Of a stretch of DNA of 64,000 nt, positions 1 to 64,000 are shown one piece after another; position 1 is the stretch's first letter, and every line of letters begins with the position of its first letter. Both the position numbers and the translations under genes were made by a program. The DNA is from a virus, in IMG/VR virus record IMGVR_UViG_3300042308_001511, positions 124,001 through 188,000 of that record; one strand, written 5' to 3'. Below the pieces are notes generated by a model. That model worked only from the letters and a program-made list of their open reading frames with translations, was not told the origin of the DNA and ran no database searches.

Positions 1-2064
1 AGCTGGTATGGCAGTGCCTCCTGGTGTTGCATAATAATTAGAAAATGCACCACCGACCAATATCTTACCGTCATCCTGTAACTCTATACTATATGCCACA
101 TCATCGAATCCACATGTAAAAGTAGTATCTAAACTACCATCACTATTTAACCTTGCAAACCTACTTCTACTTACATCTTTATAAGTGGTAAAATTACCAC
201 TTATAAGTACTTTACCGTCAGTTTGTGCTTTAATAGTTTCTACACTAATAGATGAAACATTCCAATTTGAAGAAGAAGTGTCGAAAATTGTATTAATTGA
301 ACCAGCAGTGTTTGATGTGTCACTCGAAAGGTTACTCCATACTGATCCGGCACTTATATCCACCGTCGACATTATTAGGTACCTATTTACGTTTGATGGG
401 TATTTCCATTTCGAAACTATAATCCCACCACCAAAGATGTCACCCACATTCAAATCATTGTCAGATTTATTGAAAAGATATCTTTTATCAACCCAGGATG
501 TGTTTCCACTTGAATCCGTCCTCAAAATTTTATCATTTCGTTTACCCGTTATATTGAGTGAAAGATTTTGTGATACTGATAGTGATAAAGGGTCAATAGT
601 GTGTGTATTGGTGATACCTATATCAAACTTTCTCTTTTGTGAGTTGTAATTCTTCAATATCTCATCCGCAGTAAGCGAACGGTTATAAATTCTAAATACT
701 GCCAAATCCATTGGATTTAGGTAATTTGTATTAAGACGATGTGTACCTATCCTACCATTACCCGAATTGAAGATTCTTTTTGTTGGATCTTCTGTACCTA
801 ATTGTTGACTTAGAGTTTGTTCTTGTCCATCAATATATATTTTGTTGTTTGTATAAGAAACGTCAGTTCTCATCTCAAAAACATAATGTGCCCACCTGTC
901 GAATAAACCGAGTGTTGTGACCTGTGTCGCAGAAATTCCGTAACTATCAGTATTGTTAGTATTGTAACCCAATGTTCCACTTAGTAGATATACAGTATAT
1001 CCATTCCAACCAAAGATCATTTTACCCGTTGATCCTGGTTTAAGTCTGGCCCATATCTCAACGGTTAGTGTGTTTGTTGTACCGATAGGTGCAGAAAAAT
1101 CAATGTACTGGTTTCCAAAAAAAGAAAGATAACCATCATTTTCGGTTGAGTATGTAAGACCTACTGCGTTAGTAGACTGAAACTGAAATGCATATGATGA
1201 TGTTGCTCCAGCATTCACGACATCTCCAACTTTATTACTTCTAATTAAGTCGTTATAAGATTTCTTATTTGACATATCTATTGAGAAGACTAGACCATTA
1301 CCAACCAATTTACTCTCCATCCTAACATATCTAACACGTGCTGTAGTAGTCTTCACTGTATTCTCAAAGAATCCAGTTGTTAAGTTTAGTAACCAAGCGT
1401 TTGATGCTGATATCTCAGTAGATGTCCAATACTTTGCATTGGCTCCGGTCTGTCTTGATCCAACTTTGAAGTTGTCTTCACCAAGAACACGATTTATAAT
1501 ACCTGCGGATTGATAGATTGATTTCATCTCGTTTAAAGATGGTAGATACCAATCTCCATATCCGTTTAAAAGTGTTTCACTATACCCACCATCCGCAGCT
1601 TTTGTGGACCACCTTCCTGATGTACGTGCAATTACGAAAGTTAAAAAACCAAGGTTGTTCACATTCGAATTCACATTGGTGGTTATTAGATTCGTATTAG
1701 ACTTTCCGTTATACAAACTAGTTGCTCCTGCTAAAGACGTATCATTAAAACTCCATTTAGGATTATTATCAAACGCATCATCTGGTACAGTTCCGTCAGC
1801 ACTATATGGTATCTGTACGTCTGTTAGACTGGCAATCAAAACTTTTTCGTCTTGTCCCTCATACCATATATCAACAACTATTCCACCACCATAAAGTTCG
1901 CCAATATATCTACCCGTTTTGAAAAGTGTTTTCGGGTCGGTCCATCTAACTAAACCATTTGATCCGGAAGTAAGTATTCTTCCCGCGGCCTCATTGCCGT
2001 CTTTTATGTAGAGTTTGGTTGTTCCGTCAATCTCTATTTTTGTTGTTGATATATTAAGTGGCAT
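1..2064 (-). CDS. Tail-fibre/adhesin protein, partial (runs off left edge)
   Basis: The frame is open from the ATG at 2064 to base 1, giving at least 688 codons with no stop. The N-terminal part has the segment GELYGGGIVVDIW and a YGDWYLPSLNEM stretch, as in Lcl/DUF1566-type lectin-like domains. The middle reads like a concanavalin/LamG sandwich (an FFGNQYIDFS strand, an AHYVFEM strand, IYIDGQ and FRIYNRSLTADEI). The part near the left edge has a second GDIFGGGIIV module and a delta-60-type repeat (VLISGNFTTY, FARLNSDGSLDTTF, DDGKILVGG). This mix is typical of receptor-binding tail-fibre or surface-adhesion proteins. It follows a paralogue that ends 1 base upstream, so the two are co-transcribed. 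The C-terminus is outside the window. Role as host-receptor binding is inferred. Confidence 0.75.
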   Translation of the reverse strand, partial: MPLNISTTKIEIDGTTKLYIKDGNEAAGRILTSGSNGLVRWTDPKTLFKTGRYIGELYGGGIVVDIWYEGQDEKVLIASLTDVQIPYSADGTVPDDAFDNNPKWSFNDTSLAGATSLYNGKSNTNLITTNVNSNVNNLGFLTFVIARTSGRWSTKAADGGYSETLLNGYGDWYLPSLNEMKSIYQSAGIINRVLGEDNFKVGSRQTGANAKYWTSTEISASNAWLLNLTTGFFENTVKTTTARVRYVRMESKLVGNGLVFSIDMSNKKSYNDLIRSNKVGDVVNAGATSSYAFQFQSTNAVGLTYSTENDGYLSFFGNQYIDFSAPIGTTNTLTVEIWARLKPGSTGKMIFGWNGYTVYLLSGTLGYNTNNTDSYGISATQVTTLGLFDRWAHYVFEMRTDVSYTNNKIYIDGQEQTLSQQLGTEDPTKRIFNSGNGRIGTHRLNTNYLNPMDLAVFRIYNRSLTADEILKNYNSQKRKFDIGITNTHTIDPLSLSVSQNLSLNITGKRNDKILRTDSSGNTSWVDKRYLFNKSDNDLNVGDIFGGGIIVSKWKYPSNVNRYLIMSTVDISAGSVWSNLSSDTSNTAGSINTIFDTSSSNWNVSSISVETIKAQTDGKVLISGNFTTYKDVSRSRFARLNSDGSLDTTFTCGFDDVAYSIELQDDGKILVGGAFSNYYATPGGTAIPA

Positions 2065-2065
2065 A

Positions 2066-3703
2066 TTATGTTATTATTTGACCTATTTTAGTAGAAACAT
2101 TGTATTTGAATAATCCAATTCTCTCTGTATTAATGTTACCATCAGGTGTTGTTGTAGTTACATTCTCCGGAACAACCTTTCCGTATGATTGTAGTTCATA
2201 TTTACTGGTGTATGTACTATTCTCCCATTTGTATAGAGCAACATTCCTTGTAATTTGTCCACCTTTATACATAGTAACACCTAAAATAACAGGATTAACA
2301 CCTGCAGCTTGCCACCATGCTCTACAATCAATTGTGAATTCTTGTTGTGTTGGAAAATGAAGTTTGAATGCATTTACGTCTACAAGTATCGATTCATAAC
2401 CTTGTCCTAAATTATCTCCTGCACTTTTTAGTATTGAGTAAGTTCCTGCAACATTATTTCCTCTACCCCATGAGTTATATTGACCAGATGGTGCCGGAAT
2501 AGTTTCTGTTACAGAAGGTGTATAGTCGTATGCATATGCTGTATCAAAACCACCATAAATTGGATTATAGTTACCGGACAACCATGGTCTAAATGAATAG
2601 TAACCAACGAAGTTGGCCGCATTCGGACCACCATTAGTTCCATTTACATAAGTACTTGCTTCATTCCATGGTGTTACTCCAGCAGTTGGTAGTATCATAC
2701 GTGTTTTTGTATCTAAGTCGGTCCCATCCGTAAATTGGTAGGTTATTACTATATATTCCGCATCAAATTGGAACTGAGGTGTCGTATCATCTGCTATTCT
2801 AAATGGTCTGGTTAGTAAAAAATTACTTTTATTATAAGGTGTAACGAGGTTACCAATGGACCCAAAATCCGTACCTGACTTTAGTATGTATGCGTATGCC
2901 TCTGTCGCACTTACCTCTGTCGAAGACCAATAACCAACACTATAAATATCACCAAACATAGATATTTCCCTCTTTGAAGAGTTGTTTGCTAGGTTTATAC
3001 CTGCTGCAATATTATTCACATAGGTAAGATTGTCGTTTGTGTCTATCAAAGACCTACCTGAATCCTGTGCATATTGACTCAAAGTTTTGTTTATTATACC
3101 TAAGTTCGTGAAGAAAGTAGAGAGTTCGTATACACTTGGTAAATACCAATCCGTCCAAATACCTGTACCATAGTCTGGATTTACGTAGTTTAGACAATGT
3201 TGTGCAGCACCGGAATATCCGCTCTTAGTTACAAAACTTGAATATATTTCAGTTAAAGGACTTATATTGGAATTGAAACCTGGTTGAGTAGTCACTATAG
3301 AACTATTACTGGCACCACTTACAGACCAACTGGCACCACAAATAGTATTTATGTTACTCCACGGTACGAGGTTCCCTATACTATAACTATTTGGTCCTGG
3401 ATTAGGTTCGAAAGGAGGGTTATCTGTGTAAAGGATAGTATTATCCACATAACTCACATCCTGTAGAGCTGCAACAAGACACTTCTCAACACCGTTCTCG
3501 ATCCAGACTGCAGTTACTATACCACCACCGAACAACTCACCTACATAGTGATTGAACTGTTTGTCCGATATCATCACGTTCTTACTTACCCACGACACCA
3601 ATCCATCAGAATCTGACTTTAATATGTAATCAACCTGTTGTTTATCGTATCTTATCGTTAGCTGATTTACGATCAAATTGTTAAAACTCAAACTATGTGA
3701 CAT
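2066..3703 (-). CDS. Tail-fibre/adhesin protein with Lcl/DUF1566-like domain
   Basis: This 545-residue protein is rich in Ser, Thr, Asn and Tyr, as virion fibres often are. Residues about 55-80 carry GELFGGGIVTAVW followed by LVAALQDV. This is the same module found once near the start of the next gene and again further inside it. Around residue 190 is WTDWYLPSVYELSTF, the signature of the Lcl/DUF1566 fold. No signal peptide or membrane segment is seen. It lies upstream of the partial fibre gene in the same operon. The start ATG at 3703 is preceded by A/T-rich DNA with a TATATAT run about 40 bases upstream. Function as a receptor-binding or decoration fibre is inferred from domain type and neighbour. 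Confidence 0.7.
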   Translation of the reverse strand: MSHSLSFNNLIVNQLTIRYDKQQVDYILKSDSDGLVSWVSKNVMISDKQFNHYVGELFGGGIVTAVWIENGVEKCLVAALQDVSYVDNTILYTDNPPFEPNPGPNSYSIGNLVPWSNINTICGASWSVSGASNSSIVTTQPGFNSNISPLTEIYSSFVTKSGYSGAAQHCLNYVNPDYGTGIWTDWYLPSVYELSTFFTNLGIINKTLSQYAQDSGRSLIDTNDNLTYVNNIAAGINLANNSSKREISMFGDIYSVGYWSSTEVSATEAYAYILKSGTDFGSIGNLVTPYNKSNFLLTRPFRIADDTTPQFQFDAEYIVITYQFTDGTDLDTKTRMILPTAGVTPWNEASTYVNGTNGGPNAANFVGYYSFRPWLSGNYNPIYGGFDTAYAYDYTPSVTETIPAPSGQYNSWGRGNNVAGTYSILKSAGDNLGQGYESILVDVNAFKLHFPTQQEFTIDCRAWWQAAGVNPVILGVTMYKGGQITRNVALYKWENSTYTSKYELQSYGKVVPENVTTTTPDGNINTERIGLFKYNVSTKIGQIIT

Positions 3704-3766
3704 AAAAAGTTAATTTTTCAGGTGGTGTATATTATAACCACACACTATATATAATTTATTTCATCG

Positions 3767-5584
3767 TCAAACATAATTTTGAAATACCCACTTTTTTGAA
3801 CCAGAATCAAAAACACGTAGATATCCGAGTTCATTCATTATTTCCTTTTCAGTCTTATTTGAATCAAACCCCTTCTTAACTAATATATCCTTCCTAAAAT
3901 TGAAACGATGTTCCCTTTTACCACCAACAATATAATAATAATTAGGTGTGGTATTATGTATAAATTCAAATCCTAATTTAGTATAAAGTTCACCAACACC
4001 TCTACCATTATCAGAGTAACTAACAACAGTATCAACCTCATTATTTGATAAAAAATATTTGAAAAGTTTTGACGCACCACCAACTACACTAAACCCTATT
4101 TTATTACAAAACCTAAGCAGTTCCCAACTATTTAAACTGGATTTAGTACCAAGTGATTTCCTCAATGCACCAAATGTCATCAAACTAACCAATTCATCTT
4201 TATAATATAAACCTAATTTTACTGATGAGCCAACAAATCCCTGTATGTGATTTTCATTCAAAAATGTACGAACCTCTTTATTACTAACTGTTCTAATTTC
4301 ACACTTACGTGCCCATATACTTTCAATCACACCTAACTTATTCAATATTATCGACTTTATAATATCCTTTTTGAATAACCAATCATCTTCCCAAATATGT
4401 AACAACTTAATACCTTCATTCAGACAATCATTAGTTTTGTTAATATGATAATTATTATCTTTATGTATTTCCGAATGCCAATAAAGACCATTGAACTCAA
4501 ATGCTAAATTCAATTCAGGTAATAATATATCTATCTCCCTATTTTTTAAAATAGTCTTATCTCCTTTTTTTATAATACCATCGTAATTGGTACTTATAAA
4601 TTCGAAAAGTTCTAACTCCATTTTTGATGTTCCTGATAATTTAGGATTACAATTCAAACAAATATCTTCTTCTGAATTTTTACGACTTACTAAATACTGA
4701 CGATTTATTGAAAATTCTTCATTACAAACTAAACACTTTAACCTGATGATATTATCGGTCATTCCAATATTTTTATCTCTACCGATATAAACTATTTGTT
4801 CCGGTAAATTAGAAATAATTTTTTCTGTTATATTTTTTTTATAACTATCAACTCTTTTTTCAACTATATTCGGATGTGATAGATGATGTTCAACACCCCA
4901 CTTCTCAATAGACTTTTCTTTTATTTTATCTTTTTTATAATCATTAAATTCATCAATACTACCAAATCTTTCAACTATCGAATTTCTTCTTTTCAATTCA
5001 ATTTCTAAACCTCTTTCAGAATTTACTTTGCGTAAAGAATCTCCTCGTTTCTGAATGATTATATCCCTATTTTCATTTTGAAACCATGTTGATTTACTTT
5101 TCTCCTTTATTTCGTCAGATTGTGAGGGCCATTCAACACCCCATTTACTAAACATCGAATCTTTAAATTTAGAACGAACTTCATCATTATACATATAATG
5201 TTCACCTCCCCATTTTTCTAAAATTCTTTCTTTCTGTTTATCTAAAACATCCTTAGATTTTTTAGGATTATCAACACCCCATTTCTCTATACAGGTCGCT
5301 TTCCTTAACTCAACAAAACATTTCTTTTTGCCACAACTAACTCTATATCCATTTTTGAAACCAATGAAAGACAAATGATCACCACATATACAAACCAATG
5401 GTTCGGTAATGTTATTAACAAAATAATAAACCTTTTCAGATATACTTCTTTCCGATACAAAATCAGGCAAATTACTATTCAAATATTCTAAGTAGTCTGA
5501 ATTTTTAGTGGCTTTTAGAAAAACACACAAACTACCAATATTATTATTGGCCATATCAACTATAAAATCTCTCATCTTTATCAA
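3767..5584 (-). CDS. Homing-type endonuclease with KWGV repeats and Vsr/PD-(D/E)XK-like core
   Basis: The 605-residue product has an N-terminal Cys cluster (CICGDH and CGKKKC). It is followed by several imperfect repeats centred on KWGVDNP, KWGGEHY, KWGVEWP and KWGVEHH, probably DNA-binding modules. Next come a zinc-ribbon-like pair (CLVCNEEF, CLNCNP) and a nuclease core with EIDILLPELNLAFEFNGLYWHSE. The spaced acidic residues there resemble the Vsr/EDxHD or PD-(D/E)XK fold. The C-terminal 180 residues (IWARKCEIR onward, with GGASKLFKYF and YSDNGRGVG) look GNAT-like and recur in the paralogue at 8671-10413. It lies between fibre genes and a neck-like gene on the strand opposite its right-hand neighbours, as expected of a mobile endonuclease. 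The target site cannot be told from the sequence. Confidence 0.7.
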   Translation of the reverse strand: MIKMRDFIVDMANNNIGSLCVFLKATKNSDYLEYLNSNLPDFVSERSISEKVYYFVNNITEPLVCICGDHLSFIGFKNGYRVSCGKKKCFVELRKATCIEKWGVDNPKKSKDVLDKQKERILEKWGGEHYMYNDEVRSKFKDSMFSKWGVEWPSQSDEIKEKSKSTWFQNENRDIIIQKRGDSLRKVNSERGLEIELKRRNSIVERFGSIDEFNDYKKDKIKEKSIEKWGVEHHLSHPNIVEKRVDSYKKNITEKIISNLPEQIVYIGRDKNIGMTDNIIRLKCLVCNEEFSINRQYLVSRKNSEEDICLNCNPKLSGTSKMELELFEFISTNYDGIIKKGDKTILKNREIDILLPELNLAFEFNGLYWHSEIHKDNNYHINKTNDCLNEGIKLLHIWEDDWLFKKDIIKSIILNKLGVIESIWARKCEIRTVSNKEVRTFLNENHIQGFVGSSVKLGLYYKDELVSLMTFGALRKSLGTKSSLNSWELLRFCNKIGFSVVGGASKLFKYFLSNNEVDTVVSYSDNGRGVGELYTKLGFEFIHNTTPNYYYIVGGKREHRFNFRKDILVKKGFDSNKTEKEIMNELGYLRVFDSGSKKWVFQNYV

Positions 5585-5636
5585 ATACCTTTTAGTATAT
5601 ATCTAAAATCGGTGTATTTGTCTGTATTTATTTTTT

Positions 5637-5653
5637 AATATATACCTATGTAA
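5637..5653 (+). promoter_or_regulatory. Late-type promoter box with start-stop codon pair
   Basis: The box AATATATAC (5637-5645) is the motif found before many genes in this window. Two bases later comes ATG directly followed by TAA (5648-5653). The real gene starts at 5670. The ATG-TAA pair may be chance or a minimal upstream start-stop element. Confidence 0.4.
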
Positions 5654-5669
5654 AAATAAGTAAATAATA

Positions 5670-6449
5670 ATGAGCGATTACGTACCATACCAGGGTGGGC
5701 TTACCATAGAAGAATTAGTTGATAGTGTACAAACAGAGCTTACAATCTCTTGTGCATTACCTAAATCACTTCCAGACGCACACATAAGACAGATAATAGA
5801 GAAGAAGGCACTTCCTTGGTTTTACAGGAACTACCAATACGCAGTACAGAAGATGTACTTCCTAATCAGGAAAGAAGCATTCTTCAGTGAAGAGTTCACT
5901 AAATATAATTATGTAGAGGTTCCCTGTGAGATACAATCCGTTACTTACTTATATGAGTCACGTGGTGAGAGTCTGTTTCAATTAGGAATTAACACACCTA
6001 ACCTATCTGTAAATCTGGGAGTTACAAATCAACCTTATTTATCATCGTATGTAACAACTATCGGTGAGTTAGGTATGTATAAAACACTTCTTGATAATAT
6101 GAGTGATATGTTAAACCAACTTAACAAATACACTCTAAAACACCACTTCAACTACCTAAACCACAGATTGAATATACTAACAAACGTTAAACATGACGTA
6201 ATAATGGAGGCATATGCTAATATACCACAGGAAAACCTATTCAACGACGACCTATTCTTCAAATATATTGTAGGATATTCGAAAGTCGCACTCGGGAACA
6301 TGACCGGAAGGTATACTTTCACACTTCCGGGTGGGGTCACTATGAATTCGGCAGACTTAGTATCGCAAGGTAAAGAAGAAATTAAAGAAGTAGAGGAAGA
6401 AATTAAAAATCAATCTTCATCATCGTGGTTTATAATGGTAAAACGTTAG
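5670..6449 (+). CDS. Predicted virion protein (neck/head-to-tail connector-like)
   Basis: This 259-residue soluble protein opens with a helix region about binding short targets (LTIEELVDSVQTEL) and a segment ending KALPWFYRNYQYAVQK. It ends with a GRYTFTLPGGVTMNSADL stretch and a Glu/Lys-rich helix before SSSWFIMVKR. From memory, the YSKVALGN...FTLPGG arrangement resembles neck or tail-completion proteins of large Bacteroidota phages, but no diagnostic motif proves this. It is the first gene after the late-type box at 5637 and ends at a clear terminator. Assignment as a structural component is an inference. Confidence 0.45.
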   Translation: MSDYVPYQGGLTIEELVDSVQTELTISCALPKSLPDAHIRQIIEKKALPWFYRNYQYAVQKMYFLIRKEAFFSEEFTKYNYVEVPCEIQSVTYLYESRGESLFQLGINTPNLSVNLGVTNQPYLSSYVTTIGELGMYKTLLDNMSDMLNQLNKYTLKHHFNYLNHRLNILTNVKHDVIMEAYANIPQENLFNDDLFFKYIVGYSKVALGNMTGRYTFTLPGGVTMNSADLVSQGKEEIKEVEEEIKNQSSSSWFIMVKR

Positions 6450-6455
6450 AATATA

Positions 6456-6487
6456 AAAAAGAGGCTAAATTTAGTCTCTTTTTTTTA
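6456..6487 (+). terminator. Rho-independent terminator
   Basis: An inverted repeat AGAGgCTAAAT/TTTAGtCTCT is followed by a run of eight T. It closes the neck-like gene. Confidence 0.85.
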
Positions 6488-6505
6488 TCTTTACATAAAA
6501 AAGTT

Positions 6506-6700
6506 ATGTTATACGTATTCCACGACGGTGAATATTTCGCGACTGTCAACGACAACCTGGAAATAAGGAGAGTAAAGGACATCAACCGTGCAAGCTATTG
6601 GACAGAGAAAAGGGCGGCCAAGTCCTGGGAGAAGAAAATCAAAATAAACCACCCAAAGATGGAGTTGAAAACGGCGGGTCTAACACTTATAAAAAAATGA
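6506..6700 (+). CDS. Small basic protein of unknown function
   Basis: The gene encodes 64 residues starting MLYVFHDGEYFATVNDN, with a basic second half (WTEKRAAKSWEKKIKINHP). I chose the ATG at 6506 because the longer reading would run back through the upstream terminator. A TATCTTTA box lies just before it. It overlaps the next start by ATGA, so the two are translated together. The short beta-like N-terminus and KR-rich tail suggest nucleic-acid contact, but nothing is recognised with confidence. Confidence 0.6.
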   Translation: MLYVFHDGEYFATVNDNLEIRRVKDINRASYWTEKRAAKSWEKKIKINHPKMELKTAGLTLIKK

Positions 6701-7056
6701 AAATAAGAATCTCAACAAGACTCGTACTAATATTCGAAAAAAGAGTCATAAAGATACCTTTAAGTTACAGAGGATACCTTCAGTGTAAAAATGAAAAGTT
6801 TATCTGGGAGAAGTATAAACACACCGGTGTGCTTGCGGAACTATATTCAGAACGATTCGGTATTGTTGTGATGAAGCGTTATCCGGTGGCGAATAGGGTT
6901 CCTGAATATGTAGTATATGGTTTGAAACGTGAGATACCTGAGTTTGATATTCCGAATTGTGACCTATATCGAAAAGATAATTGGGGAATTACCGAGAATC
7001 TTGGACATATTCTAATCGACTATGGTATCAACGAAAGAATTTCTAAGATGTATTAA
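6697..7056 (+). CDS. Very short protein-kinase-like fold protein
   Basis: The protein has 119 residues from the ATG at 6697, overlapping the previous stop. Order of segments: a beta-3-like lysine in RVIKIP, a helix-C-like acidic residue in KNEKFIWEKY, then CDLYRKDNWGI followed by GHILIDYG. These resemble the catalytic loop and the DFG motif. At this length it lacks most of the N-lobe and the C-lobe. It could be a stripped-down pseudokinase or a kinase-like nucleotide binder. The match is by motif order only; activity is doubtful. Confidence 0.45.
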   Translation: MKIRISTRLVLIFEKRVIKIPLSYRGYLQCKNEKFIWEKYKHTGVLAELYSERFGIVVMKRYPVANRVPEYVVYGLKREIPEFDIPNCDLYRKDNWGITENLGHILIDYGINERISKMY

Positions 7057-7160
7057 AAACGAAAGCACCGAGTAGCGAATTCGATGCTTTCTATAAGCTG
7101 TAACTTATACCGGTCCCAAAGATGGGGCTCTAAACCCCCCGGTTCATACAATATATATTA
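7057..7160 (+). other. Structured intergenic segment (hairpins, GC-rich island)
   Basis: This 100-base stretch has no ORF. It holds a strong hairpin (GAAAGCAcCGA at 7061 pairing with TCGaTGCTTTC ending at 7091) without a following T-run. Next comes a GC-rich island with TCCC/GGGG and GGGG/CCCC pairing options and flanking ACCGG/CCGGT (about 7108-7143). A tRNA-like anticodon loop (CTCTAAA) can be drawn, but no acceptor or T arm pairs. It may be a small regulatory RNA or a 5' element for the tagged gene at 7174. Confidence 0.4.
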
Positions 7161-7161
7161 T

Positions 7162-7170
7162 AATATATAA
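7162..7170 (+). promoter_or_regulatory. Late-type promoter box AATATATAA
   Basis: The box lies 3 bases before the ATG at 7174. Box and spacing are identical to those before the genes starting at 18867 and 57332 on the other strand. Confidence 0.6.
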
Positions 7171-7173
7171 CCT

Positions 7174-7599
7174 ATGATTAAGAAATTTGAAAATTTTGAT
7201 TTTTTACCAACGAAAAGACTTTTCCTGGACGATTGGAGAATTCCTAGAGATTGTGCAACTTATATGTGGCAGAGAAAGGTTGATTGTAGAATATTCCACG
7301 AAGAGTGGGATGTCGTAAGATCATATGGTCAGTTCGTTGCTTGGATTGAAAGTAATGGTATACCTGACGTGGTTAGTTTCGATTATGATCTCGATGATGT
7401 AGAGGAATTGAAAGAGGATCTTCCGATTGAAGAGTGGTTCAACATAGAAGAAAACTATTCGTATAAAGGTACTGACTGTCTGAGATATCTAATACGTAAA
7501 TGTCGAGAAGTAGGTAGTGTATTACCAAAATGTATAATACATTCTGCCAATCCAGACGGTTGTGATGAACTTAAACAACTAATTGACGCAAACATATAA
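7174..7599 (+). CDS. Tagged cyclic-phosphate-type receiver (cREC) domain protein
   Basis: This 141-residue protein begins MIKKFENFDF, a form of the N-terminal tag shared by about 17 proteins here. The body is a compact receiver fold: RLFLDDWRIPRD (strand 1 with paired Asp), EEWDVVRSYGQFVAWI, then VVSFDYDLDD (acidic strand 3), and CIIHSANPDG (Ser/Thr-Asn-Pro loop). This pattern matches the stand-alone receiver-like domains described in phage RNA-repair and cyclic-phosphate-processing contexts. A shorter, untagged paralogue lies at 51208-51603. The tag suggests packaging in the head. The enzymatic role is inferred from family context. Confidence 0.65.
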   Translation: MIKKFENFDFLPTKRLFLDDWRIPRDCATYMWQRKVDCRIFHEEWDVVRSYGQFVAWIESNGIPDVVSFDYDLDDVEELKEDLPIEEWFNIEENYSYKGTDCLRYLIRKCREVGSVLPKCIIHSANPDGCDELKQLIDANI

Positions 7600-7606
7600 G
7601 AAAGAT

Positions 7607-7813
7607 ATGAGAAAGTTTTTGGTATTTGAGACAGAAAATGATCGTAAGAAAGTCGAGGTCACAAATTCATTTATATTTGAGTCGGAGTCGGAGATAAACC
7701 GGTTCAATAGCACCGGAGAGATATCAGATAGTGAGACAGGTCTTGCACTACTTGACAAGTTCCCGGTCTACATCGCAATGGTTAGACACATTCACATAAC
7801 CTTCGAGAAATGA
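7607..7813 (+). CDS. Small protein of unknown function
   Basis: This 68-residue product (MRKFLVFETENDRKKVEV onward) alternates strands and acidic loops, and has no recognised motif. The ATG at 7607 sits 7 bases after the previous stop behind an AAGAAAG stretch, which is a better start than the upstream in-frame ATG inside the cREC gene. It overlaps the next gene by ATGA. Confidence 0.6.
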   Translation: MRKFLVFETENDRKKVEVTNSFIFESESEINRFNSTGEISDSETGLALLDKFPVYIAMVRHIHITFEK

Positions 7814-7977
7814 AAGACTACACACCTAGAGACCTTGAATACTTCACAGAGAAGCTCTGGTCCTCTGTAGGAATACCAGAAAGATACCTCGATGGAACGA
7901 AAAACGCAGATATGTTAGAGAGAATCTTAAAAAAGAGGAAAAGGATTAGTCGTATAAAGAGTTTGTGGAAAATATAA
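7810..7977 (+). CDS. 55-residue protein resembling a portal-protein segment
   Basis: The short gene uses the ATG overlapping the previous stop. Its sequence has RDLEYFTEKLWSSVGIPERYL. The pattern D-x-x-Y-F-x-x-K-L-x-x-x-x-x-I-P-x-x-x-L recalls a conserved helix of T4-type portal proteins (gp20). The rest is a basic tail (RILKKRKRISRIKSLWKI). It may be a relic or a stand-alone peptide that binds portal partners. The likeness is from memory and covers only about 20 residues. Confidence 0.5.
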   Translation: MKDYTPRDLEYFTEKLWSSVGIPERYLDGTKNADMLERILKKRKRISRIKSLWKI

Positions 7978-8010
7978 GCAAACTTTTGATAAGTATTTCA
8001 TATATCTTTT

Positions 8011-8184
8011 ATGAGTAAATTGAAGTTGGCAACATTGTGGATTTTCATTATTGGATTTTCAACGTCTTTATTTTGTCTGATGTTATCTGATAAAAATGAT
8101 ATTGCAGGGTGGTTTTTGGCTAGTTTCTATTCATTTATATGTGTCTATTATGCCACAAAAGAACTAACAAATAATAAAAAATGA
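8011..8184 (+). CDS. Small two-helix membrane protein
   Basis: This 57-residue protein has two hydrophobic segments: TLWIFIIGFSTSLFCLML and a second around GWFLASFYSFICVYY, separated by a short polar turn SDKND. The C-terminus is KELTNNKK. A TATATCTTT box is directly upstream of the ATG, suggesting a near-leaderless transcript. The stop overlaps the next start by ATGA. Likely inserted in the host inner membrane; role unknown. Confidence 0.6.
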   Translation: MSKLKLATLWIFIIGFSTSLFCLMLSDKNDIAGWFLASFYSFICVYYATKELTNNKK

Positions 8185-8492
8185 TTAAACACGAGATAAA
8201 AGTAGAGATGAAGGATTCAGTATCCTTACGCAATCTTATAGAATCTGCATATAATATGAACGGAGAAGAAGGAACTATAATTGGTAATGAACACAGATTA
8301 TTGGTAAATCCAGTTTTGGATGATGAACTTTTTCGTGTGCTTACTGGATTACATAATAGTACAGTAAAGGTTTTCAACACAGAAGTTATTGATGGAACTA
8401 TTAGATTTATGGTTTCTGAAAAATCAGGCGAAATAAATCTTTCACCAATATCTGTACGTTGTATATGTGAAGATAGATGGATATTTTATTAA
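8181..8492 (+). CDS. Hypothetical protein
   Basis: The product has 103 residues with an alternating strand/helix pattern (HEIKVEMKDSVSLRNLIESAY, then a VNPVLDDELFRVL helix). It ends in three strands with RCICEDRWIFY. It is coupled to the small membrane protein by an ATGA overlap. No family is recognised. Confidence 0.6.
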   Translation: MIKHEIKVEMKDSVSLRNLIESAYNMNGEEGTIIGNEHRLLVNPVLDDELFRVLTGLHNSTVKVFNTEVIDGTIRFMVSEKSGEINLSPISVRCICEDRWIFY

Positions 8493-8515
8493 TAAATATA
8501 TCTAAAATGTAAGTG

Positions 8516-8677
8516 ATGATAAACGACCTGCAGGACATACTGAGGACAGTCATATACGCGCCGCCACCTAATATAGCTAGTTTTGTACATTCATTTAATG
8601 TTATACCTACACGTGTATCAGTTCGAAAGGAGAAAGCACTTCAACTTTGGTCGGATATTAAAAAATCAACTCATTGA
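8516..8677 (+). CDS. 53-residue hypothetical protein
   Basis: The gene runs from ATG 8516 to TGA 8677. The product starts MINDLQDILRTVIYAPPPN and ends QLWSDIKKSTH. Its last codons form the left arm of the terminator hairpin shared with the converging endonuclease gene. An AAATATATC box followed by ATG-TAA lies just upstream (8494-8512). Coding status is less sure than for longer genes. Confidence 0.45.
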   Translation: MINDLQDILRTVIYAPPPNIASFVHSFNVIPTRVSVRKEKALQLWSDIKKSTH

Positions 8678-8687
8678 GTTGATTTTT
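8661..8687. terminator. Bidirectional terminator between converging genes
   Basis: AAAATCAACTCA and its complement TGAGTTGATTTTT form a near-perfect hairpin with T-runs on both strands. Confidence 0.8.
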
Positions 8688-10413
8688 CTATTATCATTTC
8701 GAATTTTATCTGTCCACAATCAAAAACCCGAACTGCACCAAACTCTGACTCCATTATTTCTACTTCTGACCTGTCTGGATCATATCCGAGCTTAACCAAT
8801 TTCGATTTTTTCCAACGTTGTTTATTAACACGTCTTTTGTCTATTAACCAAGCCCAGTTTGGTTTAGTTACACTTTTCTCAATAAATCCAATTTTGTAAT
8901 ATAGATTACCGGTGGACCATGATAAATCGGCAAAAGTTATTATTCTTGTAGGTTTGTAAGTATTTATAAAATACTTTAGTAGTTTTGAGGCACCACCTAC
9001 AATACTATATCCCAATAAACTACAAAACCTGTTTAAGTTCCATTCCGTATCCAACATTTTATTCCTTCCTTCGAAGTGATCAAAGGACATAATAGAAACT
9101 AAAGCATCATTATGATAGAGACCTATTTTCACCGATGATGCGATTTTTCCCTGTATATGGTTTTCATCTAAGAACAACAATGCCTCTGACTTTTCAACTT
9201 CACGAACTTCACAATTCCTTGCCCATATCTTCGACCCTGAATTTAAACCTATCCAATTCTTTATCTGTGACTTAACTATTTCACATCTTTCAACCCAATC
9301 ATCCTCCCAAATATTAATAATACGTATTCCCTTCTCTTTAAAATATCTCAACTTATTTATGTGATAGTTACTATCTTTATACAATTCAGAATGCCAATAC
9401 AGACCATTAAATTCTAAACCCAAATTAATATCCGGTAGATAAATATCAATTTCCATTTTGGAACGGTAATTTTGAATAATCTCACCATCATAAACCGATG
9501 AAACGTATTCATATAATTCATCTTCTAAAACTGATGCAAATCTTTCGACCGGATTACAAACCGTGCATTGTGGTTTTGATATAGACTTACGAGCATGCCA
9601 TAAATGTGAATTTGTAATATAATTGTGACCTTTATCACAAAACATTTCATATTGTCCTTTTCCAGTGTAGGATACAAAGTTATTGTCCTGATTCAAAGTA
9701 GTTTTAGTAAGCCCTTTCCTATACCTATCAAAAATACCATCACGATATTCTTTTGATTTAGTATAGTTATCAACCCCATACTTATCCAAAGTAGTACGAA
9801 TAACCTTATCCCTTATATCTTTCGACTTCATAGGATGATTAACACCAATTTTATCTATAAGTGTCTTTTGTATGTTTTCCTTTATTATATCAGATTGAAA
9901 AGGATTTTCAACTCCCCAATTATTAAGTGTTGTTTCCCTTTTTTTGTCTTTTGCCCAATCAGTCTTCGATATGTTATCAACCCCATACTTATCTAGCATC
10001 TTTTCTCTAACTTTAAAAACCATATTGGTGTAATCGTATCCTTTACGTGATTCCGCAACATTTCTTTTTACTATATCAGACTTTGAAGGGTTATCAACCC
10101 CATATTTATCCATAGAAGTTTTTCTCAAACTCTCCATTTTTATAGAACTCAATTCAGGATCAGAATTAGAACATTTTTTAGAACAATATTCCCTATAACC
10201 TCTTGAAATTGATAAAAACTTTACATTAGAACCACACATCTTACAAGTCGGTCGTATATTATTATCTAAAAGGTAAATCTTTTCCGATAGCGTATCACCT
10301 TGTAAATTAGTAACATACATCCAAAGATTAGGTAAATTCTTTTCAACCCATGACTCTTTTACGGATGATTTACTTTTATAAATTATCAATTCCTCTAAAA
10401 CATTACTCTGCAT
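8671..10413 (-). CDS. Homing-type endonuclease, paralogue of the gene at 3767
   Basis: I place the start at the ATG at 10413 (MQSNVLEELIIYK). The longer reading adds a hydrophobic leader with no counterpart in the paralogue. Order: Cys cluster (CKMCGSN, CSKKC), five repeats centred on KYGVDNPSKSD, KYGVDNISKTD, NWGVENPFQSD, KIGVNHPMKSK and KYGVDNYTKSK. The nuclease core has MEIDIYLPDINLGLEFNGLYWHSE, followed by IRIINIWEDDW. The C-terminal domain matches its paralogue (IWARNCEVREV, ENHIQGKIASSVKIGLY, GGASKLLKYF). The repeats are cleaner than in the other copy. Target DNA unknown; selfish spread or exclusion of rival phages is inferred. Confidence 0.7.
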   Translation of the reverse strand: MQSNVLEELIIYKSKSSVKESWVEKNLPNLWMYVTNLQGDTLSEKIYLLDNNIRPTCKMCGSNVKFLSISRGYREYCSKKCSNSDPELSSIKMESLRKTSMDKYGVDNPSKSDIVKRNVAESRKGYDYTNMVFKVREKMLDKYGVDNISKTDWAKDKKRETTLNNWGVENPFQSDIIKENIQKTLIDKIGVNHPMKSKDIRDKVIRTTLDKYGVDNYTKSKEYRDGIFDRYRKGLTKTTLNQDNNFVSYTGKGQYEMFCDKGHNYITNSHLWHARKSISKPQCTVCNPVERFASVLEDELYEYVSSVYDGEIIQNYRSKMEIDIYLPDINLGLEFNGLYWHSELYKDSNYHINKLRYFKEKGIRIINIWEDDWVERCEIVKSQIKNWIGLNSGSKIWARNCEVREVEKSEALLFLDENHIQGKIASSVKIGLYHNDALVSIMSFDHFEGRNKMLDTEWNLNRFCSLLGYSIVGGASKLLKYFINTYKPTRIITFADLSWSTGNLYYKIGFIEKSVTKPNWAWLIDKRRVNKQRWKKSKLVKLGYDPDRSEVEIMESEFGAVRVFDCGQIKFEMIIEKSTQ

Positions 10414-10520
10414 AATTTTTATATATAAAAAAAGCCATTCCATCCGTGGCAGTGAAAAAAATAAAATAAGTAAAAACAAACCGCGTAAATTTTTATAAAT
10501 AACATAAATCTAAATAAGAA

Positions 10521-11480
10521 ATGAAAGAACATATATTAGAAGAAAATAAAAGCCGGTTCGTAATGTTCCCGATAAAGTACCACGATATCTGGGAAAAATA
10601 TAAGACTGCTGAACATTCGTTCTGGACGGCCGAAGAGATTGACCTTGCACAAGACTTAACGGACTGGAATGATAAATTGAACGATGATGAGAAACACTAC
10701 ATTAAAAATGTGTTGGCATTTTTTGCAGCATCAGATGGTATTGTTAACGAGAATTTGGCCGAAAACTTTCTTAAAGAAGTTCAGTATGCTGAGGCTAAGA
10801 GTTTTTACGGTTTCCAAATAGCAATGGAAAACATACACTCTGAGACCTACTCTCTTTTGATTGATACCTACATCAAAGACGACAATGAGAAGGATAGATT
10901 ATTCAATGCAATTGATACTGTTCCTTCTGTGAAGAAGAAAGCAGATTGGGCATTGAAATGGATTGAATCAGATTCATTTGCAGAGAGATTGATTGCGTTT
11001 GCTGCTGTCGAGGGTATATTTTTCTCTGGATCTTTCTGTTCTATCTTCTGGTTGAAGAAAAGAGGACTTATGCCAGGTTTGGCATTCTCAAACGAGTTGA
11101 TTTCACGTGACGAAGGACTACACTGTGAGTTTGCATGTTTACTACACAACAAATACGTACAGAACAAAGTTAGTCAAGAGAGGATTACTCAGATTATCAT
11201 TGAGGCAGTCGAGATTGAGAAAGAGTTCGTAACTGATTCATTACCTGTATCTTTGATTGGTATGAATTCTAAACTTATGCAACAATATATCGAATTCGTT
11301 GCTGACTACTGGTTAGTGGAATTAGGTTGTAAGAGAGTTTATAATACGGACAACCCGTTCGATTTTATGGATATGCTTTCGTTACAAAACAAAGGAAATT
11401 TTTTCGAGAAGAGGGTTTCTGAATACCAAAAGCCAAAGGACAGAGAAATTGATTTCACTAGTCTTGACGAAGATTTCTAA
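10521..11480 (+). CDS. nrdB: Class Ia ribonucleotide reductase small subunit
   Basis: The 319-residue product is full length. It shows the di-iron ligands in order: Asp in AEEIDLAQD, Glu and His in [10 protein letters not shown] (with the radical Tyr in SETYS), Glu in [10 protein letters not shown], and Glu/His in RDEGLHCEF. The pattern is closer to eukaryote-like R2 than to the E. coli form. The C-terminus DFTSLDEDF is the usual acidic tail that docks on NrdA. No nrdA lies in this window. It supplies dNTPs for phage replication together with the dCMP deaminase and the 5'-nucleotidase. Confidence 0.95.
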
Positions 11481-11483
11481 TAA

Positions 11484-11512
11484 TTAGGGACTAAAAAGTC
11501 CCTTTTTTTATA
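11484..11512 (+). terminator. Rho-independent terminator after nrdB
   Basis: AGGGACT and AGTCCCT are separated by a short A-rich loop and followed by seven T. Confidence 0.85.
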
Positions 11513-11517
11513 TAAAA

Positions 11518-12501
11518 ATGGTTAAAAAAGAGATTGTTTGTGTGATGGCTCATGCAACAAATGAAGAGAAAAGGACACTTCTACGTAAGTGTGTGCAATC
11601 TATTCGTTCACACGGATACGAAGTTATGATATGTTCGCATATTAATGTTCCTGACGATTTGATTGAAATATCTGACTACTTTGTACACGGTAAGAATAAT
11701 CCTATAATAACATATGACGAGTATGAAACTATAGGTGGTGGAATATTTTATTGGCAAGACTTTCCACAATATTATATGAATAAAAAGGTAGACATAAACC
11801 ACGGGCTGGCGCACCTAAGACTTATGCTTCGTGGTGCATCAATTGCTAACATAGAAGGGTATGATGTTATACATCTCATAAACTATGATTATATAATAAA
11901 CGATGTTACGGTTTTGTCAAATGCGTCAACTAAACTTGATACAAAAGATGCATACTTTTTTAGTAGGTCCAATTCTGACACAATTATAACCGGTATGATG
12001 TCTATGCGTGTTGATAGTTTACTTAAAAACTACGGACACATATTGAGTAAGCAAGATTATTGTGTCTATGGTATATCAATATTCGAAGACCTTTTCTTAC
12101 ATATCACAAAGGAGAGTGGTATGTTATATCACATAGAAGAAAGTTCTAATTTAGATGACAGAGTTGAACAGGACCTAATCAATATAACGGATGCGTATGG
12201 TCTTTACAATTGTGAAGATACGAATATTAGGATAGTTCCGTGTATTGATGATTTTGGTCAATATTACTTATTGATATCAGTTGATCAGGAACTGGAAGAA
12301 AACTACTTGAATATATACCACCGGGGAAGGTATTATAGTGTTAGTGCATCAGGCACACAATTTATTGAACTATCTGATATGCTAGAAAATGGTATAATAG
12401 TTACTCTTAGTAAAGGCCAGGTCTGCCTAAGAATCGACTCGAAAAGCAACATATCACGATGTGTAATAAAAGACACACAAATCGTGACAAAACTTATTTG
12501 A
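11518..12501 (+). CDS. Glycosyltransferase-like protein (GT-A type)
   Basis: The 327 residues begin with a Rossmann-like start (EIVCVMAHATNEEKRTLLRKC VQSI) and a second strand EVMICSH. The segment DVIHLINYDYIINDV sits where GT-A enzymes have their DxD metal/nucleotide site, here reduced to DYD. The C-terminal 90 residues are strand-rich (GQYYLLISVD, NIYHRGRYYSV). The overall layout parallels the protein at 50132-51148, which has a clearer DxD. It may modify phage or host glycans. The assignment is by fold-level pattern only. Confidence 0.45.
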   Translation: MVKKEIVCVMAHATNEEKRTLLRKCVQSIRSHGYEVMICSHINVPDDLIEISDYFVHGKNNPIITYDEYETIGGGIFYWQDFPQYYMNKKVDINHGLAHLRLMLRGASIANIEGYDVIHLINYDYIINDVTVLSNASTKLDTKDAYFFSRSNSDTIITGMMSMRVDSLLKNYGHILSKQDYCVYGISIFEDLFLHITKESGMLYHIEESSNLDDRVEQDLINITDAYGLYNCEDTNIRIVPCIDDFGQYYLLISVDQELEENYLNIYHRGRYYSVSASGTQFIELSDMLENGIIVTLSKGQVCLRIDSKSNISRCVIKDTQIVTKLI

Positions 12502-12503
12502 CT

Positions 12504-13409
12504 ATGAAGATGAATGTACTTTCACTATTTGATGGCATATCGTGTGGTAGAATAGCACTCGAAAGAGCCGGTATACCTTGTAACTATTGGGCAAGTGAGA
12601 TTGATGAAAAGGCGATTGAAGTTTCTGCAAAAAACTGGCCAGAAATAGTTCATATGGGTGATGTCACCGAACTATACGATCAAATTGTAAACTTACCTAA
12701 GATAGATTTGCTTATTGGTGGTAGTCCTTGTCAATCATTTTCTAATGCTGGTAAAGGAGAAGGTTTCCAGGGTAAGAGTGGTTTGTTTTGGGAGTTTGTA
12801 AGGATAAAAGAAGCTACTGAACCGAGATACTTTATGCTTGAAAATGTAAGTATGAAGCGTGAGTGGAGAGACCAAATAAGTGAGGCACTTGGAGTTGAAC
12901 CAGTGATGATTGATAGTAAAATCGTGAGTGCACAGAACCGAAAACGATTATACTGGACAAATATACCATTGAAGGATACCATTGAAGATAGAGGACTCTA
13001 CTTAGATGATGTTGTTGAGTGGGATGTAGATCCAAAATACTGGTTACCTCAGAAGAATACAGATATTCTAAATAGGAAAGTAGATATGAAGGGAGCACCA
13101 GATTTATGTGCAATTGATGTATATAACAAAAGGTATAAGACGGATGGAAGGTGTCAGACAATTACACACCCATGTCATAATACAATTAGGCTTTGGCAAG
13201 ATGGTAAGTTTAGGAAGTTCACACCACTTGAATATGAGAGATTACAGAACGTTCCTGAAGGATATACCGCAGGTCATTCTGACACAATTAGAGGTGGCTT
13301 CTTGGCAAATGGATGGACAGTGGATGTTATATCATATATATTTGGTCAAATGTTGGAAGATATGAAGAAGGTTTATGAAAATCAAAAGTCATTTCAATAT
13401 CCCATTTAG
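12504..13409 (+). CDS. C5-cytosine DNA methyltransferase
   Basis: I take the ATG at 12504, just after the previous stop; MNVLSLFDG at 12510 is an alternative. Motifs in order: LFDGISCGRIAL (SAM loop), SEIDEKAIE, GGSPCQSFSNAGKG (catalytic Cys in PCQ), FMLENVSMK (ENV), SAQNRKRLYWTN (motif VIII QxRxR), a variable target region, and ANGWTVDVI (motif X with Ala where Gly is usual). It should methylate cytosine in a specific site to protect phage DNA. A second enzyme of the same family is at 22682. No partner nuclease lies beside it. Confidence 0.9.
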   Translation: MKMNVLSLFDGISCGRIALERAGIPCNYWASEIDEKAIEVSAKNWPEIVHMGDVTELYDQIVNLPKIDLLIGGSPCQSFSNAGKGEGFQGKSGLFWEFVRIKEATEPRYFMLENVSMKREWRDQISEALGVEPVMIDSKIVSAQNRKRLYWTNIPLKDTIEDRGLYLDDVVEWDVDPKYWLPQKNTDILNRKVDMKGAPDLCAIDVYNKRYKTDGRCQTITHPCHNTIRLWQDGKFRKFTPLEYERLQNVPEGYTAGHSDTIRGGFLANGWTVDVISYIFGQMLEDMKKVYENQKSFQYPI

Positions 13410-13934
13410 TAAATAATCTCTATTATCCTCTTTTGATTTGTGAAACCAGATTGTTTTTTGATAAGCTTTTCGTAACTCTTTCCACCCTGGAAGTGCGTCC
13501 CAATGTCCGTAGACGTGAACTGAGTCGTCCCAAATTATTATCCTCTCAATTTCGGTCTGCCTCTCGCTCGGCCAGTCTGTGTAAGTTTTTTCATTACCGT
13601 TATTATCGGTGTACGTAAACTCATACTCTCGCTTGTTCTCCCAACTTCTCCTGACGTTGTAGAAGTCAATCTCAAGTGCCATATCCAAAAGTCGGTCGTT
13701 TAGGTATATCGCAACTCTCGGATAGTGTAAAACTGCATACGATCCAGATTTCCTGTCATGCATCCACTCGATGTGTTCATAAAGGAAGAATTGGCCTTTT
13801 TTTACCTTACTACCGATGAGGTCGTATTTGTCGGTCTTCAGGTCGAATCCGTTAAAAGTCCACTCTTCGCCTCTATTATAATCAGGAAGTTCTGACGTTG
13901 GATATTTTGATACGATAAGTTCTGTTATATTCAT
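13389..13934 (-). CDS. Hypothetical protein, Trp/Tyr-rich
   Basis: The product has about 181 residues from the ATG at 13934 (MNITELIVSKYPTSELP); an in-frame GTG lies 15 bases upstream. It is rich in aromatic residues (WTFNGFDL, FFLYEHIEWMH, HVYGHWDALPGW), with a strand-rich middle. No motif is recognised. Its 3' end overlaps the converging methyltransferase by 21 bases. Confidence 0.6.
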   Translation of the reverse strand: MNITELIVSKYPTSELPDYNRGEEWTFNGFDLKTDKYDLIGSKVKKGQFFLYEHIEWMHDRKSGSYAVLHYPRVAIYLNDRLLDMALEIDFYNVRRSWENKREYEFTYTDNNGNEKTYTDWPSERQTEIERIIIWDDSVHVYGHWDALPGWKELRKAYQKTIWFHKSKEDNRDYLLNGILK

Positions 13935-13961
13935 TTCTTTTTTTTTCACGAATTTAAAAAG

Positions 13962-13988
13962 AAAATCCCGTTTTCACGGGATTTTTCT
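13962..13988 (-). terminator. Terminator downstream of dnaK
   Basis: AAAATCCCG and CGGGATTTTT form a hairpin with A/T runs on both sides, placed 16 bases beyond the dnaK stop on the reverse strand. Confidence 0.75.
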
Positions 13989-14003
13989 TAGGTATATTTT
14001 CTA

Positions 14004-15902
14004 CTACTTCTCATTTACGTCTTCGAAGTCTACATCTTCTACCGTGCCATCACTGGTTGGTTGATCATTTGTATTTGTGTTTTCGTTTGTACTCTCTTGA
14101 TACAATCTTGTACTGATTGGTCCCCAAGTTTCGTTCAACGCTTCAATAGAACTATCAATTGCCGCAACATCTGCATCTGCGTGAGCTTTCTTAAGAATAT
14201 CTAACTTTTCGTTGATTGCATTTGTATCTTCTGTAGTTAGTTTTTCAGAAAACTCTTTGATTTGTTTTTCTGTTTGGAAAATCATACTATCTGCAGCATT
14301 TAGTTTTTCAACCTTCTCTTTTTCGAGTCTGTCTGCTTCCGCGTTAGCTTCTGCGTCTGCTTTCATTTTCTCAATCTCTTCTTTAGAAAGTTGCGATCCA
14401 CCCTCAATTCTGATAGAGTTTTGTTTACTAGTTGCTTTGTCTTTAGCAGAAACTGAAAGTATGCCATTTGCATCTATGTCAAAGGTTACTTCTATCTGCG
14501 GGATTCCTCTAGGTGATGGCATAATTCCATCGAGGTTGAATCTTCCGAGTGATCTGTTGTCTTTGGCCATTGCTCTCTCACCTTGTAAAACGTGTAACTC
14601 TACTGATGGTTGATTATCTGCCGCAGTTGAGAAAGTCTCACTTTTCTTTGTAGGGATTGTAGTATTTGCTTCAATCAACTTTGTGAAAACTCCACCCATT
14701 GTTTCGATTCCTAATGATAGTGGTGTTACGTCTAATAATAACACATCTGTAATACCACCTGTCAATACAGCACCTTGAATTGCAGCACCCAATGCCACAA
14801 CTTCGTCTGGATTTACTGAACGGTTAGGTTTTTTACCTACATATTGTTCGATTGCATCCTGAATTGCAGGAATTCTAGTAGAACCACCCACCAAAATTAC
14901 TTCATCGATATCTGATGGTTTCAAGCCTGCGTTTTTAAGTGCAGATTTTGCACATCCGATTGCTCTGTCCACAAGTTTTGCGGTCATTTGTTCGAACTTT
15001 GCTTTAGTTAATTTCTTCACAAAGTGTAAAGGAAGTCCGTCTTTTGCAGTGATATATGGAAGGTTGATTTCAGACTCAGAAGTAGATGAAAGTTCAATTT
15101 TTGCTTTCTCCGCAGCATCCTTCAACCTTTGAAGTGCCATAGGATCTTTTGATAAATCCATTGAGTTCTCTGATTTGAACTCAGTTATCATCCAATCAAT
15201 AATTGCGTTATCAAAGTCATCACCTCCTAAGTGAGTATCACCATCAGTAGATTTTACTTCAAAAACACCATCACCAATTTCCAATACCGAAACATCGTGT
15301 GTACCACCACCGCAGTCAAATACTAATATTTTAGATTCATTGTCTTTTTTGTCTAAACCATATGCAAGTGCTGCTGCTGTAGGTTCGTTGATAATTCTTT
15401 CTACTTTCAAACCAGCAATCTCACCTGCTTCAATAGTAGCAGTTCTTTCTGCATCACCAAAGTATGCAGGAACTGTAATAACTGCTCGGGTAACTTCGTA
15501 TCCTAAATAGTCTTCTGCGGTTTTTTTCATTTTTTGTAGAATCATCGCAGAAATCTCTTGTGGTGTGTATTCACGTCCATCAATGTTAACAACCGGAACA
15601 TTACTAGCAGATTTCTTTACTTCATAAGGAACTCTTCCAACTTCGTCGGTACAAACAGAGTGGTCTTTTCCGATGAATCTCTTAATTGAGTAGATTGTGT
15701 TTTTTGGGTTTGTTACTGCCTGTCTTTTTGCAGGGTCTCCAATTTTTCTATCGTTGTTAGAGAAAGATACGATTGATGGTGTCGTTCTTCTACCCTCTGC
15801 GTTGGAGATTACTACTGGCTCCCCGCCTTCTACCACTGCGACGCACGAGTTTGTTGTCCCGAGGTCAATTCCGATGATTACATCTTTTTTACTCATAGTC
15901 AT
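14004..15902 (-). CDS. dnaK: Full-length Hsp70 chaperone DnaK
   Basis: The 632-residue product has the whole DnaK layout. The ATPase domain has [57 protein letters not shown] and [14 protein letters not shown]. The linker [18 protein letters not shown] is followed by a substrate-binding domain, a helical lid and an acidic end ([11 protein letters not shown]), as in Bacteroidota. One oddity is the phosphate-2 motif, [10 protein letters not shown] instead of the usual DLGGGTFDVS. The start may be the ATG at 15902 or 15896. It sits divergently from a gene at 16086 across a tandem operator-like repeat. It probably assists capsid or replication protein folding; transfer from a Bacteroidota host is likely. 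Confidence 0.97.
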
Positions 15903-15949
15903 TTATTTTTATTTTTATTTTTACTTATCAAAAACTACACCAAAACAAA

Positions 15950-16022
15950 AACCTGACATAATTTTTATTTGTTGTCAGGTTTTATGACATAATATTCTAT
16001 TTGTTGTCAGGTTTTATGACAT
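15950..16022. repeat. Tandem 25-bp direct repeat with inverted symmetry (operator-like)
   Basis: Two exact 25-base copies lie at 15966-15990 and 15998-16022. Each contains TGTCAggttttaTGACA, an imperfect palindrome. A further half-site in inverse orientation (AACCTGACA, 15950-15958) precedes them. The block sits between divergent dnaK and the gene at 16086. It looks like a double binding site for a repressor or activator. Confidence 0.7.
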
Positions 16023-16060
16023 TTCACAAATATTATTGTTGTTTATTTTATTTTATTTTC

Positions 16061-16068
16061 TATATTTG
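16061..16068 (+). promoter_or_regulatory. Bacteroidota-type -7 box TATATTTG
   Basis: TATATTTG lies 17 bases before the ATG at 16086, just after the tandem repeat. This supports control of that gene by the operator-like sites. Confidence 0.6.
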
Positions 16069-16085
16069 TTTTTAAAAATATCTAA

Positions 16086-17006
16086 ATGGGAAGCTTTTAC
16101 CTTACGTGCTCGATTTCGCACATGACTCTAACAAATCAAAAGACCAGTGTCCAACTTTTGATACCGAAGATGGACTACAAAGGAAACACCGAACTCAAAG
16201 AGCACAAAAACCTTATATGTACCAATGACGGTGCACAAGCATTCTTCTCGCCTTTCGGATTTCCAATCAAAGGAGAATACTATGACTATGGATACATCGA
16301 CGAGATTCAGAGAGATAAGAATGTTGAACAACTCGAAGAGTTCTTTGGTGGTAGTATAGATGATATAATCAAACACATTGGTAGAAAACGCGACTGGACA
16401 CCACCGAAGAACGAGCAGATTTACGAGCAACTACACATGACCTTTTTCCGTACAGAGGTACTCGAGTTTCTGGAGAGGGGATGGGACACAATAAATCTGA
16501 CCGACCCGTATGATTACTCGGGCGACGCCTACCTTAAGAAGTTCATAGAACTCGTTACAAAAGCACCGACCATGTTGCAGAAAGCGGAGGTTATCGAGAA
16601 GAGGTCAAAAGGTGAGGAGCTGACAGAGGACGAGTATGAAATTATGTTCCACTCGGAATACGAAGTCTTCGGATCGAGCAACTGTTACATAAAGTCCACG
16701 ATGGACAGGAACTTCTTGAAACTGCTCGGGGTGGACATAGAGGTGCAGTTAAACGACGTACTGAAACAGTCTACTTTCTTGACAAGATTTGGATGGGGGT
16801 TAGACAGGATACTTCTACCTTCGGTCTATGGATCACAGGAAACCAACTTCACGGAGACGTACTTACTGAACGACTTCGTCAACGACCTACTAGTACAGGA
16901 TATGGAAAACGAATACGATGACTATGACGAAGATGGTAACTCCGAGAAAGAGAGGATAATCAAATCACATAACAGGAACAAATCACTAAGAGAATTAGGA
17001 ATATGA
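16086..17006 (+). CDS. Conserved phage protein of unknown function
   Basis: The 306-residue protein begins MGSFYLTCSISHMTLTNQK. It has several aromatic-rich stretches (GEYYDYGYIDEIQRD, FGWGLDRILLPSVYG) and an acidic linker NEYDDYDEDGNSEKER near the end. It ends RNKSLRELGI, one of the recurring C-terminal motifs in this window. No signal peptide or membrane segment. The base composition is richer in G and C than its neighbours. I recall the YLTCSIS start from hypothetical proteins of other large phages. No function is assigned. Confidence 0.65.
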   Translation: MGSFYLTCSISHMTLTNQKTSVQLLIPKMDYKGNTELKEHKNLICTNDGAQAFFSPFGFPIKGEYYDYGYIDEIQRDKNVEQLEEFFGGSIDDIIKHIGRKRDWTPPKNEQIYEQLHMTFFRTEVLEFLERGWDTINLTDPYDYSGDAYLKKFIELVTKAPTMLQKAEVIEKRSKGEELTEDEYEIMFHSEYEVFGSSNCYIKSTMDRNFLKLLGVDIEVQLNDVLKQSTFLTRFGWGLDRILLPSVYGSQETNFTETYLLNDFVNDLLVQDMENEYDDYDEDGNSEKERIIKSHNRNKSLRELGI

Positions 17007-17026
17007 TAAACTTATGTTATTTTTAG

Positions 17027-17034
17027 TATATTTG
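17027..17034 (+). promoter_or_regulatory. Bacteroidota-type -7 box TATATTTG
   Basis: The box ends 4 bases before the ATG at 17039, so transcription should begin at or next to the start codon (leaderless). Confidence 0.65.
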
Positions 17035-17038
17035 TAAT

Positions 17039-17476
17039 ATGAGAATATACATCGATATGGACGACACTTTGTGTAATTACACAAAGGCGATAAAAGAAGC
17101 TAAGGCCAAGAACCCGTCACAACCTTACCCACAATCACAATGGGGTTTTTTCAATGACTTAGAACCGATACCTGGTGCTATTGATGCGGTTGAAGGTCTC
17201 AAACGTTTAGGACACGATGTTTGGTTACTTTCACGACCTTCTACTAAGAATTTGAACTGTTATAGTGAGAAAGCTTATTGGGTTCAGAAGTATTTAGGTG
17301 ATGATATGGTCGAGAGACTTATACTGGCTTGTGATAAGTCTTTGGTAAAGGGTGATTTTTTGGTGGATGACCAGGGAGGTTTCGGTCAAGAGGATTTTGA
17401 GGGTGAATGGCTTAGGTTTGGTTCTGATAAGTTTCCGGATTGGAACACCGTTTTACACTATATTCTAAAAAAATAA
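17039..17476 (+). CDS. 5'(3')-deoxyribonucleotidase (HAD family, NT5C type)
   Basis: The 145 residues begin IYIDMDDTLCNYTKAI, the HAD motif I DxDxT with nucleophile Asp. VWLLSRPSTKN gives motif II (Ser), a Lys lies in ACDKSLVKGDFL, and LVDDQGGFG gives motif III/IV acidic residues. The size and the SQWGFFNDLEPIPGAIDAV cap match the NT5C group, which dephosphorylates deoxynucleoside monophosphates. It fits a nucleotide-balancing role with NrdB and dCMP deaminase, or turnover of host nucleotides. Confidence 0.85.
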   Translation: MRIYIDMDDTLCNYTKAIKEAKAKNPSQPYPQSQWGFFNDLEPIPGAIDAVEGLKRLGHDVWLLSRPSTKNLNCYSEKAYWVQKYLGDDMVERLILACDKSLVKGDFLVDDQGGFGQEDFEGEWLRFGSDKFPDWNTVLHYILKK

Positions 17477-17544
17477 TTTAAATAATTTTAGTAGTAAACG
17501 TGTAGTGTTTCGATGATTTTGTAATTATTTCTAAGTGGTGTATT

Positions 17545-17553
17545 AATATATAC
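17545..17553 (+). promoter_or_regulatory. Late-type promoter box AATATATAC
   Basis: The box is 3 bases before the ATG at 17557. Confidence 0.55.
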
Positions 17554-17556
17554 ATT

Positions 17557-17799
17557 ATGAAGAAAGAGGTTATAAAGTCTATACGAATAATGGGTGTCGG
17601 TACTACTGAGATACTAATGGACTTTGACCTTAGTGTTGGTATGTTTAACTCAATAGAGTGGGTTCCGGAAACCAATCGTGTTATTATACATATGTTCTCA
17701 GAATTCTCAGATTTCGAATTAAGTGTAGATTGGGAAGACTTATCTTTTGAAGATCAATTAGAAGTATACGTAATACTCAACTCAATACTTTATAATTGA
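17557..17799 (+). CDS. Small acidic hypothetical protein
   Basis: This 80-residue protein starts MKKEVIKSIRIMGVGTTEI. It is mostly strand-like with an acidic C-terminal helix (LSFEDQLEVYVILNSIL). The late-type box with 3-base spacing supports the start. It overlaps the converging gene by 10 bases. No family is recognised. Confidence 0.6.
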   Translation: MKKEVIKSIRIMGVGTTEILMDFDLSVGMFNSIEWVPETNRVIIHMFSEFSDFELSVDWEDLSFEDQLEVYVILNSILYN

Positions 17800-18293
17800 C
17801 GTTTTTGTCTTTCGAGTTCTAAGTATGCTTTAATATCTTCGTAAGTAACCTGTCCTGGGTTTGTGAATATTTTATTAGGATCACCTTTTACATTTTCCTC
17901 TAACTTACGTAGTTCATTGAGTTTTTTTAACTCGTCGTATTTATCATCACACTCCTTTAGTATTTTGCCCAAATACGCATCGACACCTTTTTTTAAAATA
18001 AATTCTTCGTCAAAATCAAATATAAACTCCTGGAAATTTTCCCCATAGTATATTGCCATAACTGGTTCATTTATATACATATCTAAGTAAAACTTTATAT
18101 CACCTACATTTCCCTGACCATATATAGATGTTTGATATGTGTTATTATAGAAGTATGCGAATTTATCACTATCGTTATATACTCTACCACCATTTTTTTC
18201 TATCGTCGGTACCAATCCAAGATTTACCCTAAAGTAATTAGATGATTTAAATTTGTTGACTATTTCTCTGTTTGTTACTATGTTCAATCCCAT
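17790..18293 (-). CDS. Hypothetical protein, possible virion component
   Basis: The protein has 167 residues. The first 100 are strand-rich with many aromatics (FAYFYNNTYQTSIYGQGNVG), followed by a Lys/Glu-rich helical end (ECDDKYDELKKLNELRKLEEN). TATAAATA, the T4 late consensus, lies 4 bases before the ATG on this strand. It is grouped with tagged genes downstream, so a virion role is possible but unproven. Confidence 0.6.
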   Translation of the reverse strand: MGLNIVTNREIVNKFKSSNYFRVNLGLVPTIEKNGGRVYNDSDKFAYFYNNTYQTSIYGQGNVGDIKFYLDMYINEPVMAIYYGENFQEFIFDFDEEFILKKGVDAYLGKILKECDDKYDELKKLNELRKLEENVKGDPNKIFTNPGQVTYEDIKAYLELERQKRQL

Positions 18294-18321
18294 AGTTTAT
18301 TTATAATGTTTTGTGTTCTTT

Positions 18322-18867
18322 CTATTTAGTCTCTATATCGAGTTCTTCGGTTTCTTCACCATCGACCTCTATTTTTAATTTTACTAACATATCCTCATCA
18401 ACCTCATCAATCTTTACAGTTTTTTTAGGTAGTTCTTTGATAAGTTGGTCTGCAGAGTTGTATCTTTTTATCTTGACTTTACAATTCTCTATGTCTTCGC
18501 TACCGAAGTCTTTTGTAAGGTCTTTCTGAACTGCATCCTTTAAGTCTATTGTGAATATTATAGAGTACCAGTTTTCTCCGTCATCGAGTCTGCATGAAAG
18601 TGTAGATGCAATCTTAGAAATTTCTGCATCAACCAGACTTGTTCCATAATCTGCAAAGGATATCTTCTTATCTGCTGCTGCTTTCTTTTCACCTTTACTT
18701 TTTGCCTGACTGAAACTTATAATTTCGTACTCTTCTGGTTCTTCACTATCTTCTGGAAAAATCTTCATTATTTTTTCCTTTATAGTCTTAAGTGCTTGTT
18801 CGGCATGGAACTCAGGAGTCTCATCCATTCCCTCTTTTAAATACTCTGTAAATTTTATTATCTTCAT
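18322..18867 (-). CDS. Tagged protein (capsid-targeting-like N-terminus), unknown body
   Basis: The 181 residues start MKIIKFTEYLKEGMDE, a variant of the shared N-terminal tag with a possible cleavage context YLKE/G. The body has a helix (FHAEQALKTIKEKIMKIF), a Glu-rich linker and a strand-rich part with ENWYSIIFTIDLKDAV. It ends in an acidic tail EETEELDIETK. The box AATATATAA is 3 bases upstream of the ATG. Likely an internal head protein; function unknown. Confidence 0.6.
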   Translation of the reverse strand: MKIIKFTEYLKEGMDETPEFHAEQALKTIKEKIMKIFPEDSEEPEEYEIISFSQAKSKGEKKAAADKKISFADYGTSLVDAEISKIASTLSCRLDDGENWYSIIFTIDLKDAVQKDLTKDFGSEDIENCKVKIKRYNSADQLIKELPKKTVKIDEVDEDMLVKLKIEVDGEETEELDIETK

Positions 18868-18870
18868 ATC

Positions 18871-18879
18871 TTATATATT
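18871..18879 (-). promoter_or_regulatory. Late-type promoter box AATATATAA
   Basis: Reverse strand, 3 bases before the ATG at 18867. Confidence 0.6.
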
Positions 18880-18888
18880 ATTCTTTTA

Positions 18889-19200
18889 CTATGTAAGTGA
18901 TTGTATTTGAGACATATAATCTGTAACCTGTGATGTACTTAGACTACCTATTGTTCCTGATGCAACTATAGTTGTATCGCAATAATTTCCCTCGGAATCA
19001 AGAACTCTTATTTCGAAAAGACCGGAAGATCCACCAATAGTTTGAGGTCCTCTTGCGACTTGTACACCGAAACCATTTACAAATTGTATTCTTGCGTACA
19101 TTCCCAGGTCCGGAACAGCTGGGTACATTTTGACCCATGTGTCATAATCCTCTGGTGCAACTGGTCTTGCCTTCCATTCTAAATCGTTGAAAGTGTACAT
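18889..19200 (-). CDS. Hypothetical protein, probable virion component
   Basis: The 103 residues include DYDTWVKMYPAVPDLGMYARIQFVN and a Gly/Ser-rich beta region (GPQTIGGSSGLFEIRVLD). The terminal helix TSQVTDYMSQIQSL is typical of small tail or baseplate proteins. It sits 8 bases after the tagged gene at 19209-19961 in the same operon. No family identified. Confidence 0.55.
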   Translation of the reverse strand: MYTFNDLEWKARPVAPEDYDTWVKMYPAVPDLGMYARIQFVNGFGVQVARGPQTIGGSSGLFEIRVLDSEGNYCDTTIVASGTIGSLSTSQVTDYMSQIQSLT

Positions 19201-19208
19201 ATTCTAAT

Positions 19209-19961
19209 TTATTTTTTGTAATATGGTTCTAAATAAATCTTTATCGCCTTGTTTATACTGGCATCCGAGGCTTCGAGATCTTCCACGTCAAGATCTTGTA
19301 AATCATTCTTTATTCTTTGTCTGACATCGCCCAAACTCATGTAAGTTAAGTTTACATTAGACTCATCTGAGAATAGTTTCAAAAACATTACGTTGTGTGA
19401 CTCTGATCCAAATGGTATATTAATGTTTTGGTCGACTATCGGATAAAGTGTTTTTAGTATGTTCAGAACTCTCTGTGTCTGCGTTGCTTCGGGTCCATTT
19501 GGGAGCTCCTGGAACGATGAAACTCTTTTCGGTAGTGAGAATGCCATCCTGATGGATATGAGTGCTTCTACGTCGTCTAATAACCTTTCCAGTTTTGTCT
19601 CTACATCTTCGTCTGATTTGAAGCTCACTGTCTTCTGATCAACCAGGTGCATATTTGCATTGTTCGCGAATGAATATTGTTTGGCGTATAGTATTACCGT
19701 GACGTAAGGTTTGAGACCGTCACCTTCGCAAAGTCTGATGATATTACACAATCTCTCTGTTACCTGTTCTACTTTTCCTTCGAGTAAACTGATGTGCTCG
19801 GACTTGTTCTCAAACGGTGTATCTGACATAATCTCAACATCAAGTCTTTCACCTTCAACATAAACGTTGGATGTGTACCCGTCAGGTAGATCATACATAA
19901 CCTCCTTTGTTGTATTCAGTATGTAGTCCATCCCACCAAAGCTCTCGAATCTCTTTATCAT
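19209..19961 (-). CDS. Tagged protein of unknown function
   Basis: The 250-residue protein begins MIKRFESFGGMDY (tag variant). The body has a strand pair (SNVYVEGERLDVEIMSD), long helices with regular hydrophobic spacing (EDVETKLERLLDDVEALISI), and an acidic segment NDLQDLDVEDLEASD. AATATATAC lies 3 bases before the ATG on this strand. Candidate internal head protein. Confidence 0.6.
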   Translation of the reverse strand: MIKRFESFGGMDYILNTTKEVMYDLPDGYTSNVYVEGERLDVEIMSDTPFENKSEHISLLEGKVEQVTERLCNIIRLCEGDGLKPYVTVILYAKQYSFANNANMHLVDQKTVSFKSDEDVETKLERLLDDVEALISIRMAFSLPKRVSSFQELPNGPEATQTQRVLNILKTLYPIVDQNINIPFGSESHNVMFLKLFSDESNVNLTYMSLGDVRQRIKNDLQDLDVEDLEASDASINKAIKIYLEPYYKK

Positions 19962-19964
19962 GTT

Positions 19965-19973
19965 GTATATATT
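19965..19973 (-). promoter_or_regulatory. Late-type promoter box AATATATAC
   Basis: Reverse strand, 3 bases before the ATG at 19961. Confidence 0.6.
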
Positions 19974-20023
19974 AAAAAGTTTTAGTATATTTCTGGGAAA
20001 GGAAGTGATATGGGTGTGTATGA

Positions 20024-20053
20024 AAAAACCTCTCGTTTCTGAGAGGTTTTTTC
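20024..20053. terminator. Bidirectional terminator
   Basis: AAAAAACCTCTC and GAGAGGTTTTTT flank a 6-base loop just beyond the stop of the gene at 20059. Confidence 0.85.
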
Positions 20054-20058
20054 AATTT

Positions 20059-20760
20059 TTAGTTAGTAGAAAATTTCATAGTATTTGTAAAATAATCTTT
20101 ATTCTTACTTACCCAACCAGTTTCATTTAATTCATCTACCCATTGTTGTAGAGTAATCATTTTCATTGGATTTTTAAAAGAAACCAAATCTTCTTGTGGA
20201 ACTTCTGAAATATCTTCATCTATAATTATTTCTGAATCATCAATCGGATTCCATTTTTGTTGTGGAATAGAATACTGACTATTCTTCATAGTTAGTACAG
20301 GAACATCTTTTGTTAAATCAAATTCATAATCTGATTTCTTAACACTAGAACCAGGTTTCAAACCGATTGTGAAATTATTCACAATATCATCTTTTGCCAT
20401 AATAGATAGCCAAGAAATTGTATCCGGAACTTGTAGAGTTTTAGCTTTCTCGTCTGTTAACTCAACCAATACTTCAGAATTTTGCAAAAGCACAATTTTC
20501 GCTAACCCTGGAGTATATTGTAAGTAATCTATTGGGTTACTCATTTCTTCTTTACCTGGATTAGCACCACCAAGATAATGTATGTTATACAAATTACCCT
20601 TTGGTTGTATTGCATTTTTAGTTAAAAATTCTTGCATAACTTTACCTTTTTCGGATTTACCTTTAACTAAAGTTTCTATTTTTTTAAAAATATTTTCATT
20701 TATGCCAAGTATCCATTTCTTGTCATCTATGAATTTTTCGTACAATTTTATGTTCTTCAT
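20059..20760 (-). CDS. Tagged protein of unknown function
   Basis: The 233 residues start MKNIKLYEKFIDDKKW, a clear tag. The body contains GNLYNIHYLGGANPGKEEM, an acidic block SEIIIDEDISEVPQED, and a final helix ITLQQWVDELNETGW. There is no transmembrane segment. An AATATATAC box lies 16 bases upstream of the start. It ends at a terminator, so it forms a single-gene unit. Candidate packaged protein. Confidence 0.6.
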   Translation of the reverse strand: MKNIKLYEKFIDDKKWILGINENIFKKIETLVKGKSEKGKVMQEFLTKNAIQPKGNLYNIHYLGGANPGKEEMSNPIDYLQYTPGLAKIVLLQNSEVLVELTDEKAKTLQVPDTISWLSIMAKDDIVNNFTIGLKPGSSVKKSDYEFDLTKDVPVLTMKNSQYSIPQQKWNPIDDSEIIIDEDISEVPQEDLVSFKNPMKMITLQQWVDELNETGWVSKNKDYFTNTMKFSTN

Positions 20761-20868
20761 AAGTATTTTATTTTTCGTATATATTATATTTCACTGTCAA
20801 AAAACGTATATTTGTAGATATTTCGAATATTATTTTTTTTGTATATTCTATTTCTGAAACTAAAATCG

Positions 20869-20876
20869 TATATTTG
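20869..20876 (+). promoter_or_regulatory. Bacteroidota-type -7 box TATATTTG
   Basis: The box ends 5 bases before the ATG of the UV-endonuclease gene, implying a leaderless mRNA. Confidence 0.65.
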
Positions 20877-20881
20877 TTAAT

Positions 20882-21799
20882 ATGAACATAGGATACTGCT
20901 GCATACCTCTCGGTTGTAACGAGGGAAAGAAAAAGAAAGACCACCTACTCGTAAACCGAGGTATGGTGAAGAAAACGTTTGAAGCAAAGGGACTTCCCTA
21001 CGCATCACAACTTATCGTTGAGAACCTTAAAGACACACTGAAGGTTCTACAATATAACCTGACACAAGGTATCATGGTTTATCGTATGTCATCCGACTCG
21101 TTCCCGTGGATGAGTGAGTACCGATTCGAAGACCTACCAGACTTCACCAGTATCAAAAGACAACTCGAGATAATCGGAAAGTTCATAAAGGACAACACCA
21201 TACGTGTTAGTTACCATCCAGGTCCCTTTAATGTTTTGGCAAGTGAAAACGAATCGGTGGTCATAAAGACTATTGATGAGTTGAACAAGCACGCGGAACT
21301 TATGGATCTTATGGGTCTTGACCAGACAAGACAATATCCAATCAACATACACATAAACACAACCAAGCCGACCAGAGAGGACGCTGCTCAGAGATTCGTT
21401 GATAAGTTCGAACTACTTTCAGATTCGTGTAAGGCCAGGTTAACATTAGAGAACGACGATAGTCCTAACCAATACTCGGTGAAAATACTAAACGATTTGG
21501 TTTATTCTAAAATAGGTATTCCAATTGTGTTTGATCAGCACCACTTCAACTATGGACCACAAGATCAGAGTATGGAAGAAGCTCTTAGATTGGCACTTTC
21601 TACATGGGGTGATATTAGACCACTTACACATATGAGTTCGCCTAAGACTCATGAGGATTCAAAAGGTAGGGCTACTGCTCATGCAGACTACATATATGAA
21701 AAGATTGAGACGTTCGGTTTTGAATTTGATGTAGAAATCGAGGCTAAGGCGAAAGACCTTGCAGTTATAAAATATAGAGAACAATACCTAAAATCATAA
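20882..21799 (+). CDS. uvdE: UV damage endonuclease (UvdE/UvsE family)
   Basis: The 305-residue product matches the family along its length. It starts NIGYCCIPLGC, has SQLIVENLKDTLKVLQYN and MVYRMSSDSFPW, and then metal ligands in VSYHPGPFNVLAS, RLTLENDDSP, IPIVFDQHHFNYGP, LTHMSSPK and RATAHADYI. It has a TIM-barrel fold and nicks DNA 5' of UV photoproducts. It heads an operon with small proteins and a C5 methyltransferase. It would repair phage DNA or sunlight-damaged virion DNA after entry, in place of T4 DenV. Confidence 0.92.
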   Translation: MNIGYCCIPLGCNEGKKKKDHLLVNRGMVKKTFEAKGLPYASQLIVENLKDTLKVLQYNLTQGIMVYRMSSDSFPWMSEYRFEDLPDFTSIKRQLEIIGKFIKDNTIRVSYHPGPFNVLASENESVVIKTIDELNKHAELMDLMGLDQTRQYPINIHINTTKPTREDAAQRFVDKFELLSDSCKARLTLENDDSPNQYSVKILNDLVYSKIGIPIVFDQHHFNYGPQDQSMEEALRLALSTWGDIRPLTHMSSPKTHEDSKGRATAHADYIYEKIETFGFEFDVEIEAKAKDLAVIKYREQYLKS

Positions 21800-21801
21800 T
21801 T

Positions 21802-22008
21802 ATGTTAAATACAATCGCTTATATAGCATCTGCGTTTATACTATTTTCTTTCACGTTGAAGGATCAGAAAAAATTACGTATATTCAACTCGATAGGTGCC
21901 ATACTATTCATTTTCTACTCGTATATGAAAGCAGATTATCCAGTTGTATTCATTAACTCTGCAATTGTGTTAATAAACCTTTACTACATTATATTCAATA
22001 AAAAATAG
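21802..22008 (+). CDS. Small three-helix membrane protein (YgjV/SemiSWEET-like)
   Basis: The 68 residues are almost all hydrophobic: helix 1 AYIASAFILFSFTL, helix 2 IFNSIGAILFIFYSYM, helix 3 VFINSAIVLINLYYIIF. Short polar links KDQKKLR and KADYP join them, and the tail is NKK. The order resembles small bacterial YgjV/half-SWEET-type membrane proteins. It starts 2 bases after uvdE. Role in the host membrane unknown. Confidence 0.6.
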   Translation: MLNTIAYIASAFILFSFTLKDQKKLRIFNSIGAILFIFYSYMKADYPVVFINSAIVLINLYYIIFNKK

Positions 22009-22010
22009 AT

Positions 22011-22517
22011 ATGAAATTATTTGACATATTCAAAAAGAAGAAGCCTGTACAGCAGGAGACTATTCCGAACAAAAAGAAGAAACTGGTGCTCGACAAGGAG
22101 ATGGATTTTCCTGAGTTAGAGAAGTTCGACGAAGATAGATATCTAGCAGACACCTTCGAAGATGTGTTCCGGGCGATACGTTACGACGGTTGGAAGCGCG
22201 AGTTCACGAGTTACGGCGAGATGCACTTCTCGAAGGATCGCGTCCAGGTGAAGATACACTTCTCGGACTGGAGGACGTTCTACATAAAGAGGATCGAGTT
22301 ATATTCCGGATACACTACCTTCATATACAAGGACGAACTGGACGTGGACCACTATAATATGTTCTACGAGATCTACCGTGACTTCGTCATTAAACAGAAC
22401 GAGGTAAAGAAGAATAACATTGAGAAGAGTATGGCACAGATACGCAACGCACTGGGTAAGGACGTACTAAGGGACAGTAAGATTGATATGCTACTGAACT
22501 CGGATGATGTTGAATAG
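22011..22517 (+). CDS. Hypothetical protein with basic N-terminus
   Basis: The 168 residues begin MKLFDIFKKKKPVQQE, a short amphipathic start with a lysine patch. Then follow an acidic segment, a strand-rich core (MHFSKDRVQVKIHFSDWRTFYIKRIEL) and a C-terminal helix. Codon use shifts from A/T-rich at the start to clearly more G/C-rich after about codon 30. It starts 2 bases after the membrane protein. No family identified. Confidence 0.6.
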   Translation: MKLFDIFKKKKPVQQETIPNKKKKLVLDKEMDFPELEKFDEDRYLADTFEDVFRAIRYDGWKREFTSYGEMHFSKDRVQVKIHFSDWRTFYIKRIELYSGYTTFIYKDELDVDHYNMFYEIYRDFVIKQNEVKKNNIEKSMAQIRNALGKDVLRDSKIDMLLNSDDVE

Positions 22518-22541
22518 TATAATAGTAAAATAAAAGAACAT

Positions 22542-22682
22542 ATGGCTGATAGTATTATGATTATGGAGTTCGCAATAAGGGATTTCATCGATGGGCAAGA
22601 GTTAGTTGAGTCGTTAGAAGATAGAAAGACAGAAGTTTCTGCAAGTCTTTACGGAATTGATTTAGTTGATATATGGAACTAA
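22542..22682 (+). CDS. 46-residue hypothetical protein
   Basis: The short gene starts at ATG 22542 after an AAAAGAA stretch and ends in a TAATG overlap with the methyltransferase. The sequence MADSIMIMEFAIRDFIDG then VESLEDRKTEVSASLYG suggests two short acidic helices. It may be a small regulator; nothing specific is recognised. Confidence 0.5.
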   Translation: MADSIMIMEFAIRDFIDGQELVESLEDRKTEVSASLYGIDLVDIWN

Positions 22683-23554
22683 TGGAACAAAGTAGACCAA
22701 TCAACGTTCTTTCACTATTCGACGGAATGTCTTGTGGACAGATTGCTATTAACAAACTCGGAATAAAGTACGACAACTACTTCGCTTCTGAGATTGATAA
22801 ATGGGCTATGCAGATAACGAAGAAGAACTACCCAAACACGATCCACATTGGGGACGTAAGGGAAGTTAAGGGTACGGACCTTCCAGAAATAGATCTTCTA
22901 ATCGGCGGTAGTCCTTGTCAGTCATTTTCGAATGCAGGTAATGGAAAGGGATTTGAAGGTAAGAGTGGAATCTTCTGGGAGTATGTTAGACTACTCAAAG
23001 AAGTCAAACCGAAATACTTTATGCTTGAAAACGTAAGGATGAAAAAGGAATGGCAGGATGTCATCACCGAAGCATTAGGAGTTGAACCAATTATGATAAA
23101 TTCCAGCCTCGTGAGCGCACAGAACCGTCCTAGGTTTTACTGGACAAATATACCAGGTATAGGACAACCAGAAGATAAAGGATATGTAACACGAGACATT
23201 CTTGAAAAAGACGAGGATGTAGATACCGCATATCAACTCACAACAACAGCTCTAGCTTATATGGATAGAGAAAGAAACGGAAAGTCTAGGTGGAACTACC
23301 ACAAAAATCCATTAGACGGAAAAGCAGCTTGTGTAGTTGCAGGTTATGCCAAAATGGCAGGATTTGCAGTTTTAGATTACAGAAACTTAGGAAAACCATG
23401 TAGGAGATTAACACCGAGAGAGTGTGAGAGGTTACAAACGGTCCCTGATGACTACACAGAAGGAGTTTCAAAGACACAAAGATATTTAATGATTGGTAAC
23501 GGATGGACAGTAGACGTTATCGCTCACATACTATCATACATGAAATTAGACTAA
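22682..23554 (+). CDS. C5-cytosine DNA methyltransferase (second copy)
   Basis: I start at ATG 22682, which overlaps the previous stop (TAATG); the in-frame ATG at 22673 is inside the previous gene. Motifs: LFDGMSCGQIAI, SEIDKWAMQI, GGSPCQSFSNAGNGKG with catalytic Cys, FMLENVRMK, SAQNRPRFYWTN and GNGWTVDVI. It is closely related to the enzyme at 12504 but differs in the target region (about residues 185-245), so it probably reads another site. It protects phage DNA or mimics host modification. Confidence 0.9.
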   Translation: MEQSRPINVLSLFDGMSCGQIAINKLGIKYDNYFASEIDKWAMQITKKNYPNTIHIGDVREVKGTDLPEIDLLIGGSPCQSFSNAGNGKGFEGKSGIFWEYVRLLKEVKPKYFMLENVRMKKEWQDVITEALGVEPIMINSSLVSAQNRPRFYWTNIPGIGQPEDKGYVTRDILEKDEDVDTAYQLTTTALAYMDRERNGKSRWNYHKNPLDGKAACVVAGYAKMAGFAVLDYRNLGKPCRRLTPRECERLQTVPDDYTEGVSKTQRYLMIGNGWTVDVIAHILSYMKLD

Positions 23555-23558
23555 AAAT

Positions 23559-23819
23559 ATGCCAGAAAGAAGTGATAACTACGTGGATTTAGTTCCTCAC
23601 CACAGAAGAAAGGGAAATGATTTCTCAAATGATGCCGAATTAGCATTCAAAGATTATATAGCTGATGTAACCACCGTTAAAGATTTGAAGTACTTCACAA
23701 ATAAAGAACAGTATTTTACGCGTGCTCTGAAGGATGCTTACATCTCAGGTTGGAACCAACATAAATACGTTAGTGGAAAGATGTACACCATTGAAGAGGT
23801 GAAAGAAATAGTGAATTAA
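23559..23819 (+). CDS. Small hypothetical protein
   Basis: The 86 residues include YVDLVPHHRRKGNDFSND, a polar basic segment, and a helix ending TIEEVKEIVN. It sits 4 bases after the methyltransferase and belongs to the same operon. It resembles small phage proteins of unknown role with a repeated pattern of acidic helices. Confidence 0.55.
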   Translation: MPERSDNYVDLVPHHRRKGNDFSNDAELAFKDYIADVTTVKDLKYFTNKEQYFTRALKDAYISGWNQHKYVSGKMYTIEEVKEIVN

Positions 23820-23824
23820 AGAAT

Positions 23825-24007
23825 ATGGAACAAACCGCAGTAGAATGGTTGGCTGAAGAGTTTAGAGATACAATCCTTAAAGAATATGGAGAAGTAAGAT
23901 TTTTAGAACTTGTTGAATATGCCAAAGAAATGGAAGAACAAAGGTTAGAGAAGTTGAAAGACTTTGATACATGGAAAGAATGGAAGAATAAAACTAAAAC
24001 AACATAA
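23825..24007 (+). CDS. Small helical protein (TAVEWL-type)
   Basis: The 60 residues start MEQTAVEWLAEEF and continue as charged helices (LVEYAKEMEEQRLEKLKDF). The TAVEWL start is common in short hypothetical proteins of Bacteroidota phages. Likely a helical adaptor; function unknown. Confidence 0.55.
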   Translation: MEQTAVEWLAEEFRDTILKEYGEVRFLELVEYAKEMEEQRLEKLKDFDTWKEWKNKTKTT

Positions 24008-24008
24008 T

Positions 24009-24548
24009 ATGGCAAACTATTGTTCATTTGACACAAACATCAGTGGAGAACCAGAAAAACTGACGGAACTCTACAAAAGACTAGGTGATGACGGACGTAT
24101 AGGATTCGACGACTATGAAAAGTTGTTCGACGAGGCTGCACCTGAAGGATTCAATTGGGGATCCAAATGGATCGAGTACAGTGTGAGCTATGGTGAAGGT
24201 CAAGACTGGATGTCAATCATCGGAGATACTGCTTGGTATCCCGCATCCGGACTGTGGCAGAGAATCTCAGAAAAGTACGAAACATCAGTAGACACAACAT
24301 ACTCAGAACCAGGAGGAAACTTCGCAGGAAAGGATAGTTGGGAAAACGGTGAGAAGACATTCAGTGAGGAGATGACATACACAGAACATCTCTACTACAA
24401 TGATTACGAATACTTTTGGGACAACATCACCAATGAATGTGTTGGGTTGGATCTCGAAGATGTGATTGACGGACTCGGATCCATCTACGAAAAGATGAGT
24501 GACACAGAGAAACAGAGGATTGTGGAAATACACACCGCGGAGAACTAA
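24009..24548 (+). CDS. Conserved phage protein (Api92/DUF1281-like)
   Basis: From the ATG at 24009 the product has 179 residues, starting MANYCSFDTNISGEPEKL. The beta-alpha pattern, the phrase WGSKWIEYSVSYGEGQDWMS and SGLWQRISEKY recall the ferredoxin-like Api92/DUF1281 proteins seen in phages. An acidic C-terminal region has DLEDVIDGLGSIYEKM. It is the last gene of the uvdE operon, closed by a terminator. Function of the family is unknown. Confidence 0.55.
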   Translation: MANYCSFDTNISGEPEKLTELYKRLGDDGRIGFDDYEKLFDEAAPEGFNWGSKWIEYSVSYGEGQDWMSIIGDTAWYPASGLWQRISEKYETSVDTTYSEPGGNFAGKDSWENGEKTFSEEMTYTEHLYYNDYEYFWDNITNECVGLDLEDVIDGLGSIYEKMSDTEKQRIVEIHTAEN

Positions 24549-24552
24549 TAAA

Positions 24553-24585
24553 AAAAGAGATTGTTTCTACAATCTCTTTTTTTTT
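24553..24585 (+). terminator. Rho-independent terminator
   Basis: AAAGAGATTGT and ACAATCTCTTT with a TTCT loop and a long T-run. Confidence 0.85.
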
Positions 24586-24586
24586 C

Positions 24587-24594
24587 TATATTTG
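24587..24594 (+). promoter_or_regulatory. Bacteroidota-type -7 box TATATTTG
   Basis: The box follows directly after the terminator T-run and is 15 bases before the ATG at 24610. Confidence 0.55.
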
Positions 24595-24609
24595 TATAAA
24601 AAATATAAT

Positions 24610-24729
24610 ATGAACAACCATAGAATAAATATGAACAAGATAAAAGTTCCTAAAAGATACGCAAAACAATACAATATAGATAGTTACCTAAAATCTTTTC
24701 TAAGTGAACTACGTATAAGTCTCTGTTGA
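24610..24729 (+). CDS. 39-residue basic peptide
   Basis: A short gene, starting MNNHRINMNKIKVPKRYAKQ and ending SELRISLC. It is basic at the N-terminal half and has its own promoter box. It could start at the second ATG (24631). Coding is likely but not certain. Confidence 0.45.
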   Translation: MNNHRINMNKIKVPKRYAKQYNIDSYLKSFLSELRISLC

Positions 24730-24736
24730 TATATAA
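24728..24736 (+). promoter_or_regulatory. Late-type promoter box GATATATAA
   Basis: Three bases before the ATG at 24740. Confidence 0.5.
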
Positions 24737-24739
24737 ATT

Positions 24740-25180
24740 ATGGTAACACAAAGAGATTTCAATAGGGACTTACTCAGGAAGGGTGAGCTTATATGCAGAA
24801 ACAGCCAGTTCTGTAAAGGAAAAGAAGTAGGTATACACAATCGTATGTTTGGTGGTGATTTACTACAAGAATTAGACTCCGTTTGTGCAGTTTTTGCGGC
24901 TGAAGTCTGTGACACTCCATGGATTGTAACCAAATCAATGAATGTTGAGTTTGTAAGTGAAGTGAGACCGAACCAGATTTACAAAACATACGTTGGTATA
25001 AAAAAAATTGGTGGTACTTCTATAACATTAGTCGCTGAGATACGAACTCATTCAGTAGATACTGAAAAAGAGAAACTTGCTATAAAATGTGAGACGGTTT
25101 TTGTACGTATAAACGAATATGGAGAGGCTATAAAGATAAACGACAATGTTCGTACAAACTACCCAGAACTTTCTAAATGA
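24740..25180 (+). CDS. Hotdog-fold acyl-CoA thioesterase-like protein
   Basis: The 146 residues fit a single hotdog domain. A GIHNRMFGGDLLQELDSVCAV helix carries the FGGxLLxxxD motif of YciA/acyl-CoA hydrolases. Strands with VEFVSEVRPNQIYKTYVGI and TSITLVAEI follow, then ETVFVRINEYGEAI. It would hydrolyse acyl thioesters. A phage copy is unusual. The gene overlaps glf by ATGA, so the two are made together, perhaps to alter envelope lipid or glycan in infected cells. Substrate unknown. Confidence 0.75.
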   Translation: MVTQRDFNRDLLRKGELICRNSQFCKGKEVGIHNRMFGGDLLQELDSVCAVFAAEVCDTPWIVTKSMNVEFVSEVRPNQIYKTYVGIKKIGGTSITLVAEIRTHSVDTEKEKLAIKCETVFVRINEYGEAIKINDNVRTNYPELSK

Positions 25181-26262
25181 AATATGACTATATAATTGCA
25201 GGTGCCGGTTTCTTCGGTTCTATATGTGCAAGTGAACTTAATAAAAGAGGTAAAAAGGTACTTGTTGTTGAGAGTAGAAATCATATAGGTGGTAATTGTT
25301 TTACCGAAAGTGTAGATAATATCAATATACATACTTATGGACCTCATGTTTTTCATACGTCAAATGAGATGGTTTGGGAATGGATAAACCAATATGTTGA
25401 ATTCAATGACTTTAAATTGAATGTTGTTGCCAATTATAAAGGAGATGTTTACTCATTACCATTCAATATGTGGACTTTCTCAAAGATGTGGGGTATATCT
25501 ACACCAGAGGAGGCACGTAAAATAATTGATGAACAATCGAAGGATATATTGGATCCAAAAAACTTGGAAGAGCAAGCTATAAAGTTAGTTGGTAAAGACA
25601 TCTACGAAAAATTGATAAAAGGTTATACAACTAAACAATGGATGAAAAGTCCTGATTTACTTCCTAAGGAAATAATAAAAAGATTACCTGTTAGATTCAC
25701 ATATGATAACAATTACTTCTATGATAAATATCAAGGAATACCGATAGGTGGTTATACACAAATATTTGAAAAACTATTAGATGGTATAGAAGTTAGACTG
25801 AATACCGATTATTTAAAGGATGATATGCCCGAACATGATAAGGTAATATTTACTGGACCAATAGATAAGTTTTTCAATTACAAATATGGTCAATTAGAGT
25901 ATAAAACAACTAGGTTTGAACATATTAGACTTGATACTACCAATGCACAGGGTACTGCTACGGTTAACTATACAGATGTGGAAACTCCTTATACGAGAAC
26001 GATTGAACATAGACATTTTGAAAAAAGTGAAAGTGATGTCACCTGGTTTACGTATGAATATCCACACCCTTATAAGCCAGACGAAACTGAACCATACTAC
26101 CCTGTTAATGATACTTCGAACAACGAGATATACACAAGATATACACAAGATGCAGAAAAAATAAAGGATCGTGTATTGTTCGGTGGTAGATTAGGTGAGT
26201 ATAAATACTATGATATGCATCAGGTTATCGAGCATGCTCTTAATTTTGTTAATAAGATATAA
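25177..26262 (+). CDS. glf: UDP-galactopyranose mutase
   Basis: The 361-residue product is full length. The N-terminus YIIAGAGFFGSICASELNKRGKKVLVVE is a FAD Rossmann site, followed by RNHIGGNCFTE, THTYGPHVFHT-like HTYGPHVFHTSNE, and KGYTTKQWMKSP. The middle has LPVRFTYDNNYFYDKYQGIPIGGYT, and the C-terminus has DRVLFGGRLGEYKYYDMHQVI. It converts UDP-galactopyranose to UDP-galactofuranose. Its strongly A/T-rich codons and bacterial-type sequence suggest recent capture. Probably serves phage-directed changes to host or virion glycans along with the glycosyltransferases elsewhere in the window. Confidence 0.93.
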   Translation: MKYDYIIAGAGFFGSICASELNKRGKKVLVVESRNHIGGNCFTESVDNINIHTYGPHVFHTSNEMVWEWINQYVEFNDFKLNVVANYKGDVYSLPFNMWTFSKMWGISTPEEARKIIDEQSKDILDPKNLEEQAIKLVGKDIYEKLIKGYTTKQWMKSPDLLPKEIIKRLPVRFTYDNNYFYDKYQGIPIGGYTQIFEKLLDGIEVRLNTDYLKDDMPEHDKVIFTGPIDKFFNYKYGQLEYKTTRFEHIRLDTTNAQGTATVNYTDVETPYTRTIEHRHFEKSESDVTWFTYEYPHPYKPDETEPYYPVNDTSNNEIYTRYTQDAEKIKDRVLFGGRLGEYKYYDMHQVIEHALNFVNKI

Positions 26263-26264
26263 TT

Positions 26265-26486
26265 ATGATTTATATTTATAAACCACGTAGTGAATGGCAC
26301 AGAAGATTTGATTTAACTGAAAATAAATCATATGACTGTGAATGGAATGGTCAAATGGTTTATTCATCTGATGGTATTTACTTTAAGTTGATTAGTGATT
26401 TAGACAAAGAGATTGAGGTTCATGAAAGTCATTTCATACCACTTGATAAATTTCGAGAAAATAAATTAAAAGAAATAGGGAAATGA
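26265..26486 (+). CDS. Small hypothetical protein with recurring C-terminal motif
   Basis: The 73 residues start MIYIYKPRSEWHRRFDL, with a beta-rich middle (GQMVYSSDGIYFKLISD). It ends FRENKLKEIGK, one of the C-terminal motifs shared by at least nine proteins here. It follows glf by 2 bases and precedes a terminator. Confidence 0.6.
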   Translation: MIYIYKPRSEWHRRFDLTENKSYDCEWNGQMVYSSDGIYFKLISDLDKEIEVHESHFIPLDKFRENKLKEIGK

Positions 26487-26515
26487 AAAAAGTCGGCGAA
26501 TACCGACTTCTTTTC
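26487..26515. terminator. Bidirectional terminator
   Basis: AAGTCGG and CCGACTT flank a short loop, with A and T runs on both sides, between converging operons. Confidence 0.8.
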
Positions 26516-26525
26516 TAACAAAAAA

Positions 26526-26756
26526 CTATAGTCCTATATCACGAAACCTTTTTTCCCTAATACGTTCTATAAATTCTGCCTTAGTCTCCAAATTTATCTG
26601 TTCGGTATTGTAGAAGCCACCTTTAGTTGATGTTATACTATATAGATGACCGACGGTATCAATATTTGCCTCGCCTACTATACCAATCCAGTTAGTAGGT
26701 CCATATGGTGAGTTATATGTAAATGTGGCACCAATTGGCCAGTCATCTGGCATCAT
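26526..26756 (-). CDS. Small hypothetical protein with recurring C-terminal motif
   Basis: The 76 residues start MMPDDWPIGATFTYNSPYG, a small beta-barrel-like sequence (WIGIVGEANIDTVGHLYSI). It ends IREKRFRDIGL, matching the C-terminal motif. The start overlaps the end of the upstream gene by 4 bases. Confidence 0.6.
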   Translation of the reverse strand: MMPDDWPIGATFTYNSPYGPTNWIGIVGEANIDTVGHLYSITSTKGGFYNTEQINLETKAEFIERIREKRFRDIGL

Positions 26757-27394
26757 AATCCAAGTTCATTTAGTTTCAATTCTCTCAATACACTTTTATC
26801 AGGTTCCCAACCATAAAGATAAGTGTGATTCGGATTTACACCGACTGCATTCCATTTATCTATCAATTCTTCGGATTGGTAATTGATATGATTATTGTTA
26901 CTAATACCAATAAAACCTGTTGTTGTAGGTTCAAAACCATCCGCGAAAAAATCCTGTATGAAACAAGAGAACTCTTCGAGTATTATTTGTGCATGATCCT
27001 CTTCACGTCGTTCATCGTCATCGTCATCAAACCTTTGCTGTTTCATTCTTCCGAGCTTCACCAATTCATCTATTACGTCGCCGATAACGTCCGAGTTTCC
27101 GAATGGTCTTTTATAACCCATATTGGTTCCCTCATCACCTTCTTCTATATAGATTGTAGATAATAATGCCATATGAACATCTATGTTCTCTGAGTATTTT
27201 TCTACAACAGATTTTTTTGGCTTTGCTGTGATTGCCAACATCTGCATCTCTGTACTAAGATTTGTATCCCATGTAACCATATGTGAGTAATACGAACTTT
27301 CGGTTACACATGATTCTACACTACGTATCTCGTCGAGTTGTTTCTGAGTTATATTTATTCGTTCACCGGTTTTAGGCATATAAAGGTTTCTCAT
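26753..27394 (-). CDS. Hypothetical protein with recurring C-terminal motif
   Basis: The 213-residue product starts MRNLYMPKTGERINITQKQ. It contains an acidic run (RFDDDDDERREEDH) and long helices around AQIILEEFSCFIQDFFADG, and ends LRELKLNELGL. Last but one in a small reverse operon driven by the box at 27538. Function unknown. Confidence 0.6.
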   Translation of the reverse strand: MRNLYMPKTGERINITQKQLDEIRSVESCVTESSYYSHMVTWDTNLSTEMQMLAITAKPKKSVVEKYSENIDVHMALLSTIYIEEGDEGTNMGYKRPFGNSDVIGDVIDELVKLGRMKQQRFDDDDDERREEDHAQIILEEFSCFIQDFFADGFEPTTTGFIGISNNNHINYQSEELIDKWNAVGVNPNHTYLYGWEPDKSVLRELKLNELGL

Positions 27395-27396
27395 AA

Positions 27397-27522
27397 TTAT
27401 TCTTTTAGTTCATTGGCTTTCATCTCTAAGTATTCATCCATAGAAAATCCTTCTGGAAGATTTTCTAAATCATATCCATATTCGTTTTGTAATTCTATAA
27501 CTAAGTCTTTGATGCGTCCCAT
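27397..27522 (-). CDS. 41-residue hypothetical protein
   Basis: This short gene runs from the ATG at 27522 to the TAA at 27397. The sequence MGRIKDLVIELQNEYGYDL then LPEGFSMDEYLEMKANELKE is helical and acidic. It has a TATATTTG promoter 15 bases upstream on the same strand and starts the operon with 26753 and 26526. Confidence 0.55.
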   Translation of the reverse strand: MGRIKDLVIELQNEYGYDLENLPEGFSMDEYLEMKANELKE

Positions 27523-27537
27523 ATCTTTTCGTTTTTA

Positions 27538-27545
27538 CAAATATA
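27538..27545 (-). promoter_or_regulatory. Bacteroidota-type -7 box TATATTTG
   Basis: Reverse strand, 15 bases before the ATG at 27522. It touches the terminator stem of the upstream operon. Confidence 0.55.
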
Positions 27546-27577
27546 AAAAAACCATCCAAATTGGATGGTTTTTTTCG
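27545..27577. terminator. Bidirectional terminator
   Basis: AAAAAACCATCC and GGATGGTTTTTT with an AAATT loop. It ends the dCMP deaminase operon on the reverse strand. Confidence 0.85.
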
Positions 27578-27585
27578 AAAATTTA

Positions 27586-28011
27586 TTAGTCTATCGTTTC
27601 GTATTTTATAATTTCTATTCCGGCATTTCTTAGAAAGTCTAAACCAGTGGTATCTTTATAGTCCTCACCATACACAAGTCTCTTTATCCCAGATTGTAGT
27701 ATGAGACGTGAGCAATCCCTACAGGGACTGTGTGTTTGGTATATTGTAGCACCATCACAAGACTGGCCGTTACGTGCACACTTAAGTATTGCATTGGCTT
27801 CACCGTGGATCACTTCCCATTTAGTCTCACCATTATCAAGTTCGCAAGAATTATCGAACCCGGTTGGTGTCCCATTGTAACCATCAGAGACAATCATTCC
27901 GTTTTTGACTATGAGTGCACCCACTTGTTTTCGTGTGCAGTGAGAAAGCTTGGCCCACTCTCTGGCCATTCTTAGATATGTTCTGTCGTATCTTTGCTGC
28001 TTATCCCCCAT
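27586..28011 (-). CDS. Deoxycytidylate (dCMP) deaminase
   Basis: The 141 residues match the family. RTYLRMAREWAKLSHCTRKQVGAL is followed by IVSDGYNGTPTGFDN, the zinc ligand and proton shuttle in EVIHGEANAIL (H and E), and the Cys pair in SPCRDCSRLI. It converts dCMP to dUMP for thymidylate synthesis. It is the last gene of a reverse operon running from the 5' nuclease. Its 5' end overlaps the upstream gene by 40 bases. Confidence 0.93.
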   Translation of the reverse strand: MGDKQQRYDRTYLRMAREWAKLSHCTRKQVGALIVKNGMIVSDGYNGTPTGFDNSCELDNGETKWEVIHGEANAILKCARNGQSCDGATIYQTHSPCRDCSRLILQSGIKRLVYGEDYKDTTGLDFLRNAGIEIIKYETID

Positions 28012-28175
28012 AATTCTTTTATTTTCTCTTTACGTTTTTCACTTTTGAATAGATCCTGCCATTTGTCTGCGATGAAACTACTGACCACAAGATGGTTCGC
28101 ACTACCACGGTTCGCTGATTTGGCAATTGTGTTGCTCGCTTGTAGTATTTTCCCAATCAGGTCCTTCTGATTCAT
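27972..28175 (-). CDS. 67-residue protein resembling a capsid-protein segment
   Basis: The sequence contains LQASNTIAKSANRGSANHLVV followed by SSFIADKW. The pattern I-x-x-x-A-x-R-G-x-x-N-x-x-V-x-S recalls a stretch of T4-type major capsid proteins (RRGAGNW-x-V-x-S). The tail is charged (SEKRKEKIKELWG). Real gene status is supported by coupling on both sides (1-base overlap with the NusG gene, 40 bases with dCMP deaminase). The resemblance is short and could be chance. Confidence 0.5.
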   Translation of the reverse strand: MNQKDLIGKILQASNTIAKSANRGSANHLVVSSFIADKWQDLFKSEKRKEKIKELWGISSKDTTEHI

Positions 28176-28738
28176 TAGTCTGTTCTTTTATCTACTTGTA
28201 GTGGACTGAGATCGATAACATTTACTCTTCCAAAGATTGATACTGCCACACTTACTTTTTTATCGTTAGCAGATTCTACCTTACCGTTGAAGCCGTTGAA
28301 TGGTCCGTCGAGTATGGTTACTTCTTCACCAGGTAAGAATATGTTGGTATCAACTTCTTTCATTTCTTTTTCTTTCTCTTGATCACCCAACATCCTGGTC
28401 ACTTCGTTTACGGTAAGAGGTATAATTTCTCCGGCTCTGTTAGTTAGAAAGCCACCAACACCATTCATACCTTTCATAAAATATTTTAGTTCACCGACTG
28501 CGGTGGTCTCCACAAACACATAGCTTGGGAATTTTACTTTGTCACGTTTCATCTTCTTACCATTCTTTAAGTAAAATGATGTCTCGATTGGTACAATTAC
28601 TTGTTGAACAATACCCATTAGGTCACCGACCTCGGACTCTTTTTGTAGTTTCTCACCCACCGAACGTTCTTTATTCGTTGCTACTCTGATTACATACCAG
28701 TTTGTCTTTGTGGATCTTTCTGTCTTTGTTGCTTCCAT
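28175..28738 (-). CDS. NusG-like transcription elongation factor
   Basis: The 187 residues show the NusG N-terminal domain (NWYVIRVATNKERSVGEKLQKE, then VIVPIETSFYLKNGKKMKRDKV, FPSYVFVETTAVGELKYFMKG, GVGGFLTN). Its C-terminal KOW domain has LPGEEVTILDGPFNGFNGKVESAND then SIFGRVNVIDLSPLQV. It should bind RNA polymerase at the clamp and modify pausing or termination in phage transcription. A phage-encoded copy suggests a viral switch of transcription. Confidence 0.9.
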   Translation of the reverse strand: MEATKTERSTKTNWYVIRVATNKERSVGEKLQKESEVGDLMGIVQQVIVPIETSFYLKNGKKMKRDKVKFPSYVFVETTAVGELKYFMKGMNGVGGFLTNRAGEIIPLTVNEVTRMLGDQEKEKEMKEVDTNIFLPGEEVTILDGPFNGFNGKVESANDKKVSVAVSIFGRVNVIDLSPLQVDKRTD

Positions 28739-28739
28739 T

Positions 28740-28871
28740 TTATTTTAGTTGTTTTCTTATTCCGTAACCTATTACTTTATTATCCATTATTATGGATGTT
28801 ATTTCAACTCCTAATACTTTTCTAAGAATTGGATTGAACCATCTTTTGAACAAGGTACTATGTGTTTTCAT
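28740..28871 (-). CDS. 43-residue basic protein
   Basis: The short gene overlaps the upstream stop by ATGA. The sequence MKTHSTLFKRWFNPILRKVLG then ITSIIMDNKVIGYGIRKQLK is basic and partly strand-like. Likely translated by coupling; function unknown. Confidence 0.5.
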   Translation of the reverse strand: MKTHSTLFKRWFNPILRKVLGVEITSIIMDNKVIGYGIRKQLK

Positions 28872-29287
28872 TTACCGTTCTGTTTTTCGAGTTTTATGAG
28901 GTGTGTTAGTTCCTCTTTTATAATCTCTGGGTATCTCCTACATAAGTAGTTGAGGTCGTGTTCATCAATTTTTAGGTGTTTTCTGAGTGACTTACTTTCT
29001 TTGTCAGTGAGACCTTCTTTTTCCTTTTTAGGTGATTTTGACCAAAAGTTGTCTGGATAAGGTTGTGTTTTCATAAACTGAAACCAAAGTTCCATAGCAG
29101 TAACTTTGTCTATGTTTTTGAGATTCAGTAACTGTGCTTTCTCTGGATAAGTCTTCGAGAAATAACGGTTGAAAATAAAAAAGTTCAATTCCTTAATTTC
29201 ATCAGTTATTTTGTTTCCCTCCCGGTCGTATATCCAATCCTTCTTTATTCTGAACATCGCGTTCGCCACATCCGTTATCTTCGCCAT
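28868..29287 (-). CDS. Possible clamp-loader small subunit (gp62-like)
   Basis: The 139 residues contain NFFIFNRYFSKTYPEKAQLLN, then KVTAMELWFQFMKTQPYPDNFW and a charged helical end. I recall this FFIxNRYxSKxxPExAQ and W-x-x-F/Y-M arrangement from gp62-like clamp-loader subunits of T4-related phages. It lies with a 5' nuclease and other replication or nucleotide genes. The partner gp44 is not in the window, so the call rests on remembered sequence pattern. Confidence 0.45.
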   Translation of the reverse strand: MAKITDVANAMFRIKKDWIYDREGNKITDEIKELNFFIFNRYFSKTYPEKAQLLNLKNIDKVTAMELWFQFMKTQPYPDNFWSKSPKKEKEGLTDKESKSLRKHLKIDEHDLNYLCRRYPEIIKEELTHLIKLEKQNGK

Positions 29288-29702
29288 CTATCAAATCGTT
29301 TATGAGTTTGTGTCTATTCCATTTCCTGTCAACCATCGACAAGAAGTCTAGTCCGAATATTTCTATCATCTCATCATCGGAAAGTTCATCACTGAAAGTT
29401 GTTCCAATTGGAACTCTCTGACCATCAGACTGCACCAATACGAACTCACCGGTCTTATTACAATATTCGTGACCGACTAATCCGTACCTGGTGGGGTCTT
29501 GTATCCTAAGTTTGATGTCTGATATCCTCTTTGGTAGATATTCTTGTTCATCATTACAGACACACCATTGACAATAGTAACAGAGTATCCTGAGAAGTGT
29601 ACTATCCCGCTGGTGCCATCCGAATACCGGTGCCACTACACTTATCCATTGAACGTAGTAGTGGTCAAGCCGGCTATTATCGAAAATTTCGGTAGATGAC
29701 AT
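29202..29702 (-). CDS. Hypothetical protein with long 3' overlap
   Basis: The 166 residues are rich in Cys and aromatics early on (LRILCYYCQWCVCNDEQEYL). IPTGTTFSD-like strands and FGLDFLSMVDRKWNRHKLINDL follow. The last 28 residues overlap the gp62-like gene in another frame (86 bases). Its start overlaps the stop of the PEP carboxykinase gene. No family recognised. Confidence 0.55.
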   Translation of the reverse strand: MSSTEIFDNSRLDHYYVQWISVVAPVFGWHQRDSTLLRILCYYCQWCVCNDEQEYLPKRISDIKLRIQDPTRYGLVGHEYCNKTGEFVLVQSDGQRVPIGTTFSDELSDDEMIEIFGLDFLSMVDRKWNRHKLINDLIDGEDNGCGERDVQNKEGLDIRPGGKQNN

Positions 29703-31309
29703 TAGAGTATCTCTCTTTCGTAAATAGTATCAGTTTTAGGTGCAGCAGAAAGTATATCTTCTGAAGTTCCGTCCTGGAATTGTCTGAAGTTCTCTACAAA
29801 TTCATTCGCCAATGATGTACAAGCACGATCATATTCACTCACATCTGACCATGTATTTCTAGGATTTAGTATTTCTGAAGGAACACCCTCACAATTAGTA
29901 GGAATACTAAGATTGAATACTGGAAGTTTATCAAAAACAACATTATCCAATTTACCCTCAATCGCGGCAGTTATCATTGCTCTTGTATAAGAAAGTTTCA
30001 TCCTGTTACCGATACCATAAGGTCCACCAGTCCATCCAGTGTTTACTAACCAAACTTTTATATCAGATCCATTCAACTTTTCACCTAACATCTCAGCATA
30101 TTTAGCTGGATGTAGTGGAAGGAATGCCTTACCAAAACAAGCCGAGAATGTTGTTGTTGGTTCTGTTACACCCATCTCAGTACCTGCAACCTTTGCAGTG
30201 TATCCTGACATAAAGTGGTACATAGCTTGTTCTTTTGTCAATCTGGAAATTGGAGGAAGTACACCAAATGCATCAGCAGTAAGAAAGAAAACATTTTTAG
30301 GTGAAACACCGGTAGATGGTACTACAATGTTATCGATGTGATGTATCGGATAAGATACACGTGTGTTCTCAGTTATACCTCTTCCAGAATAATCTGGTTG
30401 ATTAGAACCATTATGGAACTCTACATTTTCAAGTAATGCACCTGGTCTTATAGCGTCATATATCTGTTGTTCTTTCTCTCTGGAGATGTCAATAACTTTG
30501 GCGTAACATCCACCCTCGAAATTGAATATACCATCGTTAGACCAGCCGTGTTCATCATCACCAATCAACCTTCTTTTTGGGTCCGATGAAAGTGTTGTCT
30601 TTCCGGTTCCTGAAAGTCCGAAGAAAATAGCAGTATCGCCTTCGTCACCTACATTAGCTGAACAGTGCATAGAAAGAACGTTTTTCTCGTGTGGTAGTAT
30701 ATAATTTAGTACAGAGAATATTCCTTTTTTAATCTCACCGGTATATCCTGTTCCACCGATAAGTATTCTTTTATGTGTGAAACTAATTGCTGCGAAGTTC
30801 TTTTGTCTGGTTCCATCGGTTGTAGGATCCGATTCGAAACCTGGTAAACAAAGTATATTCCATTCTGGTGAGAAACTACTAAGTTGTTCGGTCGTTGGTC
30901 TGATAAACATATTATGACTGAATATGTCTGACCACGGAAGTTCACATATTGTTCTTAGTGACATTCTATTGTTCTCATCTGCACAAGCAAATGCGTCTCT
31001 TACCCAAAGTTCTCTTTCGTTTGCATATGTCGTAGCTTTACTCCATAAACCTTCGAAATTTTCGGTAGTCATAGGTATGTTTATATCACCCCACCAAACG
31101 GTTGTATCGGTGTTCTGATCTTTTACTATGAATCTATCCTTCGGTGATCTTCCTGTAAAAGCACCGGTATTGATAGCGAGTGTACCATTTTCAGCGAGTG
31201 TACCCATCGATGCCTCTATGGTATGTTTGACAGAATCTGACGGGTTGGTGTTCCAGTTTGTTTTATCGGAATTTATTCCGATTGATTGTAGTTGATTTCT
31301 TTGGATCAT
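29702..31309 (-). CDS. pckA: Phosphoenolpyruvate carboxykinase (ATP), full length
   Basis: The 535 residues match the ATP-type enzyme in length and order: TGRSPKDRFIV near residue 53, the metal/substrate region with SMHCSANVG, kinase-1a P-loop GLSGTGKTTLSSD, kinase-2 RLIGDDEHGW, GGCYAKVIDIS, and PISRLTKEQAMYHFMSGYTAKVAGTE. The C-terminal ATP-binding part has NTGWTGGPYG. No key residue is missing. It interconverts oxaloacetate and PEP with ATP/ADP. In a host that forms oxaloacetate from PEP it can make ATP. It is a rare metabolic gene for a phage, inside a replication/nucleotide operon. Confidence 0.95.
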   Translation of the reverse strand: MIQRNQLQSIGINSDKTNWNTNPSDSVKHTIEASMGTLAENGTLAINTGAFTGRSPKDRFIVKDQNTDTTVWWGDINIPMTTENFEGLWSKATTYANERELWVRDAFACADENNRMSLRTICELPWSDIFSHNMFIRPTTEQLSSFSPEWNILCLPGFESDPTTDGTRQKNFAAISFTHKRILIGGTGYTGEIKKGIFSVLNYILPHEKNVLSMHCSANVGDEGDTAIFFGLSGTGKTTLSSDPKRRLIGDDEHGWSNDGIFNFEGGCYAKVIDISREKEQQIYDAIRPGALLENVEFHNGSNQPDYSGRGITENTRVSYPIHHIDNIVVPSTGVSPKNVFFLTADAFGVLPPISRLTKEQAMYHFMSGYTAKVAGTEMGVTEPTTTFSACFGKAFLPLHPAKYAEMLGEKLNGSDIKVWLVNTGWTGGPYGIGNRMKLSYTRAMITAAIEGKLDNVVFDKLPVFNLSIPTNCEGVPSEILNPRNTWSDVSEYDRACTSLANEFVENFRQFQDGTSEDILSAAPKTDTIYEREIL

Positions 31310-31331
31310 TTTGGTTGTTTTTGGTTTTTGG

Positions 31332-32300
31332 TTATGCTCTTTCGAATGTCTTTTCCATTTTTTCTACAATTTCAGGTGGTAGATTTTCTACCCTGAGGTC
31401 TATTAGTTTTAGGTTGTGTTCAATTCTGTCTACAATGTCTACAATTTTACCTTTACTAAGTTTCTTCTTTTCACAGATTAGATCTGCGATGTTTTCATTA
31501 AGGTCTGGGTCTTTGAGATTGATTTCACCGAATTCTGATACGTAACTATCGTATATACCCTTTGCACCCTTTGCACCTATACCTCTAGTCCTTCCGTTTT
31601 TGGTTTGTTGCCAAACTGATGCTATATTGTCACTCTGATCACCTGATATAATTTTTATCATAAGTGATTCTATTCGGTCAATCTCATTAACTTCATATTT
31701 GTTTAAGAATCTATTCATCATCATTATGAATTCTGAATTGTCGTTCAAATTGAATATGTCATCTGATGGTAGTCTATTTACAGAGTTAATAAAAATCATA
31801 TAATTTTTCGGCATAAACAATTTCTCTTTATTGTGCATCTCATTCGTCATAATGTTGATGAACAATGGTTCCAGTGAGAAGTTAAGCATTTGTTTAATAT
31901 CGTAATCATTAGATACTACAATTGTGGATCTACCGTATTGATTCGCTCTTTCCACTAAGAAAGAAATCCAATCATCTCCTTCTACATGTGGTGCTTCTAA
32001 GGTCCTACATCCAGGAATTGATTGTTTGAATAGTGCATAAGTTTCATAAACAAAGTTCCAGTCTATGTCTGTGTCCTTCTTTCTATTGGCCTTGTATCCT
32101 GTGGTATATTGTTTTCTCCAGGACTTTTCTTTTGAATCGGAAACCAAATATATGTTGGTGAAAGGGAACCACTTCCTGTAGTTCGCAACAGTGTTTTCTA
32201 ATGCTCTTATGAGGCCGCCATAGAGCAAATTATTCTTGTGAAGTGTGAACACCAACTTAGATAGTATGTAGTTTCCGTCTATTATAAGATCAACTAACAT
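31332..32300 (-). CDS. T4 RNase H-like 5'-3' nuclease (FEN family)
   Basis: The 322 residues carry the metal-binding carboxylates of the FEN/5'-exonuclease family: LIIDGNYIL, LVSDSKEKSWRKQYTTGYKANRK, PHVEGDDWISFLV, IVVSNDYDIKQML and IISGDQSDNI. After the last comes the helix-hairpin-helix-like RTRGIGAKGAKGIYD. It removes RNA primers and flaps during lagging-strand synthesis, as T4 rnh. It is the first gene of the reverse operon ending with dCMP deaminase. Confidence 0.88.
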   Translation of the reverse strand: MLVDLIIDGNYILSKLVFTLHKNNLLYGGLIRALENTVANYRKWFPFTNIYLVSDSKEKSWRKQYTTGYKANRKKDTDIDWNFVYETYALFKQSIPGCRTLEAPHVEGDDWISFLVERANQYGRSTIVVSNDYDIKQMLNFSLEPLFINIMTNEMHNKEKLFMPKNYMIFINSVNRLPSDDIFNLNDNSEFIMMMNRFLNKYEVNEIDRIESLMIKIISGDQSDNIASVWQQTKNGRTRGIGAKGAKGIYDSYVSEFGEINLKDPDLNENIADLICEKKKLSKGKIVDIVDRIEHNLKLIDLRVENLPPEIVEKMEKTFERA

Positions 32301-32390
32301 TTATATTGTATGTTTTTCACTTATATAGAAAAAAAAGTATAGCTTGTTTCAATACTGGTCTTATGTTGTGTCGTGTAGTACTTAAAAATT

Positions 32391-32399
32391 TATATATAG
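32391..32399 (+). promoter_or_regulatory. Late-type promoter box TATATATAG
   Basis: Three bases before the ATG at 32403. Confidence 0.55.
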
Positions 32400-32402
32400 T
32401 GT

Positions 32403-33683
32403 ATGAAATATTTGAAGAGATTTTTAGAAACATCTAATAAAGAGTATTCTGTTTTTGATACTGAAGGTTGGAAGAAACTTCTTCCAAAAAAATTAGTAGT
32501 TGTTACACAAAATGGTAGTTGGGAATTAGAGAGACCGGATGGTGATTATGGTATGAATCATGCCACAAATATATCGGGTTTGATGAATGGTCTTCAGATA
32601 GACTATACACAAAATACACCTTCTAAAGAAGGTGGTGATGTTAATAGAGATGGTGAACCTGATCATTTAGTCTTTGATATAAACATCGTTAAGAACAATG
32701 ATGGTACACATGCCAATCCTGACACACTAAAGTTAGATGTTGATATAACATACGGGGATAGTATGATGGTAGAGTTTACAATAGAAAAACCTAATCGTGT
32801 TGAGGTAATACACTACACTGGAATTGGTTCTTTACAAGATTCTGATACTTATTTCGGATTTGAAGACGAATCATTGAAAGAATTAGTACAGTTTTTTAAT
32901 TCTTGGGGTTATAATCTATCTACAAAAGACTTAACATTCATCGATAAATATCCTGATTCTTATATACCAAAGAAAACTAATGAGACAATTGAGTTGAACC
33001 CATCGGGTGATAGGTTCGCATTAATTGTTAACAATTCAATACCGCAAGAAAACAGATTTTTAGAAAATGTCATTAAGTATCTTGATTTCAGAGGTATAAA
33101 ATGGAAAATTGCATCTACTCCAGAAGAAATTAGTAAATGTGTTGAAGATTTTGACTTATTATTTGTAATATCTACTGGTTCTGAGAGGAGTATTTCTAAA
33201 GGAGAAATTACGGGTAATGCAAAAGTTTTGGAAAGTCTCGATATACCAGTTCTTGCCATAGGTTATGGTATGCTTGAAATTGCTAATAGAAATGGTGTGG
33301 ATGTCTATACTACAGAATCTTTGATTCATGGATCGTATGTATTAGAAGAATATGAGACACATAATATTTTCGCAGGTATTGATATGGAAACGGCTAAATT
33401 TTCTTTCTCTTTTTGTGAATTTTTAAAAGAATGTCCTATCGGTTTTAGTGTTGTTGCAAAAAAAGGTGGAATTCCTGTGGCGTTTGCTGATGATGATAAG
33501 AGAATATATGGAGTTTTATTTCATCCAGAAGACATAGATTATACCTATAAGATGATTGATAATTTTGTGGAATTATGTGGTGATTCTGTGGGTAGTGATG
33601 TAGAACAATTGAAAGATAGAATGAAAATAAAAGGTGTGATTGAGAGTTATTCTGAATTTAATAGAAAAAAATATATATACTAA
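32403..33683 (+). CDS. Tagged protein with inactive glutamine-amidotransferase domain
   Basis: The 426-residue protein starts MKYLKRFLETSNKEY (tag with possible cut FLE/T). Residues about 30-180 form an unknown strand-rich domain (YGMNHATNISGLMNG, LDVDITYGDSMMVEFTI). Residues about 204-395 resemble a class I glutamine amidotransferase: FALIVNNSIPQENRFLENVI, LLFVISTGSERS, IPVLAIGYGMLEIANRNG, and YGVLFHPEDID. The nucleophile Cys of the usual GICxG motif is Gly287 here, while His374 and Glu376 remain. So it is probably a binding domain rather than a glutaminase. Likely packaged in the head; ligand unknown. Confidence 0.7.
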   Translation: MKYLKRFLETSNKEYSVFDTEGWKKLLPKKLVVVTQNGSWELERPDGDYGMNHATNISGLMNGLQIDYTQNTPSKEGGDVNRDGEPDHLVFDINIVKNNDGTHANPDTLKLDVDITYGDSMMVEFTIEKPNRVEVIHYTGIGSLQDSDTYFGFEDESLKELVQFFNSWGYNLSTKDLTFIDKYPDSYIPKKTNETIELNPSGDRFALIVNNSIPQENRFLENVIKYLDFRGIKWKIASTPEEISKCVEDFDLLFVISTGSERSISKGEITGNAKVLESLDIPVLAIGYGMLEIANRNGVDVYTTESLIHGSYVLEEYETHNIFAGIDMETAKFSFSFCEFLKECPIGFSVVAKKGGIPVAFADDDKRIYGVLFHPEDIDYTYKMIDNFVELCGDSVGSDVEQLKDRMKIKGVIESYSEFNRKKYIY

Positions 33684-33698
33684 TAAAAAAAGAACGAT

Positions 33699-34433
33699 AT
33701 GAGATACTTAAAGCACTTCGAAAGACTGAATTATAGCTCCTACAGTAACGTGGCCAGGGAGCTAAGGAGACAATCGCCCAAAGAGAACAAGGAGAGGGCA
33801 GACGACCTTCTCGACCACGCGGAACGTATGGAGCTAAACAAGGTTAGGCAAGAGCTCTCAGGAGTTATTTCGCCAATATGGATAAGGATAACTGATACGG
33901 AAGGAAACGGTAATTCAGGCTCCAAAAAAAGTGGAGTCGGCCGGTTCTACGCTGTGCCATATCCGGAGTACGAACTATTCTGGGAAAACATCGAGGACGG
34001 TAGTGTCACTGAAATACCCTTCAATTTGGTCATAACACCTGTTGACGAGGAAGCCGAGAAAGTCTGCAGGGAAGTTATGCCAGAGGGACCGGATCTTTCC
34101 TTGTCAGGCATAGCTGCGATGTGGCTTACGATTGAGCTAAAGCTCGAGCCTGGCACATACGAGTTGGGCAGGATGAAGCTGGTCAATATGGACCCGTACG
34201 TCTACGGAAGATGTGAATTAGGTTCGGAGCCGAAGCTAAGAAGACCAGCCTACGGCACTGTCATGAACACACTACAAAAGATGTTCACGGACAAGTCCGG
34301 CGAGTTCTACCAGGAGTTCGAGGAAAGGGTAATCGCGGGAATGGGACTATCATCTGGTCACGGCCTATCTATGAATAAAATCGCGAAACACCTTAAATCC
34401 CTCAGTGTGAACAAAGGATTTATGGCAGACTAA
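33699..34433 (+). CDS. Tagged protein with conserved tag-following domain
   Basis: The 244 residues start MRYLKHFERLNYSSYSNVARELRR. After the tag comes a helix pair (ADDLLDHAERMELN) that aligns with the same region of the proteins at 58176 and 59508 (SPGVYNRAAEEKAK and EPSTYRKAADKL). The body is beta-rich (ISPIWIRITDTEGNG, VGRFYAVPYPEYELFW, MWLTIELKLEPGTYEL). G/C content is well above the neighbouring gene at 34435. It likely belongs to a set of internal virion proteins; function unknown. Confidence 0.6.
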   Translation: MRYLKHFERLNYSSYSNVARELRRQSPKENKERADDLLDHAERMELNKVRQELSGVISPIWIRITDTEGNGNSGSKKSGVGRFYAVPYPEYELFWENIEDGSVTEIPFNLVITPVDEEAEKVCREVMPEGPDLSLSGIAAMWLTIELKLEPGTYELGRMKLVNMDPYVYGRCELGSEPKLRRPAYGTVMNTLQKMFTDKSGEFYQEFEERVIAGMGLSSGHGLSMNKIAKHLKSLSVNKGFMAD

Positions 34434-34434
34434 T

Positions 34435-35025
34435 ATGAGATACATTAAACTATACGAAGAGTTCAAACACGACGAGATTTATGACGTGATGATGTCTATA
34501 TGTGATACGATTCCCTTTAAAGAATCAACACAATACCCTTCCACCGAGATGGTTAGGGTCTATGAGACTGATTTACCTGTACATTTCGATCCTAAGCAAT
34601 ATGAGGAATACCTTGATGGGTGTACCATCACATCGTATGCATTGACAACGGAAGAATATAACATAGTCTTCATAAAGGGTGATTTGAAAGAGGCCGCACT
34701 TTCCTGGTTGAACGAAGTATACGGGAAACTAATACCAGTAGTCCGTCCTGATGGTGGCGTTTGGGATCATGAAAAAATATGTTATATTGATGGTGATAGA
34801 AGACCATTATTTATGTTAGTTCAACAAAAAGTATGGATCGAAGAAGATAGAATTTGGCGATTCCTTAGCATGCACTTTGGTATAAAATATAAGGAAATGC
34901 AGGATCTTGTGAGAATTTGGTTATCACAGACTTATAAGTTGAGTGGATACACACCTGTACGTACGAGTTTAGATGGATCTATTGGCGTTTTGGAATTATT
35001 TAACCCTAACACAGACACTAACTAA
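34435..35025 (+). CDS. Tagged protein, paralogue of gene at 42882
   Basis: The 196 residues open MRYIKLYEEFKHDEIYDVMM. Nearly the same start and about 60% of the rest are shared with the protein at 42882 (RVYET, FDPxQYEEYLxG, FIKGDxKEAxxSWL, EVYGxL). The C-terminal third is helical (EMQDLVRIWLSQTYKLSG). It lies one base after the previous tagged gene. Packaged-protein candidate. Its stop overlaps the converging gene by 8 bases. Confidence 0.6.
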   Translation: MRYIKLYEEFKHDEIYDVMMSICDTIPFKESTQYPSTEMVRVYETDLPVHFDPKQYEEYLDGCTITSYALTTEEYNIVFIKGDLKEAALSWLNEVYGKLIPVVRPDGGVWDHEKICYIDGDRRPLFMLVQQKVWIEEDRIWRFLSMHFGIKYKEMQDLVRIWLSQTYKLSGYTPVRTSLDGSIGVLELFNPNTDTN

Positions 35026-35656
35026 AAGCCATAACCTTAGTCATAAACTCGAACAGGTCGTTTGTGTGCTTCCTAACCGCGTCCTGATGATTACGCAGTC
35101 CGTAGTTGTTCTCAACGAATCTCATCTTCCAATCAATCACCTCCATATAGTCCGATACCTTTATCCCGTCGAAGTCGTGTGAGTAGTTGTGGTTGTCAGT
35201 TCCTATTATATCGAACCACGTATGGAAGTAGTCAAACTTCTTGTGTCCGTAAGAGTCATAGCCACCATAGTGACCAGTGTGAAAATCAACCGTGCACACT
35301 GTGTTCTCAACAGTTACCTTATTGAAGTCGTTCATACCACAAAACTTCATAAAGTTATCACGTGTCAACAACCAGTCCTGATCCGCACCAGCCCTGTCGA
35401 AAACAGGCTTTCCGTTCAAAGTGTACAGAGACAACGCACTGGAACCCGTCAGTATTCCGTCCAGGCTGTTAATCTGAAACAAGAACTTCTTTTTGTTTCT
35501 TTTGAAGATAGAGGTCTTCATGAACCTCCTCTTCCTGTCAACGAGTGTAGGTAATATCTCAGGTCCGTCACCGAGTGCCTGAGTGCACTTGAAGTCACGT
35601 AGCCACGACTTCACTTCCAAAGCCTTAGGATCCGTTAGATTATTGTTTAGTGTCAT
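35018..35656 (-). CDS. Nucleotidyltransferase-like protein
   Basis: The 212 residues contain LDGILTGSSALSLYTLNG then RAGADQDWLLTRDNFMKF. The GSSxL and DxD-type DQD arrangement is that of minimal nucleotidyltransferase folds, such as AbiEii-like or MNT. VCTVDFHTGHYGGYD could supply the third carboxylate. The C-terminus has a helical NYGLRNHQDAVRKHTNDLF. It might transfer nucleotides to a host or toxin target, or be a remnant of such an enzyme. Fold-level inference only. Confidence 0.45.
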   Translation of the reverse strand: MTLNNNLTDPKALEVKSWLRDFKCTQALGDGPEILPTLVDRKRRFMKTSIFKRNKKKFLFQINSLDGILTGSSALSLYTLNGKPVFDRAGADQDWLLTRDNFMKFCGMNDFNKVTVENTVCTVDFHTGHYGGYDSYGHKKFDYFHTWFDIIGTDNHNYSHDFDGIKVSDYMEVIDWKMRFVENNYGLRNHQDAVRKHTNDLFEFMTKVMAFS

Positions 35657-36189
35657 AGTATCGAGTTTATCTGTATCTCACGCCATAATGTCGACCACTC
35701 GGCTCTCACATCTTCTGGGTATGTCCAGACTTCGTTACCACCATTGTAGTAGTCTGTGTAGTAGTAGAAGACCGATTTAGTCATACCGTCGTAAACCTCC
35801 TTAGCGATTTCCATACACTCGTTCTCCGAAATCCATTCACACAAATTCTTTATTAGGTCGAAATCAACCTTCGTTGATACTTTACGCCAATTTGCGTTTA
35901 TATAAGTCCTAAGGTAGTGTCTGATTGTTCTTTCTTTCCAACTGCTCACTCCGGATGGGTCAGCATCGTCAGGATAAGCCATAAAGAATTTGACGTCCTT
36001 TTTCTGTGCCTCTTTTATGACTTTCAATACCTGTCTCGTTATTTTCAGGTCTAAGAATATGTAGGCTTGGTCGTCGAGGTTGAAATAAGCCACAGGTAAC
36101 CATATGCCATTATACCGGTAGTAAAGCATTCCATTGCTTCTAACCTCATAATCGGCACCGTTGCCAGGTATCAAATCATCAATCTTCAT
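35653..36189 (-). CDS. Hypothetical protein
   Basis: The 178 residues start MKIDDLIPGNGADYEVRSN. A beta-rich N-terminal half (MLYYRYNGIWLPVAYFN, AYIFLDLKI) is followed by helices and many Trp/Tyr near the end (VFYYYTDYYNGGNEVW). It overlaps the downstream gene by 4 bases and the upstream gene by 11. No recognised domain. Confidence 0.55.
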   Translation of the reverse strand: MKIDDLIPGNGADYEVRSNGMLYYRYNGIWLPVAYFNLDDQAYIFLDLKITRQVLKVIKEAQKKDVKFFMAYPDDADPSGVSSWKERTIRHYLRTYINANWRKVSTKVDFDLIKNLCEWISENECMEIAKEVYDGMTKSVFYYYTDYYNGGNEVWTYPEDVRAEWSTLWREIQINSIL

Positions 36190-36496
36190 AGTATTCCTTC
36201 ATTATATAACGGAATTCTCTTTTGTCGGCAATTCTGGACTTTCCGACGGTCATCCACTCGTGCCAATCCGAACCGCGGTTTGGAGAGTATCTCTTTCTCT
36301 GACTACGCCAGGGAGAACCCTGTGACATTACTCTTTGTGTCAACTTCGTACCGAACCAGTCTAACCAATTAGGATTTTGTATATCAACTTCGTTTGCATC
36401 TCTGAATCGATAAACACGGAAACGCCTAGCAAAGAAGCGAAGCCTCTTCCGCATAATCTTTTCTTCGATATGTCGTCGCCAGGCAATACCCCTCAT
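36179..36496 (-). CDS. Small very basic protein, possible nucleic-acid binder
   Basis: From the ATG at 36496 the product has 105 residues: MRGIAWRRHIEEKIMRKRLRF then FARRFRVYRFRDANE, and later SQRKRYSPNRGSDWHEW. The Arg-rich N-terminal helix suggests RNA or DNA binding. The start is set by a TATATTTG box 5 bases upstream on this strand, which excludes the longer hydrophobic reading. First gene of a three-gene reverse operon. Confidence 0.6.
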   Translation of the reverse strand: MRGIAWRRHIEEKIMRKRLRFFARRFRVYRFRDANEVDIQNPNWLDWFGTKLTQRVMSQGSPWRSQRKRYSPNRGSDWHEWMTVGKSRIADKREFRYIMKEYYED

Positions 36497-36501
36497 AAAG
36501 G

Positions 36502-36509
36502 CAAATATA
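36502..36509 (-). promoter_or_regulatory. Bacteroidota-type -7 box TATATTTG
   Basis: Reverse strand; 5 bases before the ATG at 36496, implying a leaderless transcript. Confidence 0.65.
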
Positions 36510-36526
36510 AGGAAAATATATAACCT

Positions 36527-36778
36527 ATGGATGAGAATACAAAAGAAAAGTTGATAGAACTCGGTTTCACATACAACAAATCCGAAGAACATTGTATGAT
36601 GAAACATGGAAAGGGTAGATTGATTGTTTGGAAGAACTTGTCTACACCAGGATACTGTCTCGCTTATGATGATAAGAAAGGAATGTCAATACTAATGAGA
36701 ACAAACATAGATATTATATGTGAGGAAATTAGGTCTCTAATAAGAGATGCACGCATCGATGAAGTACTGGGAAATTAA
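36527..36778 (+). CDS. Small hypothetical protein with recurring C-terminal motif
   Basis: The 83 residues start MDENTKEKLIELGFTYNKSEEH, have a beta pair (GRLIVWKNLSTPGYCLAYDDK) and end IRDARIDEVLGN. That end fits the C-terminal motif. It is divergent from the basic protein at 36496 and precedes the topoisomerase gene. Confidence 0.55.
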   Translation: MDENTKEKLIELGFTYNKSEEHCMMKHGKGRLIVWKNLSTPGYCLAYDDKKGMSILMRTNIDIICEEIRSLIRDARIDEVLGN

Positions 36779-36796
36779 ACCAAAGAATAAAATCTG

Positions 36797-36805
36797 CATA
36801 TATAC
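36797..36805 (+). promoter_or_regulatory. Late-type promoter box CATATATAC
   Basis: Three bases before a TTG at 36809 and 9 bases before the ATG at 36815 of the topoisomerase gene. Confidence 0.45.
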
Positions 36806-36808
36806 ACA

Positions 36809-38662
36809 TTGAGTATGAAAAAGATAGAAGAAAAATACAAAAAACTCGATGACATTGATCACGTACTAGCCAGACCGGGCATGTACGTCGGTTCCATAAA
36901 GCCACACACCGCTAACAAATGGATACTCGACGAGAGTAAGATGACTCAGAAAGAACTCACATATAACCCTGGGTTTCTTAAAATATTTGACGAGATTGTC
37001 ACCAATTCAGTCGATGAAAGTAAACGTGAAGGTACAAGACTAAACACTATAAAGGTCTCTGTCAATAAAGAAACAGGTGAGGTATCCGTTTGGGATAACG
37101 GTGGAATACCTGTTGTGATGCACCAAGAGCATAAAGAATGGATCCCGGAAATGATATTCTCAAATTTGAAGGCAGGTTCCAACTTCGATGATACCGAGGC
37201 CAGGTCGTGGGCAGGGACTAACGGTGTGGGTTCAAGTTTGACCAATATTTATTCTAATAAGTTTGAAATCTCAACTTGTGATGGTAAGAATCATTTTTTA
37301 CAGATATTCACCAACAATATGCGTGAGAGAACTGAACCAGTTATAAAGAAGTCAAAACAGAATCACACTAAGATAACTTTTCAAACTGACTTCAACAGGT
37401 TCGGACTTTCTGGTATTGATGATGATCATATGTTGATGTTAGAGAAAAGAGTTTATGACTTAGCAGCATGTAATACTAACGTAAGAATATTCTTCAACGA
37501 CACACTCATAAACTTTAAAACATTCGAAGATTATGTGAAACTTTATACCGATGAATACTTCTATGAAACCAAAAAAGATGCTACCTGGTCATTGGCTGTG
37601 GCACCATCGGATAATGGTTTCCAGCAAATAAGTTTCGTGAATTCAACTGAGACTTATGATGGCGGTACACACATCGACTACATACTCAACCAGATAATAT
37701 CACAGATGCGTGAGTTCTTTCTCAAAAAACATAAAGTAGATATCAAACCTAATGAGTTGAAGGGACATATGACAATTTTTCTTAACTCTACGGTAATAAA
37801 CCCATCATTCTCATCACAGACAAAAGAGAAGTTGATTACAGAATCGAAAGAATTTGGAACAACCTATGAAGTAGATAAGAAGACTATACAAGCTATACTC
37901 AAATCTGAAATAGTGAATTCTATTCTCGATTGGATCCAACAGAAGAAGAGTGCCGAGGATAGTAAACTACAAAGAGAACTAAACAAAAAACTTAGTAAAC
38001 TTAAAGTCGATAAGTTGATTGATGCAAAAGGTAAAGACAGATGGAAGTGTTCATTGGGATTATTCGAAGGTGACTCTGCAAGTTCAGCATACCGGAAATA
38101 TAGAACACCAGAATTGATGGGTGCGTTTGCACTCAGAGGTAAGTTTATAAATGTTTCGGAACTAACCAACCAAAAATTGGTACAGAACAACGAGGCAGTG
38201 AATCTTATGGCGGCGATTGGACTTAAGTTGGGACAACCGATTGATTTGAAAACGTTGAGATATGGAAAGATACTCATTTACACTGATGCGGATGTCGATG
38301 GTAACTCTATCTCCGGTCTTTTGATAAACTTTTTTCACAAGTATTGGCCGGATATGTTTGATCGTAGAATGATATACAAAGTTGAAACTCCAATTGTTGC
38401 GGTGACACCTAAAACGAAGGGAGATAAGAAGAAACTGTTCTATACACAGACCGAGTATAACGAGTGGGAGAAAACTGCGAATATGAAGAATTGGGAGATT
38501 GCATACAAAAAAGGTCTTGGTGCACTTGTGGATGATGAGTATAGGGACATTATAACCAATCCACGTCTGACACTTATTACACGTGACGAAGCATCATCTA
38601 AATCGCTTACGAATTGGTTCGGAAAAAGTCCAGAGGCGAGAAAAGAGGAACTACTTAAATAG
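36809..38662 (+). CDS. Type II DNA topoisomerase large subunit (gp39/gp60-type, unsplit)
   Basis: The 617 residues combine both functions that T4 splits into gp39 and gp60. The GHKL ATPase part has LDDIDHVLARPGMYVGS, FLKIFDEIVTNSVDES (Asn ligand), VWDNGGIPV and AGTNGVGSSL. The transducer has ETYDGGTHID and a switch Lys-type QTKEKL. The TOPRIM part has GLFEGDSASS and KILIYTDADVDGNSI. The start is either TTG 36809 (right spacing from the late-type box) or ATG 36815 (MKKIEEKYKKLDD). It works with the gp52-like subunit at 40908. A partial second copy of its 3' end lies at 39203-39339. Confidence 0.93.
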   Translation: MSMKKIEEKYKKLDDIDHVLARPGMYVGSIKPHTANKWILDESKMTQKELTYNPGFLKIFDEIVTNSVDESKREGTRLNTIKVSVNKETGEVSVWDNGGIPVVMHQEHKEWIPEMIFSNLKAGSNFDDTEARSWAGTNGVGSSLTNIYSNKFEISTCDGKNHFLQIFTNNMRERTEPVIKKSKQNHTKITFQTDFNRFGLSGIDDDHMLMLEKRVYDLAACNTNVRIFFNDTLINFKTFEDYVKLYTDEYFYETKKDATWSLAVAPSDNGFQQISFVNSTETYDGGTHIDYILNQIISQMREFFLKKHKVDIKPNELKGHMTIFLNSTVINPSFSSQTKEKLITESKEFGTTYEVDKKTIQAILKSEIVNSILDWIQQKKSAEDSKLQRELNKKLSKLKVDKLIDAKGKDRWKCSLGLFEGDSASSAYRKYRTPELMGAFALRGKFINVSELTNQKLVQNNEAVNLMAAIGLKLGQPIDLKTLRYGKILIYTDADVDGNSISGLLINFFHKYWPDMFDRRMIYKVETPIVAVTPKTKGDKKKLFYTQTEYNEWEKTANMKNWEIAYKKGLGALVDDEYRDIITNPRLTLITRDEASSKSLTNWFGKSPEARKEELLK

Positions 38663-38713
38663 AATTTAATTCTTACTAAATATAACAACAAATATGAGAA
38701 GTAAATCTTTTCA

Positions 38714-39133
38714 TTAATTTCTAATTAGTATTTGCCGACAGATTTCGTACTCCTCTTTTGTAAAACCTAACCAACTACGACATTTGACTACATTATCCAG
38801 ACCAACGGATTCAATATCTCTTGTGTTATCGTCTATTATTATGTAATTGTCACACGGGTTCTCTCTAAGATACTCTTGTATTTCTAAACCTCTGCCGTCA
38901 TTCAATACTGGTGTTACACCATGTATCTCGGTGGTTATACCATGATATTCGAATATTCTTTGTATTTCTTTCTGAGAGTGTTTGACTCTCCATGTAGAAG
39001 TTATTATTGGTTTTAGATTGAATTCCTGACAAAGGTTATCATACAATTCACATGATAACGAGTTCCAGTCATTTCTGGTCACCGTATTTAGGACACCATC
39101 GATGTCAGTGAATATGTATATAGTTTTGTTCAT
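38714..39133 (-). CDS. HAD-superfamily protein
   Basis: The 139 residues start MNKTIYIFTDIDGVLNTVTR, HAD motif I (DxDGV). ITSTWRVKHSQKEI gives motif II (Thr/Ser), and YIIIDDNTRDIES gives the acidic pair of motif IV. It has no large cap. This group includes small phosphatases often found in phages. A TATCTTTG box lies 5 bases before the ATG. It sits between the topoisomerase gene and the recombination scar, so it may be a recent insertion. Confidence 0.75.
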   Translation of the reverse strand: MNKTIYIFTDIDGVLNTVTRNDWNSLSCELYDNLCQEFNLKPIITSTWRVKHSQKEIQRIFEYHGITTEIHGVTPVLNDGRGLEIQEYLRENPCDNYIIIDDNTRDIESVGLDNVVKCRSWLGFTKEEYEICRQILIRN

Positions 39134-39138
39134 TTGAA

Positions 39139-39146
39139 CAAAGATA
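39139..39146 (-). promoter_or_regulatory. Bacteroidota-type -7 box TATCTTTG
   Basis: Reverse strand, 5 bases before the ATG at 39133; fits TAnnTTTG. Confidence 0.55.
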
Positions 39147-39167
39147 TGAAAAAATTTACTTTGTTCC

Positions 39168-39190
39168 TATTCTTGGATCTACATCGAACC
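39168..39190. repeat. 23-bp direct repeat, left copy
   Basis: Identical to 40032-40054, which lies within the 3' coding part of the gene 39984-40865. The two copies flank the kinase gene. Confidence 0.8.
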
Positions 39191-39298
39191 AATTAGTTAA
39201 TGATGTGGATGATGAGTATAGGGACATTATAACCAATCCACGTCTGACACTTATAACTAGAGATGATGTAGCATCCACATCATTAACTAATTGGTTCG
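39185..39298. repeat. 27-bp perfect inverted repeat
   Basis: Left arm 39185-39211 and right arm 39272-39298 are exact reverse complements, with a 60-base spacer. The right arm is coding-derived (T-S-L-T-N-W-F-G of the topoisomerase end); the left arm is an inverted copy. This suggests template switching. Confidence 0.85.
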
Positions 39299-39339
39299 GT
39301 AAAAGTCCAGAGGCGAGAAAAGAGGAACTGCTTAAGTAA
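39203..39339 (+). pseudogene. Duplicated 3' fragment of the topoisomerase large-subunit gene
   Basis: The frame reads VDDEYRDIITNPRLTLITRD, then DVASTSLTNWFGKSP, then EARKEELLK and a stop. The intact gene ends with the same phrase but has EASSKS in place of DVASTS, plus silent differences. So this is the end of a diverged allele rather than a fresh copy. It has no start and should not be expressed. It marks a recombination joint next to the kinase gene. Confidence 0.85.
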
Positions 39340-39349
39340 ATTTAAGTAT

Positions 39350-40015
39350 TTATATAATATTAGGTTCATCAAACCTATTAACTCTTGATTTTATGGGAGT
39401 AGCATCAAAAAGAACTAACTCACCATCACTATTATATCCTAAATTAAAATTATGAAAGTCTAATTTAGGTAGGTCTTTTAAATTAAAGTAACAATTCCAA
39501 ATTTGAGTTACTAGTTTTTTAGAAAATGGTTTATCTAAATTATATTCTTCTTCTATACTATTAATATAATCTTCTTTTTCCAAACTACCCCAGTTGTAAA
39601 AAATTATATCAGTTGCTAAAACGGCCAATGATTCATATACTCGACCATATTTCATTTTATTAAAAAAATCATTTAATCCTTCTACTCTATCCATTATAAT
39701 CACCCAAAGCATTAAACCTTTAGCTTGATATCTAAAAACATTATAATATTTAACAACTGATATATTAACATTTTTTATTAAATCCAATGCCATTTTTGCC
39801 TCTCTTTTATCGGTTGTTACTTTTAAGACTTTATTATCAAAGGAGTAAGCATTTCCATATGAACCACTTGATAAAAATTTAACTTTATTTATATCAATAT
39901 TTAACTTTTGACAAATATCACCTAATTCAATTTTGGATAATGAAATTGATTTTGAACCATATGGGTGTTTGGGTTTCAAATATCTAAATTCTTTTAACTC
40001 CTTTAAGTATTTCAT
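39350..40015 (-). CDS. Tagged mini protein kinase
   Basis: The 221 residues start MKYLKELKEFRYLKPKH (tag). Then follows a compact kinase fold: Gly loop SSGSYGNAY (about 49-57), beta-3 Lys65 (VLK), Glu72, hinge WVIIMDRVEG, catalytic loop Asp186-x-His-x-x-Asn191, and metal Asp204 (LFDAT in place of DFG). The Asp-Asn-Asp spacing (5 and 13) is canonical, so activity is plausible. The start overlaps the 3' end of the upstream gene by 32 bases. It lies between two copies of a 23-bp direct repeat, which suggests cassette insertion. Likely injected with the DNA to phosphorylate host targets; this is inferred. Confidence 0.7.
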   Translation of the reverse strand: MKYLKELKEFRYLKPKHPYGSKSISLSKIELGDICQKLNIDINKVKFLSSGSYGNAYSFDNKVLKVTTDKREAKMALDLIKNVNISVVKYYNVFRYQAKGLMLWVIIMDRVEGLNDFFNKMKYGRVYESLAVLATDIIFYNWGSLEKEDYINSIEEEYNLDKPFSKKLVTQIWNCYFNLKDLPKLDFHNFNLGYNSDGELVLFDATPIKSRVNRFDEPNII

Positions 40016-40865
40016 ATTCTTCTTTTAGAGGTATTCTTGGATCTACATCGAACCTATCACTGATATAATCTTTTAGTTCGTTCTCAATGTAATGATCCGG
40101 AACTTCCATATCATCAGGTTCGGAATCCATTTTCACAATTATGTGTTTATTGAAATCTTCCAGAACTTCTGGTTTTATAGCATCTACGAAACCATCAGAA
40201 ACAACAAAAGCACGTGAGAACCTATCTTTTACATCGAAATCACCTTCTGGAACTTTCATATAATAGGTTACAAAAGTTTTTAGGAAATCAACATATTTAG
40301 AATCTGATTCAACGTGTTTTAGAACCGGTTTTATTATTTTATTGAACGTTCTGGAAGTACCTAATACCAATCCAATTACTGCCAACATAGGATAAAAAGG
40401 TGCCAACAAAAGTGGTATGGCTCTTGGAACTGCTTGCCAGACTGCCTTCTTTGCATCCATTGCGATTTTTGCTTCTTTTGCATCTGCGAATATTGCTCTT
40501 AACATACCGAATGTAAACTTACCACCGCTATTTACAAGATAGTCTTTTAACTTACCTCTTTTTGATAATGAAACCTGCGTAGCAATTTCGTCATCCAATA
40601 ATAGTTCGGAGACCTTTTCAGCCTTTTTGGCTTTTAGTGCCGACCAAAAACGCGTGCTCGATAGAAGATAATCAGAATACCCAAGTTCTTTCAACATAAA
40701 TTTGGCTCGGTCTTCGGTCAAATCAATCAAATTGTTAGCCACACCTAAAAGTCTTTCTTTGTTGGCTGTTTCCGATGCTACCTTTCTGAGTTCAGATTTT
40801 AGATTGTCATCCCTAAGTAGTAGACTCTCGACCACAAAATTTTCATATACTTTAAGCTTTCTCAT
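39984..40865 (-). CDS. Tagged helical protein with hydrophobic segment
   Basis: From the ATG at 40865 the product has 293 residues: MRKLKVYENFVVESLLLRD (tag, possible cut VVE/S). Long charged helices follow (SELRKVASETANKERLLGVANNL), then a hydrophobic stretch AIPLLLAPFYPMLAVIGLVLG and an acidic C-terminal half (SEPDDMEVPDHYIENEL). The longer reading upstream is rejected because a TATATATAG box sits 5 bases before this ATG. Its last codons contain the right copy of the 23-bp repeat. Perhaps an internal head protein that inserts in membrane. Confidence 0.6.
   Translation of the reverse strand: MRKLKVYENFVVESLLLRDDNLKSELRKVASETANKERLLGVANNLIDLTEDRAKFMLKELGYSDYLLSSTRFWSALKAKKAEKVSELLLDDEIATQVSLSKRGKLKDYLVNSGGKFTFGMLRAIFADAKEAKIAMDAKKAVWQAVPRAIPLLLAPFYPMLAVIGLVLGTSRTFNKIIKPVLKHVESDSKYVDFLKTFVTYYMKVPEGDFDVKDRFSRAFVVSDGFVDAIKPEVLEDFNKHIIVKMDSEPDDMEVPDHYIENELKDYISDRFDVDPRIPLKEEYEILKGVKRI
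40032..40054. repeat. 23-bp direct repeat, right copy
   Basis: Copy within the coding 3' end of the tagged helical protein; matches 39168-39190. Confidence 0.8.
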
Positions 40866-40870
40866 ACAGA

Positions 40871-40903
40871 CTATATATAAAAGAACCGAAAGCCGATATA
40901 TAC
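40871..40903. promoter_or_regulatory. Divergent pair of late-type boxes
   Basis: TATATATAG on the reverse strand (40871-40879) is 5 bases before the ATG at 40865. GATATATAC on the forward strand (40895-40903) is 4 bases before the ATG at 40908. Confidence 0.6.
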
Positions 40904-40907
40904 AAGC

Positions 40908-42248
40908 ATGAGTCAAAAATCGATAACAGACTTCCTAGCGGATGAGTACAAAGAGTTCGCAATGTACACAATTGAGGGTCGAGCCATACCATCCGTCATA
41001 GATGGTTTCAAGCCGACTGCCAGGAAGATAATACACGTAAGTGCCAACATTTGGCGAACTGGACAAGAGAAACCATTGAAGGTATTCCAACTTTCTGGTA
41101 AAGTGGCGTCGGATGCATTTTACCATCATGGATCTTCCAGTTTGGAAAACGCCATCATAACAATGGCACAGAAGTTTAAAAATAACGCTCCACTTCTTGA
41201 AGAGATAGGACAATTTGGATCTCTGAGATCTCCTCAGGCTGCGGCACCTCGATATATTGGAACCAAACTGAACAACAATTTCAGGTTACTCTACAAAGAC
41301 TTTGAACTACTCGACTTCAAAGAAGAGGAAGGTGAAGCGATTGAACCAAAATACTTTTTACCAATTATACCGACAGTATTGATTAATGGATCACAAGGTA
41401 TATCTGTTGGGTTCACTTCAAATGTATTGAACAGAGATGTGAAGGGTATAACAGATGCTTGTATTGATATATTGAAAGGTAAAGAACCAAGAGAAGTCAA
41501 ACCGTCACTCAATGAATTTACTGGTGAATTTACAAGAGATGTTGATAATCACAAAAGGTGGTTGATACGTGGTAAGTTTCAACGAGTAAATACTTCTACT
41601 ATTAGAATAACGGAATTACCACCATCATTGACATATGAGAAATATGAAGAGATTCTTGATGAATTATGTGAGAAAAAGAAGATTGTATCTTACGATGATA
41701 ATTGTGCTGACAACGTTGATTTTACTATAAAATTCACAAGATCTGACTTAGAATCATTAGACGATGAAAAAATTGTAAAGTTATTGAAACTTGAAGAGGC
41801 AGAAACGGAAGCCTTCTCTACTTTGGATGAGAATGGTAAACTTAAAATATTCAATAGTGCATCTGATATAATAAAATACTTTGTAGAATTCAGACTCAAC
41901 TACTATCATAAGAGGAAAGCATTCTTACTTGATAGAATGAATAAAGACCTCAAAATTCTTAGTAATAGAGGAAGATTCATCAAGGCAATACTCGATGAAA
42001 AGTTGAAGATAAACAATGTTCCTAAGGCAGAGATAGTAAAGGGTATAGAGTTACTCGGATTAGACCTGATAGAAGGAAACTATGATTACTTACTCAGGAT
42101 GCCAATCTACTCATTGACACAGGAACTTTTCGAGAAATTAAAAGCAGATTTCACTGCAAAAAAGGTAGAGATAAAGAAATTAGAAGAAACCGAACCTAAG
42201 GATATGTACTTAGACGACTTAGACGAGTTGAAAAGAAAGTTCAAATGA
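40908..42248 (+). CDS. Type II DNA topoisomerase medium subunit (gp52-type)
   Basis: The 446 residues match the breakage-reunion subunit. ITDFLADEYKEFAMYTIEGRAIPSVIDGFKPTARKI is followed by GKVASDAFYHHGSSSLENAI, then LRSPQAAAPRYIGTKL with the catalytic Tyr after Arg. Next come IPTVLINGSQGISVGF and a coiled-coil tail (KLEETEPKDMYLDDLDELKRK). It forms the heteromeric phage topoisomerase with the protein at 36809. It is coupled by ATGA to the next gene. Confidence 0.93.
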   Translation: MSQKSITDFLADEYKEFAMYTIEGRAIPSVIDGFKPTARKIIHVSANIWRTGQEKPLKVFQLSGKVASDAFYHHGSSSLENAIITMAQKFKNNAPLLEEIGQFGSLRSPQAAAPRYIGTKLNNNFRLLYKDFELLDFKEEEGEAIEPKYFLPIIPTVLINGSQGISVGFTSNVLNRDVKGITDACIDILKGKEPREVKPSLNEFTGEFTRDVDNHKRWLIRGKFQRVNTSTIRITELPPSLTYEKYEEILDELCEKKKIVSYDDNCADNVDFTIKFTRSDLESLDDEKIVKLLKLEEAETEAFSTLDENGKLKIFNSASDIIKYFVEFRLNYYHKRKAFLLDRMNKDLKILSNRGRFIKAILDEKLKINNVPKAEIVKGIELLGLDLIEGNYDYLLRMPIYSLTQELFEKLKADFTAKKVEIKKLEETEPKDMYLDDLDELKRKFK

Positions 42249-42592
42249 TGGCTGAAATGTGGACAATCATATCACATATAGAGTCTCCATTTATGGAGGA
42301 AGGTTCAATAATATTTGAGATGCAGGATTCTTATTGGTACCTCGAAGCAGATCCTTACAAAATACGAGAGGTTGTGAATATGCCATCTTATATTGTTTCG
42401 GATTGGCTTTGGGCTAACAGGAAACCACTTGATGAGAAAACGATCGAATCACATATAATTCGAAAAGAGGCCGAAGCCAAATATGACTCAATGCAAGCCA
42501 AACCTGGAAGTCCGAGTCTTATATTAGAAAGTCTTAGAGCATTGAAGAGGGACCTTTTGATTGGTCTGGTGTTAAGAAACGATTCTGAATAA
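42245..42592 (+). CDS. Hypothetical protein coupled to topoisomerase gene
   Basis: The 115 residues start MMAEMWTIISHIESPFMEEG. They include DSYWYLEADPYKIREVV and a helical C-terminus (SLILESLRALKRDLLIGL). ATGA overlap with the gp52-like gene suggests joint expression. No domain is recognised. Confidence 0.55.
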   Translation: MMAEMWTIISHIESPFMEEGSIIFEMQDSYWYLEADPYKIREVVNMPSYIVSDWLWANRKPLDEKTIESHIIRKEAEAKYDSMQAKPGSPSLILESLRALKRDLLIGLVLRNDSE

Positions 42593-42621
42593 TAATATAT
42601 ACAAAAAACTTTTATATTGAG

Positions 42622-42882
42622 ATGAAACACTTAAATTCGTACAAAACCTTCGAGAATATGGAAAGAGATAGTATGCAAAGAGACATTTGCGACAGATGTG
42701 AGCAACCTCCTATAAATAATACTACAATAATGAGTAAGTTCAACACGCAAGTAATCTGTATGCCGTGCAAAAAAAAAGAGATGAAACACACTAAATACGA
42801 AGACGCGTGTAAAGCAGAAAAGCAAGCAAATGATAAAGGTGATTATAACTTCAAAGGGATAGGAAAGCCAGATGATTTATAA
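42622..42882 (+). CDS. Tagged zinc-ribbon protein
   Basis: The 86 residues begin MKHLNSYKTFENMERDS (tag). A CDRCEQ pair and a CMPCKKKE pair 24 residues apart form a zinc-binding ribbon. The tail is Lys-rich with EDACKAEKQANDKGDYNF. AATATATAC lies 19 bases upstream. It overlaps the next tagged gene by TAATG. Likely a small packaged DNA- or protein-binding factor. Confidence 0.65.
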   Translation: MKHLNSYKTFENMERDSMQRDICDRCEQPPINNTTIMSKFNTQVICMPCKKKEMKHTKYEDACKAEKQANDKGDYNFKGIGKPDDL

Positions 42883-43424
42883 TGAGATACATTAAGCTTT
42901 ACGAAGAGTTCGGACACGACGAGATTTACGACGTGATGATGTCCATATGCGATACTGTCTCTTTTAAAGAGTCGGATGTTTACCCTTCCACCGAAAGTAT
43001 CAGGGTCTACGAGACATCTGAACCCGTAGAGTTCGATCCTAATCAATATGAGGAATACCTGGAGGGTTGGACTATCAGACGCTTCATAATTGCTAATTGG
43101 GTTGTAATAGGCGGTAAAAATATTATTGCTTTCATAAAGGGAGACTATAAAGAGGCTAGTATATCCTGGTTGAAAGAAGTATATGGGAATCTAAAACCAA
43201 AGGAGCAAGATGGTAATATCTATTATAGAGATGGTGAAAGCGAACCTTTATTTTACTATTACAAATACAACACCGGGTACTACTACGTCAACCATAAAAG
43301 AATTTGGTCACTTTTTGAATATTTCGGTCTAAAAAAAGATGAAATAAGGAAATTGATAAGTGTTTGGCTTAGAGATATCTATAATTTAAGTGAACTCGCA
43401 CCTGATCCAAAATATTATATGTAG
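42882..43424 (+). CDS. Tagged protein, paralogue of gene at 34435
   Basis: The 180 residues start MRYIKLYEEFGHDEIYDVMM and follow the other copy closely through FIKGDYKEASISWLKEVYG. They then diverge in the Tyr-rich C-terminal part (FYYYKYNTGYYYVNHKR). The 5' 70 bases of the two genes are nearly identical, so the duplication is fairly recent. The pair brackets the topoisomerase/kinase region. Function unknown; packaged-protein candidate. Confidence 0.6.
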   Translation: MRYIKLYEEFGHDEIYDVMMSICDTVSFKESDVYPSTESIRVYETSEPVEFDPNQYEEYLEGWTIRRFIIANWVVIGGKNIIAFIKGDYKEASISWLKEVYGNLKPKEQDGNIYYRDGESEPLFYYYKYNTGYYYVNHKRIWSLFEYFGLKKDEIRKLISVWLRDIYNLSELAPDPKYYM

Positions 43425-43446
43425 AAAAAGAAGTCTGCAATAAACA

Positions 43447-44070
43447 ATGACTAACATTTTTCCATATCTTTACCGAATGGAAAACAGATTCACTGCAAAG
43501 ATGGAGCCAATAACACGAGCTCTAATACTTACAAACATACTCATATTCATCATCGAACTCGTACTAAGTTCATACGGAATGGAATCGTGGTTCAAACCAT
43601 TAATATTCGATTGTGCCAACATATTACCTCATCAGTTTATCACTTACCAGTTCTTACATAATAGTATAAACCATCTCTACAACAACCTGATTGTACTATA
43701 CTTTTTCGGACCCGCTTGTGAGAGGTTCTTAGGAAAGACTAAGTTCATATTATTATACCTATTATTCGGTGTGATTGCAGTATTTTCACATATGTTACTT
43801 AGTGGTCGTAGCGACACCATAGTCGGTGCATCTGGATCTATATTTGGCATAGTCGCACTTTTCACACTGATAGAAAAATCCTACTTGTACATTAGAGAAC
43901 GAAAAATCCTACCTATCGCTGCAATATCATTCATACTAATAGCAATGGAACTTCCACATATATTTGATCATGATAAAATTGGACATATGGCACATATGGG
44001 TGGTGTCGTATCGGGTGTGATAACATACTTTGTATTTAGGCCTAAAAAAGATTCAGAGTTTCCTGAATAG
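43447..44070 (+). CDS. Rhomboid-family intramembrane serine protease
   Basis: The 207 residues have about six membrane helices. Active-site features are all present: the HNSINHLYNN segment on the second helix (His/Asn of the oxyanion region), Ser129 in VGASGSIFG, and His183 in HMAHMGG. The tail is short and polar (RPKKDSEFPE). It would cut membrane-anchored substrates in the host inner membrane. Rhomboids are rarely seen in phage genomes. A second ATG at 43477 is possible. It follows tagged genes but has no tag itself. Confidence 0.85.
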   Translation: MTNIFPYLYRMENRFTAKMEPITRALILTNILIFIIELVLSSYGMESWFKPLIFDCANILPHQFITYQFLHNSINHLYNNLIVLYFFGPACERFLGKTKFILLYLLFGVIAVFSHMLLSGRSDTIVGASGSIFGIVALFTLIEKSYLYIRERKILPIAAISFILIAMELPHIFDHDKIGHMAHMGGVVSGVITYFVFRPKKDSEFPE

Positions 44071-44078
44071 TATTTCTA

Positions 44079-45059
44079 CTATATTTTTTTACCGAAACTA
44101 TCAAATGAATGTATCCTTCCGTATGTCTTTGATTCGAAAGAAGGACTTAGAGTTCTTCCTTTTCTTTTTGTGGCTCTATCGATATTAAATTTATCCATCT
44201 CTTCGTGGTAACCTTTCCAGAAATCTTGTATCTCTTTATTGAAAAATGCCTTAACTGAATCTACTGCATTTCTGTATATCTCAGGCATTTTTTTAAAACC
44301 ATTTATCATTTTTATAAATGGCCAAGTACATATAAACAACGCTACAGCTGATATTTTTTTAGCTTTTCCACCTGAACTCTCCATAAGTCGGGAAACCTTC
44401 TCTGCAAATTCAGAAAACCACTTAACACCAGATTTTTTGGCATCTATTATTGATTTTTTGATAGATTCATAACTCTTAGAAACCCATCCTTTCATCTGTG
44501 TAATTTTTTCCCTAGTAGAAATAAAGAACGACTCTATTTTAGAAGTTATGTCGGTAAAAAGTTTCTGACAAGCGGTTTTGAATTCTGCTATCTTTTCTTT
44601 TGATGCCTCTATAGCATTGAATATAGTAATCTTTGTGTTGTCATATACTTCAGAAACCTTTGTTTTGAATGCATCATAACCATTTGATAATGCTTTACCT
44701 GCGGCAGATAAGCCTTGACTAACTTTGTTTTTGATATCTTTGAAGAAATTACCTATAGATTCCCATGCATTTTTAGCCAATTCTTTACCTTTATTCCACA
44801 TATCTGAACCTTTAGACTTTACTTTATCTAAATTCTGTTTGAAACTATCCCAACCATCAACGGCTTTATCTTTGGCACCAGTGAATAAATTTTTTGTTTT
44901 GGCTATTGTTTTACCAATAAAACTGCCCAATCCTTCATTCATACCATTCTCGAAACCCATTATAAGAATTTTTCTATCCTCTGATGATATTGACTCGTCA
45001 AGTCTGTAGACTTTGTCGTATATGTCTTGTATAGTTGATTTGAAAACTTGAAATTCCAT
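44079..45059 (-). CDS. Long amphipathic-repeat protein
   Basis: The 326 residues consist mostly of imperfect 11-residue-like amphipathic helices (GWDSFKQNLDKVKSKGSDMW, NAWESIGNFFKDIKNKVSQ, YESIKKSIIDAKKSGVKWF), as in LEA/apolipoprotein-type or pore proteins. One hydrophobic stretch ISAVALFICTWPFIKMI lies near residue 245. The tail is basic (RATKRKGRTLSPSFESK). The start MEFQVFKSTIQDIYDK only weakly recalls the tag. It may line the head interior or interact with membranes during DNA entry. Inference only. Confidence 0.55.
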   Translation of the reverse strand: MEFQVFKSTIQDIYDKVYRLDESISSEDRKILIMGFENGMNEGLGSFIGKTIAKTKNLFTGAKDKAVDGWDSFKQNLDKVKSKGSDMWNKGKELAKNAWESIGNFFKDIKNKVSQGLSAAGKALSNGYDAFKTKVSEVYDNTKITIFNAIEASKEKIAEFKTACQKLFTDITSKIESFFISTREKITQMKGWVSKSYESIKKSIIDAKKSGVKWFSEFAEKVSRLMESSGGKAKKISAVALFICTWPFIKMINGFKKMPEIYRNAVDSVKAFFNKEIQDFWKGYHEEMDKFNIDRATKRKGRTLSPSFESKTYGRIHSFDSFGKKI

Positions 45060-45134
45060 TATAAATAAGTTTTGTTTTTTTGTATATATTAATTTCTGAT
45101 GGTATTTAATGCAACATCATGATATAAAGATATA

Positions 45135-45872
45135 TTATTTGTTCCCTCTTAAAAAATCTTTGAATTTATCTACTCCTTCTTTTATAGATTCGAATATTCC
45201 AAAGTGTGTAGAGAATGATTTCCACTCTTTTTTGTAGCCATCTTTTGTTTCGTCTTTTTCGTCTTGTAAGTACTGCCAATTACCACTTAGTATCTTTGGT
45301 GTTTTGAATCCGAAAAAATTGAGTACTTCTTTTTCTAATTCAATTGATTCTTTACCGTTCCAGTTGTGTCCTACTGCGATTACTCCGGCTTCTTTATCTT
45401 TTAGTAAATTTGATTCACCTAATGTGGTATGTCTGTTTTCGATCCATGTTAATCTTTCAATCAATGTTGAATATACTGCGTTCATTTTACCCCATCTGAT
45501 AGATCCGAAGAATATTACTATTTCTGCGTCGAGTATTGCGTTTGCAACTTTATGCATTTCATCCGTAGGATTATTTATCGATGCCCAACATCTTATTTGT
45601 CCGGTTGGATTCTTCTTTCTATCTTTCAGAATTGCATCTTTTATACCACAGTGGTTTCCACCGTGTGTTGATACGTTTCCTTCACACGGAAATATTTTTA
45701 GTCTGGATACGTTTATAATTTCTACTGATTTTATATGTTTTGTTAATTCGTTAGCAAGTAGTGACGATTTTGGTTGTTCTTCTAAACCTTCCCATCTATT
45801 AGAAGTTGTAAGTAACAATACTTTTTTGTCACATTTTGATAAGTAATCAATTAGTTTTTTGTAATTCATCAT
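45135..45872 (-). CDS. NAD(P)H-dependent FMN reductase-like flavodoxin-fold protein
   Basis: The 245 residues fit a flavodoxin-like fold: KKVLLLTTSNRWEGLEEQPKSS (phosphate loop region), NVSRLKIFPCEGNVSTHGG, AILDAEIVIFFGSIRWGKMNAVYSTLIERLTW and AGVIAVGHNWNGKESIELE. Such proteins reduce flavin or quinone-like substrates with NAD(P)H. The box AATATATAG 3 bases before the first ATG fixes the start at 45872. It is downstream of a coiled-coil gene on the same strand. Confidence 0.75.
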   Translation of the reverse strand: MMNYKKLIDYLSKCDKKVLLLTTSNRWEGLEEQPKSSLLANELTKHIKSVEIINVSRLKIFPCEGNVSTHGGNHCGIKDAILKDRKKNPTGQIRCWASINNPTDEMHKVANAILDAEIVIFFGSIRWGKMNAVYSTLIERLTWIENRHTTLGESNLLKDKEAGVIAVGHNWNGKESIELEKEVLNFFGFKTPKILSGNWQYLQDEKDETKDGYKKEWKSFSTHFGIFESIKEGVDKFKDFLRGNK

Positions 45873-45875
45873 TTT

Positions 45876-45884
45876 CTATATATT
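45876..45884 (-). promoter_or_regulatory. Late-type promoter box AATATATAG
   Basis: Reverse strand, 3 bases before the ATG at 45872; overlaps the end of the upstream coiled-coil gene. Confidence 0.55.
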
Positions 45885-46780
45885 TACAATAATGATTCTA
45901 TTTTTGATAGCATCTCGTTTAATTTGTTTGTATAGAATGATGGATCTCTTCTGTATGTTTCCGTTGATGTGTATGAACCTGAATTTATTATGGATCCTGA
46001 GTATTCCATAAATTCGAACAGTATTGATCTTATTGATGAATCTTTGTTGTTAGACTCTTCTTTGAATAATTTGGATTCTTTCTCATCGAGTTCTTTTTCC
46101 CTTTTTGATAAAATCAACATATCTTCTTCAATCTTCTTCTTCATCTCTTTGTACTTTGCATCTGTCTTTTCGGTTGTACTCAATATATGTAAGTCTATTT
46201 TGTTTGCTTCCTCTTTTAGTTCTGCTTCCCTAATGTCTAGTTTTTCTGACTTATCAGTTAACTCTTTTGTTTTTTGGTCTAATTTTTCGGATTTTTTAGA
46301 AATAAGATTGTACTCTGTTTTTGTTTCTTTGTCTCTTCTTTCTGCTTTGGCCATTAGTTCATCGGCCTGTTCTTTTATTGAGTTGACTTCTGCCATTTTC
46401 TTCTCAATCTCTTTCTCTTTTTTGAATAAGATGGTGTCTTTTTCTTCTAATTGTTTTTCTTTAACACTATCAACATTTGTTACAACACTTTCTCCTACAC
46501 TACTAAGTATCATTTCTTCTATAAAAGGTATTAATTTTTTACCTAATTGTGCAGGTTGTGGCATTTTGTTGGATCTCATATAAGAGAGTAGTTCTGCTTT
46601 CCAATCTACTACTTCAAAGAATTCTGGATTATTATCTACTATGTCTCTATCGATTGGTATAACCTCGTTTTTGACTTTATAGTTGTATTCTTCCAGTATT
46701 GTACCTGACTTTAGTATAAATATCTTTTTGTCTGGAGATACGTACTGAAACTCACTTATTAGTTTGTGCTTTGCTTTCAT
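45884..46780 (-). CDS. Coiled-coil protein
   Basis: The 298 residues have a small folded N-terminal part (MKAKHKLISEFQYVSPDKKIF, GTILEEYNYKVKNEVIP). A long heptad-rich region runs from about 105 to 245 (EKEIEKKMAEVNSIKEQAD, KLDQKTKELTDKSEKLDIRE, KREKELDEKESKLF). A polar C-terminal segment with GSYTSTETYRRDPSFYTNKL follows. Likely a structural spacer, scaffold or tail-associated protein. No family-specific motif. Confidence 0.6.
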   Translation of the reverse strand: MKAKHKLISEFQYVSPDKKIFILKSGTILEEYNYKVKNEVIPIDRDIVDNNPEFFEVVDWKAELLSYMRSNKMPQPAQLGKKLIPFIEEMILSSVGESVVTNVDSVKEKQLEEKDTILFKKEKEIEKKMAEVNSIKEQADELMAKAERRDKETKTEYNLISKKSEKLDQKTKELTDKSEKLDIREAELKEEANKIDLHILSTTEKTDAKYKEMKKKIEEDMLILSKREKELDEKESKLFKEESNNKDSSIRSILFEFMEYSGSIINSGSYTSTETYRRDPSFYTNKLNEMLSKIESLL

Positions 46781-46839
46781 AATAAAAAAAATTGTTTTTT
46801 TTCGTATTTCTTTATATATTAGTGCTAAACTCTTTCACT

Positions 46840-47067
46840 ATGTTGAATAATAACTTTATGCACAAAGGAGATAAACTAATATGTACAAAAGAAGTACGTA
46901 ACTACTTAGGTTGGTTACTTTTCGAGAAAGGTAAAGAGTATGATGTATTGTATGTAGATCATAATGATATTAAAGTGATGGTTTGTATTAACCATACACT
47001 CTATGGTAATGAGTATAACTCTTTCCCAATTGAATGGGTAAGAGAACATTTCGTGCACAAAAAATAG
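46840..47067 (+). CDS. Small beta-barrel-like protein
   Basis: The 76 residues from the ATG at 46840 (MLNNNFMHKGDKLICTKEV; ATG 46858 also possible) alternate strands (GWLLFEKGKEYDVLYVDHNDIKVMVCI) and end FPIEWVREHFVHKK. It is similar in layout to the next gene product (RFKRGDRVRYKKFGNFVIID). Probably a small SH3-like fold. First gene in a run of six forward genes. Confidence 0.55.
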   Translation: MLNNNFMHKGDKLICTKEVRNYLGWLLFEKGKEYDVLYVDHNDIKVMVCINHTLYGNEYNSFPIEWVREHFVHKK

Positions 47068-47077
47068 AGCCTATGGC

Positions 47078-47299
47078 TTGGAAGAAATTGAGTTTGAGGC
47101 GATATGCGTCAGGACATACTTCTGTGAGAAGATGGGAGGAACAGTAAGGTTCAAAAGGGGTGACCGTGTGAGATACAAAAAGTTTGGTAACTTCGTTATA
47201 ATAGACGGGTGTCTGGACGTGTTCAAAACACAGTTCGAGAGGTACTTCAAAGACGTGTCGGATTTGAGAGAGGAAAGGATTAACGAGATACTTGATTGA
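47078..47299 (+). CDS. Small beta-barrel-like protein with recurring C-terminal motif, TTG start
   Basis: The frame opens at TTG 47078; no upstream ATG exists in this frame before a stop. The first internal ATG would remove 18 residues. The 73-residue product has strands (EAICVRTYFCEKMGGTVRFKRG) and ends LREERINEILD. It parallels the preceding gene. The TTG start is odd here and could also reflect a sequencing slip. Confidence 0.5.
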   Translation: MEEIEFEAICVRTYFCEKMGGTVRFKRGDRVRYKKFGNFVIIDGCLDVFKTQFERYFKDVSDLREERINEILD

Positions 47300-47300
47300 T

Positions 47301-47972
47301 ATGAACTATGAATTTTTGAGCGTGGAAGATATGGTCATTGCTGTGTCGGATACGCTTTCCTTCGTATGTAGGGGAATAACGAACACGGTTGATGGGCAGA
47401 CGCTCAGGTTCTACGACCGTGAGCTCGTCGTCATTGGTAAAGAGAAGGCGATTGCGAAGCGTGTCTTCTACGTTCCGGATCAACACGCTGGTAAGGTCAC
47501 ACGTATGAGAAGGGTGACTACAGGTGAGGAGTACGACCGTGACGTTAAGTGTTGGAGGAAGGTTATCCCAGATCGAGAGATTTACAGCGGTGGGTATATG
47601 GACGTCAGTACAACCAAAGAGCTCAACTTCGGCTACTACACCAAAACCACAAAGACTGACCACGTCAGCATAGGTATCTGGTCTGCCAGTTATGGCATAC
47701 AGAAGGATCAATTGAGGAGTGCACTAACTGAGTTCATCGGAGGACTATCCAAAAGTAAGAGGAAGACACTTAGTAGAGCGATTATCAAATATCAGAACAG
47801 ACTTGAACTCTTCAAAAGACTATGTAAGATATTCAGGATAACAGTTCCAGTCGAAGTCGGACAGAAGCGAGTAGAGATGTCGTTCTACGGTGTCGAGTCG
47901 ATACCGACAAAGGAGGAGGAAAGAGATAGAATAATAGCGGACATAATAAGTTCGAAACGAATAATAGAATAG
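47301..47972 (+). CDS. Hypothetical protein
   Basis: The 223 residues start MNYEFLSVEDMVIAVSDT, one base after the previous stop. A strand-rich first half (RELVVIGKEKAIAKRVFYVPD, WRKVIPDREIYSGGYMDV) is followed by basic helices (LSKSKRKTLSRAIIKYQNRL) and a charged end ERDRIIADIISSKRIIE. G/C-rich codons compared with flanking genes. No domain recognised. Confidence 0.55.
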   Translation: MNYEFLSVEDMVIAVSDTLSFVCRGITNTVDGQTLRFYDRELVVIGKEKAIAKRVFYVPDQHAGKVTRMRRVTTGEEYDRDVKCWRKVIPDREIYSGGYMDVSTTKELNFGYYTKTTKTDHVSIGIWSASYGIQKDQLRSALTEFIGGLSKSKRKTLSRAIIKYQNRLELFKRLCKIFRITVPVEVGQKRVEMSFYGVESIPTKEEERDRIIADIISSKRIIE

Positions 47973-47973
47973 T

Positions 47974-48738
47974 ATGGAAGGAACTGGTAAACTCAGAATG
48001 AGTGATAGCTACATATTCGGCTGGAATAGCAGAATATATGAGGCACCCAAGGATATGAACGTTATGGTATCTGCTGTTTACACGAACGGTACTGGTATAG
48101 ATGTGAAAATAAGACCGAATATCAGTAATGGTATGATAACGCCATCGATGGGTGAAACAACCGATGAGGTTCTTTTGGACCCACCGGTGAAATACAAAAT
48201 TGTGTTCTCGGTGTCGAAGGATTGTATAGAAGAGTTCGACGAGATAATGAATATGTTGTTGGAACGAAATTTCGACAACGAGGTCTGGAAGAATTCAAAA
48301 AAGAAAGAGACTGTGGTTACTACTAAATCAGTGGTAAAGACTCAGACGGATCACAGGATAGGTAAGGTCGATTATGTACGTTACGAGTGGAAAATGATTG
48401 GATCTCTTTCTGAGGTTATGGCACTATGTTATATTATAGAGAGTTCGGTTGATATATTTGGTAAGTGCTGGGGTGTGACCGAGGATGGTGAGAAGGTTTG
48501 TCAGATGAAGTATCCGATTGGAAGTATTGTATGTGTGGATAACGACAAGTCTACCGATTTCCTGGTATTGGATTGGCACTTCGACCTGTTGAGTCCAAAT
48601 TTCCATCATAGTTATGATGTGGTTTCCATAGTTGAGAAACCGGGTTCAGCGGTTGTTGGTTATGACAGGAGACAGATTGTGAATGAGAGTAGAATTTCGT
48701 GGTCGAGGAACAGTAGAATTGATGACATATTAGAATGA
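47974..48738 (+). CDS. Hypothetical protein with recurring C-terminal motif
   Basis: The 254-residue product starts MEGTGKLRMSDSYIFGWNSR. It has two strand-helix units (VKYKIVFSVSKDCIEEFDEIM and VDYVRYEWKMIGSLSEVMALC) with similar spacing, perhaps an internal repeat. A C-terminal barrel-like part has YPIGSIVCVDNDKSTDFLVLDW. It ends WSRNSRIDDILE. ATGA overlap with the next gene. Confidence 0.55.
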   Translation: MEGTGKLRMSDSYIFGWNSRIYEAPKDMNVMVSAVYTNGTGIDVKIRPNISNGMITPSMGETTDEVLLDPPVKYKIVFSVSKDCIEEFDEIMNMLLERNFDNEVWKNSKKKETVVTTKSVVKTQTDHRIGKVDYVRYEWKMIGSLSEVMALCYIIESSVDIFGKCWGVTEDGEKVCQMKYPIGSIVCVDNDKSTDFLVLDWHFDLLSPNFHHSYDVVSIVEKPGSAVVGYDRRQIVNESRISWSRNSRIDDILE

Positions 48739-48950
48739 GTATCTACGATAGCTACGATGCTAATAAACTTAGTTGGTCTAAATTGACTGAGGAGGTGTTC
48801 TATAACGGCGTTCCGTTGGGTATGACGATGGAACAACTGGCAGACTATAAGGTTATGACCGGCGGTGGAAACATATTGACTATAATAATGGATAGGTATT
48901 ATGAGGTTTTACCGGATTGGCGTAATGGTAGGCTTGACGAGATACTTTAA
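48735..48950 (+). CDS. Small hypothetical protein with recurring C-terminal motif
   Basis: The 71 residues (MSIYDSYDANKLSWSKLTEE, then GVPLGMTMEQLADYKVM) end DWRNGRLDEIL. It is coupled to the previous gene by ATGA. The GMTMEQLADYKVMTGGGN segment looks helical. Function unknown. Confidence 0.55.
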   Translation: MSIYDSYDANKLSWSKLTEEVFYNGVPLGMTMEQLADYKVMTGGGNILTIIMDRYYEVLPDWRNGRLDEIL

Positions 48951-48956
48951 TTTTAC

Positions 48957-48964
48957 TATATTTG
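48957..48964 (+). promoter_or_regulatory. Bacteroidota-type -7 box TATATTTG
   Basis: Three bases before the ATG at 48968, so a leaderless mRNA is expected. Confidence 0.6.
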
Positions 48965-48967
48965 CTT

Positions 48968-49465
48968 ATGAGGAAGTGGAACGATTTTGAGTTGACCGAC
49001 TATCTCCGTGAAGAGAGGATGAACTGCTATTATTTCTGGTCCAAAGGAAAGATAACTAGGAAAAAATCTCACGAAGGAATATACGAACAGAACCTAGCTG
49101 GAACCTGTGAGTGGAACGGCATCAGACTCAAAAACGGGTTCAACATAATATTCAACAGATTCTTAATAAAATATACTATGGAAGGAAAATGGAACGGCCA
49201 AAGTAAAGCTGAATATTTGAAAAATTATAAAAGAATAGAAGATATCATCTCTAAATCAGATGGTGATGTTGATAAACAAGAGAAACTTGCAAAATTACAA
49301 GCCAATAAAATAAAAGATGAATGGAAAGCCATAAACCGAGCAATTGCAGCAAAAGATATGGATTATGAAAATATCTTTGAAATTTTCTTCCAAAGAGCCT
49401 ACGAATTAGGATCCGTATCAAAACAGGAATATAGAGAATACCAAATGGATAAACTGGGTATATGA
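48968..49465 (+). CDS. Hypothetical protein with recurring C-terminal motif
   Basis: The 165-residue product starts MRKWNDFELTDYLREERM. The TATATTTG box just upstream decides this ATG. After about 70 residues the base composition shifts to A/T-rich and the protein becomes helical and charged (KAEYLKNYKRIEDIISKSDG, KLAKLQANKIKDEWKAINR). It ends YREYQMDKLGI. The composition step suggests fusion of two segments. No domain recognised. Confidence 0.55.
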   Translation: MRKWNDFELTDYLREERMNCYYFWSKGKITRKKSHEGIYEQNLAGTCEWNGIRLKNGFNIIFNRFLIKYTMEGKWNGQSKAEYLKNYKRIEDIISKSDGDVDKQEKLAKLQANKIKDEWKAINRAIAAKDMDYENIFEIFFQRAYELGSVSKQEYREYQMDKLGI

Positions 49466-49617
49466 TAGTTCTGTACAATATAATTGTGGTCTTCGTTCTG
49501 GCGTTGATTGTGAAACTTGGTGTCACTTACACTGATTATGAAGAGTATTTTGTTGCACTTGGTGTCATAGACATAGTCTACCTCAGTTGTGTTATTATGT
49601 ATATTTTTATTAACTAA
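49462..49617 (+). CDS. Small two-helix membrane protein
   Basis: The 51 residues start at an ATGA overlap. They form two hydrophobic helices (VLYNIIVVFVLALIV and ALGVIDIVYLSCVIMYIFI), joined by a polar turn TYTDYEEY. Likely inner-membrane; role unknown. Confidence 0.55.
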   Translation: MIVLYNIIVVFVLALIVKLGVTYTDYEEYFVALGVIDIVYLSCVIMYIFIN

Positions 49618-50084
49618 ATAGTACGTTGGCTACGAAATCTGTCCTCTTGTCTTCGGAGAAGTTTATCTAAGTCGGTCTCAATTATAGATCTCCTTATATT
49701 TTCAGCATCATTCATACGACGATCCATCTCGGTGTCAAAAGACTCACATACATTACAAGCACTTTTGTATGATATATGTAATTCGTATAAATTATTACCA
49801 CTATCAGTCACGTCCATTATAGTAAGAACAGAATCATCGTTTGTACCATTCGCAGACTGAAAAACCATAAGTAAGTCACCTTTCTCTATTTGTCTAACAC
49901 CATAGCTATTTACACCTAAACGACATTCTTTGTCTTTTAGAAGCATTTTCCAAAGTCTTATAGCTTTCTCTTGGTATGGAGATATTTTGTATTGTTTCTC
50001 GGGATACATTGTTGCACCGAATCTACGTGTTAAACGTCTCCAACTAACTTTCAGTCTTTTTATTCTCCAACTTATAACAATCAT
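49614..50084 (-). CDS. Hypothetical protein with basic N-terminus
   Basis: The 156 residues start MIVISWRIKRLKVSWRRLTRR, strongly basic. A beta-rich middle follows (GVRQIEKGDLLMVFQSANG, YELHISYKSACNVCESF), with two Cys close together. The C-terminus is charged and helical (DLDKLLRRQEDRFRSQRTI). It converges on the membrane-protein gene with a 4-base overlap. No family recognised. Confidence 0.5.
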   Translation of the reverse strand: MIVISWRIKRLKVSWRRLTRRFGATMYPEKQYKISPYQEKAIRLWKMLLKDKECRLGVNSYGVRQIEKGDLLMVFQSANGTNDDSVLTIMDVTDSGNNLYELHISYKSACNVCESFDTEMDRRMNDAENIRRSIIETDLDKLLRRQEDRFRSQRTI

Positions 50085-50131
50085 AATAAAGTTTACTTTT
50101 ATGTTCTATAAAACGTTGGACATTTGTTTAG

Positions 50132-51148
50132 TCAATTAATAACTACATAGGATTTTTTTCCAAACGTTGAGTCGGTGTAAATCAATTCGCCATTTTCATA
50201 CACATCCATTGATATTGCATTATTAGGTACTATGTTATATTGCCAATATCCTTTTCCATATAGTGTGTGTGATATTTCTAAATAATTTCCTGAGTCGTCT
50301 TTGATAGTCATACTTCTTTCTCGTGTTCCATCTTTGTAGTTATATGATAGAATTGTGAATTCTCCGGTGTCTGTACCATTCCTGTTTGTCCTGTAGAAAC
50401 CTGTTGTGCAGCCATTGTGTGTTGATGGTAGGTTACTTTGTGAAGTTTCGGTATTCCATACGGTGTCTGTAAAATATTTTTGCATATTATTACCGTCTTC
50501 TCTTATGACGTTAGTAGCTTTATTGTCTATTGCGTGTCTCAGGAAGTCTTCAACATTTTTGTATCTATCTGAGTTCATCTGATTTTTAAGGTAATCGACG
50601 TAGTCTTGTTGAGTTTCTATCTCTGGTATGTCAGAGATGAAAGAATCTATTGAGAAATACATATAATGGAAAGAAACATCGGTCTCATTGAAGAATAATA
50701 GACCTTTTTTACCTAATTCTTCTACCCTTTCTGGTATACTCATCATCATATTCATAGATTCTGCGCCCATCATATCATCTACTTCGATACGATGGAAATG
50801 TGTGTATCCGTATGCTTTTGCAATTCTTACTGCTTTTCCTAAATTTCTCAATACGGATAGACCATGTCTTTGTACTCCTGGTGTGAATTCGTATATTTCA
50901 ATCTGTTGGAACAGTTTGTATAGAACTATGTCATCTGATGGCATATCGGAAAACAACCTATTCTCTTTATCGTAGAGGTAAAGATCCAACGACTCTATTG
51001 TCTGTTTTGGTACTGGTGTGTTAGATATAAGCATCACCTTACCACCACGAATTTTTATTTCATTTATACGTTGATCTAATTTTTCCTGTAGTGCATCGGA
51101 TTGTACGAAGCAGTCAATTATGAAAATTGGTTTTATTTCTAACATCAA
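50132..51148 (-). CDS. Glycosyltransferase-like protein (GT-A type)
   Basis: The 338 residues have KPIFIIDCFVQSDALQEKLDQRI, then GGKVMLISNTPVP and YGYTHFHRIEVDDMMGAES. The last has the DxD-type metal site (EVDD) in the expected place after a strand. VEELGKKGLLFFNETDVSFHYM follows. The final 100 residues are strand-rich and may bind the acceptor. It is a distant relative of the protein at 11518. It likely glycosylates virion or host surface structures. Confidence 0.55.
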   Translation of the reverse strand: MMLEIKPIFIIDCFVQSDALQEKLDQRINEIKIRGGKVMLISNTPVPKQTIESLDLYLYDKENRLFSDMPSDDIVLYKLFQQIEIYEFTPGVQRHGLSVLRNLGKAVRIAKAYGYTHFHRIEVDDMMGAESMNMMMSIPERVEELGKKGLLFFNETDVSFHYMYFSIDSFISDIPEIETQQDYVDYLKNQMNSDRYKNVEDFLRHAIDNKATNVIREDGNNMQKYFTDTVWNTETSQSNLPSTHNGCTTGFYRTNRNGTDTGEFTILSYNYKDGTRERSMTIKDDSGNYLEISHTLYGKGYWQYNIVPNNAISMDVYENGELIYTDSTFGKKSYVVIN

Positions 51149-51164
51149 ATTGATTCTTTTTATT

Positions 51165-51172
51165 TATATTTG
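51165..51172 (+). promoter_or_regulatory. Bacteroidota-type -7 box TATATTTG
   Basis: TATATTTG lies 35 bases before the ATG at 51208. Confidence 0.5.
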
Positions 51173-51207
51173 TATCTGTACTTATATTATTAAAAAGATC
51201 AATCTAC

Positions 51208-51603
51208 ATGAAGAAACTTTTTCTGGATGACATTAGGTCACCAAAAGATGCAATCGGTTTAGTACCTTCACATATGAACCAGTTCTACTGGGCCAATGAC
51301 TGGGACGTAGTTCGTAGTCACGACGAGTTTGTTGATTGGATCGTAACGAATGGTGTTCCTGACTTTGTTAGTTTTGACCACGACTTAGCAGATGAGCACT
51401 ACATCGACTTTATGGGTTTGTCTGATGGTAAAGAGAAAACTGAAACAACTGAGAAAACTGGATACGAGTCTGCAAAATGGCTTGTTTACCACTGTCTCGA
51501 TAAAGGTGTCGGTTTACCCGAATACCAAGTTCACTCGGCAAATCCAGTTGGTAAAGCAAACATACAGGGTTATTTAGAGAATGCGAAAAAACATCTACTC
51601 TGA
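51208..51603 (+). CDS. Cyclic-phosphate-type receiver (cREC) domain protein
   Basis: The 131 residues start directly with KKLFLDDIRSPKDAIG. VVRSHDEFVDWIVTNG, VSFDHDLADEHYID and YQVHSANPVG follow. These are the same motifs in the same order as the tagged protein at 7174, without the tag. The Asp-pair loop and the SANP loop are conserved, so both copies share a binding or catalytic site. It stands alone under its own promoter, so it is probably made in the cell rather than packaged. Role in cyclic-phosphate or RNA-end processing is inferred from family context. Confidence 0.65.
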   Translation: MKKLFLDDIRSPKDAIGLVPSHMNQFYWANDWDVVRSHDEFVDWIVTNGVPDFVSFDHDLADEHYIDFMGLSDGKEKTETTEKTGYESAKWLVYHCLDKGVGLPEYQVHSANPVGKANIQGYLENAKKHLL

Positions 51604-51610
51604 TTGTAGC

Positions 51611-51636
51611 GGAACGGAATTTGTTCCTTATATTTG
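51611..51636 (+). promoter_or_regulatory. Palindrome plus TATATTTG box upstream of VWA gene
   Basis: GGAAC-N7-GTTCC (51611-51627) lies immediately before TATATTTG (51629-51636). The palindrome may be an operator or a weak terminator for the receiver gene. Confidence 0.5.
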
Positions 51637-51666
51637 TAAAATATATAGAAAAGTAAAAGAAAAACT

Positions 51667-53259
51667 ATGATAATAAAAAACATCCACGAGAAACTTCTGA
51701 ACGGTATCCAGACGATGCTTATCGACACGAAGATCAATTTACCTTACTATGGTGAGTTTAACCTCCACATATCGTTCCACGAGCAGGACAGTATCGGTAC
51801 CTGTGCGGTAAACGTTACTGGTAAAGGTATGAACTTCTACTATAGTCCGAAGTTCCTTGAGAATATGTCTCAAAAAGAAGTAAACTTTATCACGCTTCAC
51901 GAGGACTTCCACCTTTTGTTTGATCACCCGAAACGTACAGTTTCAGGACAATATGATCACAAAATGTCCAACATTGTTCAGGATATGATTATCAACCACA
52001 TCATCTGGGAAGACATCCCACATGCATTTGTTGAAATTCCTAAGTCTCCAGATGGAAAGAATATGGCTCTTTTTGTGCCTAAAGAATACACTGGTAAACT
52101 TATCTTCGAGGAACTTTATGAGTGGATGAAAGAAGAGAAAGAGAAGTGGCAGAAAGAGCAAAAGAAAAACTGCGAGTGTTCTACTTGTAACGGGACTGGT
52201 AAGAAACAAGATCAGAAACAAAAAGGTCAGGGTAACCAACAAGGACAAGATCAAGGTGATCAGGGACAACCACAACAAGGTAAAGGTAACCAACCTGGTG
52301 ATGGTGAAGGACAACCTGGTGATGGTCAAGGTGATGGTGAAGGACAACCTGGTGATGGTCAAGGTGAAGGTCAAGGACAGGGTCAACCACAAAAAGGACA
52401 AGGTGGTGGTCAAGGTCAGGGTAATCAACCTGGTGATGGCGAACCGTGCCCAGACTGTGATGGAACTGGAAACCAAGGTGGTAAAGACTCTAGTGGTAAA
52501 CCATCTTATGGTCCTTATGGTAAGAATCCTAAAAAAGATGGTGAAGGATTGGACACTTGGTCTAAAGAACAAATCTTCCAAGATATGGAGAACGGGACTG
52601 GTGAATACCTTGATAAACACATCGGTGATGAGGTGCCTGAAGAGATGAGAAACGCGATGGTGAAGGATGTTATGGAGAGATTGGCTGCACGTGGATTGGC
52701 TGCTGGTAATATGGAAACAACCTTGAACAAGTTGCGTAAAAAGAGAAAAGACTACTTGAAAGAAATCAAACGAAGTGTTTCAAACATCATATTCGGAACA
52801 CAGAAGGTGAGAACAATCATCAAGCCAAACCGTAAGGGTATCTCCGGGTTGAAAGGTAATAAGAAGATCAAGACTGCAATCAACGTAATCTTGGATACTT
52901 CTGGATCGATGGGAAATACGTTCGAAAAAGTACTTTCTTACATATATAGAAATGATATCTCAGTAAATATGATTCAAGCAGATACACAGGTGAACTGGGT
53001 AGACAAGTTCATGGATAAAAAGAAAGTCGAGAGAATGAAAATCTCAGGACTTGGAGGAACTGCACTTATGCCAGCGGTTGATTATGTTGTAGAACACTTC
53101 AACAAATACAATACATGTATCCTCACGGACGGTTATTGTGATAGTTTGGATCTTTCAAAACTAAACGGAAAGGTGCTTATCATCTCAATCGGGACAAAGG
53201 TTCCAATTACAAAAGGTAACAATAAAGTCAAACAAATAGTCGTAGATATCGACCAATAA
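51667..53259 (+). CDS. Metallopeptidase-VWA protein with Gly/Gln-rich insert
   Basis: The 530 residues resemble the DUF2201-type pair of domains. The N-terminal part has a zinc-protease-like helix NFITLHEDFHLLFDH (HExxH form), and the C-terminal VWA-like domain has AINVILDTSGSMGNTF (MIDAS DxSGS), GLGGTALMPAV and CILTDGYCD. Between them is a Gly/Gln/Asp/Pro-rich repeat (about 185-260), bounded by CSTCNGTGKK and CPDCDGTGNQ. This looks like a split DnaJ-type zinc finger. Such proteins usually work with a MoxR-type AAA ATPase, which is not in this window. Possible role in metal insertion or complex assembly. Confidence 0.75.
   Translation: MIIKNIHEKLLNGIQTMLIDTKINLPYYGEFNLHISFHEQDSIGTCAVNVTGKGMNFYYSPKFLENMSQKEVNFITLHEDFHLLFDHPKRTVSGQYDHKMSNIVQDMIINHIIWEDIPHAFVEIPKSPDGKNMALFVPKEYTGKLIFEELYEWMKEEKEKWQKEQKKNCECSTCNGTGKKQDQKQKGQGNQQGQDQGDQGQPQQGKGNQPGDGEGQPGDGQGDGEGQPGDGQGEGQGQGQPQKGQGGGQGQGNQPGDGEPCPDCDGTGNQGGKDSSGKPSYGPYGKNPKKDGEGLDTWSKEQIFQDMENGTGEYLDKHIGDEVPEEMRNAMVKDVMERLAARGLAAGNMETTLNKLRKKRKDYLKEIKRSVSNIIFGTQKVRTIIKPNRKGISGLKGNKKIKTAINVILDTSGSMGNTFEKVLSYIYRNDISVNMIQADTQVNWVDKFMDKKKVERMKISGLGGTALMPAVDYVVEHFNKYNTCILTDGYCDSLDLSKLNGKVLIISIGTKVPITKGNNKVKQIVVDIDQ
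52203..52440 (+). repeat. Coding tandem repeat (Gly/Gln/Asp-rich)
   Basis: Short GGTGATGGTCAAGG-like units repeat many times; one 33-base unit occurs twice in tandem near 52293-52358. The encoded phrase is GDGEGQPGDGQ and variants. Length is likely variable between relatives. Confidence 0.75.
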
Positions 53260-53288
53260 AAAAGCCAGTCTCAGGACTGGCTTTTTTT
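53259..53288. terminator. Bidirectional terminator
   Basis: AAAAAGCCAGTC and GACTGGCTTTTTTT with a TCAG loop between converging genes. Confidence 0.85.
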
Positions 53289-53817
53289 ATAAATTGTATT
53301 TTGAGAATAGTTCATCAAAATTGGTGGAACATAGTAAAGGACATAATTGTTTTATCTCTTCGTCTTCAAAATCCCACCATTTTAGTTTTAAAAGTTTATT
53401 TATAACTTCGTCGTCAAATCGTTTTTTTATGAATTTTGCGGGATTTCCACCTACTATGGTATATGGTTCTATATCCTTTACTACGTGTGAGTTATTTGCA
53501 ACTACCGCACCATCTCCGATATTGACACCGGACATTATTGTTACGTTTGCACCAATCCAAACGTCATTTCCTATGATAACACTTCCTTTGGTATGTGGGT
53601 GACCTTCTCCTGAAAATGTATTGAATACGTCTCTGTACATATGACCAAATGGATAAGTAGTTATCCAATCACTTCTGTGATTCCCACCTGTGAATATTTT
53701 TAAACCTTTTGCGATACTACAGAAAGATCCGATTTCAACAAACTCTTCTGGTGTGTAAACGTTCATATCTATATTATTTTGATCGATATATGAGTATTTG
53801 CCTATTTTTCTTATCAT
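53287..53817 (-). CDS. Hexapeptide-repeat acetyltransferase (CatB/Vat-like)
   Basis: The 176 residues show left-handed beta-helix repeats: IGSFCSIAKGLKIFTGGNH with the catalytic-type His, then the variable loop WITTYPFGHMY. VIIGNDVWIGANVTIMSGVNIGDGAVVANNSHVVKDI and YTIVGGNPAKFIKKRF follow. The terminal helices resemble xenobiotic or O-antigen acetyltransferases. It uses acetyl-CoA. With glf and the glycosyltransferases it suggests glycan tailoring; drug modification is less likely in this context. Confidence 0.85.
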   Translation of the reverse strand: MIRKIGKYSYIDQNNIDMNVYTPEEFVEIGSFCSIAKGLKIFTGGNHRSDWITTYPFGHMYRDVFNTFSGEGHPHTKGSVIIGNDVWIGANVTIMSGVNIGDGAVVANNSHVVKDIEPYTIVGGNPAKFIKKRFDDEVINKLLKLKWWDFEDEEIKQLCPLLCSTNFDELFSKYNL

Positions 53818-53866
53818 AAATTGTTTTTATTTTGTTTTATATTTTGTTTTTATTATATGTTTTTAT

Positions 53867-53874
53867 TATATTTG
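53867..53874 (+). promoter_or_regulatory. Bacteroidota-type -7 box TATATTTG
   Basis: 20 bases before the ATG at 53895, at the head of a three-gene overlapping operon. Confidence 0.6.
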
Positions 53875-53894
53875 TAAAACAAAACTAAAACGAT

Positions 53895-54500
53895 ATGATA
53901 GACTTCGGCCAATACACAATCGAGGAACTTGCAAATGCACTTTATCTTAAGATGGAGGGTGAGGGTTTTTCTAAGGGTACTGATAAAACGAAATGGAGAG
54001 AACCAATCGTTGCTGAGAAACTTGGTCATAAGGCACACGCTAAAATTTCTTCGGGTAAGGGAACTGATGGATATGGATCTGATGCATTCGATCCTACATC
54101 TACTGAGTATTGTGAGTATAAATCGCAAGCGATTGAGGATGGGCAGTTGAGAAACCTTTTACAGGAGAGTAAGACTTTGAAGAATGGTAATGTGAAAGAG
54201 TATGTTTCGTTGAGTATCACTGGTGTTTATAATGGATTCAATAACAACTTTGATGTTGCATCTGTTGAGTATGCTAAGAAGTCTCACTATTTCTCTATTT
54301 TTTACAAAGAGAGATGCGTTCTTGTTATAAAAGTGAATACTGATCACGTAATGTCTACTTTGATTTCGAACTATGAAAAGTTTGCAGCAAACGGTTCTAA
54401 GGGTACTACGAATCTAAATAGTGTTACTATTAGTCTTTCTGATAAACATCTTTACGAAATTGCATATAAAGACTATGAATTCTTTAATCAAAAACACTGA
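53895..54500 (+). CDS. Restriction-endonuclease-like PD-(D/E)XK protein
   Basis: The 201 residues contain REPIVAEKLGHKAHAK, then KGTDGYGSDAFD and CEYKSQAIEDGQL. Asp63, with Glu74-x-Lys76 after about ten residues, fits a PD-(D/E)XK nuclease active site. The C-terminal half has strands and KRCVLVIKVNTDHV-like sequence. The next gene is a DNA methyltransferase that starts inside this gene (26-base overlap), the classic arrangement of a type II restriction-modification pair. The recognition site is unknown. A non-restriction role cannot be excluded. Confidence 0.6.
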   Translation: MIDFGQYTIEELANALYLKMEGEGFSKGTDKTKWREPIVAEKLGHKAHAKISSGKGTDGYGSDAFDPTSTEYCEYKSQAIEDGQLRNLLQESKTLKNGNVKEYVSLSITGVYNGFNNNFDVASVEYAKKSHYFSIFYKERCVLVIKVNTDHVMSTLISNYEKFAANGSKGTTNLNSVTISLSDKHLYEIAYKDYEFFNQKH

Positions 54501-55221
54501 TTGTCTTGATTTTATCAAGACACTCGAAGACAACAGCGTGGATATGGTACTTACTGATCCACCGTATTTCATTGGTTTCGACGGCGGTAAAGGCTGGGAC
54601 TCTCAATGGAAATCAGAGAAAGAATACCTCGACTGGTGTGACGAATGGTCACGTGAGTGTGTGCGTGTTTTAAAACCGGGACGTATGATGATAGTCTGGG
54701 GTACTCTAAAAACTGATACCTTCATTAAACATAAACTTATGCTTAGTGGTTATGAGGGTATGTTCTCACAGAACGAAATTGTTTGGTCCTACAACTGGGG
54801 TGGACGAGTTAAGAACAACTTTGCACGCAAGCATGAGTATGCCTGGTGTTATAGTAAGGGTAAGGAGTTCTTATTCAACGATGCCGAGATTCGTGTTGAA
54901 CGAAAACTTAAAAAGAACATTAGGACTGGAAAGGACTTCGAACAGGGAACAATTCCTACGTGTATCTGGGAGAAGAACAATCACACTACTTCTAAGGACT
55001 ATTGTGGTTGGCATCCTACTACAAAGAATATCGAAATTCTTGAAAGGATGATTAGTGCTTATACTAATCCTGGTGACTTTGTGTTGGATATCTTTATGGG
55101 ATCTGGATCTACTGCTATTGCTGCGGAGAGATGTGGTAGGAACTACATTGGTTGTGAAAGGGATGAAGAGTACTATGAGAAGTCACTTATTAGGATAGAG
55201 GAAATGAAAGATTTGGTGTGA
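54475..55221 (+). CDS. DNA N6-adenine/N4-cytosine methyltransferase (beta class)
   Basis: From the ATG at 54475 the product has 248 residues. Motif IV TDPPYFIGFDGG comes early and motif I DIFMGSGSTAIAAE comes late, the beta-class order. The middle has VRVLKPGRMMIVWG, EIVWSYNWGG and the target region with CIWEKNNHTT. It should methylate the site recognised by the upstream nuclease-like protein. The longer reading from 54421 lies within that gene and is less likely. Confidence 0.88.
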   Translation: MNSLIKNTDCLDFIKTLEDNSVDMVLTDPPYFIGFDGGKGWDSQWKSEKEYLDWCDEWSRECVRVLKPGRMMIVWGTLKTDTFIKHKLMLSGYEGMFSQNEIVWSYNWGGRVKNNFARKHEYAWCYSKGKEFLFNDAEIRVERKLKKNIRTGKDFEQGTIPTCIWEKNNHTTSKDYCGWHPTTKNIEILERMISAYTNPGDFVLDIFMGSGSTAIAAERCGRNYIGCERDEEYYEKSLIRIEEMKDLV

Positions 55222-56894
55222 CTTATAAAAGAATTTATATTCTAACACCACCAGGTGTGGTTACGGGTGGACCTGAAGCTATTTACCAATTATGTGATTC
55301 AATCAATTCGTTGGGAGGTAATTGTTTTATACTTTTTAAGTATGAACATTTAAATCCTTTTCCGGAAGAATATCATCACTATAATATAAATCAATGCTAT
55401 TATAGTGATGATATAAACAAATCTGATAATTTAATAATAGTTCCTGAGATATGGACGGGAAGTCTTTATGAAGATGGTTATAATAATATGTCTAAGGCTA
55501 TTTGGTGGCTTAGTGTAGATAATTGTTATGATCGTGATTATATTCAATTGACGGATGATGTTCTACATTTATACCAATCTGAATATGCAAAATCGTTTCT
55601 CAGTGGTAGAGGTTTAGTTAATATTTTTCCACTATTTGATTATATCAATGATGATTTTTTATTAACAGAGAATTTTGATAAAAAAAATATTATTTGTTAT
55701 TCTACTAAGGGTGAAGTGGAGGCTAAACAAATAATGGAGTATTTACCAGAATATGATTTTGTTATGCTGAAAGATATGACAAGATTAGATGTTATTAATA
55801 AGTTGAAAGACTCTAAAGTTTATATAGATTTTGGAAATCACCCTGGTAAAGATAGAATGCCTAGAGAATCTGCGGTATTTGGTAATTGTTTAATAACAAA
55901 TCGTAGGGGTTCTGCTAATTTCAAAGAAGATATTCAAATACCAGATAGTTACAAATTATCCGAATTTGATCTAGTACAAATTTCAGAGTTGATAAGAGAT
56001 TGTATTGATAATTACGTTATTAGAAATTTGGATTTTTTTGATTATCGAAATATAATCAAAGGACAGAAAGATGAGTTTTTTGACCAAGTAAAAAAGTTAT
56101 TTATAATGGAAAAAGAAGAGATTTCTGATAACTTTATCGATAAACAGACAATTGATAGATGGTTTAGTTCTAAAACGGTTTGTGATTCTCAATTATCATC
56201 GTTTGTTAATAACAATCAGTTTACTAATAAGAATCCAAATTATACGGATATTTGTAAAACTTTGTTTAGGTGTGATGATGTTTATCAAAATTATGTAATT
56301 AAAGAGAGAAGACCTTTGATGTATTATCCACCACATATAGGAAGCTCAACTATACGTAAGATGGTTGATATGTTGGGACATCTTCCTAAATTAGGAATTG
56401 AAGTTGGAAGTTTTATTGGATCTAGTGCGGTATTTCTTGGTGATTTTATGAGAATATCCGGTGGTGTTCTTGTGTGTGTTGATACATGGTGTGGTGATAT
56501 CAATATGTGGCTTTTAGATTCTTTTCAAGATACTATGGCAAAATATGATGGTGATCCTAAAATATATGAATTATTTATGCAGAATATTATAGATAATAAA
56601 TTACAAGGTACGGTAATTCCTTTGCGTTTAACTTCTATAATTGCAGCACGAATGCTCAGAATATTGAATTATGAGATTGATTTTGTTTATGTTGATTCTG
56701 CACATGAGGCAGGTGAGACTTTTATGGAACTTATGCTTTATCATGATATTCTTAAGGATGGTGGTGTTTTGTTCGGTGATGATTATGAAGGTTTCCCAGC
56801 TGTTAAATATGACGTTGACTTATTTTGTAAACGTTTTGGTTATGTTCTCGAATTCACTGGTGATGGTGATACGTGGATGATAAAAAAATGTTAA
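55218..56894 (+). CDS. Two-domain protein: glycosyltransferase-like plus SAM methyltransferase
   Basis: The 558 residues start with GTG overlapping the previous stop (GTGA). The first 290 residues look like a GT-B glycosyltransferase (IYILTPPGVVTGGPEAIYQLCD at the N-terminus, IDFGNHPGKDRMPRESAVFGNCLITN near 215-240 as a donor site). Residues about 380-558 are a class I methyltransferase of the Methyltransf_24 type: LGIEVGSFIGSSAVFLGDFM, VCVDTWCGD, IDFVYVDSAHEAGETFMELML and DGGVLFGDDY. A/T-rich codons differ from the methyltransferase upstream. Probably builds and methylates a sugar on the virion or host surface. Confidence 0.7.
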   Translation: MTYKRIYILTPPGVVTGGPEAIYQLCDSINSLGGNCFILFKYEHLNPFPEEYHHYNINQCYYSDDINKSDNLIIVPEIWTGSLYEDGYNNMSKAIWWLSVDNCYDRDYIQLTDDVLHLYQSEYAKSFLSGRGLVNIFPLFDYINDDFLLTENFDKKNIICYSTKGEVEAKQIMEYLPEYDFVMLKDMTRLDVINKLKDSKVYIDFGNHPGKDRMPRESAVFGNCLITNRRGSANFKEDIQIPDSYKLSEFDLVQISELIRDCIDNYVIRNLDFFDYRNIIKGQKDEFFDQVKKLFIMEKEEISDNFIDKQTIDRWFSSKTVCDSQLSSFVNNNQFTNKNPNYTDICKTLFRCDDVYQNYVIKERRPLMYYPPHIGSSTIRKMVDMLGHLPKLGIEVGSFIGSSAVFLGDFMRISGGVLVCVDTWCGDINMWLLDSFQDTMAKYDGDPKIYELFMQNIIDNKLQGTVIPLRLTSIIAARMLRILNYEIDFVYVDSAHEAGETFMELMLYHDILKDGGVLFGDDYEGFPAVKYDVDLFCKRFGYVLEFTGDGDTWMIKKC

Positions 56895-56911
56895 TAAAAT
56901 ATCTAAGTAGA

Positions 56912-56938
56912 GCCACCAAACGGTGGTTTTTCTTTTTA
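56912..56938 (+). terminator. Terminator after the fusion gene
   Basis: CCACC-AAAC-GGTGG hairpin followed by a T-rich run. Confidence 0.7.
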
Positions 56939-56957
56939 ATTGTAATCTCGTCGAGTA

Positions 56958-57332
56958 CTATATAGAGACGTATGCGTCTATAAACTCTTCACCACTTTGG
57001 TATTTCACCAGAGTTCTGTTGTATCCGTCCATCACCTCTCCGTTTAGTATGACAATCGGGTTGTCTATCTCGTCGTAGTGTGGTACGTAATCCTCTTCCT
57101 CATATCTGTCCGCGTCATTCTCTACGTATTCTCTTAGGTCTGGATCACTTTCGAGAAGATCTTCTATTCTCATCTCTCTCAGTTCGAAGTCACGACCTTC
57201 TCTTTCTATCAACGTCAGGAAGTAGTCTGGGATTGTTGTCACCGGGTTGTCTGATACCTTCTTTATGTAATCGATTATCTCTTCTGAACTAAGTCTGTTC
57301 GAGCTATGTTCTAAAAATGTCATTATTCTCAT
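56958..57332 (-). CDS. Tagged ParB-like domain protein
   Basis: The 124 residues start MRIMTFLEHSSNRLSSEEI (tag with FLE/H). An acidic region EDLLESDPDLREYVENDADR follows. The final part, NPIVILNGEVMDGYNRTLVKYQSGEEFIDAYV, matches the ParB/sulfiredoxin-type nucleotide-binding motif (I-V-L-x-G-x-x-x-D-G-x-x-R). AATATATAA lies 3 bases before the ATG. It may bind CTP or ATP, or cleave DNA. The tag suggests it enters with the genome. Confidence 0.65.
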   Translation of the reverse strand: MRIMTFLEHSSNRLSSEEIIDYIKKVSDNPVTTIPDYFLTLIEREGRDFELREMRIEDLLESDPDLREYVENDADRYEEEDYVPHYDEIDNPIVILNGEVMDGYNRTLVKYQSGEEFIDAYVSI

Positions 57333-57335
57333 TAC

Positions 57336-57344
57336 TTATATATT
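57336..57344 (-). promoter_or_regulatory. Late-type promoter box AATATATAA
   Basis: Reverse strand, 3 bases before the ATG at 57332. Confidence 0.6.
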
Positions 57345-57390
57345 ATTCCTGTTGTGCAACATATTAACATCTGTTCATATAATATTCTCT

Positions 57391-57891
57391 ATGAGTATTA
57401 TTATGACACACAACGCGATATTTATTGGTAAAGTAGATACTGATAACCAGAATGAGAGGTATAGTTTTTCGTGTAACCTCAGAATTGACGAGACTAACGG
57501 ACAGAGTACTGCGGTTATGATGAGGTCTTCAAATGAGGGTACTCTGAGGTTCAAAAATATAAAAGACAAAATTTCATCTCTTGGTAAATTAGAGAGGTTT
57601 GATATGGTGGTATTCACTTCTATCTGGTCGAAGACGACAGTTTGTGATGTTTATGCGATAGAGTTCGTTGACTATAAGAAAAAGGTCAGTATGAATGAGT
57701 TTAACGACCTTGGTTTAGGACCTAATATAGATGAGAGACTCGAGGTTAGGCTGAGTGGAGGTTGGACTATTGATGTCGGTAATCGTGATAAACTTGCTGG
57801 TATAGTGGTTGGTTTTGGCGAACCATTCCCATCTGAGAATGATTTGGCGGCAATCCGTCGTGAAATGAAGTTAGGTGGTCTTTTAGGTTAG
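57391..57891 (+). CDS. Hypothetical protein
   Basis: The 166 residues from ATG 57391 (MSIIMTHNAIFIGKVDTD; ATG 57403 is an alternative) form a beta-rich protein (RYSFSCNLRIDETNG, STAVMMRSSNEGTLRF). A C-terminal part has LSGGWTIDVGNRDKLAGIVV, and it ends REMKLGGLLG. It overlaps the converging gene by 9 bases. No family recognised. Confidence 0.5.
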   Translation: MSIIMTHNAIFIGKVDTDNQNERYSFSCNLRIDETNGQSTAVMMRSSNEGTLRFKNIKDKISSLGKLERFDMVVFTSIWSKTTVCDVYAIEFVDYKKKVSMNEFNDLGLGPNIDERLEVRLSGGWTIDVGNRDKLAGIVVGFGEPFPSENDLAAIRREMKLGGLLG

Positions 57892-58143
57892 TACCTTGAT
57901 TATATCATCTAAGTCTGTGTATCCTATGTTACCATCTTTGTCTCTTACCGTTATTTTTTTTTCCGCATCAATATCAATAGGTTCAATCTCATCTTTTTTG
58001 TTGTGATTTTTTAACCCTTCGATGTTACTTACAAAAATCTTATTTCCGTTTTCGATTGCCTTTTGTATATGTTCGGTAGTTATGAGGTCTCCCTCTCCGT
58101 TGTTTACAAAGGTCTCGTATTTCATTATTTTTTTATTTTTCAT
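57883..58143 (-). CDS. Small tagged protein
   Basis: The 86 residues start MKNKKIMKYETFVNNGEGD, the tag following a short basic lead as in the protein at 60497. The box AATATATAA 3 bases before the first ATG decides this start. The rest is polar: a helix TTEHIQKAIENGNKIFV, then a strand pair KITVRDKDGNIGYTDL. Packaged-protein candidate. Confidence 0.6.
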   Translation of the reverse strand: MKNKKIMKYETFVNNGEGDLITTEHIQKAIENGNKIFVSNIEGLKNHNKKDEIEPIDIDAEKKITVRDKDGNIGYTDLDDIIKVLT

Positions 58144-58146
58144 TGT

Positions 58147-58172
58147 TTATATATTAAGATTGTAATATATAG
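58147..58172. promoter_or_regulatory. Divergent pair of late-type boxes
   Basis: AATATATAA on the reverse strand (58147-58155) is 3 bases before the ATG at 58143. AATATATAG on the forward strand (58164-58172) is 3 bases before the ATG at 58176. Confidence 0.65.
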
Positions 58173-58175
58173 TAT

Positions 58176-59504
58176 ATGAAACATTTGAGAAGATTTGACG
58201 AAGAGCTCAGCCCGGGTGTGTATAATAGAGCAGCCGAGGAAAAAGCAAAAATACACGGTGACGTGGAAGCTGCTAAGGCACTCAGGGACTGGGCCAAAAA
58301 ATCCGAGTCCGGTGGAAAGGGCTACGACATAGTGTATACTTGTGTAAGAGAGGGACGTCCTCTTTACACGGGGATTGAATACACCGCGAACATGGTGAAG
58401 CCGACGGTGGCCGGTGTATTCTTCGGATCGGTACTTGAATACCCGAAGAACAGAATTGGTGAGAACACAGCAGACTCTATACTGTCTGATTGGAAATCGA
58501 ACGGCAGGTCGCTCTCGGTCAGCATGGTCGTGAACTTCGAGAAGACCGAAGTCGTGGACAGGTCGTGGACCTACGAGGTTACAATCATCGGTAGCAAGAT
58601 TGGTGAGGCAAATGACCAGGTACAAACTTTCAAGATAGAAAAGGAACAGGAGCACTCGGCATTGATTGCACTCGGCCAGGCTATAAAGGCTGCCTACCCT
58701 AAAATCATCGGTAGTCCGCTTAGGAGCGACGCGGTGAGGTGGAAGATTGTGAAAGGACCGACGCTCGGCGTCGTAAAGGGTGGTGAGATGATGAATAAGA
58801 TAAGCGGTGTAGGTTGGCACAATAAGTTCAAAGACTATACGAGCACGCTCTCGACCTTCGTCATCGAGGTTAGGCTTTCCCGCTCGACCTATGGTATGAA
58901 CGACCAGTATGCATGCCATGCGTGTGGAGGTGCAGTCACAATGGATTGTTACGACTGTGATGGTGAGGGCTCGGTATGGAGTGATGATGCAGACGACAAT
59001 GTAACGTGTACGACCTGTAACGGAACAGGCACAATCACATGCGAGGAGTGCGACGGCGAGGATATGGTGGCAAAAGTATCTCCGTTCAAGTTTTTCGAAG
59101 ACACTTTCTATCCTGAGGTCACGATGAGACCTATACCCGGCAATCTGACCTACAACAGGGACGAGACTTATTCGCAGTACCCTTGGATTGGTATGTTCAT
59201 GGCCAGGGACGACGCGAGGAGGTTCCTGAGCGACAACTGGGAGAGGCTCATAAACGAGGATACTAGATCGAAGTTCGGTAAAAACGGAGGCGTAGGATCT
59301 TTCTACGAAGCAATAACAGACCTCGTGAAGGAGGCGGTCGACGTGAACGACAATAAGGCGATGGATTATATGCAGGAGGCGATTGTCGCGGTGGAGAACA
59401 TCAGTGTTGCAGCGATGGTACAGGACAAGGATGCCAAGTTGGCCGTGGAATCCGCCAATAGAAATTTCAGGAACATATCGACTTACAGACCGAAAAACAA
59501 ATAG
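58176..59504 (+). CDS. Tagged protein with DnaJ-type zinc-finger repeats
   Basis: The 442 residues begin MKHLRRFDEELSPGVYNRA, tag plus the helix domain shared with 33699 and 59508. A strand-rich middle follows. At about 248-295 there are four Cys pairs: CHACGG, CYDCDGEGS, CTTCNGTGT and CEECDGED, the CxxCxGxG pattern of the DnaJ cysteine-rich domain. The C-terminal 150 residues are helical (DARRFLSDNWERLI, FYEAITDLVKEAVD). It lacks a J domain. With DnaK encoded by the same phage, a link to folding or unfolding of packaged proteins is possible but unproven. G/C-rich codons. Confidence 0.7.
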   Translation: MKHLRRFDEELSPGVYNRAAEEKAKIHGDVEAAKALRDWAKKSESGGKGYDIVYTCVREGRPLYTGIEYTANMVKPTVAGVFFGSVLEYPKNRIGENTADSILSDWKSNGRSLSVSMVVNFEKTEVVDRSWTYEVTIIGSKIGEANDQVQTFKIEKEQEHSALIALGQAIKAAYPKIIGSPLRSDAVRWKIVKGPTLGVVKGGEMMNKISGVGWHNKFKDYTSTLSTFVIEVRLSRSTYGMNDQYACHACGGAVTMDCYDCDGEGSVWSDDADDNVTCTTCNGTGTITCEECDGEDMVAKVSPFKFFEDTFYPEVTMRPIPGNLTYNRDETYSQYPWIGMFMARDDARRFLSDNWERLINEDTRSKFGKNGGVGSFYEAITDLVKEAVDVNDNKAMDYMQEAIVAVENISVAAMVQDKDAKLAVESANRNFRNISTYRPKNK

Positions 59505-59507
59505 ATT

Positions 59508-60428
59508 ATGAAATACCTAAGAAGATACAACGAAGAACTTGAACCAAGTACCTATAGAAAGGCTGCGGATAAACTAATAAAAAGGGGTAGATACCACAGA
59601 AAAAGAGGCCAGGATATGCAAGAATACGCGTCTCTTGTCGATTGGAGAAGACTAAGAGACAGATGCAAGCGTGCCGGAATACTAACGCTTAGACTCGAGA
59701 CAAGTGTGAAACCTCCAAGCGGTCAGGCAACCCCGGACTACGTTGGAGAGTTCCACCCTGTTGTCGAACTTGGACTCGATATGTTTTCGGATGAGTTGCA
59801 CGCAAGGGATTTAAATAGTGTAAACACTCCGCCGGAGAATCCAGTAAAGGGTGATAGTTATTTAGTTGGTAGAGAGCCAACTGGTGCTTGGTCTGAAAAG
59901 GCTGGTTATATGGCAGAATGGGACCGTAATCAATGGGTATTTACGTCACCACACTTTGTGATACCACTACATTGGTTCGTAAGTGCGGTTCCGACAACGG
60001 AGGAAGGCTATGAGCAAGCACACGCTGCTGCCAAGAAGAAGGTTGAGTGGCACAGAGCCAGGGGACCATACGATAAGAACTATGGGTTTCCCCTGGCCTT
60101 CTTTCACTTTGACATCATCTTCTCGGGTGGTAGCTACGAATTCGGTACGTCTCAGTTTTACTCCAGAGACGATTTGCAAGTGGATGCACACTTAGAAGAC
60201 AGGTCTGGATCAGGAAGGATCAGGTCAGAGATACTCTGGCAACTGGATGAGAAGTGTGGTGAATCATATAGTTGCCACGTTGGTGGTAAAAAACACGATT
60301 TTTCAAATCCAATCGAAGCGTTTAACGGTCTACTTCAATACTATGGTCTCTCTTCGGACTACGGACTTGAGTCAAAGGCAGTCTACGATTATGTGAAGAA
60401 GATACCAGGTAATTTTTTCACATGTTAA
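59508..60428 (+). CDS. Tagged virion protein with DUF2793-like motif
   Basis: The 306 residues start MKYLRRYNEELEPSTYRKA. The next 35 residues match the helix domain of the proteins at 58176 and 33699. Near residue 105 is NTPPENPVKGDSYLVGREPTG, then AWSEKAGYMAEWDRNQWVF. This is the DUF2793-like pattern common in phage tail or virion proteins. The C-terminal part is beta-rich. It follows 58176 by 3 bases and is closed by a terminator. Packaged or virion-attached role is inferred. Confidence 0.6.
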   Translation: MKYLRRYNEELEPSTYRKAADKLIKRGRYHRKRGQDMQEYASLVDWRRLRDRCKRAGILTLRLETSVKPPSGQATPDYVGEFHPVVELGLDMFSDELHARDLNSVNTPPENPVKGDSYLVGREPTGAWSEKAGYMAEWDRNQWVFTSPHFVIPLHWFVSAVPTTEEGYEQAHAAAKKKVEWHRARGPYDKNYGFPLAFFHFDIIFSGGSYEFGTSQFYSRDDLQVDAHLEDRSGSGRIRSEILWQLDEKCGESYSCHVGGKKHDFSNPIEAFNGLLQYYGLSSDYGLESKAVYDYVKKIPGNFFTC

Positions 60429-60429
60429 A

Positions 60430-60456
60430 ATGAGAGGCCAAATGGCCTCTTTTCTT
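60430..60456 (+). terminator. Rho-independent terminator
   Basis: AGAGGCC and GGCCTCT around an AAAT loop, followed by a T-rich run. Confidence 0.8.
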
Positions 60457-60484
60457 TTGTTGAAATTTACTACATTAGCATAAC

Positions 60485-60493
60485 GATATATAA
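60485..60493 (+). promoter_or_regulatory. Late-type promoter box GATATATAA
   Basis: Three bases before the ATG at 60497. Confidence 0.6.
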
Positions 60494-60496
60494 AAC

Positions 60497-61672
60497 ATGA
60501 AAAAGAAGATAATGAGTTATGATGTTTTCTTGGAGAATAAATCCACGGAAATGCCATTACCACAAGACGTTCTCGATATAGCTGCGGCATATACTGCAGC
60601 TGGGAAGGAGATATACGTTGTTGGTGGTGCAGTTCGAGACTTCCGAAAGGGTGTTGAACCAAAAGACTATGATTTGGTAACTAATGCACTACCGGAGGAG
60701 TCCAAACAGATACTAAAAGGTTTCTGTGTTTCTGATGAACAGGGTAAGAATTTTGGAGTACTTAGAGTATACACTGAATCGGAACCAGAAGGTTACGAGA
60801 TTGCTTCTTTTAGAAGAGATATCGCCAAAGGAAGAGACACAAAGGGTGAAGACCAAAAGGTTGATATGGGTCCTGATGTTACCATTGAAGATGACGTTAT
60901 GAGACGTGACCTTACTATGAATGCATTATTCTATGATATTGCTAAGAAAGAGATAGTCGACTTAGTTGGTGGTATGGATGATATAAGTGGTAACCAGATT
61001 AGAGCTGTTGGTGATGCATCACAGAGGTTCGTTGAGGATAGATTGAGGATAATGAGAGTGATAAGATTCGCTGCTAGAACGAATGGTATTATTGAAGAAA
61101 AAACCGCGGATGCTATTAGAAAAGATAACAGATTAAGAGACGTAGGGCCAACTGATGATGTATCTCAGGAAAGAATCTGGGAAGAGATGATGAAGGCTTG
61201 GAAACAAGCCAAAGATTATACACAATACCTTTCTTACTTCAAAGAGTTTGATATGTGGAGTCAAGTTTTTCCAGGTGTTAAAGTTTCTGATCCGGTAAAT
61301 AGTGCTGACTTTTCGGTAGTTATTGCATCTCTTCTAAGAGATAATCCTTCTGATTATCTTGATAAAAAACTCGTTCAGGATTTCAGGATTGATACATCAT
61401 TAGCAAAAAAGATTGTTTTTCTTGTTTCACTTAGAGATTTTGATGCTGAGAAGGTACTTGACTACTGGAAGAAAAGACAGTCTTCTGGTATATCTGATCA
61501 GACAATATTAGAGTGGTTAACGAAAACTGCGGTTGAACGACAAGATGTTATTAAGTTTGTGGATTGGAAACCTTCTGTAAAGTCAGAGGAACTCATAAAT
61601 AAAGGCTTCGCTGGTAAAGCATTGGGTGAGGAGATTAGAAGGTTAGAGGTAGAGAATTTCAAAGGTAAATAG
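60497..61672 (+). CDS. Tagged CCA-adding/poly(A) polymerase-family nucleotidyltransferase
   Basis: The 391 residues start MKKKIMSYDVFLENKSTEM (tag with FLE/N). The body is a class II tRNA nucleotidyltransferase: EIYVVGGAVRDFRKGVEPKDYDLVTN (G-G-x-V-R-D and the DxD pair), MRRDLTMNALFYDI, DRLRIMRVIRFAARTNG and SQERIWEEMMKAW. The C-terminal part is helical. Metal and nucleotide residues are present. It could add CCA or A to RNA ends. No tRNA gene is in the window. The tag suggests delivery into the host at infection, perhaps to repair tRNAs damaged by defence nucleases. Confidence 0.85.
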   Translation: MKKKIMSYDVFLENKSTEMPLPQDVLDIAAAYTAAGKEIYVVGGAVRDFRKGVEPKDYDLVTNALPEESKQILKGFCVSDEQGKNFGVLRVYTESEPEGYEIASFRRDIAKGRDTKGEDQKVDMGPDVTIEDDVMRRDLTMNALFYDIAKKEIVDLVGGMDDISGNQIRAVGDASQRFVEDRLRIMRVIRFAARTNGIIEEKTADAIRKDNRLRDVGPTDDVSQERIWEEMMKAWKQAKDYTQYLSYFKEFDMWSQVFPGVKVSDPVNSADFSVVIASLLRDNPSDYLDKKLVQDFRIDTSLAKKIVFLVSLRDFDAEKVLDYWKKRQSSGISDQTILEWLTKTAVERQDVIKFVDWKPSVKSEELINKGFAGKALGEEIRRLEVENFKGK

Positions 61673-61681
61673 AATATATAC
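61673..61681 (+). promoter_or_regulatory. Late-type promoter box AATATATAC
   Basis: Four bases before the ATG at 61686. Confidence 0.55.
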
Positions 61682-61685
61682 GAAC

Positions 61686-62162
61686 ATGAGTATAAAGAAA
61701 TATGATGGATTCAGAGAATCAGTTGACTACACGTTGGCTCTGATAAATGCAGAAGCTGATATTGATAAATATCAAACACCACAATTGAATACCGTTGATG
61801 ATAAATACAACGAAGAATTTGTAAAATATCTATGGGAAATTGCAGAAATAAGACGTATCGACTCGATTGGTGGTACTGAGGCAGAGCCTGGTATGAGAAG
61901 GTATTGTATCGATGGTAAGGTAGACTTTGAGGACGTGGTACATATGGCACCAACTGCTATTGCTTGTGGAATAAAGGTCTGTAAGTATCCGATGGGTTCC
62001 TATATGGAATACCAGACGTGGCCTGGTGGATACATTGAAGGTTTTATAAGAATGGATAGTGATGATCCAAGATTTGGTGAGTATATTGTTTGGACTTATA
62101 TAAAGATGGATAAACTAAGAGACATAATTGAGAAATTTGAAAATAAAATAAAACTTTTTTAA
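61686..62162 (+). CDS. Tagged protein of unknown function
   Basis: The 158 residues begin MSIKKYDGFRESVDYTLAL (tag, possible cut FRE/S). A helix NEEFVKYLWEIAEIRRID follows, then a strand-rich part with GIKVCKYPMGSYMEYQTW. It ends in a charged helix DKLRDIIEKFENKIKLF. It is coupled by TAATG to the 2H phosphoesterase gene, so the two products are made together. Confidence 0.6.
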   Translation: MSIKKYDGFRESVDYTLALINAEADIDKYQTPQLNTVDDKYNEEFVKYLWEIAEIRRIDSIGGTEAEPGMRRYCIDGKVDFEDVVHMAPTAIACGIKVCKYPMGSYMEYQTWPGGYIEGFIRMDSDDPRFGEYIVWTYIKMDKLRDIIEKFENKIKLF

Positions 62163-62623
62163 TGAGAATTGAATATATCAAAGATATTAATGGTCAAAAT
62201 TATTTGGCTATAAAAGTCAAATTATCAAATATACAACCATTTTTGGATAGACTTGAATCTGAATTAGGTGAAGACTTTTTATTATACACTGGTAACCAAA
62301 TTGCAAGAGATGGTGGTAAATATCATATAACTGTTATAAACGTTATGGATTACGGAAGATTGGTAAAATCTTTGGGGATGGATAAATTTTTATCAGGACT
62401 TGAGCCTATTTTGGAATATGAAATAGATGATTTGGATATGTTAGGTGTTGGAAAAGCAGAGTCTAAAGGTAACACTTCATATTTTGTAGTTTGTGAATCT
62501 GATAAATTAGATGCGGTGAGGACAAGATTTGGATTACCTAAACAGGACTTTCATATTACTTTAGGATTTGATAAAAAAGATGTTTTTGGTGTTACTAAGG
62601 ACAAAAGTTCTTTGTTAGACTAA
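62162..62623 (+). CDS. 2H phosphoesterase (LigT/Acb1-like)
   Basis: The 153 residues carry two HxT motifs, His55-Ile-Thr57 (GKYHITVINV) and His131-Ile-Thr133 (QDFHITLGF), 76 residues apart, each on a strand. This is the signature of the 2H superfamily, which hydrolyses 2',3'-cyclic phosphates or cyclic oligonucleotides. Length and layout are like phage anti-CBASS Acb1 proteins, which cleave defence signal nucleotides, but general RNA-end enzymes share them. It overlaps the tagged gene upstream. Counter-defence is the favoured inference. Confidence 0.75.
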   Translation: MRIEYIKDINGQNYLAIKVKLSNIQPFLDRLESELGEDFLLYTGNQIARDGGKYHITVINVMDYGRLVKSLGMDKFLSGLEPILEYEIDDLDMLGVGKAESKGNTSYFVVCESDKLDAVRTRFGLPKQDFHITLGFDKKDVFGVTKDKSSLLD

Positions 62624-62668
62624 AAATGGGTTTTACACTATGATATATAATCAAAAAAATAGACACGA

Positions 62669-62953
62669 ATGAGGCTTTACACTTACTATAGCATCGACGA
62701 GTGCAACAATACCAAAAGACTGAAGAAAGAGCTCAATATATATGACCATCAGGGAAAGATTGAGTATGATTTTGACCGTGTTAATTCGATATTGAAAATT
62801 GAGGATTTGGATCTTGAGGACAATGATGTAGAATATCTAATTGAATTATTCGAAGATCTTGAGGTGTATCCGAATATGGATATGGATGGTGATGATGGTG
62901 ACGACGATGATAATTACGGATACTATGATCGTGATGATGATGACGATTACTAA
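62669..62953 (+). CDS. Small protein with highly acidic tail
   Basis: The 94 residues begin MRLYTYYSIDECNNTKRL. They become increasingly acidic (DLDLEDNDVEYLIELFEDLE), ending in a run of Asp with Tyr and Gly (GDDGDDDDNYGYYDRDDDDD). Such tails can mimic nucleic acid or bind metals. A GATATATAA box lies 18 bases before the ATG, and a terminator follows directly. Confidence 0.6.
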   Translation: MRLYTYYSIDECNNTKRLKKELNIYDHQGKIEYDFDRVNSILKIEDLDLEDNDVEYLIELFEDLEVYPNMDMDGDDGDDDDNYGYYDRDDDDDY

Positions 62954-62956
62954 ATA

Positions 62957-62988
62957 AAAAAAGAAGGCGATTGGCCTTCTTTTTTTAT
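62957..62988. terminator. Bidirectional terminator
   Basis: AAAAAAGAAGGC and GCCTTCTTTTTTT with a GATTG loop between converging genes. Confidence 0.85.
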
Positions 62989-62990
62989 TA

Positions 62991-63218
62991 TTAGTGGTTT
63001 ATGATTTCGAAAAGTTGGTCTTTTAGTTTCAACCTTTTTTTTCTCAATAGTGTAAGTTCATCATCTGTGTAAACCTCGTTGGATTCCAACCGATGTATAT
63101 CTTTATCGACTTTATGATAATCGTCGAAAAGTTTTCTGAAGTGATTGTCGCTAATCTTTAAATCGTGTATGCGTTGGTCATGCTTCTCAAATTCGTGGTG
63201 TAAATCGTGCTTTTCCAT
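62991..63218 (-). CDS. DUF465/YdcH-like small helical protein
   Basis: The 75 residues fit the DUF465 pattern: HHEFEKHDQRIHDLKISDNHF, then KLFDDYHKVDKDIHRLE and DDELTLLRKKRLKLKDQLFEII. These form two antiparallel charged helices. The family is common in bacteria and of unknown function. It is short and without a tag. Assignment by the D-x-E-L-x-x-L-[KR]-K-x-R-L-x-L-K-D ending. Confidence 0.7.
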   Translation of the reverse strand: MEKHDLHHEFEKHDQRIHDLKISDNHFRKLFDDYHKVDKDIHRLESNEVYTDDELTLLRKKRLKLKDQLFEIINH

Positions 63219-63283
63219 AATACTTCCTTATTTTTGTATATAAGTTATATACATTATGTGCAGTTTGGTTTTTTCTTAAAATA

Positions 63284-63292
63284 AATATATAA
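63284..63292 (+). promoter_or_regulatory. Late-type promoter box AATATATAA
   Basis: Four bases before the GTG at 63297, supporting that non-ATG start. Confidence 0.5.
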
Positions 63293-63296
63293 ATCA

Positions 63297-63560
63297 GTGA
63301 AAAATTTGATTTTTGTCATATTGTTGTTTATTAGTCTTTCGACATTGTCACAGAAGACTAAAAAACCTATTGTTAGAGACAGTATAGTTGAGATTATTTA
63401 CACAGATGGAACTCATCGAAAGATGGTTTGGGTAAATGATAGCACCGTAATGTTAGTTATGAGTGATGTTAAAGGTCGTGGCTTCTCTAAGGCATACATA
63501 GATCCGGAATTTGCCACCAGAGAAAAAAGAATTTATTTTATAATAAAATTCGAGGACTAA
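63297..63560 (+). CDS. Small secreted protein
   Basis: The 87 residues begin with GTG: MKNLIFVILLFISLSTLSQ is a Sec-type signal peptide with a likely cut after SQ or nearby. The mature part is a strand-rich stretch (DSIVEIIYTDGTHRKMVWVND) with a basic-acidic mix. A TATTTTTG box at 63229 is another possible promoter. Export to the periplasm is expected. It may act on the envelope. Function unknown. Confidence 0.6.
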   Translation: MKNLIFVILLFISLSTLSQKTKKPIVRDSIVEIIYTDGTHRKMVWVNDSTVMLVMSDVKGRGFSKAYIDPEFATREKRIYFIIKFED

Positions 63561-64000
63561 GACATCTTATTACTTTTCCTTAGGTTATCTTCCCAATAAA
63601 GAGGTTGGAAGTTAGTGTAATGGTTTAACTTGTAGACTTCCTCTTCGTTCTGTGCGGACGATATTGGTATGATGTGATCCATATGCCAATAAGTTCCCTG
63701 GTTTTCCCAACACATGTTTTCGTCGAATTGTGATTCGAGATGTAGTTTAAACTCCTCGAAGGTACATCCCAGTATTTCTATGGTCTTTTTTGATTTTTCG
63801 GTAAAGCATCTTTTTACCGAGTTTCTTATAAGTGAACGTATATTGAATTTCATTTTGAAGAAAGGATCGGTTTTGAGTTTTTCGGTTACGTATTCTTTCT
63901 TTTTTTCTTTTTGATTGTTAGTGTGGTAGTTTTCTCTTTTTTTTATTTTTAAGAGCTCTTTTTTATCAGTAGAAAGATTTCGATAATATTCTTTTTTCCT
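63557..64000 (-). CDS. HNH endonuclease, partial (runs off right edge)
   Basis: The frame stays open from base 64000 to the stop at 63557 (148 codons). Upstream it is a Lys/Glu-rich helix ending EKLKTDPFFKMKFNIRSLI, typical of phage HNH proteins. The core has LGCTFEEFKLHLESQFDENM, then GTYWHMDHIIPISSA (HH of the HNH site) and LNHYTNFQPLYWEDNLRKS (Asn ligands). The internal ATG at 63853 is probably not the true start because the upstream sequence belongs to the same family pattern. Free-standing homing endonuclease or packaging nuclease. Confidence 0.85.
   Translation of the reverse strand, partial: RKKEYYRNLSTDKKELLKIKKRENYHTNNQKEKKKEYVTEKLKTDPFFKMKFNIRSLIRNSVKRCFTEKSKKTIEILGCTFEEFKLHLESQFDENMCWENQGTYWHMDHIIPISSAQNEEEVYKLNHYTNFQPLYWEDNLRKSNKMS

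Follow-up and report, generated by a model that had tools for sequence, protein, structure and literature searches.

The closest described counterpart of the peptide reported here is the capsid-targeting sequence (CTS) of the phage T4 internal proteins IPI, IPII and IPIII, and of Alt, which is cut by gp21. As in the phages below, it is a short peptide at the N-terminus of proteins that are otherwise unrelated, with hydrophobic or aromatic residues at positions 4 and 7 and a phi-x-E↓ junction (↓, cut position) common to the capsid protein. IPII and IPIII start with MKTYQEFIAE↓A, and IPI with MKTFKEF; in T4 experiments, targeting depends chiefly on residues 4 and 7 and processing on residues 8 and 10 (PMC9026906). 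Other systems offer partial parallels. The head and inner-body proteins of SPN3US and phiKZ are alike in that many proteins are packaged and propeptides are removed after Glu by a gp21-related protease; however, these propeptides are mostly longer than 100 residues and have no common short tag (PMC5694885), whereas the capsid of the phages here is Gp23-type and T4-like. The packaging signal of phage P1 DarB is also N-terminal and directs an injected defence protein into the head, but P1 Dar N-termini have no consensus (PMC9024508), in contrast to the strong consensus here. The polyvalent proteins of phages and plasmids share injected-effector domains, ADP-ribosyltransferase and GNAT, with our set; they carry many domains per chain, whereas here one- or two-domain proteins each bear the same tag.

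The cargo that huge phages bring to bear in their first seconds in the host is largely unknown, because almost none of these phages has been cultured. The window analysed here is a 64,000-nucleotide stretch (positions 124,001 to 188,000) of the 344-kb IMG/VR record IMGVR_UViG_3300042308_001511. A shared N-terminal peptide on many of its proteins, hereafter the tag, is confirmed as genuine, and it is very probably a T4-type CTS used on a very large scale, a greatly expanded variant of that of T4. The open-access literature holds no description of such a tag in these huge phages.

The tag in the window and across the record

The preliminary description had listed 17 starts with a common N-terminal peptide, M-[KR]-x-[LI]-K-x-[FY]-E-x-F. 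All 17 are the ATG of an open reading frame, encoding 86-442 aa. The literal motif fits few of them; a corrected form, M-[KR]-x-[LI]-[KR]-x-[FY] followed by a short stretch that often closes with phi-x-E↓S/A/N, holds. A position-specific profile was trained solely on tags of three relatives (LR745206, G003 and G004) and then applied to this record. It passes 12 of the 17 starts (those with a held-out score in Table 1), while three degenerate tags, at 60497, 18867 and 58143, are backed by tagged orthologues, and 57332 and 61686 are weak.

The genome-wide search extends the set well beyond the one first reported, to about 37-44 genes in the whole record against fewer than one in shuffled N-termini. 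At a score of at least 7, the held-out profile selects 37 called N-termini (0.8 in composition-preserving shuffles), and 44 in total with alternative ATG starts included. A simple regular expression matches 28 of 421 N-termini, where shuffling gives 0.38, and at internal Met positions it matches 2 of 1,549. An unbiased search for residue triplets at fixed positions finds the same signal: 26 genes, against 0.9 expected, combine a hydrophobic residue 4 with aromatic residues at 7 and 10. Since AAA codons are favoured after ATG in low-GC genomes, a preference for Lys-rich, A/T-rich translation starts, or chance, could be held responsible; this reading, to which we give practically no chance, is already refuted by the composition-preserving shuffles, the pattern read backwards has zero or one match, and the spacing of the hydrophobic 4, the aromatic 7 and a Glu followed by Ser is a protein-level pattern. 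The tag is also absent from the cultured Tenacibaculum phage PTm1 and from Lak-B3, and for this reason no cultured carrier is identified.

Table 1. Tagged genes and associated features of the window
Position	Strand	Feature	Support
7164-7169	+	TATATA late-type promoter box, 4 nt 5' of ATG at 7174	Enrichment of the box at tagged genes
7174-7599	+	Receiver protein (cREC_REC), MIKKFENFDF; tag, residues 1-13	Held-out score 14.5; cREC_REC E 2.9e-16, residues 15-138
18322-18867	-	Tagged protein MKIIKFTEYLKE↓G, degenerate tag	LR745206 orthologue starts MKIRKYIEFITE↓D
19209-19961	-	Tagged protein MIKRFE↓SFGG	Held-out score 13.7
20059-20760	-	Tagged protein MKNIKLYEKF	Held-out score 14.0
32403-33683	+	Tagged glutamine-amidotransferase-domain protein MKYLKRFLE↓TS	Held-out score 13.0; GATase E 7e-9; LR745206 relative also tagged, MKHIKRFLE↓H
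33699-34433	+	Tagged protein MRYLKHFERL	Held-out score 7.2
34435-35025	+	Tagged protein MRYIKLYEEF, paralogue of 42882-43424	Held-out score 22.8; four paralogous matches within the record
39350-40015	-	Tagged protein MKYLKELKEF	Held-out score 13.5
39984-40865	-	Tagged protein MRKLKVYENFVVE↓S	Held-out score 11.8
42622-42882	+	Tagged small protein MKHLNSYKTFE↓N, Cys pairs	Held-out score 18.8
42882-43424	+	Tagged protein MRYIKLYEEF, paralogue of 34435-35025	Held-out score 21.7; 82% identity to the paralogue across the first 61 aa
51208-51603	+	Untagged paralogue of the 7174 receiver protein, natural control	cREC_REC E 6.5e-21 from residue 3
56958-57332	-	Weak candidate tag MRIMTFLE↓HS	Missed by the profile; TATATA box upstream
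57883-58143	-	Tagged protein MKNKKIMKYETFVN, degenerate tag	Body in a cluster with tagged MRYIKLFEDFKQNN (G004) and MKRIKLYEDFKVNN (G003); tags in that cluster include MRYIKLFEDF and MKRIKLYEDF
58166-58171	+	TATATA box, 4 nt 5' of ATG at 58176	Sequence
58176-59504	+	Tagged protein MKHLRRFDE↓E	Held-out score 20.0; DnaJ_CXXCXGXG zinc-finger match weak, E 0.0097, below cut-off
59508-60428	+	Tagged protein MKYLRRYNE↓E	Held-out score 21.3; member of a 14-member tagged body family (four genomes)
60497-61672	+	Tagged CCA-adding/poly-A polymerase-like protein MKKKIMSYDVFLE↓N	PolyA_pol E 3.2e-28, domain from residue 39; orthologues tagged FLE↓S (MILKKYKMFLE↓S, MKIKKYKSFLE↓S)
61686-62162	+	Weak candidate tag MSIKKYDGFRE↓S	Agreement with the T4-type pattern alone

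Tag residues, cut junction and head proteins

In 27 of 33 tags of the record, L/I/V/M stands at position 4 and F/Y/W at position 7; in LR745206, 74 of 81 have L/I/V at 4 and F/Y at 7. This hydrophobic 4 and aromatic 7 match the head-directing residues of T4 IPIII, although the consensus here is MKYLKxF and that of T4 is MKTYQEF. Of 184 tagged proteins, 93 have an N-terminal phi-x-E[SAN] site (shuffled, 26 ± 5), and Ser follows the E in 34% of tags versus 7.9% in bodies (p = 8e-17). A clear cut site is present in about half of the tags; the other half may have a cut position that is harder to recognise, or may stay uncut. The E of the first phi-x-E site lies mostly at residues 8-15, in contrast to the long-propeptide class of giant phages. 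The tag junction, phi-x-E↓S/A/N, is of the same type as HSINE↓NA, which is common to the intact capsid-protein N-termini listed among the relatives, and as the scaffold repeat YSEYIAE↓N.

The head proteins of the relatives are, like those of T4, a T4-type capsid, portal and gp21-like protease. Their capsid proteins are Gp23 (E 2.6e-28 in G005 and 1.8e-26 in LR745206), and Portal_T4 is found in LR745206 (E 2.7e-57), all above the Pfam cut-off. Unlike in T4, the protease is fused to a repetitive scaffold with about ten Y-x-E-Y-[LIV]-A-E↓N repeats; aligned to T4 gp21, the fusion shares NRNxRxY, GExxHP, VSSR and DxV, and the gp21-motif columns are invariant across the relatives. Because Pfam S77 scores it at 17.9-20.1 bits, under the gathering score of 27, we name this protease gp21-like by its motifs and leave it outside S77. 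An AlphaFold model of its domain was poor (pLDDT 42.5), and solved structures searched by sequence with the capsid and protease profiles gave no match. The preliminary description had called for finding a gp21-type protease and comparing the cut sites in the head proteins. The relatives have a protease with these motifs and the common junction; in the record itself, Pfam S77 and Gp23 searches returned no protease and, for Gp23, only a 36-position sub-threshold match. The record is fragmentary and has no head module, so that the protease and capsid links are drawn from the relatives; one of those that encode the protease is G005, with a DnaB of 93% identity. In LR745206, a small tagged protein carries, after FIE↓N, a copy of the N-arm of the capsid protein (SGMGAV..AQP..LAGT); a tagged protein of the 735-kb phage likewise has a capsid N-arm-like sequence.

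Late-type promoter

TATATA lies 5' of 19 of 21 tagged first genes of the record versus 51 of 195 untagged ones (p = 9e-9), and of 30 of 37 versus 112 of 340 in LR745206; among the first genes of G004 (p = 0.07) and of the small G005, the association does not reach significance. The box is also upstream of most head and tail genes examined. A late-type promoter with a modular N-terminal peptide is what one would expect of late sorting signals in general, and the tag might then be a localisation peptide for another late structure (the tail, a membrane-bound assembly site or a phage compartment) instead of the head interior. We consider this quite improbable, given that the cut junction is common to the major capsid protein and the scaffold, both head-specific, that residues 4 and 7 are as in T4 head targeting, and that the head proteins are T4-type.

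Bodies and dialects

The relatives carry 31 to 81 tagged genes each; tag matches are 74 in LR745206 (1.1 shuffled), 23 in G003 (0.4) and 39 in G004 (0.5), and the 735-kb phage has a T4-like dialect of its own, MIKTFDEFINE↓S, on about 50 genes (52 matches against 5.6 shuffled). Behind the tag, 199 proteins of four genomes fall into 149 body clusters by single linkage, some of which include paralogues. The bodies had been called unrelated, which is mostly true, the exceptions in the window being the paralogues at 34435 and 42882, and 33699 and 59508, which match one relative's protein. Orthologous bodies carry different dialects in different phages; for example, an isochorismatase-like body follows MKYIRTYESYS in LR745206 and a tag of the T4-like dialect kind in the 735-kb phage. 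Common N-termini could also stem from gene duplication or the spread of a DNA cassette with no targeting function, and paralogous families (34435/42882 and the 14-member family) and tandem arrays of tagged genes in some relatives agree with this. We give it very little credence, as it does not sit well with the number of body clusters, with the many synonymous codon combinations that encode the tag, or with the difference in dialect between orthologues.

The receiver domain occurs in the window once with the tag and once without it, residues 14-138 of the tagged copy aligning with the untagged one from its residue 2 at 36% identity. As to whether the peptide alone could package a foreign protein, this pair is only suggestive. 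Three of the body names first proposed have Pfam support (receiver domain, glutamine amidotransferase domain and poly-A polymerase/CCA-adding head domain); kinase and ParB-like bodies were not recovered in Pfam searches, and the DnaJ zinc finger stays below the cut-off. PHROGs searches with ten large proteins of the record, several of them tagged, gave almost no known family.

Unlike the handful of T4 cargo proteins, the putative cargo here comprises about 40-80 proteins per genome, several of which are recognisable enzymes. Enzyme or enzyme-like bodies include ADP-ribosyltransferase, GNAT, CCA-adding, kinase-phosphatase, and 2H phosphoesterase plus exonuclease; the ADP-ribosyltransferase of polyvalent proteins and GNAT belong to kinds whose packaging and injection is known or predicted (PMC5512222). 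It is conceivable, if unlikely, that the tagged proteins are packaged and processed and yet work in the virion or in head assembly, as scaffold filler or in DNA condensation, and are not injected effectors: many are small and of no known family, and the role of T4 IPIII may be morphogenetic (PMC9026906), but the enzyme-like cargo has no evident use in head assembly.

Proposed mechanism and implications

The preliminary description had read the tag as a T4-like capsid-targeting signal on a larger cargo set. This reading is supported by five independent lines, all observed in the sequences: residues 4 and 7, the shared phi-x-E junction, the gp21-motif protease of the relatives, the late-type promoter and the modular attachment. 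From these we infer docking, cutting and packaging of the tagged proteins, while injection, a more remote step, is probable. We propose the following course. Late in infection, each tagged protein would be expressed from a late promoter, and its N-terminal amphipathic stretch, with hydrophobic 4 and aromatic 7, would dock on the scaffold core while the prohead is growing, perhaps through mimicry of the scaffold's own repeat YSEYIAE. Once the shell closes, the scaffold-fused gp21-type protease would cut the capsid protein, the scaffold and the cargo alike, each behind the Glu of its phi-x-E. The cargo would then remain in the head beside the DNA and would probably be injected at the next infection.

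A broader proposal, which to our mind stands evenly between right and wrong, is that the largest known phages, Mahaphage relatives of 340-735 kb, use a tag that mimics the scaffold, with lineage-specific dialects, as a general address label. Some 40-80 proteins would be marked by it for packaging and injection. Among them would be an RNA-repair and counter-defence kit, pre-loaded and acting before phage gene expression, made up of the CCA-adding enzyme, kinase-phosphatase, cyclic-phosphate receiver and 2H phosphoesterase.

If the label reading holds, the cargo of these giant viruses would be predictable from sequence alone; with such a packaging label, each genome of a phage met only in metagenomes would yield a list of candidate injected proteins, dozens in number and for the most part without a known family. 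The tag would also tie the few internal proteins of T4 to a general strategy, and its suggested action through likeness to a scaffold repeat, together with the many natural variants on offer, may be of use in packaging studies. Further examples of the tag in these phages are MKYLKRFNES, MKYLKSYKIFES and MIKTFDEFINES.

Shared N-terminal tag on unrelated proteins

The preliminary description held that about 17 proteins of the window open with a form of one peptide, M-[KR]-x-[LI]-K-x-[FY]-E-x-F, which likely directs them to the capsid; the tag is here taken as M-[KR]-x-[LI]-[KR]-x-[FY] and a short further stretch. Each of the 17 starts does open a reading frame; 12 pass a position profile trained exclusively on the tags of three other phages (LR745206, G003 and G004), and tagged relatives back three more (18867, 58143, 60497), but 57332 and 61686 are weak. 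Genome-wide, this held-out profile recovers 37 called N-termini of the record, against 0.8 in shuffled N-termini at the same threshold, and 44 once alternative ATGs are allowed. An independent regular expression matches 28 of 421 N-termini of the record, where shuffled N-termini give 0.38 and the 1,549 internal methionines 2, and the same tag positions were found again by an unbiased triplet search. LR745206 carries 81 tagged proteins including alternative starts (74 called, 1.1 shuffled), G003 31 and G004 46. The claim that the bodies are unrelated stands in the main: the 199 tagged proteins of four genomes fall into 149 body clusters, so a single gene family does not account for the tag, although paralogues occur (34435 and 42882).

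The window holds its own internal control, a protein with 13 additional residues (MIKKFENFDFLPT) ahead of a cyclic-phosphate receiver domain and an untagged paralogue that begins right at this domain. The recognised domain also begins shortly after the tag in GNAT and P-loop proteins of the record, in a HAD phosphatase-like protein of G003 and G004, and in an LR745206 protein called isochorismatase-like on sequence grounds, without a Pfam match. On the isochorismatase-like body, LR745206 and G004 have the window-type tag and the 735-kb phage LR756501 has the form MKVIKFSDYLKE/S (slash, putative cut point), with 32% identity across these dialects (E 6e-33). Synonymous codons vary freely within the tag, a sign that selection acts on the peptide.

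Probable relation to T4 capsid targeting and to the phage head

The T4 internal proteins IPII and IPIII open with MKTYQEFIAE/A and IPI with MKTFKEF. Packaging of IPIII needs its first ten residues, of which 4 and 7 mainly carry targeting and 8 and 10 carry processing (PMC9026906). Similarly, 27 of 33 tags of the record combine L/I/V/M at position 4 with F/Y/W at position 7, and 74 of 81 LR745206 tags have L/I/V and F/Y at these positions. The pattern phi-x-E[SAN] (phi, hydrophobic) occurs in 93 of 184 tagged N-termini, compared with 26 ± 5 after shuffling, and there Ser follows E in 34%, versus 7.9% in bodies (p = 8e-17).

The record is linear, 344,083 bases long and probably a fragmentary contig; the window covers its bases 124001-188000. 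Of its about 420 proteins, 167 match the 634-kb phage LR745206.1 in long collinear stretches; next to nothing in the record corresponds to the LR745206 region with portal, protease and capsid (about 186-222 kb). Of the relatives found, G005 (117,858 bases, DnaB 93% identical) is the nearest, and it has both a protease-scaffold fusion and a Gp23 capsid protein. The records of LR745206 and the other large matches measure 462-735 kb; the four largest complete phage genomes of a 2020 study (634, 636, 642 and 735 kb) were placed in the Mahaphage clade, whose largest members have Bacteroidetes as predicted hosts (PMC7162821). Three similar proteins of the record with NVLSLFDG(M/I)SCG look like cytosine-C5 DNA methyltransferases from their sequence.

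The capsid proteins of the relatives are Gp23 by Pfam, and those of the listed N-termini that are intact have HSINE/NA at the expected place. The candidate gp21-type prohead protease of these relatives is a protein of about 700 aa encoded upstream of the capsid genes. Its N-terminal part can be aligned to T4 gp21 at NRNxRxY, GExxHP, VSSR and DxV, and it scores only 17.9-20.1 bits against Pfam S77. The middle of the protein contains some ten repeats of 14 residues, Y-x-E-Y-[LIV]-A-E/N, in numbers that differ among relatives. The gp21-like protease and the repeat scaffold are fused in these phages, whereas gp21 and gp22 are separate in T4. T4 YQEFIAE/A and the scaffold repeats share one spacing (aromatic, +3 aromatic, +6 Glu), and we propose that the tag would act by its likeness to one repeat unit. 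In LR745206, the junctions of a small tagged protein and of the capsid protein indicate that tag and capsid propeptide precede the same junction. Beyond the putative cut site, this protein and two others copy the N-terminal arm of the mature capsid protein; one is an analogous small protein of the 735-kb phage.

Judged from sequence, the tag is very probably a T4-type capsid-targeting sequence, as first proposed. Such sequences are already known as a kind; as far as the searched literature shows, their scale, dialects, enzyme-containing cargo and scaffold-like repeat are new.

Coordinates of the features discussed (L-numbers, sequence stretches of relatives or viral contigs)
Feature	Location	Sequence
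Tagged receiver-domain protein	window 7174-7599	
Untagged paralogue	window 51208-51603	
gp21-like protease-scaffold fusion	LR745206 198546-200669 (L025:48546 to L026:669); relatives L036-L115	repeats YSEYIAENLDKNIA
Small tagged protein	LR745206 93266-93520 (L023:43266-43520)	KFIE/NADGSSTSGMGAVSSAQPGGLAGT; capsid protein, SINE/NAYANASNVSGMGAVVAAQPASLAGT
Other capsid-arm copies	LR756501 730457; LR756502 80294-80506	
Methyltransferase-like proteins	window 12459-13409; window 22673-23554; record 82203-83105	
TATATA boxes	window 7164-7169, 32393-32398, 58166-58171, 60487-60492	
RNA-repair-like tagged cargo	window 7174, 60497; record 260756-261988; L030:48257-49573	

Dialects and possible late expression

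LR756501 (LR756501.1, L355-L391) has few window-type tags. An unbiased search revealed its own dialect, with a hydrophobic residue 2 and aromatic residues 5 and 8 (61 versus 2.1), as in MIKTFDEFINE/S, MVKNFDKFVRE/A and MLKNYWTYIKE/S; the T4-type pattern is found in 52 of its genes (5.6 shuffled), and its protease-scaffold has the same Y-x-E-Y-[LIV]-A-E/N repeats. By these patterns T4 yields a handful of matches only, including IPII and IPIII, and Lak-B3 and PTm1 do not rise above chance. Scanning public viral contigs with a tag pattern gave at least 117 stretches, some with up to six tagged genes within 6 kb. In contigs L238, L254, L189 and L230, three to six tagged genes stand in tandem at a spacing of roughly 0.6-1.2 kb.

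In the record, 20/33 tagged and 72/387 untagged genes have TATATA in the 30 nt upstream (p = 5e-7). For the first genes of runs, the counts are 19/21 versus 51/195 in the record (p = 9e-9), 30/37 versus 112/340 in LR745206 (p = 2e-8) and 18/24 versus 77/246 in G003 (p = 5e-5); the association is not significant in G004 and G005. In LR745206 the box is also present ahead of the portal and capsid genes (for capsid, at about -36 to -31) and of several large genes regarded as tail genes by size and position, and it is rarer ahead of replication genes. By analogy with T4, TATATA may be a late promoter. Genome-wide, its distance to the ATG is most often exactly 4-5 nt, and a second maximum lies near 20 nt; if TATATA acts as a -10-like late promoter, many of the late transcripts would lack a leader.

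Putative tagged cargo

Recognised tagged bodies include a receiver domain, a glutamine amidotransferase domain and a CCA-adding/poly-A polymerase head. The record further has a tagged GNAT and a tagged protein with a HAD repair-phosphatase match and a weak AAA_33/zeta-like kinase match. Weak, sub-cut-off matches in relatives are to a polyvalent-type ADP-ribosyltransferase, an NFACT-R domain and a fusion of an exonuclease with a 2H phosphoesterase that weakly resembles Acb1. T4 Alt is an ADP-ribosyltransferase that is packaged and injected. ART and GNAT are among the domains predicted as phage-injected (PMC5512222). Injection of the tagged cargo is likely, a weaker claim than targeting. Some cargo is RNA-repair-like (cyclic-phosphate receiver, CCA-adding enzyme, kinase with HAD phosphatase, 2H phosphoesterase), and these domain matches suggest that tRNA repair may be pre-loaded against anticodon nucleases.

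Follow-up and report, generated by a model that had tools for sequence, protein, structure and literature searches.

A putative minimal T7 gp0.7-type protein kinase with a proposed T4-like capsid-targeting tag in a virus record related to the Mahaphages

We present here a 221-residue protein (P0001) of a giant bacteriophage that we read as a minimal T7 gp0.7-type protein kinase bearing a capsid targeting sequence like that of T4, which would be packaged and injected and would phosphorylate host proteins; we put the probability of this reading at about one half. Its best-supported role, by homology to T7 gp0.7, would be host takeover, beginning at time zero if the protein is packaged. The takeover kinases known from phages are expressed early, and one delivered in the virion would need no phage gene to be expressed before it acts. 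The window analyzed is a stretch of 64,000 nucleotides, bases 124001-188000 of a 344,083-base IMG/VR virus record.

Gene sequence and catalytic residues

The open frame at 39350-40015 lies on the minus strand only (40015→39350); the plus strand over the same interval is packed with stops. The gene and its predicted kinase features are as follows.

39350..40015, minus strand: predicted mini protein kinase P0001, 221 aa (gp0.7 HMM, AF2 kinase fold, Foldseek kinases)
39848..39874, minus strand: glycine loop, residues 48-56 (LSSGSYGNA), from the sequence, between the first two model strands
39821..39823, minus strand: Lys65 (VLK65VT), the ATP-anchoring lysine of strand 3, in model strand 62-67
39800..39802, minus strand: Glu72 (KRE72A), the helix C acidic partner, in model helix 70-81
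39443..39460, minus strand: catalytic loop, Asp186 to Asn191 (DFHNFN; LD186FHNFN191), aligning with gp0.7 DxHxxN
39404..39406, minus strand: Asp204, the metal-binding Asp (FD204ATP; gp0.7 has TDP), invariant in alignments A1 and A5

An earlier note on this DNA had proposed a mini protein kinase with an intact active site made up of Lys65, Glu72, Asp186, Asn191 and Asp204. All five residues are at those positions in the 221 residues of the minus-strand frame, and the gp0.7 profile and the AF2 fold described below argue for the kinase assignment. G51 (S50-G51-SYG), Lys65 and N191 are invariant in alignments A1 and A5, the column of Glu72 or the adjoining one is acidic in most aligned relatives, and the spacing D-(+5)-N-(+13)-D is PKA-like. 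The protein stops 17 residues past Asp204, without the activation segment, APE or helices F-I, and has DAT in place of DFG, with no DFG glycine.

Predicted fold and sequence profiles

From the single sequence, AF2 gave a poor model (pLDDT 40.7); with a 14-sequence alignment the model was usable, with a pTM of 0.64 and pLDDT values of 83-91 over most of the N-lobe and 56-74 over most of the C-lobe. It contains strands 46-50, 54-59 and 62-67, helix 70-81, strands 90-98 and 101-109, and a C-terminal part formed by a small helical lobe and a strand pair (191-194/200-203). The kinase-like N-lobe is strong and the minimal C-lobe moderate, together giving a two-lobed kinase fold; residues 1-21 have pLDDT <50 and are predicted to be flexible. 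Against the PDB, Foldseek returned as best matches only kinases and kinase-fold phosphotransferases, with protein kinases and APH(2'')-Ia at E ~1e-4 and probability 1.00, at TM scores of only 0.3-0.4. Against viral models, a marine phage protein of 217 aa was the best full-length match (22% identity, TM 0.61), and proteins annotated as phage protein kinases came next. The predicted fold is that of a kinase and not that of an ADP-ribosyltransferase. Structure prediction had been proposed in the earlier note as a check, and both AF2 and Foldseek point to the kinase fold.

P0001 matched no Pfam family at E<1, Pkinase included, had no match in the PDB by sequence, and had no match at E<1 to PHROGs 2828, 15752 and 18305, nor any strong PHROG match otherwise. 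The gp0.7 relationship is visible only with a new profile. A permissive tblastn search of 50,697 phage records with P0001 gave 70 weak matches (best E=0.03), 66 of which lie in the gp0.7 kinase of Klebsiella-type T7-like phages and span residues 20/29-218; the other 4 come from Flavobacterium phages. A gp0.7-type kinase HMM was built from 11 diverse members, including the 213-aa versions of EC22.5-2 and fENko-Kae01, with P0001 left out. P0001 scored top of all ORFs collected at that stage (21.2 bits, E=2e-5), compared with a maximum of 6.1 bits among 2000 composition-preserving shuffles of P0001, and its E value was 6e-9 with one more relative added. When alignment A1 was compared with the PDB, the listed matches were all kinases, the eukaryotic ones aligning in register across both N-lobe and catalytic loop. 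Scans of IMG/VR and GTDB with P0001 or its N-lobe found no relatives, and no direct kinase homolog was found in the three Mahaphage relatives searched. By profile and predicted fold, P0001 is a kinase of the T7 gp0.7 type; we infer that it is catalytically active and that its substrates are proteins and not small molecules.

The N-terminal tag

39986..40015, minus strand: tag MKYLKELKEF, residues 1-10, resembling the T4 capsid targeting sequence (tag profiles, blind T4 test)

The P0001 frame extends just 3 codons 5' of the start MKYLKELKEF, and no further in-frame Met occurs before residue 75, past the glycine loop; the tag is therefore part of any product that contains the glycine loop. Many proteins of the same phage begin M[KR]x[LI]Kx[YF]xxF. 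The strict pattern is present in 27 of the 470 genes of the 344-kb record, compared with 0-3 in shuffles, and a position-specific profile gives 35 of these 470 genes a score equal to or above that of P0001, against an expectation of 0.05. The tag MKYLKx[YF]xxF is carried by about 35-45 of the 470 genes and by ~101 of the 859 genes of the 635-kb relative LR745206 (loci L092-L121, L002 and L081). Under a profile from LR745206 only, P0001 ranks 21st of 470 and scores higher than every one of 9400 shuffled N-termini; the LR745206 tags were chosen with the first profile, which came partly from the genome studied here, so the two profiles are not wholly independent, and P0001 is in neither training set. 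In 40 of the 101 LR745206 tags an [LI]xE ends at residues 9-15, compared with a background of 7.5%.

Synonymous codon use within the tag is broadly as varied as elsewhere in the genome, which places the constraint on the peptide; a role as an mRNA or translation feature was rejected for this reason. Inheritance through paralogy alone was also rejected, with 7% mean column identity among the tagged bodies and membership in different Pfam families. These bodies are mostly unrelated and include a poly(A) polymerase/CCA-type nucleotidyltransferase, GATase, polynucleotide kinase-HAD, GNAT and a DnaJ zinc motif. A few small paralogous groups occur among the tagged proteins (e.g., MRYIKLYEEF...MMSIC); one such family, MRYIKLYE[ED]F with a VMMSIC motif, has at least 4 copies (window 34435-35022 and 42882-43421; L017:4683-5138 and L017:11307-11939). 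Late-promoter-like sites with ≤1 mismatch lie upstream of 57% of tagged genes, compared with 39%, a slight and not decisive enrichment that was set aside as too weak to serve as evidence on the tagged genes.

Tagged enzymes are encoded at window 60497-61669, L015:12759-14123 (minus strand), L017:8665-9372 (minus strand) and window 32403-33680; they comprise a poly(A) polymerase/CCA-adding type, a polynucleotide kinase-HAD of RNA repair type, a GNAT acetyltransferase and a class-I glutamine amidotransferase. RNA-repair enzymes, if present in the head, would suit defense against tRNA-cleaving host systems.

Phage T4 loads its internal proteins IPI-IPIII into the head via a ten-residue N-terminal capsid targeting sequence (CTS), in which targeting depends mainly on residues 4 and 7 and processing on residues 8 and 10; the prohead protease gp21 cuts after L/I-x-E, and an Asp at position 10 blocks cleavage while targeting is kept (PMC9026906). 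In a blind test, the tag profiles, built without any T4 data, were applied to all 270 T4 ORF N-termini. The profile built from the 344-kb record plus relatives placed 61.1, IPIII, IPII and IPI at ranks 1-4 of 270 (equaled by 1 of 1000 column permutations), and the LR745206-only profile placed IPI, 61.1, IPIII and IPII at ranks 1-4 (equaled by 0 of 1000); the IPI-III N-termini are related, so these are not three independent successes, and the permutation test allows for their kinship. Among the 270 N-termini, T4 Alt, gp21, gp22, gp23, gp24 and gp68 gave no tag score under the record-plus-relatives profile.

T4 gene 61.1 (NC_000866, L084:18966-19130, minus strand), a gene of unknown function, has the N-terminus MKTFKEFIKE and a tag score alongside those of the internal proteins; by its N-terminal sequence it may be an unrecognized internal head protein.

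The balance of the sequence evidence favors the tag class being a T4-like capsid targeting sequence. P0001 itself keeps M1, K2, Y3, L4, K5 and F10 of the tag and has Leu at position 7, which corresponds to T4 targeting residue 4 and is Tyr or Phe in 95 of the 101 LR745206 tags and Leu in 1. Past F10 it has no [LIVMF]xE, the only such sites being the LKE at 4-6 and 7-9, within the tag. The P0001 copy may be weak, decayed or uncleaved. The head-targeting tag that the earlier note had read from this start therefore holds up as a class, genome-wide and CTS-like in the blind test, and less well for P0001, with its Leu7 and no Glu after Phe10.

Neighborhood and phage lineage

The flanking features are as follows.

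39984..40916, minus strand: gene X, upstream of the kinase, with a strong tag, MRKLKVYENF (ATG at 40865), and tagged orthologs in relatives
38714..39133, minus strand: HAD_SAK_2 (RNA-repair type HAD phosphatase), no tag (Pfam PF18143, E=2e-20)
39204..39360, plus strand: a second, degenerate copy of the 3' end of gp39, 83-87% identical to the original at 38527-38683
39168..39193, plus strand: copy of the tail of gene X, 26 nt, 96% identical to the original at 40032-40057

The 3' end of gene X overlaps the kinase start by 32 nt, which suggests that translation of the kinase is coupled to that of gene X. Orthologs of gene X retain the tag in two relatives, LR745206 and LR756502, where they lie beside gp39 (MRKLKVYENFVVES, MKNIIKYNHFLILE, MNTIKKYDEFLIQE). 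Both duplicated tails lie between the kinase and gp39, and the gp39-tail copy runs into the kinase stop codon; an inverted repeat is present at the duplicated tails (39174-39211 / 39272-39309). The arrangement gp39 / HAD gene / X-tail' / gp39-tail' / kinase / X, together with the duplicated tails, is as expected from recombination joining two versions of a gp39-cargo-X locus that carried the HAD_SAK gene and the kinase, respectively. In LR745206 the slot next to X holds another tagged gene that is not a kinase. Given the duplicated tails, this different occupant of the slot and the failure to find a relative in the three Mahaphages searched, the kinase appears to be an accessory gene gained recently at a slot whose contents vary.

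The gp39 topoisomerase of the record is 73% identical to the LR745206 and LR756502 versions. The Mahaphage clade includes genomes of 634 and 642 kb, with Bacteroidetes as predicted hosts (PMC7162821). On the 344-kb record there was no match to gp23 (over cut-off), gp21 or TerL, so the record is probably a fragment of a larger genome. All three Mahaphage relatives have gp23 over cut-off and a gp21-like protease domain that is divergent (E=1e-4 to 4e-6, below the Pfam cut-off). This domain lies in a ~700-aa protein starting MKPVLI[IV]EN, beside the portal and gp23 (L081:8546-10669, L082:8272-10371 and L083:9342-11636); T4 gp21 has ~212 aa, and the Mahaphage protein is perhaps fused to a scaffold. 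With gp23 and a gp21-like protease in the relatives and [LI]xE in the tags, the lineage has the parts that a T4-like route of targeting and cleavage needs. A match to PHROG 94, "head maturation protease," on the 344-kb record was rejected as ClpP-like; it was also obtained in 12 of 14 bacterial and archaeal controls.

Proposed role and alternatives

In the reading that we prefer, synthesis of the kinase in the infected cell would be coupled to that of the tagged gene X, and the ten-residue N-terminal tag of the kinase would dock it onto the prohead core, as the tags of T4 IPI-IPIII do. DNA would be packaged around the kinase, and the kinase would be injected together with the DNA. It would phosphorylate host proteins, by analogy with gp0.7 perhaps RNA polymerase, RNases and translation factors, and expression would be shifted phage-ward before any phage gene is on. 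Packaging, injection and these targets are what we infer beyond the kinase assignment itself; packaging of P0001 in the head has about even odds, being placed near one half on account of Leu7 and the lack of a cleavage Glu after Phe10. More tentative, and somewhat short of even chances, is the wider proposal that Mahaphage-type phages load about a tenth of their proteome (~100 proteins in LR745206, ~35-45 on the record studied here) via a CTS-related address, with a cargo that includes a gp0.7-like kinase phosphorylating host proteins at infection, before phage transcription. If the tag is a CTS, the injected cargo of the largest known phages could be read from sequence alone, with ~100 candidates per genome, most of unknown function; among those with annotations are a glutamine amidotransferase-like protein, an acetyltransferase, enzymes of RNA repair and tRNA ends, and the kinase studied here.

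A gp0.7-type kinase could also be produced and act within the infected cell, as that of T7 does, with a tag that is degenerate or belongs to a class with another purpose, such as docking onto a non-head structure made by the phage, and with no delivery alongside the genome. All kinase relatives identified here lack the tag (0 of 12; scores of -7.7 to -17, compared with +10.5 for P0001), and those of T7-like phages sit in the early region beside the RNA polymerase gene. P0001 lacks the usual position 7 residue and the cleavage Glu, which among the tag features have the closest ties to function in T4, and the small difference in late-promoter-like sites, though not decisive, also fits in-cell use. 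Against this course count the P0001 N-terminus, which beats all 9400 shuffles under the profile of another phage, the predicted flexibility of residues 1-21 and the overlap with the strongly tagged gene X; we consider it possible, on the doubtful side.

P0001 might instead be a kinase-fold small-molecule phosphotransferase, similar to aminoglycoside phosphotransferases and acting on a metabolite or nucleotide signal: APH(2'')-Ia is among its best PDB fold matches, DFHNFN resembles the APH/choline kinase loop, and the activation segment and later helices are absent. We judge this unlikely, since the sequence profiles favor gp0.7 protein kinases, protein kinases rank equally in the PDB fold search and phage kinases dominate the viral one, and P0001 aligns with T7 gp0.7 along the kinase domain of the latter, which is a proven protein kinase (PMC4858673). 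Very improbable is an inactive kinase-fold protein that merely binds ATP or a host protein, to which DAT without the DFG glycine and the missing activation segment would be suited, as the five catalytic residues are all intact and gp0.7, which also has DP for DFG, is active (PMC4858673).

Comparison with known systems

T7 gp0.7 is a proven, active protein kinase whose substrates include RNase III, RNA polymerase beta-prime and translation factors, favoring phage expression (PMC4858673). The N-terminal kinase domain of this serine/threonine kinase (PHROGs 2828, 15752 and 18305) aligns lengthwise with P0001 and has the same catalytic motifs. P0001 differs from gp0.7 in lacking the C-terminal host transcription shut-off domain, which jumbo-phage versions also lack, in having no adjoining RNA polymerase gene and in carrying the N-terminal tag; gp0.7 is an early gene product and not a virion protein. 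Known phage protein kinases (T7 gp0.7, 933W Stk and HipA-like kinases) are described as acting early, in lysogeny or late (PMC8008677). No report of a packaged phage protein kinase was found in the literature searched, which is not proof of absence.

The mini-kinases of EC22.5-2 and fENko-Kae01, jumbo enterobacterial phages of Escherichia and Klebsiella, are 213 aa long, similar in size to P0001. Like P0001, they have a C-lobe truncated soon after the last Asp and the K/D/N/D set, and are encoded by a stand-alone gene in a ~350-kb phage; they are ~15-20% identical to P0001, start MTKQEIFK without the tag and have DP where P0001 has DAT. The small size of P0001 is therefore typical of its group, as these proteins also lack the activation segment and helices F-I. 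The 146-aa kinase-like proteins of Flavobacterium phages (Immutovirus, immuto_13-6C) share the N-lobe with P0001, including GDYGAVF and KVTTD, at 29% identity for the first one found; they are shorter, have a catalytic loop that is replaced or rearranged, and end right after the last Asp. Across this family (L031:1911-2351; L032-L063) the N-lobe is normal, the loop is rearranged (YPDLEGPGGSIKMDN) and the protein stops at the metal Asp. The earlier note's emphasis on small size is thus borne out for the length of 221 aa and fails as a mark of rarity, with relatives of 213 aa in jumbo coliphages and of 146 aa in Flavobacterium phages.

The T4 CTS (MKTYQEFIAE) resembles the tag in being a ten-residue signal at the extreme N-terminus with a hydrophobic/aromatic pair three residues apart. 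Its targeting residues 4 and 7 (PMC9026906) align with tag positions 7 and 10, the tag (MKYLK-x-Y-x-x-F) being two to three residues longer. The tag is found on ~100 proteins of a Mahaphage, compared with three in T4, and with nearly 100 tagged proteins it may also do something else. T4 Alt, to which the earlier note had likened the kinase in timing, is a head-carried, injected enzyme that acts on host machinery at time zero (PMC9026906), and only the same course is proposed for P0001. The likeness extends to timing and no further: the Alt N-terminus ranks 81st of 270 under the tag profile, with no tag-like score, and Alt is an ADP-ribosyltransferase. For the N-terminus the right analogues are IPI, IPII and IPIII, and for the chemistry T7 gp0.7.
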